The notes beneath the pieces are model-generated. The model saw only the letters and a list, made by a program, of their open reading frames with translations, was not told the origin of the DNA and did no database searches. Positions 1 to 64,000 of a DNA stretch of 64,000 nt are shown piece by piece (position 1 is the first letter of the stretch; every line of letters starts with the position of its first letter). The translations under genes and the position numbers were made by a program. This DNA is from Bryum argenteum (lineage: Eukaryota; Streptophyta; Bryopsida; Bryales; Bryaceae), in NCBI GenBank assembly GCA_037043015.1, contig CM073325.1:994501-1058500 (forward strand), read 5' to 3'.

Positions 1-274
1 GTCATCAGAGTCTAATGTCAGTAGTCCATTCAGCTCAGTAGCCAACTACCGTTGGCTAGAAATCATCATCCATAGTGAGTGAAGGAGTCGAAATCTGTAC
101 TGATTGAATTCCATTCATCAAGAAAATACCTCAAATCACAAAGTGTAGCTTCTATTCAAACTCAGAGCCTGGTTTTGAAGGTTGCCAGGCTGCTTTTTCG
201 TTTTAGCGAGAAGCCACTTACTTGAAAGTTGAAGGTTGCTTGTGGCTAAATGCATTCTCCGCACGTTTCAATGC
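1..274. other. 3' flank of the GT61-like gene
   Basis: No coding segment is recognised here. The stretch lies just downstream of the minus-strand glycosyltransferase stop codon, so it probably holds its 3' untranslated region and polyadenylation site. I see no specific signal. Confidence 0.4.
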
Positions 275-1928
275 TCACGGCGAGCCATCGCAAGCACAGG
301 ATCCTGGGGCTTCTTCTTGGGCCGAGTGATGGTTGGTTGCTGTAAGAACGGAGCGAGTCCAGAGCGCTAAGTGCGTGGCATTGAGTCCCACAGGGCGATC
401 CTTAAAGAAGAGAAGGCAGTGGAGGGTTTGGGAGGTGGGGAAGGGGCAGTCTGGTCCGTCGGGGTCGCGCCAGCGTCCGGCGTGGACGACGCGGGTCCAG
501 TCCGCGTGCCATTTGTAAATATCCTGCCCCACACCAGCAAACTCCATCCAGCCCTTGGGAAAGAGCTCCATGACGCGCGAGCCGGGGTTCATGAACATCA
601 TGTTGGTCAGCTGCGCTCCATGCACGCTTATCAGCACGTCGCTGCTGCTCATCACCTCCACCTGCATGCACATGCATTCAGCAGCATCAGCTGCAAGACT
701 TGACGACCGAAATTAGGTCCCAAGTCGTGCAATCAATATTCATGTAGTGAGCTTTCAGTACACGTACTTGTTCGCAGAATGTCAGATTGGCGGCATTGGC
801 AACGCGCAAGTGGCACCCCGGCACCTCGCCACATTCTTGTCCCACAACTTCCGCCACGCCGCTCTCGTTGGCGAAAGCGCGCGGGCCCGACCTTGTGAGC
901 AGCAACACCGCAGGTGCGCGTTTCGGATCCCGCCTACTGACGCCACAGTAGCGCCTCGCCTTACAGCGAAGCATATCGAATACAGCATGAATGTGCGTTT
1001 TATCCACCCCGCCCAGCCCTCGCCGCTGCACCACAGCCCGCTCGAAGCACAATGAGCTACCCGCTTGGGTTACGCTCTCAATGGAGACGGGGCCCTCGAA
1101 CGCCGCGTTCAGGACGTGCGTGATCCAGGCGCCCATGGAGACGACGAGCTCGCCCATGTGGTAGAGGATCACTCGGTCCGGCTTGGCGCATTCATTCTCC
1201 AGGCGCCAGGTTGCGAAGTTGGCGAGAGCAGACATGGCGTGCCAGGGGTTTTGATAGTCCCAGTAGTTGTCCGCGATGAACGTGACACCGCGGAGAACGA
1301 CGGCATCTGCTGGCAACGTCGTAAACAAGCCATACGCGTTCTTCGTGCCGTCGTGCGGGTCCCGTCCACGCACGCACAACACCCTGCCAGCGGGATCGTC
1401 GCGCGGCAGGTCGAATGTCTCGCCGGAGCCGGTGAGCTTACCACGGAGCCCGCTCATGAACCAGTTGGTGTCCGAGTCCGACATACCGGGTTGCGTTGTG
1501 TCCTTCATTGGCAGAAACAAATTTTCTCCTTTGAATTCCAACAGCTTCTCATTCTTCCTATGATTGGGTTTTGTCACCGTAACTCGCTGACACTCCGAAT
1601 CGGCACACATCGACGGATCTGCTCATTCAAACATGACCTCAAGTTCAAACTCTGGTCTGAATTGCGCGCAGGCAAAAATGATAAGGTTGCACTTACTCCG
1701 ATGTAGAACTGTAAATTGTGAAGACCCTGATGACATGCGCATCTTCTTCGTCAAAGAGCGAAATGCATACGGGGGTGTATGCCGCTGGGAGCTAACCCAG
1801 CAATTCTCCACCACGAGGAGCTGCAACATAGCGATGAACCCCATCACCGTCACTATGGAGACCACCTTCCATCGCAAGTCTCCTTTCGTCTGTGAGTGTC
1901 CATCGCCCTCCTTGTGCAGCTTCCCCAT
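275..1928 (-). CDS. GT61-family (DUF563-type) glycosyltransferase, type II membrane protein
   Basis: Probable Golgi glycosyltransferase of family GT61, whose plant members add xylose or arabinose to cell-wall glycans or N-glycans. The substrate cannot be read from the sequence. I resolve three exons: 1928-1697, 1618-768 and 661-275, with donors GTAAGT and GTACGT. They join in frame to 489 aa. Residues about 20-40 are a hydrophobic signal anchor after a short basic cytosolic tail, giving type II topology. The family signature HGAQLTNMMFMNPGS begins at His375 (family form HGAGLTN), followed by VMELFP. A basic/Cys-rich stretch (RCKARRYCGV) and LLLTRSGPRAF correspond to the conserved middle region. 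The ATG at 1928 was chosen because it precedes the anchor. No neighbour is co-oriented. Family call is good; the exon 1/2 junction is inferred only from splice sites. Confidence 0.8.
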
Positions 1929-2457
1929 CTAGCCAGCTGTATCTTCCTGCTTGCGAGTGCATCAATCCTTATCATATCTCATAGATCCATGGTAGCATTC
2001 GAACATGGAGATTTTGGCTCTGAGCTCGATCGAAGCTACAAGCTGAGAGTAGCTCGTTTCGGTACATGCTCCAAGAAGATGATGGCAGGCAGTTACGTGA
2101 CATTTTGCGTGTCCTTGGAAGCATAAAGTTTAAGAAAATGGAGGAGACGACTGGAGCTTGAATGTGCCATAATCTGCGATTGTATGTAAACATGCACGAA
2201 GAGATGTCACGAAACACGTCGATCCTCCATCTGTGGATCAACCAAACGCTACAATGAGTTCTTCAAGAGGTTTCTTCACCTCCATGGCCAGAGTGCAACA
2301 ACAAGTTCAGGCTACCCAGTTTTTTTCGTTACCAAACAAGCAGCGTACGAGGTTTGACCCGTAGGAAAGAAATTCGTGAAGCTCGTAACAAAATGTTGAA
2401 AAAACGAGCAAGTTCATTAAATCAGGGCTTTGGTAATGACTACCGTGTTGTGATCAG

Positions 2458-2460
<3 letters not shown>
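1929..2460. other. Upstream region of the GT61-like gene
   Basis: Contains no recognisable gene. It should include the promoter and 5' untranslated region of the minus-strand glycosyltransferase. I could not pick out a convincing TATA box. Confidence 0.35.

Positions 2461-2547
<87 letters not shown>
2461..2547. repeat. (TA)n microsatellite
   Basis: About 87 bp of uninterrupted TA dinucleotide. No SINE 3' end is visible beside it, unlike the microsatellites further on. Confidence 0.97.
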
Positions 2548-2550
<3 letters not shown>

Positions 2551-3563
2551 TCAATAATTTATGAGGTCATTTAATATTCAACAAGCTAAAATTTCGTATA
2601 AGTACTTGTTTATATTCAAAATGTTTCAGCTAAAACCTTAAACAACAATATATTATTACTGAAGTGAGGGTGTAAGGAAACTTTGGATCACTTTTGCTAT
2701 TGTTTTGTTTATTGTCGCAACATGTAAAACCAAAAGAATTATCACGGCAAGTGTGGACTTGTTTATTTTAGTCTTCTCACAATATTAAGATGTATAGGGC
2801 TATTATTGTATCAGGTAACTCTGGAGCATATCTTGAGGTAAAACTGCCATCTTTATTGAGGACACCATCACACCATGCACTTGTAGTCAAATTTTGGAAG
2901 GACACCATCACACCATGCACTCGTAGTGGAATATGAATAAATAATAATCATAATCTATATATCAATAGAATCTCAAAAAATTACATCTAAATTATTTGTA
3001 AAGTTTGTACTCACTTGGAGCTAAGATCATGACATTGCCACCAAACATAAACCTTGGAGGAGCATACATGGTGAGTTATGGGCGTTTTAGGAAACTCCAT
3101 ATGTACCTTGCTAAAGCTTTAGCTTGCCATCAGCAAGGTAGAGCTAAAATCAACCTCACTTTATAGATTCTAGCTTTGGTATGTTGCTTAGCTCAATCAA
3201 AGTCCCTTTCAGCTCTCTCTCTACACACACCACCTCTAGAGAAGTGTGGAACTACCACCAACCTAAATGACTCATTTCACTCTTTCTATGGGATTTCCAC
3301 CAAGCTCAGTGGAATAAGACATTATTGGTGAAAAAATTGGTGGAGAGTGAAATACTAAGAGTTGCTAATTAGTGTTGGAAACATTAATTATGAACCATAA
3401 CACTAACTATATCAAACCATCCTTTAAGTCCTTGTAATTTATACATTTGTAGTGGTAAATTTTTGGAGAGTAAATGATTTTTTTTGGATTTTTGAATAAT
3501 TTAATTTTAATTTTTAGGGAGGGATGAATCAGTTTTTCTTAAAAGTTTTGAACCGCGGTTATG
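2548..3563. other. AT-rich intergenic DNA with a short tandem repeat
   Basis: No gene recognised. At 2861 and 2901 the segment beginning GACACCATCACACCATGCAC occurs twice with a 40-bp period, differing at one base in the part compared. The rest is AT-rich and featureless to my reading. Confidence 0.6.
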
Positions 3564-3933
3564 TTAACCCTTAAATGCCCATGGGGTCTAAAACGGGCAG
3601 CCCAAAATTGGATCACAACATCTTTTGGGCTTGGACATCATGAATAGTGCACTTTTTGAACTTGGGCACCATGAATGAACCAATCAATGATGAGCTTGCA
3701 ACCTCCTACAAGGTTATGTACCACCCCAACCTACCTACGATAATCCTTTCAAAGCACAAAATCACTCATACAAATTGTGATTTGAATTGTCAAATCTCAC
3801 TTTTTCAATACATCAGAAGAAGGTGACCAATTTGACATCAAAATATAAGTGAAAAGTTGAGTATAGTGAGAGCTACAGGGAAGATTATGTTGGAATCAAG
3901 CCCCTCGGGCTTGCTTGGGCGTTTAAGGGTTAA
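3564..3933. mobile_element. TTAA-flanked piggyBac-like MITE, 362 bp
   Basis: The element body runs 3568-3929 between TTAA at 3564-3567 and TTAA at 3930-3933. The ends are CCCTTAAATGCCCA and, reverse-complemented, CCCTTAAACGCCCA, so 13 of 14 terminal bases match. No open reading frame of note lies inside, so it is non-autonomous. TTAA duplication and CCC termini are what piggyBac transposases leave; the assignment is inferred because no transposase is present. Confidence 0.6.
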
Positions 3934-4371
3934 GGAACTCAAAAGCCTGTGATCATAGAAAATAGAAAATATTCAGTGTGACACCTCCCTCGCCCCTCCC
4001 GCGGCTCAAGAGGATGCCCCACCATTTTCCATAAGCAATGGCTCCCTATGAGTTATACCTTACCTAGTACATAATGCTAAGGTTTTTCTCGACTTTTCGA
4101 GATAACGCTGTTTGACAAACTTGACAAGTCTGACACCGTCGTCGTCCAGGACCTCCGACTACTGTACTGTAGTTACCGCTTGCGCCATACCTTCCTTGTT
4201 GCTTTCAATTCTCTTTGCACATGCTCCCTCGAGTACTAGCACGAGTTTGCCAATTGTCTTCCAAAGCAGTTCACTCGCCACTTCCACGCCTGCATATAAC
4301 TTGCTCGCTATGGAGCCCGATGTATCTCGATCTGCTCCGTCGCTGCAGCCCACCTTACCTCGTAGCACTCT
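3934..4371. other. 5' flank of the truncated SERK-like copy
   Basis: Probable promoter and 5' untranslated region of the SERK-like gene starting at 4372. A C-rich stretch (CCTCCCTCGCCCCTCCCGCG) lies near 3985-4005. No coding segment is seen. Confidence 0.35.
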
Positions 4372-6620
4372 ATGGCGCCTCCAGTGGCCACATGGTTGCG
4401 CGCTCTCTTCCTCATCGCGCTCCTGCCTATCGGAATCTTAGGAAACTTCGAAGGTCTGTTGCATCTTCACTCGTGGTTTATCATCTTAGAGCATGGAGCT
4501 ATAGCTATTTGAGAGTTGAGGACGTACTGCAACGCCCGGTACGAAAGAAGTGGTAGAGGATTAGAGCATATGCCTTGAATCTCGATCTCGTGGGTCGTTC
4601 TCTAGCTTGCCTCTTGGTCGCATTATTAGTCTTGATGGACCAGTCAAGACATGACTCGATTTGTGTAGGTTTTGCTTACTCCCTCTATGTGTAAGACTCT
4701 CACAAACTTATGATATAGTGGCAGCTGGCCATGGAGTCATTCAGCTGACACTTGAAGGAACATTTTTTAGTTCGGTCTTCGATTATGTTGCTCGATCGAT
4801 ACTAGTTCGAAATTTACTGCAGTGATACTTGTTCGAAATCAGATTGCGTTAGGCTTGATAAATATGCATGGTGCGATGATGACTTGGCAGGCGATGCACT
4901 GAACGCTTTCCGGCAGGCTTTGACTGATCCGAGCAACGTGCTGCAGAGTTGGGATCCCACTCTTATAAATCCCTGCACTTGGTTTCATGTCACCTGCAAT
5001 GCGGAGAATTTGGTCACTCGGGTGTAAGTCCACTCCGAGATTGTAACCTTCACTTCCTGTTGTGTCACATGACAGTCATTCTCTATGTGGAAGACACTGA
5101 TGTATAATTCAGCAGGCAAACGTTTGAATATCTCATGGTGTAGAGTCTTTTGTTTTGTGTACGTACGAGAGATTTACTGTGAGAGAGGTGCAAATCTGAA
5201 TATTGCAAGTAAGTGAATCATCTCGTGTTTGGAACAGAGATTTAGGAAATGCTGGCCTGTCAGGAGGATTAGTGTCTGAACTTGGAGTTCTTACGAAACT
5301 GCAATACCTGTAAGTGTGCTTAACGTTCTCGTCTTTTGTATGAAATTACAAATTAGGAAGTGCTTCCAGACACACATACAAGAAGTTCATTTGAGTGTAA
5401 GAACATCATGAGTCTCAATGCAAGGTATCCTCAATTTCAGCATCAGTGATAGAGAGGAGATTCATTCCTCGAGAGTTTAGATGTAATTACAGACGAGAAG
5501 CTGATTACCGCTTGTGATGCAATTTGTTTTCTGGTGGGCATTCCAGTGAGTTGTTTGGAAATAACCTAACTGGAGGGATACCTAGAGAGCTGGGAAACAT
5601 GACTGCTCTTGTCAGTCTGGATCTTTATCAGAACGCTCTGATTGGTATTATACCCGACAGTCTTGGCCAGCTACACAACCTGCGATTTCTGTACGTCCAT
5701 TATCTCGCAACGATTTTAGACGCTCTTTTGTGTTTGTCTACATATATAGATGTACACATAATCGCTTCTTATCTTCAAGAATTGCGATGTGAAGAAGGTG
5801 CTGGAAGGTTTTACTGTAGACGTCCTTTGCTTGCTGTCATTCAATGAATCCTTTTCATGACTTTAGTTCTGCAGTGATATATTGACATGTACACTTCTCC
5901 ATTGCGAATCTACTAAGTGTGAGATTTTTTTTCCTCCTTACATATCTAGAGTTGGACTTTCTTACAGTTGGGTATTTTTAACGCATCTGTTGTGTATGTT
6001 CGCTGAGCAGTCGACTTAACAATAACAGTTTGTCCGGTCACATTCCTGCTTCCCTCACTACTCTTACTAAGTTGGAACAGCTGTAAGTTCTTTCACCTGA
6101 GCTAGTCACTTGCAAAAGTAGTCATGTTAGTTAATTGGGTGCAGTTCATCGGTTTACAGAGTCCAACAAAGGCGTTCTGTGATCGTTACTGGTACAACTT
6201 TTTGCAGGGATCTTTCGTATAATTACCTTATTGGGGCCGTTCCCACCAATGGCTCTTTCTCGAAGTTCAACTCCACAAGGTACGTTTATGATTGCATCTT
6301 TGTACTCACCTTCGTATTAGCTGCATTTGGTCTGTAGTCGCCTTCGTATGGATGGTTTTCGATTGTCTGATCAATTGTACGTCAAGTCTTCGATGCTGAG
6401 TTTTCATTTTCTGCTAAAGAGAGAACAAAGAGATAGCTAAGCTTGTGCAGTGTGCCCATGGTGATATTACGGTATGTTTGTTTGTATTAATCGAAAGAAT
6501 GTAACTGTGACATGCAGTTTTGTGGGAAACCCCAACTTGTGTGGGTCAGTGGTGGGTAAGCAGTGCCCTGAACAGCCCCTTTCTCCACCTACTCCTGCAC
6601 TCGCTCCACCACCATATTAG
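4372..6620 (+). CDS. SERK-like LRR protein lacking membrane span and kinase (potential secreted ectodomain)
   Basis: Tandem paralogue of the full SERK gene at 27010. I resolve seven exons: 4372-4453, 4891-5023, 5238-5309, 5547-5690, 6011-6082, 6208-6279 and 6518-6620. Exons 1-6 have exactly the lengths of exons 1-6 of the complete copy (82, 133, 72, 144, 72, 72). They join in frame to 225 aa. Residues 1-25 are a hydrophobic signal peptide ([16 protein letters not shown]). Next come the N-terminal cap with [17 protein letters not shown], about five LRRs, the cap motif [13 protein letters not shown] and a short Pro-rich tail that ends at TAG (6618-6620). No transmembrane or kinase exon follows; similarity to the complete copy fades in intron 7 near 6800-6890. 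It may be a secreted protein like the small SERK-ectodomain LRR proteins of flowering plants, or an untranscribed relic. The open frame argues against old decay. Confidence 0.7.
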
Positions 6621-6897
6621 AGCATTCCCGGCACCCCGGCCTGTGCATGGAAGCAGGGTATGTATGAATATTCTTCATTCGATCTGATTATTGTGGGCAT
6701 GTGCCATCGCCTTTGTAGCTACCAGCATAAAACTGGCTTCCCGGCATCAATCTTTAGCTGCAAGATTGTGAAGTCGGAAAGCCATGAACTGCGAAACACC
6801 GGTAAAGATGAAGCTTTACAATGCTCCACATAATTGAAGTTCATCAGTTTTCATCATATTAACTACAGTCTCCCTGAGCTCAATAAGTATTGCCTTA
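6621..6897 (+). other. Residual intron 7 of the truncated SERK copy
   Basis: Past the stop codon the sequence still resembles the full SERK copy, including a GTATGT donor near 6659 and a stretch around 6690-6800 similar to 30090-30190. Similarity fades just before the inverted-repeat element that follows. Confidence 0.5.
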
Positions 6898-7133
6898 AGG
6901 TAGGAGTGGCTAAAACCGTCCAGCCCCAAAAACCGTCTGAATTTCAGCTTTGCTGGTACTTATACTTGGAATAGTGGTGTAAAATTTTAATTATTTTTTG
7001 ATAGTTTGCAAAGCCAGTGCAAATCCATCCCAAAAAAAAAAGACATTTTTTGAGTAATCCTATAATTTCCTATGAATATTTGAACCCTACTGTGCGGTTT
7101 TTTGGGCTGGACGGTTTTAGCAACTCCTACCTT
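6898..7133. mobile_element. Inverted-repeat MITE, 236 bp
   Basis: Terminal inverted repeats of about 39 bp (AAGGTAGGAGTGGCTAAAAC... at the left, its complement at the right) match at all but two positions. No coding sequence lies inside. I could not find a clear target-site duplication, so the superfamily is open. Confidence 0.7.
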
Positions 7134-7167
7134 GTAACTGACTGATAACGGGACTATGTACTTGTCT

Positions 7168-7247
7168 TTAACCCTTAAACGTCAAGCCCCTATGAAAATA
7201 CACTGGAAACCAAGCCCAAGGGGCATGCTCTGACGTTTAAGGGTTAA
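7168..7247. mobile_element. Minimal TTAA-flanked piggyBac-like MITE, 72 bp
   Basis: Body 7172-7243 with perfect 13-bp terminal inverted repeats, CCCTTAAACGTCA and TGACGTTTAAGGG, flanked on both sides by TTAA. The inner sequence adds a second near-inverted block (CAAGCCCCT / AAGGGGCATG). It is far too small to code for anything. Confidence 0.65.
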
Positions 7248-7464
7248 CACACTTTCGGTAATCTTGTTCTCTTTTTTGGTGCAAAAACGAAAGGTGAATC
7301 ATTCTTGATATTGGAATAAGTTTGATGATATGAATATGGATGAATATATGTTATTCAAAATCTATGTTTCCAACAACTTTTTTCATTGTGATTCAAACAC
7401 CTTTTCGGTGGACAAGAGTATGTTCTGATGTGGAATTTTTTCGGTCTCAGAATGTGTCATTTGT

Positions 7465-8306
7465 TTAACCCCTAAACTCCCCCGCGGTTGTTTAACTTGA
7501 TACATTTTGGATGAAGGGTGGAAACTTTAAAGAGAAATAACTTCTTCATCCAAAGTCATATTTTGACTTAGGTTGGGTCCCAAATCAAGTCTAGTTTGTT
7601 TGATAAAAATTGTAGACCCGTACAATGACTGAATGACATGTATTTTAGTGACAGCAGTTTTTGGATTTGAGATTTCAAACATTGAGCATGTTTTACCATT
7701 GGGCATGTTTTACCGTTGGTATTGAGAAATCAAAAATAGTTTTACATATTTTTTTTTTGAATAAGTATGATCTTAAAGTGGATCTTGACAACTATCTTGT
7801 TGAAAGATTTTTGATCCAAATAAGTTTAGTATTGGATTTGCCATGATGTTTTTCATTGAAAAAAGTGAAAAAATGGATGAAGTTTGAGGAGCTATATCTC
7901 CTTCATCCACTGTTAGATTTCAACTTTGTTTTTTGAGATGGACTTTAATTAGAGACTTGTTTTAGTGGTAGAAATCTTGACTCCATCGAAGATAAAGCAT
8001 AGGTTTGAGTGCAAGAGGTATGGTTTTTGGACTACTTTTCCTTTTCAGCTTTTTTGGCAATTTTTTAGTTTGCTAAAGTGAAAATAATGAAGTTTCACAG
8101 TTTATTTTTAGTATTGTTATGTTATGATATCCTAATCTATGAGGATTCATAGCTTAAAAGTTGGTCCGCAATCCCATGATATACAATAAGTCTATTGTAA
8201 GTTTGTACAGTTGGGAATTTCATAAGCTACCTTCATTTTCATCTATGACACTTTTTTTGAAATTGTGTTTTTTGACTAAAAATAGGCAAGAACGTTTAGG
8301 GGTTAA
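7465..8306. mobile_element. TTAA-flanked piggyBac-like element, family A, 834 bp
   Basis: Body 7469-8302 between TTAA at 7465-7468 and 8303-8306. It starts CCCCTAAACTCC and ends with the complement of CCCCTAAACGTTC. The interior is AT-rich with no long open frame. Diverged copies occur at about 18810-19676 (opposite strand), 32900-33350 (opposite strand, partial) and 61046-61470 (same strand, partial). Shared landmarks are TTGGGTCCCAA(A/G)TCAAGTCTAG near the left end and AGTGTCATAGATGAAAATG near the right. Confidence 0.65.
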
Positions 8307-8954
8307 ATGTAATGGAAGGTTATTATTGTAAAACTCTTATTCCCTCCAAGTACCAAAAACCATGTTTTGTACATTATGATGATTTCAAACTTGCAATGAG
8401 CAATGATTTTGTAAATCTCTTACAATATATGATTGATGTGTCCATCTTTTGAGATAAAATATCATTCATTGTGCAACAATTCACTTCAAATGTGTGTAAA
8501 GAATGGAAGACCAGTCTAGGCTTCACCAATCATATAATGAGTTATAAAATACTTAAAGTAACGCGCTTGATTATGGTGTAGTACCACAAGAGACCCACTA
8601 GAGTGAACTTTGCAAGACTGAGGCATATAGTAGCTTTGAAGGTTGATATTCAATATACTCATTGTGAATATTTTAGATTGCGCCATTTTAGGAACACCTT
8701 CACGTCCAACTTTAAAGCATTCAAAAACAAAAGTTAGAAGGACCAATCCAATAAATCCAATCTTCTACTTTTTTGCCAATTTGCTCACACAACTACCTAC
8801 ACTGCAGATTTGCCATGGTGAATTTGTGTCATTGTTGAGCCGGTTAATCATGCAATTATTGTGTGTTTGTTGGAAAATATTTTTACTGTGGTCCATGAAA
8901 ATGTACACAACAAGAAAGATATTGTAAGTTTTTTTTCAAAAAGAATGTACTCAT
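8307..8954. other. AT-rich intergenic DNA
   Basis: No recognised gene, RNA or repeat boundary. Short open frames occur on both strands but none resembles a known protein. Confidence 0.5.
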
Positions 8955-9224
8955 TTAACCCCTAAACGATCATGGCCACTAATTCGGCTTTTACGGTCAA
9001 GGCCAAAAAATAATTTACAGTCAACTTCAAATATTATGATCTCACATCCAGTGATGATCCAACGGTTGAAAATTTTCACACTACTACCTATGGTAGTCTA
9101 ATTCAAGATCTTACGGTTGAAGTTATCAAAAATTTCCAAAAATATTGAACGTACCCGCATTAGTACATAGTAGTCAGAGTTGGGATTTCAAGCTCCCAAA
9201 ACATCGTGGATCTTTAGGGGTTAA
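8955..9224. mobile_element. TTAA-flanked piggyBac-like MITE, family B, 262 bp
   Basis: Body 8959-9220 between TTAA at 8955-8958 and 9221-9224; the ends are CCCCTAAACGATC and the complement of CCCCTAAAGATCC. The interior carries the family B signature GATCCAACGGTTGAAA ... AGATCTTACGGTTGAA, also seen at 19681-19940, 34224-34784, about 50550-50764 and 53952-54211. Confidence 0.65.
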
Positions 9225-10736
9225 GTAGTCACTGTCCTCATATCCTTTTTGAAGATTGGAATATTGAGAAAAGCCTCAGTCGTGTTCACTGAGTGCTAGA
9301 AAATTTGAGATCTTCAAACACTGACCCACAGAGACAAGATAGTGATGCAACTTTAGGAGGATCTTTTTGACTTCTAGATTTATGCTTGGATTATTTGCAC
9401 ACACTAAAACCTACCTTGACATTTGCTGAGAGTAAGCCAAACTTCTTACTTTTTGAGTTTCTTTTGAGGTCTCCAAATGCTCTTTCTAGAAATGATAAAA
9501 ATTCATATATGAGATTTGAAACCACATATCACTTAAACATAGCCACCCAAGCTTGTAATTCTCGCCCCAAAAATCAACAATTTTGGTGTGCTTTTTGAAG
9601 TCAAGAGCCAAAAGTATAATTACAATCCCGTCCATCTTTGCAATGCATGTGTTCCCCATTGCACCTGTTCCGAGGCGCTTGTGTTCCCTTTGTGATTTTG
9701 CGAGCCCTTTTGTTTTGTGACGTCCCAAACAACTGCTGTGAGAGACATCTGAGAGGTATTTCGTGCACGTCAAGAGTGTGGGCGAGAGTAGATTTTGAGC
9801 GAGCCCGGAAGCTTAATAGCATTCCATATTTGAATAGTATTACTTCTTTGTATTGTTTTCATTTTGATCGGTGGCTATGCTACAAGTAACTCTTAGCCAC
9901 TACAATCAAGGAGCAACTTTTGGATTGAGGACCCCAATACTCTACAGTATGTTCCATTCCGAGACTGATTTTGGAAACCTCCGTATCTTTGACCTGGTGG
10001 GCAAGTCTTCCACACAAAAGTACACCCTGAACCAAAATACAGCTTTGAACTGCCCTCTGTGGCACGAACTGCATGTTTTTGTCGGACGCCATGTCCATAG
10101 CGAAACAAACCCTGCCTTCATCGCAAACCAACCCAGCAGCTCAAAGATACTGCCGCCTGGCACATCCATGACACACGGACTCCAGCACGCTTCTCACTTT
10201 CCACTACACCTTTACTGATTTTTCTAAATATCACAATATCATCTCACAAAATCAAACCATCTCACATTCCGACTAGGCCATGTCACTACGAGACTATGAA
10301 ACCCAAGTATCGACAGCATCATCCAGAAGGTGTCCCGTACACGACAAGCTGCTCAAACATGAACCTCATGAGCGAATAAACCTCACCCAATTCTTAAAAG
10401 GAATAACAACTCCATTGGGGACACTACTGGCGACCTCGAGGTCGCAATCACTTCGACATTATACTGGCGACCTCGTCGTCACCTGTTCCTTTCACCTCCT
10501 TCAATTGTGTAGATATCATTTCACTTCATCTATAGGTCACCCGATGAAGTCAGAGGTGATGGCTGGAGGTCGCTAGTACTACAATCTACCCACTCCATTG
10601 ACATCTTCTTCAAGCTGCAAGCATGCCCTCGCAATTTGGGTCCCATATGCTAGGCACCATTCGAGCGATGAGTGCGTAATTCACTAGAGAAATTGCGGTT
10701 GTGCAATTCACGGAACTGGGTGCGGTGTGGTTCAAG
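9225..10736. other. Intergenic DNA and 5' flank of the gulonolactone oxidase-like gene
   Basis: Several open frames of 70-115 codons occur at 9600-10580 but none resembles a known family. A perfect 16-bp palindrome, GCGACCTCGAGGTCGC, is at 10430-10445, and ACTGGCGACCTCG recurs about 35 bp later. The last few hundred bases should contain the promoter of the downstream gene. Confidence 0.4.
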
Positions 10737-12895
10737 ATGTTTCGCGGTATTCTGTTCGGTGCTGTGTTCGTGCTGCTGTGTGTGTGGGGTGCACAAGCTG
10801 AGCTTGTGAGCGAGGCCTTGTCGCAGGGGGGAGACAGTGCGACCACTTTGTACTCCGCTGACGGGTTTCTCAAATGCGTCTCTAGCCTCCACCTCACCGT
10901 GACCAGCACCGAGGACGTGAGCTTGCTTGTCAAGCTGTACGATTCAAGTGACCACCCAGTGAAGATTCGAGCTTCTCGCCGCGGCTTCCACTCTACCGCA
11001 GGATTCGTGTGCCCCGGAACAAGAGGCAGCACAAAGCTAGAGGCGGATGCGAGCATCGAGAATGAGGTTGACGATGGGGTCACTTCAATCACGCTGCTCC
11101 TTCATTTAATGAACCATGTAGTTGCTGTCGATGCGGAGCAGCACCAGCTGACAGTGGAAGCAGGCATGACGCTGTTCGACCTAGTAGAGGCTGCCGAAGC
11201 ACAGAACATGTCGGTTATTGCAGGCGCGTTGTCCATCTACGGGAACTTGACTGTCGGCGGAGTGATCTCAGCCTCTGCTCACGGGTCAGGACTAGGCGCC
11301 ACCTGCAGCCTCGGCGATTTGGTTGTCAAGGTGAAGTGGGTGAATGCACGAGGGGAGATCATTGTGAGCGAGAAGGGATCGAACGAATTGAAGGCTCTAG
11401 TTGGAGGGTTGGGTCTTCTAGGGGTCATCACGGAGTTCACTCTGCAGCTGCAACCGCCTTCGATGACTGTTGTGGAAAGTCGAGTCGACTTGGATGATGC
11501 AAACATTGTGTCGGAATTGGAGGCCATGATGAAGCACGAGACACCTCATGTGATTAGCTTCTGGCGACCTGACCTCGGAATTTACAGAGCTAACTTGTTC
11601 ACGCATGTGAGCTCGCAGGAGGTGCTTCCTGCTTCCGCCCCCCCATTCGACCCCGAGGCACGGCCTACGGCCATGGCCGCGGTCGATACTCGGATCGCGA
11701 GCAGTCAGAGAGAGATGATGGCTGCCTGGGCAAACGACTCAGATTCGGAATCATTGAATGCAGGTTTACTATGAACTCTACTCATCTGACTGTTGCTTTT
11801 CCCTCCACTCAACACCTGAGGCTCACATTTGGTACTGAGAAAACAAAGCTATGAAAGTATCTAGGAGCAATCGATGGGAGGTGAAGGAATTCAAAACCCT
11901 GAGGGATTGTCCAATCAAGGGTAATGTAGTATCGGTACTGATCTTCCTGTCGATTCGGAATTGATAATCAATCCGGAATTTCGGCAAAAGCGACCTTCAT
12001 TTCGGTTTCTCTTCAATCTGATGTAGAATTGGTGGCCAGTGCTGATAAGGATTCTCTTTGAAATGAGTGCGCAGGTGCGTGTACCGCGGGAGCCATATTC
12101 GTGAGCAAAACTCCATTCGTGAGCGACGGAAATGGATCTCCAGGCAACCACGCAACGCTCTCTACTAATCGCGCAATGCTGGCAGTAGACTGCAGTCCGA
12201 ATTGCGCGCACCAACAATCACACATGGGCTCCGTCTCGGAAGACACGGAGTTCACAATCAAATTCTCGCAGTTCGAGGAGTGGGTGCAGGATGTGAAAGC
12301 GATAGTGAAACCTGAGCTCGAAGCGCGACTGCACGGTACCAAGGTGAAGAAAAGCTGCCTACCTCCGGGAGCATTCTGGTTGCGGTTCGGGAAAGGGACC
12401 GACGCTCTCCTGTCTACGAACACGGGAACCGAAGATGTGGTATTCGTGCAGTGGACGCTAATGACATCGGCCCTGACGCCGCGGATTCCAGGCAAACAAG
12501 CAACTATCTCGGAGGCGATAGAGCAGCTGAGCTTGTGCAAGTATGGAGCCCGGCCCCATTGGGGCAAGAACCACGAGCGCGCGTTTCGACACCCGAGATG
12601 CCATGTGCGAGACAATTACCCTGCTGACAACATCGCGCAAATGCTTGCGTTACAACAAGAGCATGACCCAAAGAAAATATTTGAACCAGAATTGATCCGG
12701 CATGTGATGGAAAGGAACGGAAACGAGCTATTCAAGCTGTGCGCACTCCAACAGTGGTGTTTCTGCGAAGCCGATGAACACTGCGCTCATGGGTACTCGT
12801 GTCTGCCATCATTCGTCTTCCCGGAGTACAATACCTGCAGGCGCAACCCTAATCCTAATCCAGAACAACCGAAACCTCTGCATGAAGAACTATGA
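10737..12895 (+). CDS. L-gulonolactone oxidase-like protein (GulLO/ALO family FAD oxidase), secreted
   Basis: FAD-dependent aldonolactone oxidase-like protein. Plant members are proposed to oxidise L-gulono-1,4-lactone toward ascorbate, though activity and substrate vary. Two exons, 10737-11763 and 12075-12895, join in frame to 615 aa. Residues 1-21 (MFRGILFGAVFVLLCVWGAQA) form a signal peptide, implying secretory-pathway or wall location. An FAD_binding_4 domain spans roughly 50-225, with IYGNLTVGGVISASAHGSG around residues 167-185 and GGLGLLGVITEFTL after it. The ALO-type C-terminal domain contains HWGK starting at His504, a conserved motif in this family, and ends in a Cys-rich tail (CALQQWCFCEADEHC) typical of plant members. 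The ATG at 10737 was preferred over 10701 because it puts the signal peptide at the N terminus. No frameshift or missing motif was seen. Confidence 0.87.
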
Positions 12896-14386
12896 ATGGA
12901 GCGATATATGGAATGTCTCTAATTTGAGGTACAAGCCCAAGCCAGGTCGCCATTTTGCAGGAACCTTTTCGAGTACAAGAGATGGCACTAAATGTTAGAG
13001 CGACAATGGCTGCTACAAGTTTGATATTTTCACAATGGGTGCTACAAGTTTGATATTTTCACATAGCACGCGGAAGTTGTTTTCTCGACTACTCGGAGAC
13101 TAGAAGGGAGCAATCAAATGGCTTGGAATTCCGAGATCTCCACTTAGACACGGCATTATGTGAATATTGACGGAGACGCCATCTTCCCATATACAATTGA
13201 TTTTAGTTTGATTTTAGTTCGATGATGCTATCATGAATTTGTTCTAAAGCCTTCTTTCATGATGCTATCAGAGTGTCATTGGGGTAGTATAGTGGTTAGG
13301 GTGTAATTAATTGTTTGATCCATGAATAAATTTAAAAAATAAACAAGGACAGGAACAGATCTTTTTAGGCAAGGTGCTCAAACTTCATTACTATTACTGA
13401 CTACGTTTGAGATTTATGTGTTGCCTTAACAAAACATACTTCAATCAAAGTTTTCAATCAAAGTTTTCAACCAATGTTTTCAAGCAAACAACACACTTAT
13501 TATGCTTTACTTAAACGTTTCAAGCAAACAACACGGTTATTATGCTAAAATCGAAAAAATTCAAGCAAAGTAACGCACTTATTTTGGACAGAGGAAATAC
13601 ATATCCTATACAAATTTATGCATATTGTAAACTCCAGGGGAATGATATTCTTCGTACCACAATCTGCAACTTCTATTAGTTCCCATTCATTAAAGTGATT
13701 GATCCCAAGCCCAAAGCTCGCTGAAAACTTGAAACCTTCATACGATTAATACTAGGTACAATCATCATCAAATCAACGCGAGCCTATGCTTGATACTCCA
13801 AAACTCCTGAAGCTTGCTCGGTAGTGCTAGAAAGTAACAGTTTACACCCAAATGAAATTTCATTGCTTTCAAAGAATATGCATATAGACCGCTGTCCATA
13901 TCACCGTAAGCTCAAGTGCTTTGACTGCCATCGTCCTTGTGGGACTAATGTGCCCTATAAGCTGCAGATTGCTTTCAATTAGTCAAGCGTCCATGGATTA
14001 TCCACTGCAACAAAGTAGCATAATCCAACTTCATGTATTCAATGATATGTACACTCGCATATTCCGAAAGCTCCGATGGATGGGAACTCGAGATATCTCA
14101 AAATCGGTCTCAGTATGTACCATAATTTATCAAGAGAATGTCAAAAATGAGCGATAATCTAGCCTTGACAAGCGAACTCCATCGTCAAGCGCGTAATGAA
14201 GGTAGCATTTCCAATTGCTCACGTAGAGATGAGTGCACGTAGTTTGTACCCTTATCATATACAAAAATTGATCTTTGTGCGGCTAGAAATGAAACAAGGC
14301 AGAGGTGAGCAAACTCTAAGTTGAGCCTTCATAAACATATCAATAGAATGTAGATACAATAGCAATAGGAGAAAATTACAGAAATC
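12896..14386. other. Intergenic DNA with short direct repeats
   Basis: Contains 3' ends of the two convergent flanking genes. Near 13010-13065 the phrase GCTACAAGTTTGATATTTTC occurs twice in tandem. At 13435-13560 imperfect repeats of CAATCAAAGTTTTCAA and TTTCAAGCAAACAACAC recur. A tRNA-like phrase, GGTAGTATAGTGGTTAGG, sits near 13283 but no tRNA folds from it. Confidence 0.5.
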
Positions 14387-15373
14387 TTAGGCCGTAACTG
14401 CTGGCCAAGTCGCTTGAGACGACATGATGATGCCCACAATAACCCCGAAGAGACCTAATGCACTCCCAAAAATTTCGATCACTAGAATTTTGACGAACAG
14501 CGTGGAGTTCTGAGCATCTGAGAGTGCACAGCTGCTGCCTATAATACCCACGCATAGCCTGCCACAAATCAAGTTTCCTGGAATCAGAAAATGGTAGTCC
14601 AGACCGAATTGCTCTTTGCCTCCAATCTAGATTCTCCTTAATGTTTCAGAAATCTAAACGTAGTTCTTGACTATCAGAGATTAGAGCACAGTAGCGACTT
14701 ACCCGCAGAGCAGATTGGCACAGCCAACAATAACTCCTGAAGCGAATATAGAGTATCCAGCACGCATAGAATCAGGATGGAACGGCTCCTTCGTGGATTC
14801 CAACTTGGTCTGCAAAATAATGGCTACAATCACTCCGTAGATAGCCACCGCCTCGCAGAAAATCACACTGCGTGACATCAAACCGCCACATCAGTTAGGA
14901 GATGAAACACCTGCTTCGAATTCGAACAGACAAAGGCACAAACAATTTACCTGATGAGATTCTTCGACGTGATCCTAGGAGCCTTGATTGCTGCGCCGAT
15001 GAGACTACTCCCGGTAATATAAATACCCCTGATACAGACATCGCATTAGAAATTAGAAATCTAACAATAGTATTTTTAATTTTCTGCACAAAGTATCCAT
15101 TTGACCCGTCCTCGGATTAATTTCGACTCAATCAGACCTTTCCGAGCCCCTGGATCCTAGAATAAGAGCTCTAGGGTGTGACCTAAACGAAATTTTCAAA
15201 CACGCGAATGGAGTAGGGAGGAAAAGCGGTGGGATTGGAAATTAGAGTGTCTACCATGAAGCGCCCAGGACCGAGATGCCAATTGCGACAGCGATTCCAA
15301 TGGCGGAGTAGACATAAGGCGACATGTACAAAATGGCATGTAACCAGCCATACAACCACACCCAGAACCCCAT
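14387..15373 (-). CDS. VHA-c'': V-type proton ATPase 21 kDa proteolipid subunit c''
   Basis: Subunit of the V0 proton-conducting rotor ring of the vacuolar H+-ATPase, an endomembrane proton pump. Four exons, 15373-15255, 15028-14951, 14867-14703 and 14558-14387, join in frame to 177 aa, close to the usual 180 or so. All splice sites are GT-AG; exon 1 uses GTAGAC. It is a very hydrophobic multispan protein with two proteolipid repeats. Exon 2 carries GSSLIGAAIKAPRITSKNLI, exon 3 VIFCEAVAIYGVIVAIILQ with membrane Glu71, and exon 4 GIIGSSCALSDAQNSTLFVK then LVIEIFGSALGLFGVIVGII with Glu149. The family's proton-carrying acidic residues are thus present. The N-terminal exon (YMSPYVYSAIGIAVAIGISVLG) fits the first conserved span. 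A further non-coding upstream exon is possible. Confidence 0.93.
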
Positions 15374-15866
15374 CCTTGCAGATCTGTCACACACGGCGTC
15401 CTTCAAGGTGCTTCCGACCGATACGAGAGTTCAATTCTATCAAGGAGCGGATCGGGAGTCGGGACTGTGATCCGAACCCTAAGCTCAACCGAGCTCCACT
15501 TCCATGAATGACGAAGCTCATCTGGCGCTGGACCTGTGCGGCAAGGCCAGCATTCGGGGAACGTTTGGATGAAAATGCCGTGGATGAATATGTAACCTGG
15601 GGGTCGGTGGAGGTTTTATTCCGTCTATCAAAGAGGCCCAATATCAAATGTAAAAAGAATGCCAAATGTTATACAACTATAAAAATCTAAAAACGTCATG
15701 GGTTGCACTACTATTAACTATTTATGATGTTTTTAGCATCACTCACATGCGTGTGTTAACTTTACTCGTATATTTTTCTAATTATCACTTTGATTTGGTT
15801 TTGTCCAAACATAAAATTCTATTGCTCAAAATTGATACAAATCCAAGAATGATCCATTGGACTCCT
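15374..15866. other. 5' flank of VHA-c''
   Basis: Should include the promoter and 5' untranslated region of the minus-strand proteolipid gene. No other gene is recognised. Confidence 0.4.
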
Positions 15867-16154
15867 AGCCTAGAGGTATATGATAGTTTTGGAGATTGAT
15901 TTTTGAAGAACATTTTATAGTGTATCCTTTTAGAAACACCGGCAAGTTTAATTTTAGATGTTCATAAAAAATTATCAAAAGAGTTAAGAAATGGTGGCCT
16001 CAATTGGTTTAGCCTAGAGGTATATGATAGTTTTGGAGATTGATCTTTTATGAACATTTTAGAGTGTATCCCTCTAGGAACACCCGCAAGTTTAATTTTA
16101 GATGTTCATAAAAAATTATCAAAAGAGTTAAGAAATGGTGGCCTCAATTGGTTT
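15867..16154. repeat. Tandem duplication, 144 bp x 2
   Basis: The unit beginning AGCCTAGAGGTATATG at 15867 recurs at 16011 and continues to the phrase TCAATTGGTTT in both copies. The copies differ at only a few positions, so the duplication is fairly young. Confidence 0.9.
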
Positions 16155-16344
16155 AATCGTTCACTTTCTTTGCCTATGCACACAAATTGCTCTCACAACT
16201 AGGGTACGAGGTTTGACAACCAAGCAACTAGAATCTACACAAAAGGGATATTCAACCAAAAAGATTTTTTTGCTTTTAGTCATGAATTCAAATGTACCCA
16301 AGAGTTTGAAAATAGTTAGAGTCTAGAGTTTTTAGTATTATTTT

Positions 16345-16610
16345 GGTGCACTTATGAGCAGGCACCATCAGTGAGAAGGTTGCGGGTTTTATTCCCATGT
16401 GCTGCCCATGGTGCTCACCACCATAGTCCACTTAACAATGGTGAGGGTTTATTGACCTTGTTGAAGGGGCACCTCAAGCCCTTTGGAGGGATACCATGTC
16501 AAATATCTCAAAGGCACTTGTAACTGTGTAGGAACTAGCATAATCTTCACTCCAAGAAGAGCTAGTAGTCCCATCACGGGTTTTCAATGGCCTTCGCATA
16601 TCGATCCAAG
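16345..16610 (+). mobile_element. Diverged tRNA-derived SINE copy
   Basis: Matches, in order, the reverse complement of the SINE at 52558-52928. It has a B-box-like GGGTTTTATTCCC, then GGTGCTCACCACC, then GACCTTGTTGAAGGGGCACCTCAAGCCC, then GTAACTGTGTAGGAACTAGC. The A-box half is weak and the 3' end is degenerate, with no clear tail or target duplication. It lies just before the SERK pseudogene. Confidence 0.55.
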
Positions 16611-16797
16611 GATAGGTTGAATGTACACTCTATTCATGCCCGCCTTAAAATAGATTGGACTTGTTCTTCTTTTTCCACTCATCTTATTTTACAAACTTTT
16701 TTTGCTTATAAAAAGATTCTAACACGTGATGAACACTTGATTCTTGATCTTTGGTCAATGTGTTTTTATCGCCATTTAAAACAAATATCGAGGCTAC

Positions 16798-18800
16798 CTT
16801 GAAGGTCGGTCGTAGCCTTCTCTCGCTTCAAACTTCCCTCCCACGTCAAGATTTGACACACAAGTATTTTCTATGAAGCAATGGATTTCTAAAAGTTGAG
16901 GTTGCAATGCTCGGGTAAAAAGAATCGGTCGAGGATCATAGCATACGATCGCGACAAGTGTTTTTTTGCCTCCTAGGTTGATATCATCATTTGGTTACCT
17001 CGAGAGGTCTTGATAGACCAACTGATGTTGATTATCAATTGGCCAACCTACACGATCTTTGATCGCCCAGATCACAAAGCTTCGATGGGCTAAGGCAGCA
17101 ATACTATTTTGAATTTCAGATCATGTAATCTTAGGAAAGTTAGGATTGGATATCATCTAGCATTTGCCCAAACCGGATGGTTGAGCTATAACTTCTTCCG
17201 ATTATCGCAGTATGGAGACAGTGAGGTCAAGTGATATGTGCACGTTTCAATTTTGAAGTCGCGTAATCACTCGCTCGCACAATCATCATCAAATGTATCA
17301 CAACCATCATTTATCAAATGTATCACAACCATCATTTATCAAATGTTCAAAGTATATGTTAACCTAATTTATAAAATTTGAAAACTCATCAACTATCCTT
17401 GTAGTAATGTCCTCTTGTTGTGTCCACTCAAAAGATTCTCTATGTTTTAGAAAATTACTTTGTGTTTTAAGACTTGCATCTTTTGTCTGTTTATTTTACA
17501 AGTGTTATTCAAGCAAAATTTCAGCATCAGGAGTAGAGAGGAAGTTCATCTTTCAAGAATTTGAATGTTGGCATATATGCTAAGTTGATTTTTGCTTGTG
17601 ATGCAATTCCGTTTTGGTAGACATTGCAGGGAGTTGTATAATAACAACCTTTCTAGGACGATACCTGCACTGCTCTTGTCAGCCTGGATCTCTATCAAAA
17701 CAATAATTCTGGAACTACACCCAACATTCTCGGCCAACTGCGCAATCTACGATTCTTGTACGTCCTTAATCGTTCATATGCAATGATCTTTAACGCTCCT
17801 TGGTATATTTCTAACTAGATGTACACATGTGCGCTTCGCACTTTCAAGAGTTTCGGCGTGAGAAAGATGCTAAAAGCTCGCAATGTAAACGTTCTTTGCT
17901 ATGTAGATTATTAATGTTGATAATGTCCAGGTTGCTCTTGTTATTTTTTGTTTGAATGATGAATTTGGTGTTGCATCAATATGTAGACATGTACAGTTTC
18001 CACTTGCAATTCGACTTATTTGTGTGCGTTTTCCTTATGATACATCTAGAGCTGGACATTCCTATATTAAGGACTTTGCATGTTTGTTGTGTATGTTTGC
18101 CGAGCAGTCGGTTGAACAATAATAGCTTGACCGGTCCAATTCATGCTTCCCTTACTTCATTTGCTTCCCTTACTTCATTGGACCAATTGTAAATTTACTT
18201 CGTCTGAGCTCTTAACAGAAGAAGTCAGTATGTGTCATTCCAGAAGCCTTTGGTGCGGTTCAGCGGTTTACGAATGCCGACATATAGATTTCAGTGTGGT
18301 GTTGTTTGATAGTCAATTGGTACAACTTTTGCAAGATTCTTTCATACAATAATTTATTTGGACCCGTTCCCAACAATGGCTCTTTCGCGATTACACTCCG
18401 ATAAGGTACTTTTGAAATTTTCACGAGCATATCCGTCTCACCTTTTTATTAGGTTTTTCTTAAGTTTCCAAGTGTGATAATCTTTTCTTATATGCATATT
18501 ATCAAATCAAGGTAGTGTCGTGTCTCATGCCTTCATGATAAAAATCTTGAGTATCTGAGAACATTTACGAATAAAGAAACAATGGATCACAAGATAGTTA
18601 AGCTACATCTATGTTTTGTGTGTGTGCTTTGTTTCTTAACAACATGGTAATAATACAAATAAAAGTGTGTTCTAGTCAAAAGGACGCACACGTGATGTGC
18701 AGTTTTCTAAGAAACCCCAACTTGTGTGGGTGAGTGGTTGGTAAATAGTACCTTGGAGTCGCCCCCTTTTCCATCTCCGCACCACCACCATCTCATACAT
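16798..18800 (+). pseudogene. SERK-like receptor kinase pseudogene (exons 4-7 remnants)
   Basis: Third SERK copy, same strand as the other two. Similarity starts at an intron 1 segment (TTGAAGGTCGGT at about 16799, as at 27086). Exons 2 and 3 are absent. A damaged exon 4 is at about 17632-17759 (ELYNNNLSRTIP, with an internal deletion), exon 5 at about 18108-18190 (with an inserted duplicate of TTCATTTGCTTCCCTTAC), exon 6 at about 18335-18405 and the start of exon 7 at 18698 (FLRNPNLCG, then a stop). No start codon, signal peptide, membrane span or kinase remains. Similarity ends where a family A TTAA element begins near 18810. Confidence 0.8.
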
Positions 18801-18809
18801 CTTCCAAAA

Positions 18810-19680
18810 ACTCATTTTTGGAAAAAGTGACATAGATGAAAATAAAGATAAGCTATTCAAATCTTAACCCTACTAACTTGTAAAGGACTTGTTGTAAATC
18901 GTGTGAACCAAAACTTAACTCATGGAGCCTTATAGATTGCAAGATTGTTATGTTTTGAAGTGAAAAAACCACCAACATGAAATTTGCAATAAAAAAATCA
19001 CCAATTAGAAAGATGTTCATCTTCATCTCAAAGACCCTATTGAGCCCAAAAATTTCATTAAAAAAATATCTTGGCTCAGATAGTACCCTTGTACTTGTGA
19101 AAATTGCCAAACATTTTACAAAGAAAAAATAGTCCAACACTATACCCCTTGCAGTCAAATCCATGCCTAATTTTCATTACAACTTTGGTTGGGTTAAGGT
19201 CTCTACCACTAAACCTAGACTATAATTTGAATCCATTCCCAAAAAATCAATTTAAAATCTAACAAAAGATGAAGGAGATATAGCTCCTCAAAAATCATCC
19301 ACTTTCTCACTTTTCTCATTGTAAAAACATCATTGCATATCCAGTACCAAAGTTATCCAACTACAAAGTTGTTGGGATGAATTTGAATATCATATTTATG
19401 CAAGAAGTATTCATGGAGAAACTATTTTTGATCTTACATAATTGGCTTGCAATGGTAAAACATGCCCCATGTTTGAAAACCCAAAAACAAAAGTTGCCTT
19501 CACTAAAATGCATGCCATCTATACATACTTCATTGTACGGGCTTAAAATTTTTACCACACAAAATAGACTTGACTTTTGACTCATACCAAGTGATATGGA
19601 TGAAGAAGTTATGGCTCTTCAAAGTTTTTGCCCTTCATCTATAATGTTGTTTTTTGACATTAGAGACGTTTAGGGGTTAA
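18810..19680. mobile_element. Family A piggyBac-like element, inverted and 5'-decayed
   Basis: Ends at 19676 with GACGTTTAGGGG followed by TTAA (19677-19680). Its interior is the reverse complement of the 834-bp element at 7469-8302, with landmarks such as ACATAGATGAAAAT at about 18829 and GATGAAGAAGTTATGGCTCT at about 19600. The left terminus is not recognisable where it meets the SERK pseudogene. Confidence 0.55.
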
Positions 19681-19944
19681 TACCTAAAGGTCCAAGAAAG
19701 CGGAAATCCCTTTTTGGAATTTCCGCAGGGAGAAAATTTAGCCAACTTTGACCATTATAATCTCAAAATTGGAGAAAAATTAACTGTTCAAATTTGACAT
19801 TCGAGAAAAAGGTCAAGTTAACTTTAAGATCCTACGGTTGGATCTTCTAATCAATGCTTAGATTGAGTTTCCTTGCACCTAAAGTAGAAGAAGGTTCTTT
19901 TTGATAATTTAGACAATTTCGTATCAAGGACCTTTATGGGTTAA
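19677..19944. mobile_element. Family B piggyBac-like MITE sharing a TTAA with its neighbour, 260 bp
   Basis: Body 19681-19940, between the TTAA of the preceding element (19677-19680) and TTAA at 19941-19944. The ends are TACCTAAAGGTCC and the complement of CCCATAAAGGTCC. The interior closely matches 53952-54211: CAACTTTGACCATTATAATC, then GATCCTACGGTTGGATCTT. Confidence 0.55.
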
Positions 19945-20847
19945 ATCTAAGATAGAAAAGAACCATACAATAGCCTCATCAAAACAAGAGTTACATTCTA
20001 GATTCCACCTCCAAAATTTAATACAATCATTGTATATATTTTACATAGAATAGCTATTGGACCCTTTAACACCTTCTACCTCCAAAATTTATAACCAATT
20101 GAAGTCAAATCTTAAAATTTTGATCCTAATTGGTTCATTGTCCTACATACTTTGCATATGGACCAAAATTCATTCCATTGGCCCCCAATGAGCTTGTCAA
20201 TTGACCTTTCTAATTATTTTCATCAAAACACTTCAATAATTCATAAACAACTCGTAATCTTCGAGTTCATAAAAAGCATAGTAGGACTACGCATCACTCT
20301 TAGAGCAAGCCTAATGCAATATGTGGTGAATTGCTATTTGAGTAGGCTTCAACAGCAAATTATCGCTCGGCCTCTAATGGAGAATAGATTGTTGGCTGCC
20401 AAATGTGTTAGCAATTATCTCCTTCACCGAGAGTATTCGCATAGCCCCAATGATGTTGAGAATGGGTCCGACCAAGAAAATTTTGCCCCAACAGTAGTGT
20501 GCGAACAGACGACACAAGAAGGTGGGCTTGGTAAACAAGGCAATTTTGACATCAACTTAGTGTGGCTTGATGGGTCACAGTATAGCCTCATTGAGGAGCC
20601 CAATGAAGGAACAAGAAATCCCTGCTACTACAAAGGGAGACAAAGTGGGGATCCCTTGAGAGCTTTTCAAGGAAGGAGGATGCAATTATTCAACCGTGTA
20701 AGGGCGAGTCTCCATGCTTGAAACGACCCGTCATCTTTCAAGGTTTGCCCTGTAGCAAACCTAATAACAAATTAAGAAACCCACATTACAGTTCGTCCTC
20801 ATGTAAGAGCCGCACCATTATTCTTTTTTTAAAATATTTAGTTAATA
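19945..20847. other. Intergenic DNA with one unrecognised 189-codon open frame
   Basis: The plus-strand frame 20152-20721 is long for this AT-rich DNA. Its second half reads like ordinary soluble protein (QQQIIARPLMENRLLAAKC, then DINLVWLDGSQYSL), but I do not recognise a family. It has no recognisable domain, signal peptide or partner exon. It may be an exon of an unannotated gene, a transposon fragment or chance. Confidence 0.3.
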
Positions 20848-20960
20848 GAGTGTGTGTTCCATGCTTTAAGGGGAATAAAGTAGTCACAAAATGACAAAAA
20901 CATATTAGATTAGAAAAAAGAATCCTACTTTATCCCCCCTAAAGCATGGAGCACACACTC
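20848..20960. repeat. Long foldback inverted repeat (36-bp arms)
   Basis: Arms 20848-20883 and 20925-20960 are complementary at 33 of 36 positions, separated by about 41 bp. The left arm starts GAGTGTGTGTTCCATGCTTT. It would form a strong RNA hairpin if transcribed, and may be a foldback MITE. Confidence 0.85.
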
Positions 20961-21987
20961 CATCACCTAATTTTGTAAAATAGGTGCAACATGTGATGTT
21001 TGTGGGGGTTGCCACCATCTCTTGGCAACCCCCCTTTATTTCTGAACAACCGTGATTTTTTTGACAGGTCGAGTGTCTCCAAATTACACGCAAGCCACCC
21101 TCACCTTCAAATAATCACGGATCGGTTCAAGCATGGGGACAGACTCTAAGGCATCAAGGGTGTGAAGGGGCACAGACCATTGGAGCTACTTCCTAAAGAG
21201 GGGCTATATACGTCTTACCGAAGCATTCTACCGCTCATATGCAGCGGATGCTCTAAGATCAAGTTGCCGGTGCTTATGGAACCAGAGGGGCATAAAAGAG
21301 ATGTGCGGGGGGTTGGGCTGCAAACGTACGCGGAGAAGGGCTCAATTGTGGAGTAGGCCGTGAAGGTCACATAGCAATTTGCGGTGGCGTTGGGGATCGA
21401 TTGCAGCAACTTTCTGAGGATAACACGGTCCAAGCTTGTTTGGAGCATGCTCTTCCAGACTTTCATGCACAGCTGGGCAGGGCAAGTATTAAATTTGGGA
21501 GTCAACCATGTCAGCTCCTGTGAAGGAACGGGGAGCATGAGCAACAAGTATTATTGGATGTCAGGAGGGGTGCTGCCCCTTGCCCTTCGTCCTCATGTGC
21601 TACTAAGTGCCTCCGCTGCAGCGCTGCCGTTGAACCACTCCAATTCACACCTTCACTACATTTATCACTCAGCTTGTCAGATTCTGTCAAGTGCACACAA
21701 ATCCCTCAGTCCGTCTCCGACCATAGTAACAAAATTTACCCCAAAAACAAATCCAAATTACGAACATCAGTGGGCAGCTTCAACAACACTTTGGTGCACC
21801 TCGGCAATCTGAGGCAAGGTGCTCAAAAACAGCCCCAATTTCAGATTGGCAAGCTCATTGAAGATTTGCCAAGGGGATCACATCTGGGATCAATTGGAAT
21901 CAATAAATTTCATATTTATCTTGAATTAGTTATTAATTATGGAAGTAGAATCCATAGGTGTAGGAAACACCAATCGATCCAAAATGT
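20961..21987. other. Intergenic DNA, no recognised gene
   Basis: A GC-richer patch at about 21160-21700 has overlapping open frames of 110-148 codons on both strands. None resembles a known family, so I make no gene call. Confidence 0.35.
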
Positions 21988-22083
21988 ATACTGTAAGTAG
22001 ATAGATAGATAGAAACTTTGGTCCCTTTCTAAGGGGCCGGCGTGAATGAAGTGTCCGTTTGTAATGCTAATATACTATAAGTA
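21988..22083 (-). mobile_element. 5'-truncated SINE, (TATC)n tail, 12-bp target duplication
   Basis: Body 22000-22071 (72 bp), flanked by ATACTGTAAGTA (21988-21999) and ATACTATAAGTA (22072-22083), one mismatch in 12. On the minus strand it holds only the SINE 3' end (ATTACAAACGGACACTTC ... GGACCAAAGTTTC), followed by a TATC tail. Confidence 0.75.
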
Positions 22084-22607
22084 CATCAATAATCAAAGTT
22101 GGCAAGCATAATGTACCTCCTACTTAAATTGGACTAGTGGGTGGTTTTTTTGGTGTTGTGGTGTTGTGTGAATTTCAAGTCACCTACCTTAACCCCGAAA
22201 GGTGAGCAGCCTCAGAACAAGAAAAATTATCTCAAACTTGCAAAAGGTTTTAACTTCATGCAATTTAAAAATAGTAAGTGAAAGGCTGACCAAAGTCGAA
22301 TTGATCCGATTTGGGCCTCACTCACCTCTAGGGATCAAGTCAGTCTTTGTCTTGTAATAAATTTAGTTCCCACTTCAATGTTCTGAACACCAATCTACCT
22401 TGCAATTTCATGAGGACATCATTTTTGAAAAGTGGCATCTTAGAAACCTAGGTTTGTAATGGATTTATGATAAATTACCTCCTAAAACAATATGTTGTGA
22501 GTTGTTTTTTTCCCAAAGGTAGCAAATATATGGGTAAGAAAGTAGCCAAGATGTAACTTTACTAAGGTGGTTGGTTCAAAACTGGAGCAAGCCCAAGAAT
22601 GGCCCAC
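22084..22607. other. Intergenic DNA
   Basis: No gene recognised. A TTAACCCCGAAAGG phrase at 22189 resembles a piggyBac-like terminus, but I found no matching other end. Confidence 0.4.
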
Positions 22608-22761
22608 TAGACTAAACTATATATATATATATATATATAAGAACTCCGAGCTTCTACTAAGAAGACCGGCGTGAATACGATGTCTGTTCCTAATGATATT
22701 ACCTCAATGGCCACAGGTTTTTCTGGCGCCACCCCAGGGGCACGAACCCTAGACTAAACTA
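22608..22761 (-). mobile_element. 5'-truncated SINE, (TA)n tail, perfect 12-bp target duplication
   Basis: Body 22620-22749 (130 bp), flanked by TAGACTAAACTA at 22608-22619 and again at 22750-22761. On the minus strand it begins at the B-box-like GGGTTCGTGCCCC, runs through GTGGCCATTGAGG and ATTCACGCCGGTC, and ends in TTCTTATATATA, a TA tail. Perfect target duplication plus 5' truncation is the signature of LINE-machinery retroposition. Confidence 0.8.
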
Positions 22762-23212
22762 CCTAAGAGATACATTATATCTTTCACGTATAAAATTCAA
22801 TGTGCTCATATTGAACAGTTTAGGGTGCGTCATACGGATCCAAATTTGTAACAAATTTTAGAAGAGCTTGAAATCGATGCTTCCAATGGGTCAACATATT
22901 CCACTTACTTGCCCATGCACACAAATTGCTCGCCTTACTAACTTAATTGCATATTAGCCTTACTCAAATTTACACCATTATTGAGCAGATTACCTCATAT
23001 AAGAAAAGGGCACTTGAGAAAATCAATACACATATTAATCTCTTAGAATTTCTAAAGTGGCTATCATATGGACTATCATAAAGTGACAACATGCCTCTTG
23101 ACGGAAATATTCGCCTTTATAAAGTGTCGCTTTACATTATGGACCATGAAGATTAACCACGACCTTCTAAAACTTGTGATTGGAGAGTAAAGTGCTTTTG
23201 GTCCCATTTGGC
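22762..23212. other. Intergenic DNA, nothing recognised
   Basis: AT-rich sequence without a supported gene, RNA or repeat boundary. Confidence 0.5.
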
Positions 23213-24154
23213 TTAACCCTTTCATGACCGCTCCTGTTTTGGAAGTCGAGGTTTTTTTGAGGTGTCTGGATGTATTTTGCAGTGCATCGAACAAATGAAG
23301 GGTCAAAATTAAGATCCAACCGTATAAATGTGTAGTGAACTTCATATACATGCTAGTGGCCAAGCATGGGTCAGATCTACCGTATGAACTAGAGTATTAT
23401 GATGTTCCGAGTCAAGTGTAGTACATAGCGTATACATGACCTTGAAGCTTTGTACTAGAATTAGAAACCAAAATATCCAGATTTGGACAAAGCACATGTG
23501 GTCAATATTGTAGAGAGTTTGAAGATCTATCCAACAACACCATGAGCGTTGCATTTCGAGCATTTATGAAACTGAAATTGTGAAAAGAGACCAAGAACCC
23601 AGTTTCTTATATACGGTAGCGTACGAGAAATACATGGGATATCGTAGCAAATATGGCCAGATTGAAAAATCAGACATGGTCACATTCATCAGACGCCGAG
23701 CCTTGACGTAGAATCAGTGTGCAAACAACATGTGGTTGATTCTTTTTGGGGAGGATCTCAGGATGTACAAACGTATACGCTTTGATAGACGGTGTTGGGT
23801 TGCCAAAAGAAATCAACTCTTCTTTTGTCGACAGAGTCAATTGAGTAGTACCCTCCATGTTCCCAAGGGACCCTTAGAATTGGTGCCATGTGTCCTCGAC
23901 AGCCGTATTTCCTGAATCTTTCTCACTTCTTTCCAGACCACCTACCGTATCTCGTACTCATCACCATGTATAAATAGCTCTACCACGCGGAGTACAAGTC
24001 CAAATGCATCGTTGTTTTGTGTAGTAGATCCAACACACACTCCTCTTCCGGCTTTGTTCTCTAACATTTTGCTATTTCTACACAAATTCTTCTCAATCAT
24101 GGAATAACGACACTTCAGCGACCATATTTGGTTGATTGGTCATGAAAGAATCAA
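23213..24154. mobile_element. Candidate larger piggyBac-like element, about 934 bp
   Basis: Left end TTAA (23213-23216) then CCCTTTCATGACC. Right end GGTCATGAAAGAA (24138-24150) then TCAA where TTAA is expected. Eleven of 13 terminal bases are complementary; the two mismatches are CC to TT at the very end. Short open frames inside are not transposase-like. Weaker than the other elements because the right target site is altered. Confidence 0.4.
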
Positions 24155-27009
24155 CACTACCTTGAAAAAAAGGAGAACGACCACTAACTCCGAGGTCTCC
24201 AGTATGCTAAGTTTTCTATAATGGAAAATGTTTTTATGGTCTCCTGGATTGTAGTTGATTTGAAGCAAATGCCTCAACTCAACTACAATCAAGTTATTCA
24301 TGAGGCTCAAAAAATCATTGATTGGCTAGTGTTCAATCATATAAGGAGAAAGGAGGAAAAAAGGGGAGGGTAGAAGAGAGAATGATGAGGATCTATATTA
24401 GAAAAATGAACTTAACCCAAAAGGTCTAAGCGTGCCAACATGGAAAATATATCATGTTTTTTGTGTATCTGTATGTCTTCCGCTCTGTACCTTGGAGTTT
24501 ACTCTACAAGAAAGTTTGTATCTAAACAAACAACTGTCTATTGATACATTCCTCGCCCCATTTTGTGTCACACCTTGTATCTACAAGGATTTTAGTGAGG
24601 AATAAGATACAACGTATGGAATTACATATGAGAAGCCATACTCGAATGAAATCAACTGGCTCAAAGATTTGCTCCACATTTCTTTCCAGGCATGCACATC
24701 ATATATACTCTTCTAACCACCGGTGGAAACGAGTTGTGATGTCACCGGCAGTTTTCTAATAATGTCAAGAGCCAGCAACTCATGTAACCATATTGTCTTG
24801 TGGTTTCTTTTCATGCAATCTTACCAAAACCCCAAGAACTAATACTCCCAAAAAATTCTCCAAATGCAATGCACAATATTATCACACCCATATGGTTGGA
24901 TTCCCAAAACACGCCTTTATTTATCCTCCTAAATTTGAAAAGCATAAACATTCTCGTGGTCTACGGTCACTAATCCACGCCTCCCGTGGGACGTTCAAGG
25001 GTTCAACTTGTCCGAGTCCAAATCCACTTTACACCACAAGAGTGTCCAAGCCAGTGAAAAACTCAATTTTGATCACGGCTCTTGGCCAAGAGCCATCGAC
25101 CATGAAAATGATTTAATTTTCTTGGTCATGGCTCGTGGTCCATGGTCTAAAGACGGACCCAGAGCTGAGATAAGAGATTGGGCATGGCCGTGGTATTTGA
25201 GGTCACTGTCAAGTTGGTTGCCTTTTACATCATTCACAGATGGAGTAGGCAAGTTTGCTGGCGGTAGAAGCGTATGCATTTTACAAGTCTTCTTGACCTC
25301 TTTCTAAAAGGGTAGGAAGCACATGAAAAAAAATCCCAACACTTTATTGTGTGTGTTTGATGTCCTTGTTTTTTGTCGATCCAGATATATGGTTCATGAA
25401 TGCCTCAATTATATGACCCTCTAATGTGGTACCAAGCAGTTTCTTCTTTTACATCTGAATCCTTAAAGCATTGACAAGTTTAATTGAATACTAAAAGAAT
25501 GATCTGATTTGTCAAACTATCACATAGAAAGGAAGAAACTGGGTTGTAAATTATTTGTGCTTGACTCCGGAGTCAAACAAGCTGTAAGAGACCTTACTGT
25601 AGATCTGGAGACCTCCACCCAAAATAAAGCATGGCCAACCTATTTCCCGGATTCAACCCCTTTTTCTTATATTTCAACACCATAAAACCCCGATTCTGTC
25701 GGTCAACCAATTTGACTTGGACCGTATGTGCAGTACCGTAGTCCAGCTGTATATGATTCCGAATCTTGTAAGATGCCCTTCGAATAGTAACATATGCTCG
25801 GCTGATTGTGATGTACACCTCAATCTATGACCAAAGTGGGTTTAAAACAGGAAGAAGAAAATAATCTCAGTCACAATTTTATTACAAAATTATACATTCT
25901 AATAAATATATGAGGGGATGCAAAGATCTATAGGAAGAGAACTTTTCATACCATAAAATGTTCAAATTAATGGTGGATCAAGAGAATGTTGGGGGTATAC
26001 ACTTGATTGTTAAGAATAAGCTAATTGGATTGTTTTTCACACATGTCTTGTGAACATACTTTCAAGAATGGGTTATTTTATTCATGCCAAACCCAATAGG
26101 AGTTTGGCCTTCTTCTTCGTGTTTACGAGTAAATTGTTTGGGATGGTCCGAATTTCGAACTCGGCCCACATTTGACTGAGGGCCGGGTTCTCGACTGAAA
26201 GGTCAGTCGTCGTCCGAATCTGGCCGGAAAAGTTCATCGACGTCGTCAGGAAAGACGATATTCAATGCTTTCGGCGGCAAACGGGTTTCGTCGTCGTCGA
26301 GGGCCTCGGGGCTTCTGTGGGGGCAGTGGCTGCCTACTGCTGCTTTTCCAGTTTCCTCTCATCTCGCAGCTACACTACTCAACGCAATTGCTACAGGGAG
26401 CCTTGCTGCTTCCCATCGCTGCCGCTTGCCTCCCGGTTTCGTCGTTGCCTTGATTTCTCACTGCATATGTTCCCTTAACCAACTTTCTGTAGCTTGCTGG
26501 ACTCTGTAGCTGTATTCCTTGAAAGCCTTCCTTGAAACAGTTCACTCTCCATGATCCCATGCCGTCTTGTCTCTTCCACGGTGCAGAGCTTTCAATGTCG
26601 TTACTACCACGAGCTCATGACGGAAGAACAGCTTCGTTTCAATCCTACAGCAGCATTGGAAGTTTTTAGGACATGGCAATGCTTTCTTTGTTTCCAGGGG
26701 TGACGACGAGTTTTTCTTCAGTGGCACTCAAGGAAAGGTTCAAAAACTAGTGTACAAATTGCAAGGCAGGGGCAGGTTGTTGTACATGAGAAGTTTAAGG
26801 GGAAGCATCAGCAGGGAGGCCATGGAATGGCAGATAAGGGTTGGCACGTGTGAGCTTATGTGAACAGGGGCATGCCAATGGCACATTCGACGGATTCAGC
26901 TGCTGCCAAGCGGAATGATGTGGTAGTACATGGGCCGGAGCTGCTGCTGCTGTTGTAGGTGGAGCCATCGACTGCGTCGTCGACCTTTAGCGTGTCCTTG
27001 TGGCCATCA
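24155..27009. other. Intergenic DNA upstream of the complete SERK gene
   Basis: Nearly 3 kb without a recognised gene. A GC-rich patch at 26160-26950 (TCGTCGTCGAGGGCC and similar) probably includes the SERK promoter and 5' untranslated region. Imperfect repeats of CATGG and TGGTC occur at 25080-25160. Confidence 0.4.
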
Positions 27010-30000
27010 ATGGCGCAACCAGAAGTGGCATGGTGGCGCCCTCTCTTTCTGATCGCGCTTATGCCTATTGGAATATTAGGCAACCTTGAAGGTCGGTTGC
27101 GTCTCTCTCTTGCTCTGTGTCTTGTCGGCGTATCTTACTTCCTGTCACATCAAGGGTAGACACAAGTATTTCGAAGGAACCAGATTATCATGGCGATTTA
27201 TAACCGACCTAGGGTTGCGAAAGCGTGCACAGTGCAGGATCAGAGCAGGAGATTTTCTAGATTCTCACGACTTAGATTGCGTGGTCTATTTTCTTGCGTC
27301 TTGGTCGGCATCATCAGGTAGTTATCTCGAAAGGCGTGGAGCGGGAAAAGAGATAGAGCGGTCTTGATGGACCAGTTGATGATGATTTCAAAGGAACTTG
27401 ACTTGTCTAGGGTTTGCTTATTCCGCTCTATGCGTAGGCCTGTAACCTAACTTCGATGTCTTATATAATACATACTCTCACGAATTTAAATTCTGAATAG
27501 GTGAATGAAGGACGAGTAACGATTGTGTCATTTAGTCTACATTTATAGAAATCTTTCTACTTCTCGATTTTTGATCGCACTGAGCTTATCTATGGCGAAG
27601 GCATCAATACTAGTTCGGATTTCATTTTATGCAATCCTTGAAATGACTTCACAGGACTTCAAGAATGGAAGCCATTTAGCATTTGCGTTCGCCCGTACCG
27701 AGTAGTTGAGTTACAAGATAACATTGTACTCTAGAGTTCATTACTTCCTCCGGTCATCGCAGTTTGCCGACAACAGAGTGGAAGTAATATGCCCCAAGCT
27801 TTACTTTTGAAGTTGCTTGGATCTAGCTCATCTTTTATATAATGTACGAAGTACACGTTAACCTAGTGTATAAATTTGGATATTCATCAACTGCTCTAGT
27901 AACAATGTCCTCTTGTCGTTTCCATACGGATGTTAGAATCGAACTTATATGTTTTAGAGTAATATTCTGTGTTTGTATATGTTTCGAGATTTTGTGTTTT
28001 GTGTGCTGTTTGTTCAGGAGAGTTAGATAGGTGTTGATGAAATAGCTCGTGTTGCCAATGGTTCTATTGAACAAATTCATAATCTCATCGTGTTAAGCTT
28101 GATAATGATACGTGGTGCGATGATGACTGGGCAGGCGATGCGCTGAACGCTTTTCGGCAGAGTTTGACTGATACGAGCAACGTGCTGCAGAGTTGGGATC
28201 CCACTCTTGTAAACCCCTGCACTTGGTTCCATGTTACCTGCAATACGGAGAATTTGGTCACTCGGGTGTAAGTCCACTCCTCGTTGCTGAGATTCAACAA
28301 TCACTTCTTGTTTGATAAGCCAGTTCTTATACCTGACAGTCATTCTCTGTGTGGGAGACACTGACACAGGCAGTGAAGGCCAACGTTTGAGTATTTCAAA
28401 GTGTGGATTCTTTCCGTTAGTGTATGGGAGATTGTGTATGTGAGAGGGGTGCAAATCTGGTTATTGCAAGTGAGTGATTCATTTCGTGTTTGTACAGAGA
28501 TTTAGGGAATGCTGGGCTGTCAGGACAATTAGTGCCTCAACTTGGGATTCTTACGAATCTGCAATACCTGTAAGTGTGCTGAGCTGTCAGACTTGCATCA
28601 AATGTCAGAAACTTTACAAGGACATCATTGCGTGTTTGTTTATTCAAATGTCAGAAAATCAGTCTCGATCAGAGGTAGCCTTACGAATAGAATTTCAGCA
28701 TGAGTGAGAGGTAGGAAGTTCGACTTGCGTGAATTAGGTGTTGATCTCATATGAGAAGCTGTTTCTCGCTTGTGATGCGATTTTGTTTTTGTGGGCATTG
28801 CAGGGAGTTGTACAGTAACAACCTATCTGGGACTATACCTAAAGAGCTGGGAAACATCACTGCTCTTGTCAGCCTGGATCTTTATCAGAACAATTTTACT
28901 GGAACTATACCCGACAGTCTTGGCAATCTGCGCAACATGCGATTTCTGTACGTTCTTTGTAACATAATCGTTGAGTAGTTTAATTTAATGTACACACATT
29001 CGCTTGCTATCCCAAGAGTTGGGCCGAAGGATGTCACAGGTTTTCCTGCAGACGTCCTTTAGTTGTCATTATCAACTGAAAGTTACGATGTCCCTGTACT
29101 TCCTTTTGTCGAGTATATGATTATGGCACATCCCATAACTTAATGTCACGAATTCGGATATTAGTGCTGCATCTACATGTAGGCATGGATGAATCCTCTT
29201 AACAATGGTACTCATCCTTCTGGGGTCTTCTTTACTCTCTATCTGGACTTAGGTCATTAACACATCTGTTCTGTATGTTTACCGAGCAGTCGTCTGAACA
29301 ATAACAGTTTGAGCGGTTCCATTCCTGTTTCCCTCACCAATATTGTGGGGCTGCAAGTGCTGTAAGTTAACTCCTCTGAGCTTCTCACAAAAGTAGTCCT
29401 TTCTTGTGACTTTAGACTCCTTCCTTGGCTTCTGGTGCAGTTCATGGGTTTACGGATGCCAACAAATATTCCAGTGGCGTTGTGTGATTGTCATTATAGC
29501 GCTTGGTATTACTTTTGCAGGGATCTTTCGTACAATAGGTTAACTGGAGACGTTCCTACAAATGGCTCTTTTTCGGCTTTCACACCTATCAGGTACATTC
29601 TTGTTTTTATCATTCTGTTGTCACCCGTGACTGTTTTCCGAGTGCGAGAGATTATTAAGTCTTCGTATGCTCACAAATGATTGATTATGTGTTTCATATA
29701 CATCAGTGAAGATTCTAGTCTCGTGCTTTCCATCATATCAATCCAGAGGATCTGTGAACACTTTCGTACTAAAAAACAAGGGGACCACGGTATAGTTAGG
29801 CTGCAATTTTGAGGTTTTGTGCATATGTTTTTCCCTCCAAAATTACGGTATTTTCAAGAACTGTTGTGTGTTCTAATCAACAGGATCTAAATGTGACTTG
29901 CAGTTTTGTGGGAAACGCCGACTTGTGTGGGTCAGTGGTCGGTAAACAGTGCCCTGGACAGCCCCCATTTCCACCTCCTCCTCCACTTACACCACCACCC

Positions 30001-32295
30001 CCGGCAAGTTTGAATGGACAACAAGGTATGTACGAGCAAGGTGTGACGATTAGTGTATCTCAATAAGATACGGTCATGTGAGGAGTATTGTGGGAATATG
30101 CTAACGCTTTTGCTTTAAGCAGTCTAGAAATGGCTGACAGCATCATGCTTTATCTGGTTCCCTAATCATGAAGCCTTGTACTGTTACAACTCTTAGTTCT
30201 TAACTGCCTCATATAATTGGAATCAGTCAGTATATTTCATAAGAATAGTCTCCTAAGCCAGATTACTAACAAGGTTAGGACGTTCCACTCCGTGAAATGC
30301 AGCGAGGGCTCAACAAACCACGAGTACAGGAGCTATTGCAGGTGGAGTTGCCGCAGGCGCTGCTTTGCTGTTTGCTGCTCCGGCCATTGGCTTTGCCTGG
30401 TGGCGTCGCCGAAGGCCCATTGAAGCTTTCTTTGATGTCCCTGGTAAGCACTGGAAAAGAGATCATGTACCCACAATCATTCATCATACTCATCGGCTTT
30501 ATCGTACTTATTTTATTGTTCCTATTCTTTACGATACTTCTCTAATAAGTAGCATATTCAGCTGAGGAGGATCCGGAGGTGCACTTAGGACAGCTCAAGC
30601 GCTTCAACTTGAGAGAGCTCCAGGTGGCGTCAGACAACTTCAGCAACAGGAACATCCTTGGTCGTGGTGGATTCGGTAAGGTCTACAAAGGCCGACTAGC
30701 AGATGGAACGCTAGTGGCTATCAAGCGCCTGAAAGAAGAGCGCAGTCCTGGAGGAGAGCTTCAGTTTCAAACTGAGGTATATGAACTGCTGCCGAAGCTT
30801 ACGATATATCAGAAGTTTCTCACTAACCTTCAACATGACGCTCTTTCGATAAATTTTTCTAGTCTGCATTACGAGTCTGTTCACGTCAAACTCTTCTGCT
30901 AGTTCATGACGAAGGGTACTGGAGAGACTTGTCATTATGGCATGGTACTAACACCAAAGTTGCACGTTGCATCAGGTTGAGATGATTAGTATGGCAGTGC
31001 ACCGGAACTTGTTGCGACTTCGTGGATTTTGTATGACCCCTACGGAACGATTGCTTGTGTATCCATACATGCCTAATGGAAGCGTTGCTTCTCGACTGAG
31101 AGGTCTGCTTCCGCTGCTTGCATTCAGCACCTGCAAATCTAGCCTTATGTGCAATGTATCCTTGAAACTGCTAGGGAGTCAATCGAGGACATAGAGAATG
31201 ATAAATGGGGAGAGCCTTAAAAGAAGGATCCATTTCCCAATTTTGCTTTATTCTTTGCAAAGTTTATGGTACACATTTTTACAGTTTTTGAGAGTTCCGA
31301 CTGCAGAACGTGTGGATGGGGAGCCTGCTTTAACTTGGCGGACGAGGAAGCAAATTGCGTTGGGTGCTGCCCGAGGGCTGTCATACTTGCACGATCACTG
31401 TGATCCGAAAATCATCCATCGTGATGTGAAGGCTGCCAATATTCTTCTGGATGAGGAGTTTGAGGCAGTCGTGGGAGACTTCGGTCTCGCGAAGCTGATG
31501 GATTATAAAGACACTCATGTTACAACAGCTGTGCGGGGGACAATTGGCCACATTGCCCCAGAGTATCTCTCCACTGGAAAATCATCGGAGAAGACCGACG
31601 TGTTTGGGTTTGGAATCATGTTGTTGGAACTCATCACAGGCCAGCGTGCGTTTGATTTGGCCCGTCTCGCCAATGACGACGATGTCATGCTCTTGGATTG
31701 GGTGAGTCATGCAAACCTCGCTCAACTTTCTTCTATGGCGTAGTGAAGAACACCATCATGAGCAACTATCTGATGTACATTTTTTGATGTGATCAGGTTA
31801 AGGGATTGTTAAGGGAACGCAAGGTTGATCTGCTGGTGGATCCTGACCTCAAACAAAATTATGACCAGAAGGAAGTTGAAGAGCTCATTCAGGTAATACA
31901 CTGATTCGACTTCCCATACCTTTGCATTTCCACAGTCCAGACATCCAATGGAATGCACCAATTGTGTTTTAGATGGTTTAGATTCGTTTTTCAACCTGTC
32001 TTTGGAACGTGCCTACAGTTCACCACTTCTGTCTTGGGTGGCAATTGATGACTGGACATGGTCATATTTGCAGGTAGCACTGCTGTGCACACAGGGCTCG
32101 CCTTTGGACCGGCCAAAGATGAGTGACGTTGTGCGCATGCTAGAAGGAGACGGTCTTGCAGAGCGGTGGGAGGAGTGGCAGAAGGTGGAAGTGGTTCGAA
32201 ATATGGATATGGACTTGCCACCGCACCGAACATCGGAATGGATCGTGGATTCCACGGATAATTTGCACGCGGTGGAGCTTTCTGGTCCCAGATAA
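27010..32295 (+). CDS. SERK: Somatic embryogenesis receptor-like kinase (SERK), complete
   Basis: LRR-II receptor-like kinase, the shared plasma-membrane co-receptor for steroid, peptide and immune LRR receptors in plants. Thirteen exons join in frame to 630 aa: 27010-27091, 28135-28267, 28498-28569, 28804-28947, 29290-29361, 29521-29592, 29904-30025, 30303-30443, 30562-30776, 30976-31102, 31307-31701, 31797-31892 and 32074-32295. A signal peptide (about 1-25) leads to the N-cap [17 protein letters not shown] and about five LRRs, one or two per exon. After these come NADLCG, the SERK-typical Pro-rich SPP-like region ([14 protein letters not shown]), the membrane span [15 protein letters not shown], and the kinase. 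Catalytic residues are intact: [11 protein letters not shown] (from 313), Lys334, HRD 431-433, DFG 451-453, and [10 protein letters not shown] in the activation segment. It ends in the family C-terminus [11 protein letters not shown]. Splice sites are GT-AG. The ATG at 27010 aligns with that of the truncated copy. Confidence 0.95.
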
Positions 32296-32899
32296 TGAAG
32301 CAAGCATTCGCCCACTTGTAAAAAAAAAAATGCACTCACATGGTCTAGAGTGGTCTTCACCGCTACTTGTGTGCTCTTGGGCAAAAGAATTTTGGTGTGC
32401 GATCTCATAACTTTGTTGTCACATTTTCACAGAAAGTAGATCGCAGGTGTCAGGTCGTGAGGTTTCGCATTAGATTTTTGAAGACCTATTGACAATTAAG
32501 CAGATGAATGAATGTGGGTGGACCTTTGTATCAGTACAGGGTAGGACATCGGAGTCCGAGAGGCAAGTTCATGCCCAGATTTTATTGAGTTTGTAGTACG
32601 CAGATTCCTATTCTTAAATCTTTAGCTAGCTCTTGGCATGTGCAGTAAATCAGAGTTTGTGGCACTTGTAATGATTTTCTGACATGTGCCTGGTCTGTGG
32701 GGTGGAGTAGTAGAAACGGCAGCAGTGACCTTTAGGAGGTTTACTGCCGGACATTTGTATTCATCTTTCATCTTTAACATTCAGGTTTCAATTTATTTCT
32801 TCAATGTAGGCGAGGGCATCTCGTGGTTCATTTTCTTCGACATCCTATCTTCGTGGCGCCAGCTTTACAATCTCTCCAATATGGGTATTTGATTTTCTG
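32296..32899. other. 3' flank of SERK
   Basis: Probable 3' untranslated region. No other coding segment is supported. Confidence 0.4.
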
Positions 32900-33350
32900 C
32901 TTTTAGTCACAAATACATTAAAAATAAAGTGTCATAGACGAAAATGGAGATTAGCTATTCAGATTTAGCATTACAAACTTGTAGTAGATTATTTTGGGCC
33001 ATGTGGACCAAAATGTGAGTTATAAAGCTTCATAGATTGTGAGATCATAACATGTTAGTACCCAAATTAGATTACAAAATATCATCCTTTTCACTTTGGA
33101 GGGGAAATCTTATCAATAAAACTACTACAATGAAAAAAATCACCAACTAGAAAGTTGTTCACCTTCAACTCGAAAACATTCTTTTACCAAAAAATTACTT
33201 GTCAAATTATCTTTCTAGCTCAAATATTGGCCTTGCTATGGTGAAAAGTGCCAAATTATTTACAAAGAAGGAATAGTTCAAAACGAGACCCTTTATCGTA
33301 TTTCAAAGTTTCTCCACTTTATCGTATTTCAAAATTTGGTTCCCACTATA
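32900..33350. mobile_element. Partial family A piggyBac-like element (inverted)
   Basis: Aligns with 18820-19160 and with the reverse complement of the element at 7469-8302: AGTGTCATAGACGAAAATGG, AGCTATTCAGATTTAGC, ACAAACTTGTAGTAG. Neither TTAA terminus can be recognised, so it is a remnant. Confidence 0.5.
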
Positions 33351-33476
33351 CTTGATGTTCCTTCAAATGAGATGAATTTTTATCGTTCGTGTATGTAGTG
33401 TTTGTTCCATCATTTCTTATACATATTCGGATTTGTGGAAGTTTTTGATATACGCCTTAATCTTTACGTATAGCAG

Positions 33477-33523
33477 GAGCCCCCAACCGGAGGGCCGGCG
33501 AAATACCCTCCTGTCGGGGGCTC
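33477..33523. repeat. GC-rich hairpin, 47 bp
   Basis: GAGCCCCC (33477-33484) pairs with GGGGGCTC (33516-33523), and inside it GGAGGG (33489-33494) pairs with CCCTCC (33506-33511). It stands out in AT-rich surroundings and begins a locally GC-rich patch. Confidence 0.8.
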
Positions 33524-34219
33524 TTGCGGCGTAGCACACTTTTCAGTTTTGGCTGCCCGCTTTGATGGAAACTTTCTGGTTTTGGCTGTTCGGTTTAGGG
33601 TATTCGTACAATTTCTACGAAAATTTCTTGTGTTGCCCGGGTTTTTTTCTTGAAGGTGAGAATTGTAGAGGGCGTTACGCCGTAATCCCCTCTATGGAGT
33701 GGGCATTACGGGACGGGAGTTCCTGTCAAATGAACGGGCCCGAAACTGGAAAGGTCAAACTCACTTCATGGTATCAATATAGATGTGACTAGTGTGTGAG
33801 AATATTGACTTGTGATCATTATTGAGTGTCTATAGAGTCTTCTCTCCTGCTCGCTGAGGTCTTCTTCAATGTCATGCCATTCACTTTTGTAGATATTCGA
33901 GCTGAAAAGTGATCTCTACTACTTATGTAGGGCTCACTTTCTTCTACACACCATCAAGGAAGTTTCATTTTACACTATTATGTTTGTGTAGTTCGTCACT
34001 TCTCGCTCTTGTCAAGCAAAGTTCCATGTAACTCAATAATAGAGGCCCATTCTATACACTTTTCTTTTCATTTCTCCATCATCTATTGAAAGGTCATAGG
34101 TGGGTGAACCATGTAAAGATGCAACATATAATAACTTTTAAACTTTCTAAGTACTTTTTCAATCAATATTCGTCAAGAGGTCTCGAGATGATGTAGACAA
34201 TGACTGACTTCCTTTATGT
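33524..34219. other. Intergenic DNA with an open frame of unknown meaning
   Basis: A 76-codon plus-strand frame at 33562-33792 (FEGENCRGRYAVIPSMEWAL-like) follows the hairpin. I cannot place it in any family; an inserted organelle or transposon fragment is possible. Confidence 0.3.
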
Positions 34220-34788
34220 TTAACCTCTAAAGGCCCAAACTACCCCAAATGGGCTTTTGTTGTTTCGAGCATCCTAAATGAAGGGGTTAGCATCAATATC
34301 TTTTTCCAAGATACACACTAGATGTTTGCTATACTATAAGGTGTGTGTAAGAATTTGCAAAGTCAAATTCCAAACTAAGAATTTCTTAACTCAAAATTTA
34401 GTTTTTAAGGCCAAATAGGGCATTTAAGCACCTTTATATTCAGTCTTTTTTTTTAGAATTTTTTTGAAATATGTTTATGATGATACTACCCATGAAATTT
34501 TCAAGATATCGATGTTGAAGCTCTTACCAAATTTACAAGGGCAGCCTTGAGAACATACAAGAGCAAGCTTCAAAGTTTGCGAGAAAACTTGACTGACCGA
34601 CTTTGAATGTTACGATCTCACAAATGGTAAAGATCCAATGGTTGAAATTTTGACATGGTGTTACTGCAAGTGGTCACTTTTGAAGATCTTATGGTTGGAG
34701 TCATACCTTAACTTGCGCAAAGTGGTCAATATAACATAGTTTATAAAATTGAAGGCTAAAAAACAAAGCTTGGGGCTTTAGGGGTTAA
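34220..34788. mobile_element. TTAA-flanked piggyBac-like element, family B, 561 bp
   Basis: Body 34224-34784 between TTAA at 34220-34223 and 34785-34788. The ends are CCTCTAAAGGCCC and the complement of CCCCTAAAGCCCC. The interior carries the family B phrases AAGATCCAATGGTTGAAATT and GAAGATCTTATGGTTGGAG. It is longer than other family B members. Confidence 0.6.
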
Positions 34789-36638
34789 TAAGCTTTTGTA
34801 TCTTTAGTGAACATGTGTAGGTGTCCCTTGGGCTCTCCATTTGATTAGATGAGATGGCAAACCCATGAACATCTTAGGTCGTAGAGGCACATGTTGAAAC
34901 GTTCATGGCATTCAAGTGTTCACTTTTAATCCATCAGCTCCAGAGTTGCAGAATTGTTTTTTCACTTCGGAATTTGTTTTTCACCCGATTGGTAGACATC
35001 CTGCATTGATGGCACGTCCATTGAATGCGCCCCAAGGCATTTTACACGAGGTCGTGTTCTTCACTTCTTTTTACACAATGGTATACTCAACACCTTGCCT
35101 TTATTCGAGGGTATAAAACGTGCTCCCTTATGCCCCGTTTGCACTTGGCGTTATCTCCGAGTTGAAAGGTTGAAAGAAGAGTGTTATGTAGTGGCCGTTC
35201 ATAATTCGGGGGGTCCGTATCCACCGAGCCTACATGGTTGCCCACATGGCACTCCATTAAGACCGGTGGTAAGCAACATTGTGGCCGAAAATTCAGCTCT
35301 AATTACAAAATAAGTGGCACTTTATTAAATAAATGGGATCTTCGAAATTGGGACATTAGGTGCCTTTGACGACGTTCTTATCGAAGTGGCAAATTACAAA
35401 CGAGCGGTGTTTGGACTTTGCGCTCTTTACTCGGCAGTTAGACACCGGGCCCCCCTTGAAAGAGACCTTTAACAACAACACTAGAACTGCGTATAAGAAT
35501 CGTTGGAGGCGCAAAAGGGCATACTTCAATTGCGGATGTTGTACCCAGGTACATCTTCGCTTCATGTTCTCTAAAACTTTGACGTTCCACTTCTTTTCCC
35601 TACGTATCTATTTTTGAGATTCTTTAGTTCATTCATTGTTTCTTGAACTCCTTTACGAGAAGCAGACCGTGAGTAGTGTGATTGAGTCGAAGTTAGTGAG
35701 AAGCTGTAGAAATTGAAATCTATAGTACAATGCTGCAGAATTTGATGCAAGGGACTGCCTGAATGGTGCATACCTTGTATGTGATTGCTGGATTTGTTGG
35801 TACTGAGTGCTCACCATCTAAAGATATGTATTGACCGATACGCAGAGGTGGATGTTTCCGATTCTGCAAAATATTGTTGACTTCAGCTAAATGCAATGGC
35901 ATCTTAGGGATCAAGTTTTTACCCATACATGCTGTTGGACTCATGTTTATAGATCAACTCAAACTTTCGTTAAAGTCCATTCGATTCAGCAGCTTGTTAC
36001 CAGTGAGTTCATTTGGACCGCCAAAAAGAAGTGGACATTCTTAGGTGATATCACTAACTTGAACATTGCTACATAGATTTGTCATACTTCAACATGGAAA
36101 ATCGCAGACTCTTCGTCTTACACTACTCCTACGCGTCCCGTCGCAATGCCACTTGATGGTATGTTTTATATCACATCAAGTATGGATGTTCATGTGAGTT
36201 TCACTTATTTAAACTATTCATAAAAGTCTTCATATTTATGCTACTCTTGACAAATGATACATAGACATTTCTATACTGTTCGTATTCGGTAGAAACAGCA
36301 GACCTGCAAAACACACATACTCCGATGCTTGTACGAGTACTTGCATGACAAACAAAAAAAACCCAAACACAGTGCTAACAAACTACATGTGTTCTTTTTA
36401 GGTACGCTGTTGCACGCAAACTTTGGTCCAAATAGACCAATCTCGGACCTGGCGGCCTGCTCATGTCGGGGTTGGCACGACCTGCGGTTGTTACATCTCC
36501 TATCTCGGGAAAAGCAGGACCTGCGCCAGTGGCATCTCCTATCGCAGATTATAGCCAATCAAAGAAATTTTGGAAAGATAGAGAGGGCCTAATTGGCTGG
36601 CGCAGGAAATATTTTTGCTCATTGCGGTCAAGTGAGAT
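34789..36638. other. Intergenic DNA, no recognised gene
   Basis: Open frames at about 34916-35617 have protein-like stretches on the plus strand, but no family is recognisable and frames break often. This may be old transposon DNA. The stretch from about 36420 to 36638 may belong to the Harbinger element. Confidence 0.35.
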
Positions 36639-37630
36639 ATGTTTCTAGAAGAACTAGATAAGATTGACGGACGCAACCTCATGATACCAGACTCTACCAA
36701 GTGGCATCAAGTTTCACAAAAGATAATGCAAGGGAGATTTTCACCGTGTTTGCGTGACGGACATGCATGCAAGACCAAGTGTAATCAGATGATTCCGTAC
36801 TACATAAAAATTGTTGACTATTTGAGCCGCACTAGAAGAAACGCAGCTGATTACTGGGACCTCAATGCAACGGAACGGAAATCAGAAAGCCTACAAAGAC
36901 TATTCTATCAAGACGTATTTGATGCCATTCACGAGTGGTATGGAATCGTCGTCAGATTCAACCACTACACATTCAAGACACGCTCGCGCCAAACAACGGT
37001 AACTACAGGCAAGTACAACAGGACATATTAGAAGAAGAGAAGTTTCAGAGTGAACGAGATAGGGAGGACCCGTTTGACATTGCGCATCCTGAGGCAGTTG
37101 AGACAATGGAAGAAACGTCAACACCACCTCCCCGGAGCGCCTCTACACAGCCTTGGCCTACGGCAGAGCCACATGCCTCCCCTAGTACATTATTCCGCCC
37201 TTTCAGCGACTTGTCTCCCGGGATTCATCCACATGTAATCAGTTCGTTCGACACTGCTCAATTCGCAATGAACAAGCGATCTAGAAATACAGCTGTGAAG
37301 AGAAAAAATGTATCTGGCCATACAACGATTGCAGAAGCAACGGAGGCCAGTGGTACGATTATGGCAGCGCAAATGCAAGTGATTGCAGATGCTAATCGTG
37401 AACTTGAGCGTTCAAAAATTGACGTGCAACTCAAGCTCTTCAGTGAGCAAATGGCCTATCAAAGAGAAAAGGATAGACGTATGTACGAAAATGCGGCTAT
37501 CCCTAATGAGAACGCAAGATTGGCCATCATGAAGCAAGATGAGATGGTTAGTTGTCTTTCACAACTCTCAATTGTTTTAAGTAGTGGCTTGAGCATGTCA
37601 ACCGATCAGCACATTTTAGAATGCCAATAA
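36639..37630 (+). pseudogene. PIF/Harbinger ORF1 (Myb/trihelix-like DNA-binding protein), frameshifted
   Basis: First gene of a PIF/Harbinger transposon, whose Myb-like product normally helps the transposase bind DNA and enter the nucleus. Residues 1-60 resemble the trihelix fold (WHQVSQKIMQGRFSP, CKTKCNQMIPYYIKIVDYLS), but a position usually Trp is Cys. DYWDLNATERKSESL and LFYQDVFDAIHEWYG follow. A one-base frameshift near 36945 moves the reading into the next frame, where NRRQIQPLHIQDTLAPN begins the second half, with a Pro/Ser-rich linker and a long helical C-terminus (ANRELERSKIDVQLKLFSEQ). It is convergent with the transposase remnant at 38667-39997. Confidence 0.6.
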
Positions 37631-38666
37631 GTGGCCATCAGAACCCGGCTATAGGTTCGCATTTTCTCTACACTCCGAGTCAGCGGAACACTGCAGCCAA
37701 TCAACATGCCACTAGGCATAAGGACTTTGGAGACAAACAGAAAGTTACAGCTGAATCTAGCTACGCTGCAAAAATTGACCAGCATGTGAGTGCCATACAT
37801 CTGAACCCGAGTACAACTACTCTACATGCACAGCTGGATCACGAACCGGCAATGCTGGCTACTAAGGGCCACTTTATACTTGGGGCCGGATTGAGGGCCG
37901 GCCCGAATTCTTCAAATTTCGACCAATAGGATGGCTCGAAATCGGGCCCAAGGGCTTTACAGTAGGGCCCGACCGGAACTTCAGTTTATCCTATGTGGCA
38001 TCCTATGTGGCACTGTTTTGGCTCCAAAATGTTTGGGCCCAAGTGATGCGATTGGGACAAGGTTTACCCTGGCCCAAACCTCCCAACTTCGGCCCGAACT
38101 CTAGCCGTTGAATCCATCCCGCTCTCCGGCCGGCTCCAGCTTGTGTATAAAGTGACTACACGACAAGATTCAGAAACAGAAACTGCAACTACAGAATCCC
38201 CACGAACTTCATCTCCTAGGAATATTGGGATGCTACCACCTGCAATTTTGAAGACTACTGCATACAGCCAAAACGAACCTTCCGGGAGCAAGACAACACC
38301 TCCATGATCCGTGCCATATAAAAATGGAGAGTAATACACCATGCTATCAAAGTAGAAGTCGTTGATGCACCTGCAGTACAATAGACATGCAAAACAATTA
38401 GATGTGCTTGAAGAATAGTGCATTGGGCAAAGGATTCATAAGTAGAATGCAAAAGTACTCATAGGTATGTCAAATTACTTGCAATGTTGAAGTACTTTGT
38501 TTCGCAATTACATCTGTGCTTGCAATTTTAAGGCACTATTTTTGCACGCACAGACTGTACAAAGAAGTTGTTGTGAGGAGAACGTGCAATTTATTAGCTT
38601 TATAAATTAACATTGTTAAAGAAGAGGATGAAACAATTACCTTTGTCATCATGGGTGGGGGCGGCG
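37631..38666. other. Central part of the Harbinger element
   Basis: Lies between the two convergent broken transposon genes. It includes a GC-rich part at 37870-38130 with repeated GGGCCC/GGCCCG. I see no separate gene. Confidence 0.4.
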
Positions 38667-39997
38667 TTATATACTCAACCACAAGCCGAGATTGGCACGT
38701 TTTGCACTACCTGCAGCACCTCTCTCATCCATGATGGCTTCGTCCGGGTCTTCTGCACCGCCATCCTTGTATACAAAAGCACCATCCAATCCCTTCGTCC
38801 ACAAAACTTCAAGAAGCTCTTCAACCTCCTCATCTGACAGCGCTAATAGAATGTTGTGAAGTATAGTGCAATACAAGATAACATCGGGTAGGAAAGACAC
38901 GTGCAAATCCATCTTCAAGAGAAGCTTACGAAATGATTGCTTAAGAATGCCAGAGGCGTTCTCTACAACCACACACCCTCTCCTCAACGGCCGATTGAAC
39001 AAACTCTCCGACAAAGACATTTGTCCTTGTGGCTTGTGAGGCACCATGAGCGAAGGTAGTAATGGATATTCCACAAATCTCCTATGATATGATGAGAAAA
39101 ACCATGGACTGTACGATTTGCACTGATTAGCATGTTCTCCATAGCTAAATTGTAGAGTGACGATCTACGTAGCATACGGACATTGTTTGTAGATCTAGGC
39201 ATTCCCAAGTATAAATCGATGAATCGTTTCTCAAAATCTACAACAACTTGGTAGTTCAGTGTGTAGCCCCCACTTTTAAAATAATAGTAATTTGCAGAAC
39301 CTAAACGAGGCTTGGATATAAGAACATGCATACTATCAATTGCTCCGACCACACCCGGTAATCCACAAAGTTGGGAGAACTTCGCCTCGGTCTCACGTAG
39401 CTTGTCTCCTGTTGGCTAAGAAATTTAGTGTCTCAAAGTATTGTTGATAGCGTTGAGTACCTCTCGTAGTACCATAGAAACGAGACTTCTACAGATAGCA
39501 AAAATCTCGCTACAAAGTGTCATACTAGCACCGTGTGCCAATTTGAACAAGGTACAGGCCACTCATATAAGCAGTGGTATGGCAAGCCTATATCTTGTGT
39601 TTTGTTTCTCTATACGCGGCCTCAACACTTCTGCCAATACCATTACAGCTTGTTTGGTCGTGCGGAACATTTGCACCCACCTAGAGTTATCATATTGTCC
39701 TAGGAGGAATCTGTTGAACCAAGTAGTTGACATCGGCTTCACCCGGAACCCTACTTCTTCGTGTAAGAAATTGAAAGAAAGAAATGACCTAAAATGGTTA
39801 AGAGTTGTGCTCATTTGGATTTGAGCTTCTTCAAAGTAGCTTTGCACGTTTTCAGCTATGCCTAACATGGGGTCGTCGTCATTGTGATCAGCTTCCAATG
39901 TCATAGGCACAGCAGACACTTCATTGCTATTATAGAGCAATAGCATGAGCCACACGCTAAACGTGATTGCAGTTGTGCAGTCCACAATGGTATCCAT
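38667..39997 (-). pseudogene. PIF/Harbinger (HARBI1/ALP1-like) DDE transposase, dead
   Basis: Nuclease-type DDE_Tnp_4 transposase remnant. The N-terminal part (39997-39563) has PMSTTWFNRFLLGQYDNSRW and FRTTKQAVMVLAEVLRPRIE. The same frame continues past TGA (39563-39565), then TAA and TAG near 39420, into PTGDKLRETEAKFSQLCGLP and GVVGAIDSMHVLI, which holds the first catalytic Asp. The second Asp position reads STNNVRML (Asn for Asp). A frameshift near 39065 moves the rest into another frame, with ENASGILKQSFRKLL (catalytic Glu) and YCTILHNILL. Three stops, a frameshift and a lost Asp make it inactive. I could not find terminal repeats. Confidence 0.75.
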
Positions 39998-41482
39998 TTA
40001 TGAAATTTCTAAATAAGCATAAACAACCTTGAATAATTACCACTTATATATGAAGAACCAACCACTACAACGTTATAACCAACATGCAGTACAACAATCA
40101 CAGTGGAAGTGATTGCAGTACTCCATCCCCGTTGCTCCACATGTTTTTGAAACATTACGATCTACTATTAGTAATGCAAGACTCCAAGGGTTCAACACAA
40201 AATAGAGGAGGTGGTGAAAGAGAGGTTCACCCACATTCTTGGTGTGTGATCGGTCGCTCGTTTCTGTTTTCATTAGTGAATTTGATCATACTACTTTTAT
40301 GATCAAATTATTTTATTTTCTTAGCCGGTTAAGTTGATGCTTGGTAGGGACGAGGATTAGGAAAAGGCAAAGTCGAGAAGGTGCATGACAAAGAGAAGCA
40401 GGCAGAATTTGAGGTGAAATCGTTTCAGGCGATTGCCAACAGTTGCAAGCAGAGGACATATGGATATGTGATAATGATGAAAGGTACTTCTTGGGGTTGT
40501 GAGAGAGAGAGAGGTCCAATAGCTCCAGTTGTTGTTAGCTTTCGGAATGAGAATCAAGGAAGGTTGCCACAAAATTGATATGGTACTACAATCGGTACAG
40601 GTACTACAATCGACACAATTGACATCGGGTACAATATATAACCCATTGTACACCGGTTCTAAAAACAATATGCACGTCCGTAGCCGATTCGTTCTCAAAT
40701 CGTCCAATTACACGATCAACACACTGTGATTGCCAAAACCCTAATTATGATATACATGTCCCTCACTCTTTCTTGATATATCGAAAAAACTCGTAGCGTA
40801 ATTACGGAACTCTTTCTTCGACAAACAAACCATAGAAATGTCGACAGCAGCGTGCACTTCGAGTATAAGAAGAGAAAACACAAACATAAATTATTATGCA
40901 ATTCCAGAAAAAGCACAGCCACCCGTGCGATTTTAACGAAGCGAGCACTGCCCCACCGCCCACGTTATGAACAACATCGTACAAAGTGATAAACAAAACA
41001 TCTCGCAAAACCATGTGCGTCACCAAATTGAATCAAATTGAATCAACAAGCAACCGCAAGAATGCAAAGAAACAACTCAATCACTCCTCACAGCCTCACG
41101 CACATCACCTGAACACAAAAGTAGCCCACTGCACACATGTGTGTCACCGTGATAGAAAAGTATATAAGACCGGGCCACATTAGCATCGTACATACATAAA
41201 ACTCCGTATGTCTGAACACTTCATCCGTATCATCCACTATACATTACGGAATTCACTTTCATCAACCAACCCCGTGTGAAAACAGGCGATGGTTTTTTAT
41301 TTCGCAGTACTACTAGAAAGTAAGGACCCTTACGTAAGGCCAGGTGTGAAGGGCCCTTTGCGACCATATTTGTAATAGTGTTAGGGCACCATTTCAGAGA
41401 CAACTATAATTCCACCTTTAAAAGTTCATAGCAAGTTGTAGTTGTAGAAGAGTCCACGATAATTGAGTTGAGTGTTATTCCG
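39998..41482. other. Intergenic DNA
   Basis: No recognised gene. Part of 40000-40700 may belong to the Harbinger element. Around 40590-40615 the phrase TACTACAATCG(G/A)TACA is repeated. Confidence 0.35.
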
Positions 41483-42275
41483 CTAAATAGTAGATTAGTG
41501 TTGGAAACAGTAATAGCCGACGCAAATGCTAAATGTCGATTGTCTCGTCAATGTTAGAACACTAAAGGCCAACTCTAACACTATTTATACTAATTAGCAA
41601 CTTTGAACATCTACATAAGCACATTTAGTGTTAGATGATATTTAGCAAGAAAGATTTGACAAGAACTAGTCTAAATTGATTCGAGTTCCTGTCTAAGTTG
41701 CCTAAACTTGAGGTGCGCATGTACAATCTTACAGAGCATGAATTAAACCCTAAACCCTAAACATTGCAGTGCAGCAGAAGAAATTTGAGACAGTCCAGGG
41801 TCTGAAAATATGTGAAAAATATATATCATGGTTTTGAAACTGGTCAGCAGGCTGTAATCCATTCGGGAAGTGCAAAGAAAGCCGAGATAAACCAGTTTTT
41901 TCTGAATATTTGAGCCAAAAATGCTTAAACAGATGCTTACACTGCACTTGCAATCAACCACTGCAGGAGGGAAAATTTTAGGGTTCGAGATTTGAAGTTT
42001 GCGACGACGACGAGAGCAGTGAATTGGCTTTGAATCTCTCGATAGAGGCTTCTTCTTCGGCATTGTCCTTCTCTTCTCCGAATGGTACAGAAGTACTTTG
42101 AAGTTAGGGATTTCACTTTCACGAAGTTGATTGTCAAAGACACGCACCACGACAGAGCAAGCAAGCGAACCCTATTTAACACTATTTGTAACTCGAGTTG
42201 ACATTTGGTGTTCTGGGTAATTTTTGAATCCGACACTAATATCCATCTAACACTAATCTACCTATTCAGTGTACA
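41483..42275. mobile_element. Candidate TIR element enclosing a short open frame
   Basis: The left end reads TAAATAGTAGATTAGTGTTGG and the right end, reverse-complemented, TGAATAGGTAGATTAGTGTTAG, an inverted match of about 20 bp with small differences. Inside are two telo-box repeats and a minus-strand open frame starting near 42150 that includes MPKKKPLSRDSKPIHC. Boundaries and target duplication are uncertain. Confidence 0.4.
41743..41762. promoter_or_regulatory. Double telo-box (AAACCCTAAACCCTAA)
   Basis: Two consecutive AAACCCTAA units. In plants such telo-boxes occur in promoters of translation and ribosome genes, and the same unit is the telomere repeat. No gene of that type is identified beside it, so function is unknown. 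Confidence 0.5.
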
Positions 42276-43148
42276 GATTAGGAAATCTGAACTTGAGCCA
42301 TTATTGCACACTCTCCCTCACATGTACACAAAGATATGGAATGTTACATAAGAAACTACAGAGGTTCTCTTTCTTTTTTATCGTGTCTCACTTTATGAAG
42401 ATATGCATATAACAGTTCCATTTCTGTCATATCTTTTCCAATAATTTCTAACAATATTTTAACAAGAAAATGTTCATTACAGTTTCTAGTTCATTCCAAT
42501 CAGTCATGATCAAATGAACAATTGAGAATTGAAGATACAATCTAAGTATTTGCTTTGGATTTAATCTCGTTGTAGGTACTACAGACATGCACGACACATG
42601 CCAGTTCTCTTCAGTGCATCAATTCAGTGCTAATTCATGATCCTGCGTGCACTCATCATGCAGATTGTGAATTCATCTTGTACATTTGAATTCACTGACT
42701 CTTCCAATAACATCAGAAGTAAAATATCCGGTGTGGCGATGGCTCTTAGCACATGCCACAATCACAAAAATCAACATCATGAGATGTTCAATATCCAATT
42801 CCAAACCATTTTTCCTGTATGTAAAGCTACGTACCATACGCCTAATATTCGTACAATATCTCACATACCAAGGCAATACGTGAGACGTCACTATCTTCGG
42901 ACACCAATGGGATACAGACTACACTAAACAGATGATGATAAAATTTTTACAGGAAAGCACCATCGGGAATGTTTGACCCTGCAGCCTACAACTGAAGTCC
43001 TAGGATAAACCCAAAGTCGAATGTTGCCCGACTGGGAAAAAAGCCCCGCCGGAGCTTAATACCTCTAAGATCCCAGAAATGAATCTGTGAGTGTGTACAT
43101 TTACAAAAAATGATGGCTACCTGTGCGCTTTTCTGTTCTAAAAAAAGG
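42276..43148. other. 3' flank of the ACT-domain kinase gene
   Basis: No other gene recognised. The right part is probably the 3' untranslated region of the minus-strand kinase. Confidence 0.45.
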
Positions 43149-46100
43149 TCAGGATCGGAAGGATGCATTTGTCGCCCGCCTCCTTGAGACTACTACTCTT
43201 CTCAAGGTCGGTGGTGTGATGACCATCATCTCAAGCAGGGCAAGTATCTGCACAAATTGCACAAAATCAGTTAAAAATCGAGCACGAATGCATTCAACTG
43301 TGAACTAGATGGTGGACATGATGAAGCTGAATAGGCAAAGTGCACGATTATGCTACAAGATATGAAGGGAACAAGTTTCAATACCTCACTAAACTCTGGC
43401 CTGTCACTCGGATCTTCATGCCAGCATTTTCGCATGAGGGCAGCCATGACTTCAGGTACAAACGGCGGAATTTCCGGACGGAGGCCCCTGAAATCAAACA
43501 CGGCGATGGCTGTCAGGAACAGGTTGTTCACGTTCATCAGAATGATTGAACTTCATCAATCTGATGATCAGATGGATGCAACCTAGAATGAAAAATGAAA
43601 TTAAAAGATAAGGACGTACCGCTGTACAACACCAACCGCAGCTTGCAAAGGCGTTAGACCAGCATAGGGGACGTCACCAGTCAAAACCTCCCTGTTCACA
43701 ACGCATAGCGGATTAGCATCGACCCACTCGAACTAAACGATTGCGGTCACAGAGTAATGCGACAGATGAGTGTTGAGACGTACCACATTGTAATGCCGAA
43801 GGAGTAGATATCAGCTTTGTGGTCGTAATATCTATGCTGCAACACCTGTTCCCAACGAAGTACGACATCGTCAGCTGTGGTTCTGAACTCCCTATATCGA
43901 TGATAGTGTGGAAGAACATGCTCAAGATCATGCATGCCGAAGTTGGTTAGGAGTATACCTCAGGTGACATCCACCGGTAAGTGCCCGTCTCTGCCGTCAT
44001 CTCAGCAGTAGCAATGAATCTATCTTTCTCGGCAGAGTTGATGGACGGTTTGAGGCGAGCCACACCAAAATCACACACTTTTACAACCTGGAACAGCAAC
44101 AATTGTGTCGGATGAGTAAGCCGTGATCTAAATCCGTCGGTGCAGGTGCAACAAGCGAACAAGAATACGAGAGAATGGGAACTTACATCATGTTCATCGA
44201 TCAATAAATTTGCAGCTTTCATGTCCCTATGTACGATTCCTCTCCTGTTCAAAGACGAGCGGAAGGTTAGAAAGGGAAAACTGAATGAGATACCAAGATA
44301 GACTAAGGCTGTCAGCTGCTCCTTACTGATAAACTCGCCTACATGATCCGACTTACTATCGGCTGTCCCAATGCCTGATACATGTGGGTTCCATAACTGT
44401 GAATCTTTCTATATTTGGGTGAGCCAGAACACACAGTAATCAGTTACTGACGAGTCCAATTATGGCAGCGCCTAATAAATCAGGGCTTCACTCATTCCTT
44501 TGACCACCATTATCTGCTTTAACTACCTACGTTTCGAACAGGCTACGAACAAGTCCTTACTCTATTTTCTCCACAGAAGAAAGACCTAGATTTCCAGTAT
44601 GGTCTCTCATAGAAACAATCTTCATTATAATCATATGCAATGAACGAACTATTGCATTTAGGGGACTTCCCACTTACTTGTGTAGGAAATCCATTCCTCT
44701 GGCTGCATCACGTAAAACTTTGATTGCCGATGTAATGTCTAGGCCACCCCTCCGGTTATCAAGCAGGTCGCGAACACTGCGACCAAGCAAAAGAGCCCAA
44801 ACTAACTTAGTATGGTACAAATAAAACCTAGCTACAAGTACCGGCTAATATGTATACCTCAACAATCTAATTGGGCCAAATGACGACAGCGAGTATTCAT
44901 AGTAATAAAAAAGCCCTACAAGGTTGAGCTGATGACGCTAATACAGCATTTGATAGAAAGAGCACGGTTCCCATTAGCGTGCAAGATATGCAGAAGAAAT
45001 TTACCTGCCACCAGCCATCAGTTCAGTGACGATGCAGAGCTTCGGCCACTTTGAGCAAGCACCGATGAATTGTACCAAGTTCTTGTGTCTCACTAATCTC
45101 ATGATAAGAACCTCTTGCTTGAATATCTGTAGCCGCTCCGAGGCAGGAGAAGATCTCTGGGTATCTGAGTCGGAGCCACTAGTGCCGCAATCGTCTATCT
45201 CGATGATTTTGATTGCTACGTCTTGAGACAGGTATCTACCCTTGAATAACCTGCCTGTCGATCCCTTTCCAAGCTTTTCGCCAAATTCAAGCTGCGCAAG
45301 CAATGAAGAGAATATAAAATTAGGATCTCTCTGTGACTCAGCACCAGTGCATGCAGATTATTCAGTACATTAATAAAATGAGCATACCAAATCGTAGTCC
45401 ACGGCCCAGTCTTCGTACTGGATAGATTCAGCAGCCATCCGCAACCTCGAAGTCTCCGACAGATGACCTCTTGCTTCAGACTTTTCATCTAAAGCCATTA
45501 TAACTGCTTGCCTCAGTTCTTCAGCCTGAAAAACCACGCGATCTCAAGAACTCAGAACACAGTGGATGCTACCCTCGGTTACCAATCCAACACCAAGCGA
45601 CCTGACAATCAAGCGGTAGGTCACTACCTCAAAGGGTTCAAGATAGACTCACCTCATCTCCAGACCAGCCTTCCACTACAAAAACCTCTAACGCCATTCC
45701 ATCTGTCGTGCTGAAAACATGAGCTTCCTGTAAATGATCCAGCAAAAAGCCGTATAAGATCGCTGTCATTACCCTCAGCTACAAGGAATTTCGAAGAAGC
45801 TGAAGCGGACACTAATCGGACAAGGCCAATTGGAAACTATTAAACAAACAGCTCCGAAAGAACAGGAATTCCATATTGAAAAGAGACGAGGAAAATCACT
45901 ACTGTTCGACAAGCACAGTGGATCAAACAAAAAGCCTCCAATGTGTCATACTTGAAAACACAAGTAATCGAGGTACCTTAATATTTAATTGCAGATGCGA
46001 ATCGCTGAGAGCTGAAGTGAAGTACTTAAGAAGTCCTTGTCTATCTGTTGTGGCAATCGTAACCTCGTATCCGAAGGGTGGGGAAGGATCTTCTTCGCTA

Positions 46101-47710
46101 GCATATCCATCGTCGATATGCATCGAATTGTTGAAATTGCCGAATGCAGGGCGGGGAATCGGATAGTACATGTTACGGCAGCTAAGCGGTGATTCTCCAA
46201 CGGTAGAGAGGCGAGGTGTTGAGAATGATCTGCCTATTCCAATAGTGGGTTTCGGGCTACCAGCAAGTCCCAACCCTACCAAATTCGATCCAGACCCGAA
46301 GGCAGGCTTGGGGATCTGGAGACCATTCCTTCGGAATGGACCTTCATTTGATGAAGGTCCTGGTGAGCAGGCATCGGCAGTAGGAGTACTGGGCCCCTGC
46401 AGAAGCACTTTCCGAACGTGCACCTGTGGAATCGGAGCAACGGCGGCACCGTAACTGCTACAGCATGAGGAGTACTCCGCTTCGCGCGCCTCCATTAGCA
46501 ACTCCATGTGAAGGAGGACGTCCTCGTGTCTGTGAGGATCAATATTCAAGGTGTACCTGCAAGCATCCGCTAATCGGATCAGAATTTGAGTTGCTGTAGT
46601 TACAAATAGCCTAACCATAGACAACGACAGATATCGAAGTTCATAACCAAGAAGCCACTGTTCAAACTGACAAAGCTAAGCAGCGATGGCTATTGCTGCC
46701 TGTCATAGAATAGCACTGAATCCGTCGATCTAAAGAAGACTGACGGCAAACCCAGGACTGCCTAGCGCTCTCCCCTTCATACTAAAAACCCTATTCGGCA
46801 GAACGCTTCAGGTACGACACAGCATTAACGTAAGGGAATCCAATGTGCACCACAGGATTCTTACAAACTGTTGAGCTAGCTGTTGCGAAGCAGGTAATTG
46901 CGAACCCTCAGAGGTAATCTACGCATCGCAATCTGACTATCTCAAACTCCACGAGGAGTATGCCTCGGTAAGTTCTCACTTGAGTTTCAATAGTAACGTT
47001 TTCAGTGAAGTTGCTTGGACCAATCCCGTGACGGCGTCATCATTGATATAGACTTAGTCTGGCCATGAACGAACCGACCAGTCTCATCGATTGCTCAGAA
47101 CCTTAATTTGGATCAGTGAAAAGGCATCACCGATGACTACATAGGAGAAGAGCTACGGCAGAACTATATGGTTGCGATTCGGAGGCTCTTGACTACTGAT
47201 ATACAGCATCGAAGTTGCGTGACTTTGAGGAAGCACACAGGAATGGCGAGAAAGTAGAGGAATGATCAAGGGCTCGCGGTTAGCGTAACAGATGAATACG
47301 AAGAGAATAAGAAAACGCTTGACACGATAAAGGGACTGGGTAGGAATAGGGTACCGAGAAGGAAGACGACTGAAGTGCTCACGAAACTCATTGCAAACGT
47401 CCTCGTCGTAACCGGAAGCTCGCACACTGTCCAACACTTGCATGACCACGTTGTTGAGCGCTTTGACAGACGACGACGAGGATGAGTTGCTGCGAGTCCG
47501 TTCTCCAGATTCGCCACGGCTCCAGTCATGGTGATTGCCGCTGACTTCCATTCGCTCCGACGAGGAGCTAATGCAGTCCGCTTCCTCGGGTTGCAATGCC
47601 TCTAGGAAACGCACTTGCGGATCAAATTTCGACGCGCCATACTCCAACGACAGTGCGTTCCTGTTGTCAATGTAATCTATGGATCCAACCCCATTCTCGT
47701 TGTAGTACAT
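43149..47710 (-). CDS. ACT-domain Raf-like protein kinase (STY8/17/46 type)
   Basis: Cytosolic Ser/Thr/Tyr kinase of the plant STY group (Raf-like MAPKKK), which in Arabidopsis phosphorylates chloroplast transit peptides; the ACT domain is its presumed regulatory part. Twelve exons join in frame to 685 aa: 47710-47355, 46556-45977, 45727-45653, 45525-45388, 45291-45005, 44776-44678, 44244-44187, 44087-43959, 43845-43784, 43691-43620, 43487-43385 and 43247-43149. Residues 60-120 have a Ser-rich run and [12 protein letters not shown], the usual N-terminal motif. The ACT domain (about 281-350) starts [18 protein letters not shown]. The kinase begins near 384: [12 protein letters not shown], Lys411, HRD 517-519, DFG 537-539, [10 protein letters not shown], then [19 protein letters not shown] and [12 protein letters not shown]. 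All catalytic residues are present. It is somewhat longer than the roughly 550-570 aa usual in Arabidopsis, through a Gly/Pro/Ser-rich insert at about 150-270. Confidence 0.92.
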
Positions 47711-49136
47711 ACTAACATTTCCTAAGGTAAACCCGGGTAAGATTAGGGTACCTATTGCTTCTGGCTTCCGTACAACCTTCCCCTCTCGTTGTCAGTCACA
47801 AAGGCCTATCCCAAACACAACACACTAGTATATGCTGTCCCCGTCTGAAACTGCCTTGTCAAGAATATCCGGTACAGAAGTCCTCGAACTGATCAGAAGC
47901 TCAAAAACTGCGTCCGGGCGGATGCGTCGCCTGAGCGAACAAACTACAAAGCCAAGGAACACCGATTCGGATGCGCGCTTCTACTGCATAACACATTCCA
48001 AAAGCTCGAACCCCAAAATCTCCAGTACCGCAATCAAACTAGAAGCATCACATGGACCAGTCTGCTAACACAGAAGCACTGTAGAGTACTCCAAATTGCT
48101 ACGAGCACGATCACCGCGAGGTCCTGGTGTCAAATAAGATGGGCATGCAAGGGAGGGTCTGAGGAGGAGTAGAGAAGAGAGAACAGAAATAGCGAGGCGG
48201 CTGTGGAGGAGCTGCAAATAGAAGAAGCAGTGAGTGGGGCGGGCGGGATTGGGCAGGCTGGTGGTTGGAGGTGGAGCGGCGCGTGATGAAGATGAAGGCA
48301 AGGCAAAGTGCTGCTACTAGCCTAGGCAGGCTCCAGCAGAAGAACCCAGCTCTAGTGCATGCGTTGGAGTGGTAATTCGTGACTTACGGGTTTATGATAG
48401 TATTAGCAAGTTTTCCGTGCTTGGTAAGTTCACTTGCAGTAACCGTTTCTAGCCTGGCTAGCCGAGACGGCGCGGACATGGAGCATCTACGAAGGCATTG
48501 TCCACTGCTCCCTCTTGCAGCGCGTTTGGGTCCCACTTCGTCCCGGCATGCCAACTTCTTCCGGATCCCATCACCGCGGTCTCCACTGAATCCACCGCTG
48601 GACTCGGCTTCGCAGTTTCGTAGTACAGTAGTACAGCATGGAGTTATGGAGGTGTGATGCAGGACGAGACTTACTGACCATAAGTATCTCGTTTTATAAC
48701 TGAGCTTCGCTTTTTGCACATATGTCAAAAACTTGCATAAAAAGACCATGCAGGCTTGCCCGCACTGAAGAGGACCCTTTCACTTTCGCTGCAGATGACA
48801 ACACCCTGTACAACACCAGTCACACCAATTAATCAGCAGGGGAACTTTATGTTTGTAGGTTAGCTCTTTTTCGAAGGCCTTCGTTCTTTTCCCTTTTTCT
48901 TTTTCCGTATGGATTAGCTCAGCGTTGCACTTTTTACTTGATCTGAGAAAACCTTCGAGGCCCAGGCCTGGATATTCCTCGATACTGTACATATTTTGTT
49001 TGGTTTGTTTCAAATCTAGCGTTTGTATAGGTTCTTTCATACTTCATGCCAAAGATTGATATTTAAGTTTGAAGATATTTGTTTATTATGGTCTATACTT
49101 TTGAAATGTGACTTGTTTTGGAGGGAGATGTCACAC
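47711..49136. other. 5' flank of the ACT-kinase gene
   Basis: Likely 5' untranslated region and promoter of the kinase on the left part (CT/GA-rich stretches at 48120-48300). A GC-rich patch at 48440-48620 carries open frames on both strands that I do not recognise. Confidence 0.4.
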
Positions 49137-49369
49137 TTAACCGTTAAAAGTCCCTTGGGGATAGTATGTATGCTGTCGTATGATTAGGATTTGCTACCAA
49201 CAAGAAACTCTAGACTGGAATCGTAATAGCTCACTCGAACCACATTAATTCAAATGTCAACTTCTTCTTTGAACTCAAACCCATTAAAGGTGTGCATTCA
49301 CTCCAAATACAACCAAAATACATCGTATTCTACTGGTCGCCACGGCACGCTCACACCTTTAGGGGTTAA
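49137..49369. mobile_element. TTAA-flanked piggyBac-like MITE, 225 bp
   Basis: Body 49141-49365 between TTAA at 49137-49140 and 49366-49369; ends CCGTTAAAAGTCCC and the complement of CCCCTAAAGGTGT. The left end is mutated relative to the consensus CCCCTAAA. Confidence 0.5.
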
Positions 49370-49484
49370 GGAAATTGTTGCTCTTATTATATCATACAAT
49401 ACTAGCTAACCATTGGCTAGTATAAGAGAGTCACACAAGAGAGCTAGCAGTATCAGCTAGTCAATCACGAATCCTCCCTAAGTA

Positions 49485-49593
49485 TCAGCTTGTGTCGGCC
49501 ATCGGGATATTAGCATTACAAACGGACACTTCATTCACGCCGGCCCCTTAGAAAGGGACCGGAGTTTCTATCTATCTATCTTCAGCTTGTGTC
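49485..49593 (+). mobile_element. 5'-truncated SINE, (TATC)n tail, perfect 12-bp target duplication
   Basis: Body 49497-49581 (85 bp), flanked by TCAGCTTGTGTC at 49485-49496 and 49582-49593. It contains the SINE 3' end: GGCCATCGGGATATTAGC, then ACGGACACTTCATTCACGCC, then GGAGTTTC, then TATC units. The same 3' end occurs at 22000-22071 and 52560-52650 on the other strand. Confidence 0.82.
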
Positions 49594-50549
49594 ATTGACA
49601 CGGCAATGTAACTTCTACTTTTTATTACCTTGAAATAAGTTTTACCATTTGATGTCGCTCCCCATTCCACGAGATTGAAAAATTATAACATTCCTTTTTA
49701 TACTTTAAAGCACATGAAAGTCAATCCCGTTGCAAGACGTAACTAGCCCTCATTGGGAAGATTATTACATGTGATTGACAAAGTTTTCATTTTAATGGAC
49801 TTTTGCAATGCACTTGTTTAATCCAAAATTCATGAAAATTGAATATCAAGATCATATTTATGAGGGTTTTCAATATCACTTCTAAATAAGTCAACTATGC
49901 ATCTACATGATCTTAGCATTTACTCTATGAGTATGAGGAATCCTCGAATGTGTTTGTATATGTAGGTCTTAGTCAAGATTTCTAACACTTTGAAAGTTAT
50001 ATAGTTCAAAAGAGACAAAAGTTTGAAAATTAAACAATAAAAAGTAAAAATTTCCAAAATCAAGACTTTAGAATTGGACTTCATTTGCTTAAATCCTCAC
50101 ATTGAAGATTACACCTAGTTTTAAATAAGTAAGTTGGTGTCTTATAGGCGATAGAGATCCATAGGAGATTGAGATTTTATTAGTGCAAAACCAAGCTATT
50201 TCAATGGAAGATGAAAGAACAATAACAAATGCACAGTTAGAAGGTGTTCTTGCATCAATATTACCAGTATAAGTATTTGTAAGATCATATATTATTTAAA
50301 ATTCTTAAAACTCAAGAAGGTATATATTCGATGTTCATTTTTCCCCTAAACCATATACAATAAATGTGGTGCATGTTTTACCAAATCCTTGACTTTTACC
50401 TTCTTCTAGTAAATAAATTGCATGAAGGTTCAAAAAGCAAAATGAGTGTCTAAATTTTGCATGGGCATGCCCAACTTAGTTATATACATGGAAAAAAATA
50501 TGAGCTAGATGTTTAAGGTAATAAGCATCACGTTTTCCTTTGCACAAAG
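49594..50549. other. AT-rich intergenic DNA
   Basis: No recognised gene or repeat boundary. Confidence 0.5.
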
Positions 50550-50768
50550 TCAACTATGTTTGTTGTATCTTTGAATGTAATGATCTTACAAATGGCTACG
50601 ATCCAACGGTTTAAATTTCAGCCACTACCTCTGATAATACTTTTTTTCAAGATCATACGGTTGAAAGTTTCAAAAAAGTCTAAAAAATATACTCACACTC
50701 CAAAGTGGTATGGAATTGCAATTTTGGAGTTTGGAGCTCACAAAACACCATGGTCGTTTAGGGGATAA
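50550..50768. mobile_element. Partial family B piggyBac-like element
   Basis: Ends at 50764 with GGTCGTTTAGGGG, followed by ATAA where the others have TTAA. Interior phrases ACGATCCAACGGTTTAAATT and TCAAGATCATACGGTTGAAA match the element at 8959-9220. The left end is not recognisable. Confidence 0.5.
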
Positions 50769-52928
<2,160 letters not shown>

Positions 52929-52944
52929 TATATATATATATATA

Positions 52945-53360
52945 CCTCAATATCATGTGCTAAAATCCTTAAGTGGTCGGTTATAGGTGCCTCTACCTGA
53001 CTTGCCTTGGATAATAGATTGGGTGCAAATATGAAACGCCAACTGGATGTTTACATTGTATCTCATGCAATGGTTACCCTTTATGTGTCAAAAAAATAAA
53101 AAATAAAAAATAATTTACGTCATTTTACTTAGGGGCATTTGAACAAACAAATAAAATAATCGTGGGTGGACCCTTATTCCTTTACATTAGAATTTAGATT
53201 CATTGCTAAAGAATCTTCATGACATCGATTCTTCCATTCTTGAATCTTCAATGATGGCTTTAAGTGTGAAAAAAAGTGAATTTATTTTCGATGGTTTTGG
53301 ATACATTGAATGTGAACATGGGTTCATTGAACCTGGTCATCTAAACCTTTAAAAAATGTA
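52945..53360. other. AT-rich intergenic DNA
   Basis: No gene recognised. Confidence 0.5.
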
Positions 53361-53650
53361 TCACAAAGAATGTCCACAAAGAGTTTCGATATATGTGGGT
53401 TAAGGTTCATTGAATGTGGATGCCTTTTATAACAAACGATAAAATGAAGTGCATTGTATGTGGACACAATATTTGGTTATGCAATAAATTGTTCATTACA
53501 TGTCACAAAGAGTGTTCACAAATAATCATATAGAGTTGTGATACATGTGGATTTAGGTTCGTTGAACGTGGACGTTTTTAGTGAAACTATTATCGACGAT
53601 AAAATTAAATGCAGTGTATGTGGACACATTATTTAGTTGTGGAGATTGGT
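53361..53650. repeat. Degenerate tandem duplication, about 142-148 bp x 2
   Basis: The unit beginning TCACAAAGAATGTCCAC at 53361 recurs as TCACAAAGAGTGTTCAC at 53503. Both continue with GATA(T/C)ATGTGG, GTTCRTTGAAYGTGGA, CGATAAAAT and TGTATGTGGACACA in order. Diverged, so an old duplication. Confidence 0.8.
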
Positions 53651-53947
53651 ATCGGTATCATGGTAAAAGATCCTCATAGGTGGGGTGGTTGAGGTCGAAG
53701 TCATTATATCGGCCTCATGCGTCTTGTTATGGTTCAATGAGGAATATGTGAACCTTGTTGTATAGGTATCCACATATCGCTTTGTGGAATAATAACCCGT
53801 TTGTCGTTTACTATACACTAATAACAAATTAGAATCAAATATAGTGTTTACAATGAAACCAATTAGTAATCTTGCACCAATAGTGTGTTATTTCTAATGG
53901 CCATAAACATAAAAGACATGTCAGACAAAATTTCATCCACACTAACC

Positions 53948-54215
53948 TTAACCCCTAACTCTCCTTAAAACCCGAAACGGGTTGGGGAGGTTTCCGCAGG
54001 AGAAAAACTCAGCCAACTTTGACCATTATAATCTTACAAATGAGGAAGAATGAACGGTTCAAATTTGGTATGTTAGATGAATGTCAAGTGAACTTTGAGA
54101 TCTTACGGTTGAATCTTTCAAATAATGTTTGGATTGAGATTTTTTGAGCTGAATCTAAAGGAAGGTCAAATTTTGTGCATTAGACCGTTTTGCATCAAGG
54201 AGAGTTAGGGGTTAA
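53948..54215. mobile_element. TTAA-flanked piggyBac-like MITE, family B, perfect 15-bp TIR
   Basis: Body 53952-54211 (260 bp) between TTAA at 53948-53951 and 54212-54215. The ends are CCCCTAACTCTCCTT and its perfect complement AAGGAGAGTTAGGGG. It is co-linear with 19681-19940, also 260 bp. The best-preserved member of the family here. Confidence 0.72.
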
Positions 54216-55642
54216 GGTAGACTTAGAGTTGTCTCTATGGTCTTCTGTGATATCTACAAAACTACTAAATTTCATCATTTCACATTATTAAATTAGAGGT
54301 TCTTTCATTACTATTGTACAATAACACGTTCTAAAACTAATTATACTATCAATAATGTTCATCAAGTATTATCTACATGCATTTTAATGAGTAAAAGCAA
54401 AGTTAAAACAATTTTAATACTTCTTATTGAATGACAATTATAGATTTGATATAAATGCTTAGGTATCAAAGGATCGTGAGAGTATATTTTAGGGAAGGGA
54501 AACATTTACAATGAAATATCACTCTTGATACACTAAAGAAAATATATATTATTGTGATTTTCTAGAAATGTAAGGATCAACCAAATCTAGTTCTTCACTT
54601 TATTGCATTAGAACTAGTTATTCACTCAATTGCATCAATACTAGTTCTTCACTTTAATACATAAGATTACATTCGCCCAATTCTCTCTAAATTTTATCAT
54701 TCAAACTTTCACCTTATTATGTAGGTAAGCTATGAGAAATGAATGTTTTCTCTAGCTTCTCCACCCTCACAAGAAATGACGGTTATGAGACCATCACAAC
54801 TGCACGAAACTGACGGTTACAAAAGGGGATCACTTTTTCCCCACTTTCCAATAACAAAACGACGGTCATGGGGTGCGCATTGCTAAGTCCAACTGGTGAG
54901 ACCAAGCAAGGTTCCACGTCAGACAGGCGGGGGGGGGGGGGAGGTGGATAAAAGGTAGGCTGATGAATGAAGAGCTCTGACTTGGCAGGACGACTCAGAC
55001 ATGTGATCATCTTGTCAGCACCACCCTTAATTAATCAATTTGTTGGTCGCACCCATAATGAACTCACCCAAAAATTGATTTTCTCAAAAACCCAAAAAAC
55101 GCAAGAAAATGAATGAAAATGGGGTTAATGGGGTTTTGGCTTTTGGGGAAGCGAAGGGGCAATTTGGAAATGAGGACTGCCGCGAGGCGGAAGCGAGGAC
55201 AACATGGCATGAGCTGACTAGGGATGGGGCACGACGACGTGGCAGGCATACCTGTAGCTTATCCACCATGGCTCATTGATACCCTTAGCATCCGGATCAT
55301 GCCCTAACTGCCCTCCTTTAGTAGTCGTTTGCAAGCTTTCATTAGTACCCCAGTTTTAGTGCATATCCACTTCCATTCTACCTTTTTCCCACCCAGAGTC
55401 CGGGGAGTTCTGTGAGCCATCCAGTAGATTTCCGTGATAATTTCAGACACCTCGGTTTTCTTCAAAATTGCCCGGAAGTGTGCCGGGAAGTTGCAAAACT
55501 GCCCGGTTAATTTCCTAGAAGTTAATTGCTCTACCGGTGGCATTTCCGCCATTCTAAAATTCCAATCGGAAAATTTCCTTCAAATCATGATTTCATTCGG
55601 TTTCGTTTATTTTTTTGATCTTTTCCTTAGCACATAGCTGTA
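54216..55642. other. AT-rich intergenic DNA
   Basis: No recognised gene. A 13-bp G run is at 54929-54941. The pair of phrases ACTAGTTATTCACT/ACTAGTTCTTCACTTTA repeats around 54590-54655. Confidence 0.45.
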
Positions 55643-55694
55643 TCCCTGGCAGGATTCGAACCTGGCAGTGCCCCTACCAATTTAGGGCCAGGGA
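55643..55694 (-). other. tRNA-like remnant or tRNA-derived fragment
   Basis: On the minus strand a perfect 7-bp acceptor-like pair (TCCCTGG with CCAGGGA) encloses an exact B-box, GGTTCGAATCC, and an A-box-like TGGCCCTAAATTGGTA. At 52 nt it is too short for a tRNA and has no anticodon arm, so it is at best a relic or a SINE head. Confidence 0.4.
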
Positions 55695-55843
55695 TTTAGC
55701 CTTCCTAAAATGCAAAGACCCAAAAGAGGATCCGTGCATTTTTGGGAGGCTTGTTAGTACGACATGCCCACAGAACATTTACAAGAATGTAATTCATACA
55801 TATTTACATACAAAAGTGAAAGGGATCGAAAACAAACAAACTT

Positions 55844-57904
55844 TCAAGAAATTGAGGTCCCTTGGTCAAGTGCCTCTAAGTATGAAGATGCATTGCTTAC
55901 ACTAGGACCCGGGGAGGAATTAGACAAGTAAGTAGCCGGTTTAGCATACAGGAACTTATACTTTGTTTCACTCTTCCACAAGGAGATAGCATCTTCAATT
56001 ACACCATCATACTCCTCATCCGGTCCCTCCAAGGCAACTCTAAGCAAACAATCCAGGTTTTTACTTCCCAATTTGTTTCTAACACGAGTTTTGATTAAAT
56101 TTTGTATACTGAAAGCTCTCTCACAGGTAGCGGTGGACACACACTGCACTCTAGCAATCTCAGCCAAAACAAGCAAGTTTGGGTATCGTGTTTGTAGGGC
56201 ATGATTCCATGTGATCATACCCCACAAATCACGGAAGTTTTTATCTCCCCATTCCGTCGTGCACTGCAACTTAAAAGACAGAAATTCACGCTTACAAGCC
56301 TGCACGTCAAGGAAGGGGGGGAAGGAAAAACCTGAATGGGACCGGTCCTCTCCATACAACTGGAGCAACCTGTCTAATTCGGAAACTCCCCAATTCTCGC
56401 ACCCACTTGCTTAGACGGCATATTAGAGGGGTTCGAAATTTTAAAACACGAAAGCATATCATTGTCCTTGAAACGAGCATCGAGACTGCGCAAATCGCTC
56501 CTCCGCAAATGCTTGCCGAATGCCGCTTCTTCCAAGTCTGTTCCTAGTCGGGACCTACACATTGCCACATCGTGAAACATATTGCCTCTAATCTGGCTCG
56601 ACAGCTTACGCATATACCCCCCGAAAGGCCCATACTCAGGGAGGATGTGGTAACCACTACTCTCGCTAAAAGTTGCAGCGTTCAAATCTGTAGTTTCCAC
56701 AAGAAAAAGCATTCGGATTTGGGCAATTTCACAAGCACAATGCTACCTATAGAAGTGACATCTACGAATTTGCACTTGAAGACTTTAGACAACATAGCTA
56801 GACAATGCAATATGTCTGCAAGAAAGAACAAAATGTAGATGATTTTAAATTGGGACAACCTCTCCAAGATAGACGCTCCCTGACCATCATCAACATCACG
56901 AAAAAAAACCAAGACCGACTCCAAAGAATCACACAAGGTACTCACAGACTGCCAACGACTCAACCACCGAATCTTATGATAGCGTTTCATGCACTTTCTG
57001 GCATCGAACAGCTCGTTCTGCAAGGCTATAAGTGCGTGCTTACGCTTACTCGACTTGTGAAAAAAAGAAGAAATCGAATTCAAGAGGCTGTCAATTTCAC
57101 CTGAAATTACCTTGCAGTTGGGCGCCTTCGCTGCATCGAGTGCCGCCAAGTTGGTGCGGTGTGCTACGCAATGGGTGGCAAGCAGGTAAGGGTTTACCTC
57201 CTTCTTGATGCGTGTGGCCACTCCAGTGTGGCAGCCAGTCATCGTCGCTGCTCCGTCACTACCGAATCCCAAGAACTTCCGCAAATCTAAACCCCAAGCG
57301 CGCAGCTGTGAAATGAGCGCTTCATAGATCACAACAGCATCTTTTCCTCCGTCGACCGGCAGTAACCCCAAGAACAAGGTCACCGGCAGTCCCTCCTCAA
57401 CGATGGTGCCGAAAACCACCAGTGTGCCCCGCGACGGCGATATCGGTGGACTCGTCAACCATTATACCGTAGAAAGAAGAATTCCGAACACGATTGAGTA
57501 CCTGCTTCTGGATTACAACTGAAATGCAAGCCATTATATTCGCACATGACTTCTCATCTTGATACAAAGATAAGGTCATCGGGGCATTCACACTCACGAG
57601 CAATTTGCATAAAGAAGGGAACTTAGAGTAAGGTAAAGGATTGCTTCCCCAAAAGTATGCGACCTTTCACGAGTGAAGCCACAACAGTCGCATGCTTTCG
57701 CCCACCGACGATCACCTTCTCCATCACCTTCCCGCCATTGCTCATGGCCCAAGCAAGGCGTCTGTGTTCGACGGAGCGGGAGTGGTCTTGAAAAGCGCTC
57801 ACCTTAAAATTCTTGGAGCCGTCTTTGGCGTACGATCGACCGCCTTTCTCCCCGCACACCCTACGTAACACCCTCCCAACATCTCGCCGCAAATCGCAGC
57901 CCAT
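55844..57904 (-). pseudogene. hAT-type transposase (DUF4371/ZNF862-like), at least four frameshifts
   Basis: Transposase-derived coding remnant. Parts in order: an N-terminal segment with FKVSAFQDHSRSVEHRR (57904-57623); SVNAPMTLSLYQDEKSC and SSFYGIMVDESTDI, with the catalytic-domain start (to about 57440); and GTLVVFGTIVEEGLPVTL, FLGFGSDGAATMTG and HCVAHRTNLAALDAAK, the RNase-H-fold core (57430-56705). The C-terminal hAT dimerisation region is YPNLLVLAEIARVQCVSTAT, CERAFSIQNLIKTRVRNKL and LDCLLRVALEGP (56370-55844). Frame changes near 57632, 57440, 56705 and 56400 break it. Terminal repeats and an 8-bp duplication were not found. Confidence 0.78.
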
Positions 57905-59768
57905 TCAAACCGAATGTACCCACTGTTCTTTCCACAAACCTTGAGCAATCTCAAAGATCCGAAGGAGGAGGTCGATCCAATGTGGAATGACCGGTTTCGG
58001 GAGAAGACTCATTCTCGCACTCAAGACACAATCTCAATGACATCCACATCCTTCGAGCGTGAGAAGTAGTGTGACGTCAATGACCTCTGCCGTTTCGCCA
58101 TGATCGACCCCGATCGCAATGTAGCCTTCACGAGTCACGACAAAGACGACAACGGCGATCGACCTAAGCATTCGAACACAAGCCTTCACGAGACACGACA
58201 ACATCGACCACAACTTCGAACACAAAGGCTTATTGAACACAACTTCAATACAATTCCGATTGAATACAAAGGCTTATCTCATGCGATTGAAGCGATCCGT
58301 TCTCACCTCTCTCCGAACACCACCAATGAGGCACCGTATGGCGATCCGTTCACCTCCGCATCACCAACAGGCAAAGAATGAGCGCACACGATGATGAGCG
58401 CAATTGAGGCACAACGAGTCACAAATGAGGCACCGTATGAAAGCGATGCAAAATGATGAGCGCAATTGAAGCGACCAAATATGATCCAACGATGAGCACA
58501 CAACCGCACACTACACTTGAACCTCGCAACGACGAGCATTCAACACAATGAAGAACGATGGTCGTTTTGCAAAGCCGAGCGCAAGAACATCTTTGGAGCG
58601 AATGAGCGCGAAAGGCACCCCCAAATCCCGATTGAAAGCACTCAAGCGCCCGCCACCGAGCATCATCGCGTGACTCCTGCGAGTGGGTGACTGGCGTGGC
58701 GAGCGAGGAGTCCCATCGCCGTCATGCACCGGTCCAGTCACCAATGAAGACCTAAAACCGCAGCCCTAAAACCGCCCCACTTCTGGCCGTCCGATGGACC
58801 ATGGCAATCGTCCGGTGGAAGATTCAAAAATTTGAATCCAATGATTCAAAATTTTGAATCATTGGAATCAAAATTTTGAATCATTGGATTCAAATTTTTG
58901 GCTCTTTGGATTCAAATTTTTGACTCTTTGGATTCAAAATTCTCTAGTATTCCTATTGTCCCCATAATAAAAATTTCCTACAAAGCCTAAACCTAGTCGG
59001 CTACGCGCCGAATAAAAAAAATTTGAATCGGTAATTTTCCTCCATATTCTTCTTGTGACCGGCCAAAAAGCCGACACTTAAATTTTTTATCCGGTTCCAT
59101 TTCCGAATTTTTTTTTTTTTTCGACCGGTACCCTTGACTAAATTATTTTTTTTCAATCGGAAATTTTCAAAAGTAACCGGCTAGCTTGTAACTAACTGCC
59201 GGTACTCCCCGGACATTGTTCCCACCTCCCTTCCTTCCTCATGTCGGTGCACCTTCCTCGAAACACCCTTCCTTTCCAACAAATTATCCCCTCACTAATT
59301 AGTCAATTGTTAAGGTGCCCTAATTCCTCCCATGTCGTAGATTGGATGTCCTAAATGGTATCAAACGTCTACTGATGGATATCCTCACAGCCTATCAATC
59401 TCTTTAGGAAAAACCTCTGTTTGTCAATCTTCGTGAAGGTGCCCTAATTCTTCCATGTCATAGATTGGATGCATTACTCCGACTGACGGATGTGCAATCT
59501 CTTTGGAAAAAACCTCAATTAGTCAATCTTTCACGATTTAGTTACTGTGCCCGAATACTCCCATGTGATGAATTGACTATTGAAATGGATATCCTATCGA
59601 AATGGTGGAGTGGGAGATGACCGATCTGTGCTATGCTTTTGGAGGTGTTCTTTTGGGTACCTTTTTATAATTGTGAAGAAAAGGCTGGTCTGGAGTTTTT
59701 GTGGATTTCGAGAGTGGTGAGGTGAAGTGTCCATTGAGCAATGGAAGCAGAAGGGAGGGTTCCTTTTG
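57905..59768. other. Flank of the hAT remnant; repeat-rich DNA
   Basis: 58080-58540 carries imperfect internal repeats (GAGGCACCGTATG twice, GATGAGCGCAATTGA twice, ACACAAAGGCTTATT and variants). 58824-58941 is a run of GATTCAAAATTTTGAATC palindromes. 58960-59180 is A/T-run rich with CCGGT phrases. No gene recognised. Confidence 0.5.
58824..58941. repeat. Tandem near-palindromes of GATTCAAAATTTTGAATC type
   Basis: At least five partly overlapping copies of ATTGGATTCAAAATTTTGAATC-like units, each self-complementary, in 118 bp. Strong cruciform or hairpin potential. Confidence 0.8.
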
Positions 59769-60022
59769 TTAACTCCTAAAGCAGATTGTTCTACAATAAC
59801 TACCAAATAGGCGTTTGGAAACAACATTTTTTCGGAGGTTTGATTTTGAGAAATCTAGCCGTAGGATCTTGTTCAAAACTGTCATGTTAGTTTACTCTCT
59901 TCGAGTTTTGTCAAATTGTACCTCATGGATTCTAAGATATAATCAGTGTGTTCCATTTTTGTAAGAACAACGTTTTTTGGCGAATCAACCCGATTCGGGC
60001 TTCTGTCTACTTTAGGGGTTAA
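59769..60022. mobile_element. TTAA-flanked piggyBac-like MITE, 246 bp
   Basis: Body 59773-60018 between TTAA at 59769-59772 and 60019-60022; ends CTCCTAAAGCAGA and the complement of CCCCTAAAGTAGA. Eleven of 13 terminal bases agree. Confidence 0.6.
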
Positions 60023-61045
60023 AGTAGGGATACAGGCACTTAAACCCCCTTCCTAGATCGACTTGCTTAGTTTGCATTGGTAGTTCTAGTTCGACATACT
60101 CGATGGCATAGCTGGGAGGGTTCAATGTTGTTAAAATGGATAATGTATCGGAGGTGTTGGTTCTAAGCCCTAAGGTAGACAATGCTAAATCCGTGCATCT
60201 CCTTAAATTGCCCACTCTAGATTCATGCTTACTTTCTAGATTTCATGTAGAAGGATGTACCTCATGTCCATATTAAGCATGTGAATGGTTTCAGGTAATG
60301 TGATACATGTCACTTCAAATTTTTCAATTATTTTTATAAGTGTTAAAACAATATTACAAAAAAATATTTAAACTTCTTCATTTCTTCATATTTGTAATTG
60401 AAAAATATTGATTCACATATTCCAAGATTCCAACTATACACTAGTCCTTAAATGCACGAATTTAGCATTGTCTACCTTACTAAACTACACTTTCCACAGG
60501 TTCGATCACAACAATACCTTTCCTCACATTTGCTATACCGCCGAACCTCGTTTTGGTTTGGAACCGAAGCTATGAAGGAAGAGGAGGTGCAGTAACAACG
60601 CCGGGGTAGAATACTGGAGGGGGAGAAACTCAAAGTCGCATGGTCGTGTGTTGCACTTGTTGTTGTGGTGGCGCAAGGAATGATCCCATTTCAAGATTCC
60701 ATGGTGCCACTGCACCCTTTCAGGCTTTGGAGATCCAACACGTGGATCCCCACAGCAGGTGGCAGGATTGTGTGAATCTTATTTAACAATACTCACGGCA
60801 CTTGGCTCCAAGCATGGATCCCAATCAGTGCTTCTTCAAGTGTGCAACCTACATTACCTTTCCTCTAAACCCACACCTGCCATTTCTTGCCTCGTTTCTG
60901 GCATTCTTTGCACATTCACAAATGCGGTATATTACCCGCACAAACAGTAAATGTATTCTTTACTGTTTTGTCACATTCAGGGAACATGTAGTTTCGTGTA
61001 ACTCATCAAATGGGTTGTGAATCACAGCTTAGTAACAATAGTGAT
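60023..61045. other. Intergenic DNA, no recognised gene
   Basis: Short open frames on both strands, none of a known family. Confidence 0.45.
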
Positions 61046-61470
61046 CCCTAAACGCCCGGGGTATTTTCAATCTAGTAAGAATCATCGTTTCTTTCAACTC
61101 CAATGAAGTCTTTCTACGTTGTGGATGAACGGCAGAAACTTTGACGACCTATAGTCCTATCATCCAAACTCTGTTTTGAACAGCATCACTTAAGTTGGGT
61201 CCCAAGTCAAGTCTAGTTTGTGTATTAAATATTGCATACCCATACAATGTGTTAATGGTATGCAATTTGGTGAAGACAACTTTTGGTTTTTGAGTTTTCA
61301 AACCTTGAGCATGCCTTACCATTGCAAGCCAAGTGGGTGAAATCAAAAATAGATTCCAAATTTTTTTTCACATGATCTTGATTTTTTGATATGTTACGTG
61401 TTAGATTTCAACTTTATTGTACAGGATGGGTTCCTTTTAAAGTCTAGTCTTAGTAGTCTAAGATGAAGCA
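61046..61470. mobile_element. Partial family A piggyBac-like element
   Basis: Starts CCCTAAACGCCCGGGG, but preceded by GTGAT rather than TTAA. It then follows the 7469-8302 element (GTTGGGTCCCAAGTCAAGTC, then CCCATACAATG, then TTTGAGTTTTCAAAC). The right half is missing. Confidence 0.5.
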
Positions 61471-64000
61471 AGTCCCATAATGGAGATCTAGTAATCTTCA
61501 CTCGTAGGTACATAATAGCTTCCCCATACAACAATGCCATGTACTCATTGCAAACACCATAGGGCACCGGAAACATCCCTGTAGACTTCCTTAGCTGAAA
61601 AATGCGCCATTATTGACCACCTCACTGTACAGTAACTTATAGCTTGTGAGTATGACTTATCATTCCGACGATAACAGTTTCATCAAAGCGAAAGTTCGAA
61701 ATTCAGCAGGAAAGGCAAAGGTGAGGATAGAAAGGCAATCAATAGTAGAGCAAATCCATTTAATTTGAAAAGAAAAGGAAAGGGAAAAGGGAGCAACAAA
61801 AAAGGACAAGTAAGACGGCGCCGCCCAGCACATGATCCTGCGAGCGAGCACATCGGAAGGCTCGGATGGAGCCAGGCAGCCAGCAGGGCTGGGCGGCATT
61901 CATTCACAGTTTCACACTGTTTGAGGCAGCCGCAGTAAATACGGAATAATAAGAAGAAGGCGGGGGAATGATAAGCGAAAGAGGGACACCAAAGTGGGGC
62001 AAGAAGGGATGTCGTTCAGTTCAGTGGGTCTGTGCAGGTTCCCCCGCAGACAGACAGTCTCCGTGCTCTGTGGCTTCCCTGGATTGGATTGAGCTTTTTC
62101 CTGCCTTTTGCCACCGTGCCAGGCCACCTGGTTGCTACTGTCCTATTGTCGGAGACGCGGAACTCTCACCCTCCTCGCGTACTGTATGCGGTGAGTAACT
62201 TCCTGCAGTGAAATGCCTGCTACAGTACAGACTGTAGAGTCCTTAGAAAATTGTGATCTTTATTGGGATCGATGAAACGTTGAAAGCGTTTGCAACATGC
62301 ATCACATTTTGGACTTCTGCATGTACCGTACGAACACACCTGTTCAAAGCCCTGTTTGGAGTGCTTGAAAAGATTCATTGGTGGAGACGATAGCATGCTT
62401 GGTACGAACACCGCTACAGTTTGTTCAAATGATTGTAGGTAAATTCGAGAGTCATTTTTCATGTGCACAAAAGAATGTGTCATTTGGATTTTGCATGCAA
62501 ATGCTATGAAAGGAAACGTTTTCCTTACTAGTGTACTCTTTTGGCATCATCTTTTTTGTGTTAGTACGGTTGGACTACCTAAAAGCGCCAGGGGACCTAA
62601 AATGGCGCTGCACCTCATTTGTAGATTGTGAAAATACAAATGTACCTCATTTGTATATAACGCTTATGGGTCAAACCTTACTTAGCACTTTGGAATTTTG
62701 TATAAAATTCACAAATGTGAATTATTTACATGTTGCAAATTTTTGCAATCCTCCTGAAAACCTATTTCGAATGTGGTCATAATTTTATTTTGAGTTTACT
62801 AGTGCTAAAAATAGGTCAGATCTCTTAAGTTGGTGCTTATAGGACACTCAACCTTAGTGTAAGGTAGCAGCACTCCTTTACCCTTAGTGTTGACAAGTCT
62901 TGGAATGGTCAAAATTATTTATGAAGAGGATAATCTATCTTTGGCATCTTTTGAAGTATGTAAATGTAGTATTTGTAGTATCTAGAATCTGTTTACGACA
63001 GCTTTGATGAAATTTTCTCACTGCTGATTTGATTGTAATGTTGCCACACGCTATGATTAGAGTTTGCAATAACATTTTACTCTTGATGATTTCTTTAACG
63101 AAAGATCACGACAACAACTACTACTTACATGTGGGCATTCATAAAAACATAGATGGTATATAATTTTATGAAGAATCGAAAGCTATAGCATTTATAATCA
63201 AACTAATGTGGTAACACTATATTTCATTTTTAAAGAAGTGACCTTCACAATGATTGAGATTGAGAATCGTGAGGGTTTTATATTGTGTACATCAACCTTC
63301 TGCAGGTGGTGAAGCAAAGTCCTTCATGTTTGTAAACATGAGCTTAAATGTAAAATTGGGTGGATAGAAGGGCTAACACATTGAAATTTGCTAGAGAGTG
63401 TTCGTAAACTATTCAACTGCACTAATTTATGTGAGAGGAGTAGGATAGAATGTTCAAAATCACACAAGATGAAAAGCTGCACACTAGGGGCATTCAAGCA
63501 GGAGGTACATTATAGCTTATGACTTCAAAAAAAATTAACGTGCCCACAACATATACTTAGAGTACATGGGTTTAGAATACATCTACTAACTGTTGTCTTC
63601 TAGAATTCATAAATAATTTAAGTTATTTTAGAATTCATAGTTACAATTGGTCCAATCTCCTTCATACTTTCCATATTTTCCTAGATTGCTTCCCTTTATT
63701 ACTTCCTAATGAGCTTGTTTATGAAATTTGTGAGTTCTTTCGGTATGCTACCGTAAACATATTATTTGGAAAAACCGCAAATGGTTTTGGATAACATGTA
63801 CTTGGTTCCTCCCATGTGAATTCAGGTGAAAATAAACGTTCTAAAAATACAATTTTAAATTGCACTTTCTCTCAATGTAACTTAAAACAATTATAGTATA
63901 TACTCCCTTAGTTCCATAATGTTTGATCAATTTTGCAGACCTCTTTGGATTAAGCTTAAATTTGAGAATTAAAAAGATTTGTTTGGTTGAATAGATAGCT
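61471..64000. other. Intergenic DNA to the window edge
   Basis: A GC-richer patch at 61660-62200 has overlapping open frames with hydrophobic or low-complexity content and no recognisable family. The remainder is AT-rich with no supported gene. A gene continuing past the window edge cannot be excluded. Confidence 0.4.

Follow-up and report, generated by a model that had tools for sequence, protein, structure and literature searches.

The window analysed here, a stretch of 64,000 nucleotides from Bryum argenteum, contains 14 small elements, 11 with two ends and three partial (Table 1), which lack a long reading frame. The genes around them are of land-plant content. A preliminary description of the window had listed nine small TTAA-flanked elements with inverted ends close to CCC(C/T)TAAA, and all nine coordinates were reproduced: TTAA lies directly outside both termini in every case, and the termini read CCC(C/T)TAAA or differ from it at one or two bases. 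The partial copies that it claimed were also recovered, namely the three family B copies and the degraded element at 50343-50764.

Table 1. Elements and related features in the 64-kb window (window coordinates).
Feature	Position	Strand	Ends, flanks and remarks
MITE, 362 bp	3568..3929		ends CCCTTAAAYGCCCA; TTAA at 3564-3567 and 3930-3933
MITE, 72 bp	7172..7243		ends CCCTTAAACGTCA; TTAA both sides
Family B MITE, 834 bp	7469..8302	+	ends CCCCTAAAC; TTAA both sides
Family C MITE, 262 bp	8959..9220	+	TTAA both sides
Reverse family B copy of 7469-8302	~18803..19676	-	one end missing, other GGGG followed by TTAA; by homology
TTAA common to two abutting elements	19677..19680		TTTAGGGG TTAA TACCTAAA
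Family D MITE, 260 bp	19681..19940	+	74% to 53952-54211
Degraded element, missing from the preliminary description	22193..22334		TTAA, then CCCCGAAAGGTGAG ... CTCACCTCTAGGGA, then TCAA
Partial family B copy	32901..33294	-	runs across the L019 master's empty site as well
MITE, 561 bp	34224..34784	+	ends CCTCTAAAGGCCCA / CCCCTAAAGCCCCA; TTAA both sides
MITE, 225 bp	49141..49365		TTAA both sides
Degraded element, 422 bp	50343..50764	+	flanks TTTT and ATAA
Family D MITE, 260 bp	53952..54211	+	TTAA both sides
MITE, 246 bp	59773..60018		TTAA both sides
Partial family B copy	61115..61368	+	

Convergent pairs of CCCCTAAA-type ends (at least 6 of 8 bases matching) that adjoin TTAA and lie within 1.5 kb of each other number 10 in the window, compared with a mean of 0.09 and a maximum of two in 100 shuffles. 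One of the ten pairs combines ends from two different elements. Exact CCC[CT]TAAA words, which were not selected on TTAA, follow TTAA in 12 of 18 occurrences in the window, and in a control with 838 permuted 8-mers TTAA precedes 5 of 2309 occurrences. Among 19 tabulated window termini, which were selected on TTAA, C occupies end positions 1, 2 and 3 in 18, 17 and 17 cases, and the fourth base is C in 13 and T in five, hence the majority of window ends are CCCCT. Genome-wide, the exact 12-mer TTAACCCYTAAA has 11,520 + 11,664 occurrences vs 207 + 194 for the reversed pattern.

The preliminary description had proposed a genome search for a transposase with the piggyBac DDD domain and for full elements with the same ends, and both were found. 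The piggyBac transposase family PF13843 gave 116 scored matches among 775 candidates in the 258.8 Mb genome (best E 7.4e-82), scattered across contigs C1 to C11. Of 20 loci fetched, 16 are elements of 4.9-8.4 kb bounded by TTAA (hereafter masters) whose best inverted-end pair starts CCC, in a boundary search that demanded TTAA but not CCC; the four excluded loci are L017, whose CCCC pair is weaker (11/14 bases), and three that have no CCC pair. Three aspartate motifs are kept in 16/16 masters, and the aligned DE, D(N/K) and VD aspartates are what we take to be the catalytic DDD triad of piggyBac. PF13843 was the sole match in Pfam scans of four master frames, and only two solved structures were matched, piggyBat 9c0f (E 3e-28) and piggyBac 6x67 (E 4e-25), the nearest solved relatives thus standing at only E 1e-25 to 1e-28. 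The longest master frames reach 1187 aa, stop to stop. CxxC-type motifs were seen by eye in seven of nine longest frames inspected (L011, one of these, being incomplete) and are absent from L022 and L024, whose frames stop earlier.

The MITEs have the inverted ends of these full piggyBac elements, and several families share their 3' subterminal region as well. The element at 8959-9220 is 93% identical over its full length to a young MITE at locus L050 and 87-88% identical to the final 236-240 bp of masters L014 and L021. The final 60 bp of 3568-3929 are 76% identical to the ends of masters L009 and L010, which also match 7172-7243 (87% over 30 bp), an element 94% identical to a MITE in L034. 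Masters L024-L028 match both 34224-34784 (79% over 98 bp) and, in their 3' subterminal region, 19681-19940 (71% over 105-117 bp), whose homology with 53952-54211 ends at TTAA; the 40 best of the candidates scored for the latter include 39 further full-length copies of 268-270 bp (including TTAA), 94-98% identical to it. Across 409 bp, the degraded element at 50343-50764 shares ~70% identity with the 3' ends of masters L022-L028, and repeats at 51120 and 51709 continue its right-edge sequence without the element. Two stretches of 7469-8302 are 69-73% identical to an abundant 617-bp MITE (L033-L035).

We conclude with high confidence (probability roughly 0.96) that the window elements are non-autonomous piggyBac derivatives (MITEs) that PF13843 masters of the same genome would mobilise, and the piggyBac-like MITE reading of the preliminary description is borne out by masters that carry both the same ends and the transposase. 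The MITEs would have derived from full elements through internal deletion; the transposase would bind their CCC(C/T)TAAA ends in trans, excise them and insert them at TTAA, which would be duplicated in the process.

Sola3 also targets TTAA, and an origin of the elements from Sola3 or Kolobok strikes us as very improbable. Kolobok does generate TTAA duplications (PMC9587614), and Sola1 is recorded in moss (PMC9033089 Table 1), but Kolobok termini are 5'-RR/YY-3' (PMC9587614), against CCC..GGG termini in the window and the masters, and its transposase belongs to a different family. That same-end masters carry PF13843 refutes both superfamilies for the master-matched families, not for the elements at 7469, 49141 and 59773, three of the nine, which show zero similarity to the 16 masters at E 1e-3.

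Being palindromic and standing at 19/19 tabulated termini (selected on TTAA), TTAA could instead belong to the terminal repeat, with another duplication or none, an ambiguity that the preliminary description had raised. We joined flanks over one TTAA and compared them with the genome, with about 40 candidates scored per search. Of the 41 matches listed for master L022, 34 cross the junction, at up to 99%; three were fetched and aligned, and an intact empty site is identical to the flanks of the full element in 162 of 164 columns, with a single TTAA. Master L019 gave 40 of 41 listed matches across the junction (99-100%). The young MITEs L050 and L049 likewise matched empty sites with a single TTAA, and for one young MITE the match is 100% over 165 bases. 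With one TTAA at empty sites and two at filled ones, TTAA is the target-site duplication. The terminal-repeat reading is refuted for L022 and L050 and is exceedingly unlikely overall: neighbouring elements share one TTAA both in the window (19677-19680) and at C2:1912919, where the two are full-sized, and none of the nine listed window elements has a duplication beyond TTAA at any length from 2 to 10 bp.

The preliminary description had named a single intact TTAA at empty sites as support for piggyBac-type insertion. This was seen at L022, L019, L050 and L049, and the result at 3568-3929 is favourable only in part. There, 12/12 fetched empty relatives (L036-L047, only 77-84% alike) read CTAG (10), CTAT (1) or CTTG (1), hence only the 4-bp length is confirmed at this element; the substitutions C>T and G>A, if they preceded insertion, would turn CTAG into TTAA. 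At L025 the empty site is diverged and has ATAA, and relatives of the repeat adjoining 50764 lack the element and have ACAA at the site, a weak case. Among the ~40 candidates scored per search, no junction-spanning match was found for three of six masters, seven of 12 MITEs and four of five window elements, nor do the window's three tandemly arranged receptor-kinase paralogues offer an empty site covering any element.

Tourist-like PIF/Harbinger MITEs are likewise small inverted-repeat elements of plants, their 3-bp TTA/TAA duplication could formally be read out of TTAA, and a Harbinger-like transposase fragment lies inside the window (38667-39415, minus strand). We give this reading hardly any credence. 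The ends are symmetrical about a 4-bp TTAA, a 3-bp duplication was seen at neither the elements nor the empty sites tested, and the masters with these ends encode piggyBac, another transposase family. Around the Harbinger frames, we found neither enclosing CCC/TTAA ends within 12 kb nor surrounding inverted ends flanked by a TWA duplication of 3 bp, and the window fragment was rejected as a master on the same two grounds. Contamination of the assembly by animal, fungal or algal piggyBac, which the scarcity of descriptions from land plants might suggest, is scarcely credible given that the 116 PF13843 matches are spread from C1 to C11, full elements are embedded in repeats occurring on many contigs, and MITEs of the same families sit amid plant genes in the window.

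The piggyBac elements described here agree with the superfamily in duplicating a TTAA target, in inverted ends of CCC type and in a PF13843 transposase with three aspartate motifs; the motifs seen by eye hint at a Cys/His-rich C-terminal region in several copies. They differ in their land-plant host, in longer frames (up to 1187 aa), in elements of 5-8 kb, and in a fourth end base that is mostly C rather than T. An account of CMITEs in Acropora corals (PMC2872659) gives piggyBac-type inverted ends as a CC[C/T]T motif and describes small non-autonomous elements with such ends and TTAA duplications, whose genome also contains piggyBac masters, one family starting CCCC like most ends here. The CMITEs, however, have an animal host, measure ~100 bp and are estimated at tens to hundreds of copies, whereas the elements here span 72-834 bp and their ends number tens of thousands.

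Piggybac is hardly described in land plants, although prior description is possible: in the literature searched, with subscription journals mostly outside it, we recognised no plant piggyBac for which both a transposase and empty sites were described. The superfamily is not among the six inverted-repeat superfamilies of a 2022 land-plant transposon review table (PMC9033089 Table 1), and a 207-genome survey (PMC12550479) assigns plant MITEs to five superfamilies and, besides these, a special group, hence plant pipelines could miss or mislabel such elements. Elsewhere, piggyBac is named without detail among plant or angiosperm groups (PMC10794571, PMC10004981), an animal paper mentions its isolation from plants (PMC10813416), and 1230 fragments carry a piggyBac label in a fern repeat table (PMC6890710). 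Here masters, MITEs and empty sites of a recently mobile plant piggyBac occur in one genome, which opens directly to testing the cross-mobilisation of MITEs, the silencing of a superfamily that is rare in plants and a possible horizontal origin.

The exact end TTAACCCCTAAAGGCCC has 669 genome copies vs none for the reversed control, and among the 100 places listed there are 13 convergent pairs spaced at 5.68-5.70 kb (full elements) and 22 pairs at 251-256 bp (MITEs). Five full copies (L022, L024, L026, L027 and L028) differ by only 0-8 substitutions per ~5.69 kb in all 10 pairs, and L050 shares 98.5-99.6% identity with 10 of the 11 MITE copies fetched besides it. Near-identity at many sites indicates recent, probably very recent, transposition, and movement may be continuing at present. 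The longest frames of the five copies measure 515, 553, 831, 831 and 916 aa, hence a complete transposase cannot be encoded by every one of them. Judging from sequence, we lean towards a land plant whose large, diversified piggyBac population would probably still be jumping, with hundreds of transposase sequences, base-identical 5.69-kb copies in separate places, and MITEs by the thousand that shared ends allow to be cross-mobilised. Such a system would be a piggyBac natural to a plant and perhaps active.

Further candidates were set aside. A hAT fragment in the window was rejected as a master: its eight enclosing end pairs, 6-11 kb apart, agree at just 4-11 of 16 bases, and the sites are those of listed MITEs or degraded sites. 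CCCTAAA is the plant telomere motif, and a telomere-repeat reading of the ends was dropped because they vary (CCCTTAAA, CCCCTAAC) and bound transposons. Finally, a ~488-bp insert distinguishing L014 from L021 is flanked by GATG, not TTAA, and is therefore another element.

The window elements are piggyBac MITEs, and relatives coding for the transposase are present in the same land-plant genome. Such elements are of a known kind; what is unusual is their host, how large the population is and how young its copies are, and a plant piggyBac characterised at this level was not found in the literature searched, of which coverage was partial. The genome comprises 258.8 Mb in 25 contigs, with the window at C5:994501-1058500. 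The gene content of the window is that of a land plant, including a receptor-kinase frame whose closest PDB match is plant BAK1 (E 3e-78), an L-gulonolactone oxidase 2-like gene, GT61 glycosyltransferase pieces, and Harbinger-type (PF13359) and hAT (PF05699) transposase fragments at 38667-39415 and 55844-56410. Three tandem SERK/BAK1-like receptor-kinase paralogues lie at 4837-6613, 17517-18778 and 28081-32295, and the similarity detected between the third and each of the others ends before the kinase exons.

All nine elements of the preliminary description were indeed bounded by TTAA directly outside both CCC(C/T)TAAA-like inverted ends, with no duplication of 2-10 bp outside the TTAA in any of the nine. 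Convergent pairs of CCCCTAAA-type ends adjoining TTAA numbered 10 in the window, one of which combines an end from each of two separate elements; 100 shuffles gave a mean of 0.09 and a maximum of 2. When every exact CCC[CT]TAAA word in the window was taken, which avoids selection on TTAA, TTAA preceded 12 of 18, compared with 5 of 2309 permuted-word occurrences. A single TTAA at 19677-19680 is common to two abutting elements, and further members were detected (see table).

Additional members of the element population in the window
Feature	Position	Strand
Family B copy, reverse	about 18803-19676	-
Partial piece	32901-33294	
Partial piece	61115-61368	
Degraded element	50343-50764	
Degraded element	22193-22334	

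Searching the genome for the piggyBac transposase domain (PF13843) gave 116 scored matches among 775 first-look candidates (best E 7.4e-82), distributed over C1-C11, and a match in none of 14 control genomes. Twenty loci were fetched; the sample was not random, as it comprised most of the strongest matches together with a group of copies with identical scores. In 16 of these loci the domain lay inside a 4942-8384 bp element whose inverted ends adjoin TTAA ("masters"). The end search demanded TTAA and did not demand a CCC start, and the chosen pair started with CCC in 16/16; ends include CCCTTAAACGCCC, CCCCTAAAGATCC, CCCCTAAAGGCCCA, CCCCTAASTGCCCA, CCCCTCAAGGCCCA and CCCTRGAACGTCGG. For one master, L009, there were alternative left ends, of which the nearer was used; three fetched loci (L013, L015, L023) had no CCC end pair, and L017 was excluded for its weaker CCCC pair (11/14 bases). 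Longest master frames were 494-1187 aa, the aligned aspartate motifs DE, D(N/K) and VD were all present in 16/16, and the two solved structures matched were piggyBat and piggyBac. Proteins of other master families were 29-62% identical to that of L024, and a cysteine-rich tail was seen by eye in seven of nine frames inspected, incomplete in one of the seven. Compared with master L014, master L021 has an insert of ~488 bp (about 2425-2912 of the element) bordered on each side by a GATG repeat: a different type of element nested in a piggyBac master.

The proposed transposase link is supported by shared ends. The exact 17-mer TTAACCCCTAAAGGCCC occurs 669 times in the genome (reversed control, 0), and the 100 places listed contain 37 convergent neighbour pairs, 13 spaced at 5.68-5.70 kb, 22 at 251-256 bp and two at about 570 bp, hence MITEs and full-sized elements are bounded by the same end. 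At C2:1912906/1912919 a single TTAA is common to two full-sized elements. The 12-mer TTAACCCYTAAA has 23,184 occurrences (reversed pattern, 401), equivalent to 5.7 per 64 kb genome-wide, with 12 in the window. Element 8959-9220 is 93% identical over its whole length to L050, a fetched MITE, and the final 236-240 bp of masters L014 and L021 match it at 87-88%. The elements starting at 3568, 7172, 19681, 34224 and 53952, and the degraded 50343-50764, are also similar to master ends or subterminal regions. Among the fetched sequences compared, 7469-8302 showed similarity to other MITEs only, and those starting at 49141 and 59773 to none. For family D (53952), 39 other full-length copies (94-98%) were found among 40 candidates scored of 2203.

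Empty sites bear out the expected single TTAA, with exceptions among diverged relatives. For master L022, 34 of 41 listed matches to its flanks joined by one TTAA span the junction, at up to 99%, and the join and three fetched empty sites agree in 162/164 columns with exactly one TTAA. The L050 join is matched at 100% over 165 bases at six places, with 36/42 listed matches spanning. Master L019 sits in one of the many copies of a 617-bp MITE; its joined flank is 99-100% identical to at least 40 places among matches listed, and two family B copies of the window span this junction at 70-74%. Among other MITE joins, L049 matched four places at 95-97% among matches listed; spanning matches were more diverged for L055 (86%, at one place) and for L054 and L059, where they reached 92% and 91%, respectively. 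Overall, spanning matches were found for 5/12 MITE and 3/6 master joins, with about 40 candidates scored per search. The expectation held for the 4-bp length only at window element 3568-3929, where 34/45 listed matches span the junction at 77-84% and twelve fetched empty relatives, of the same length, have CTAG (10), CTAT (1) or CTTG (1) at the 4-bp site; a relative of the master L025 site has ATAA. As these relatives are diverged, TTAA could have arisen at the target by mutation before insertion, which from CTAG would need two C-to-T type changes. The joins of the other four window elements tested had no spanning match among the about 40 candidates scored per search.

Masters L022, L024, L026, L027 and L028 occupy five different sites; across about 5.69 kb, each of the ten pairs among them shows 0-8 substitutions (none between L024 and L028) and 4-9 short gaps; L025 is 97.9% identical to L022. 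The longest frames of these five near-identical copies are 515-916 aa, and some therefore probably lack a complete gene. Of the other 11 MITE copies fetched, ten were 98.5-99.6% identical to L050; the eleventh, L048, belongs to a different family (57%). The 617-bp TTAA/CCC MITE (L033-L035, C2) matches at least 40 places at 99-100% identity across 154-157 bases; of the 40 listed, 39 are on C2 (2800 first-look candidates), possibly a very recent burst.

Other repeats were also observed in the window. Sequence 6897-7133 and L060-L065 represent a second MITE family, whose inverted ends are long (TAAGGTAGGAGTGGCTAAA..). Of 304 candidates 40 were scored, and 39 of these are further copies at 91-94%; its flanks resemble TAA..TTA with no clear duplication, and 60171-60479 resembles it in type of ends only. 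An element of ~770 bp lies at 51027-51794, with related sequence at 50767-50860; its long inverted arms (68-103 bp) are imperfect, at 72-77%. An uninterrupted CT/GA microsatellite of 516 bp (52041-52556) adjoins a 67-77 bp repeat that is 94-97% identical to 21999-22073 and 49507-49581.
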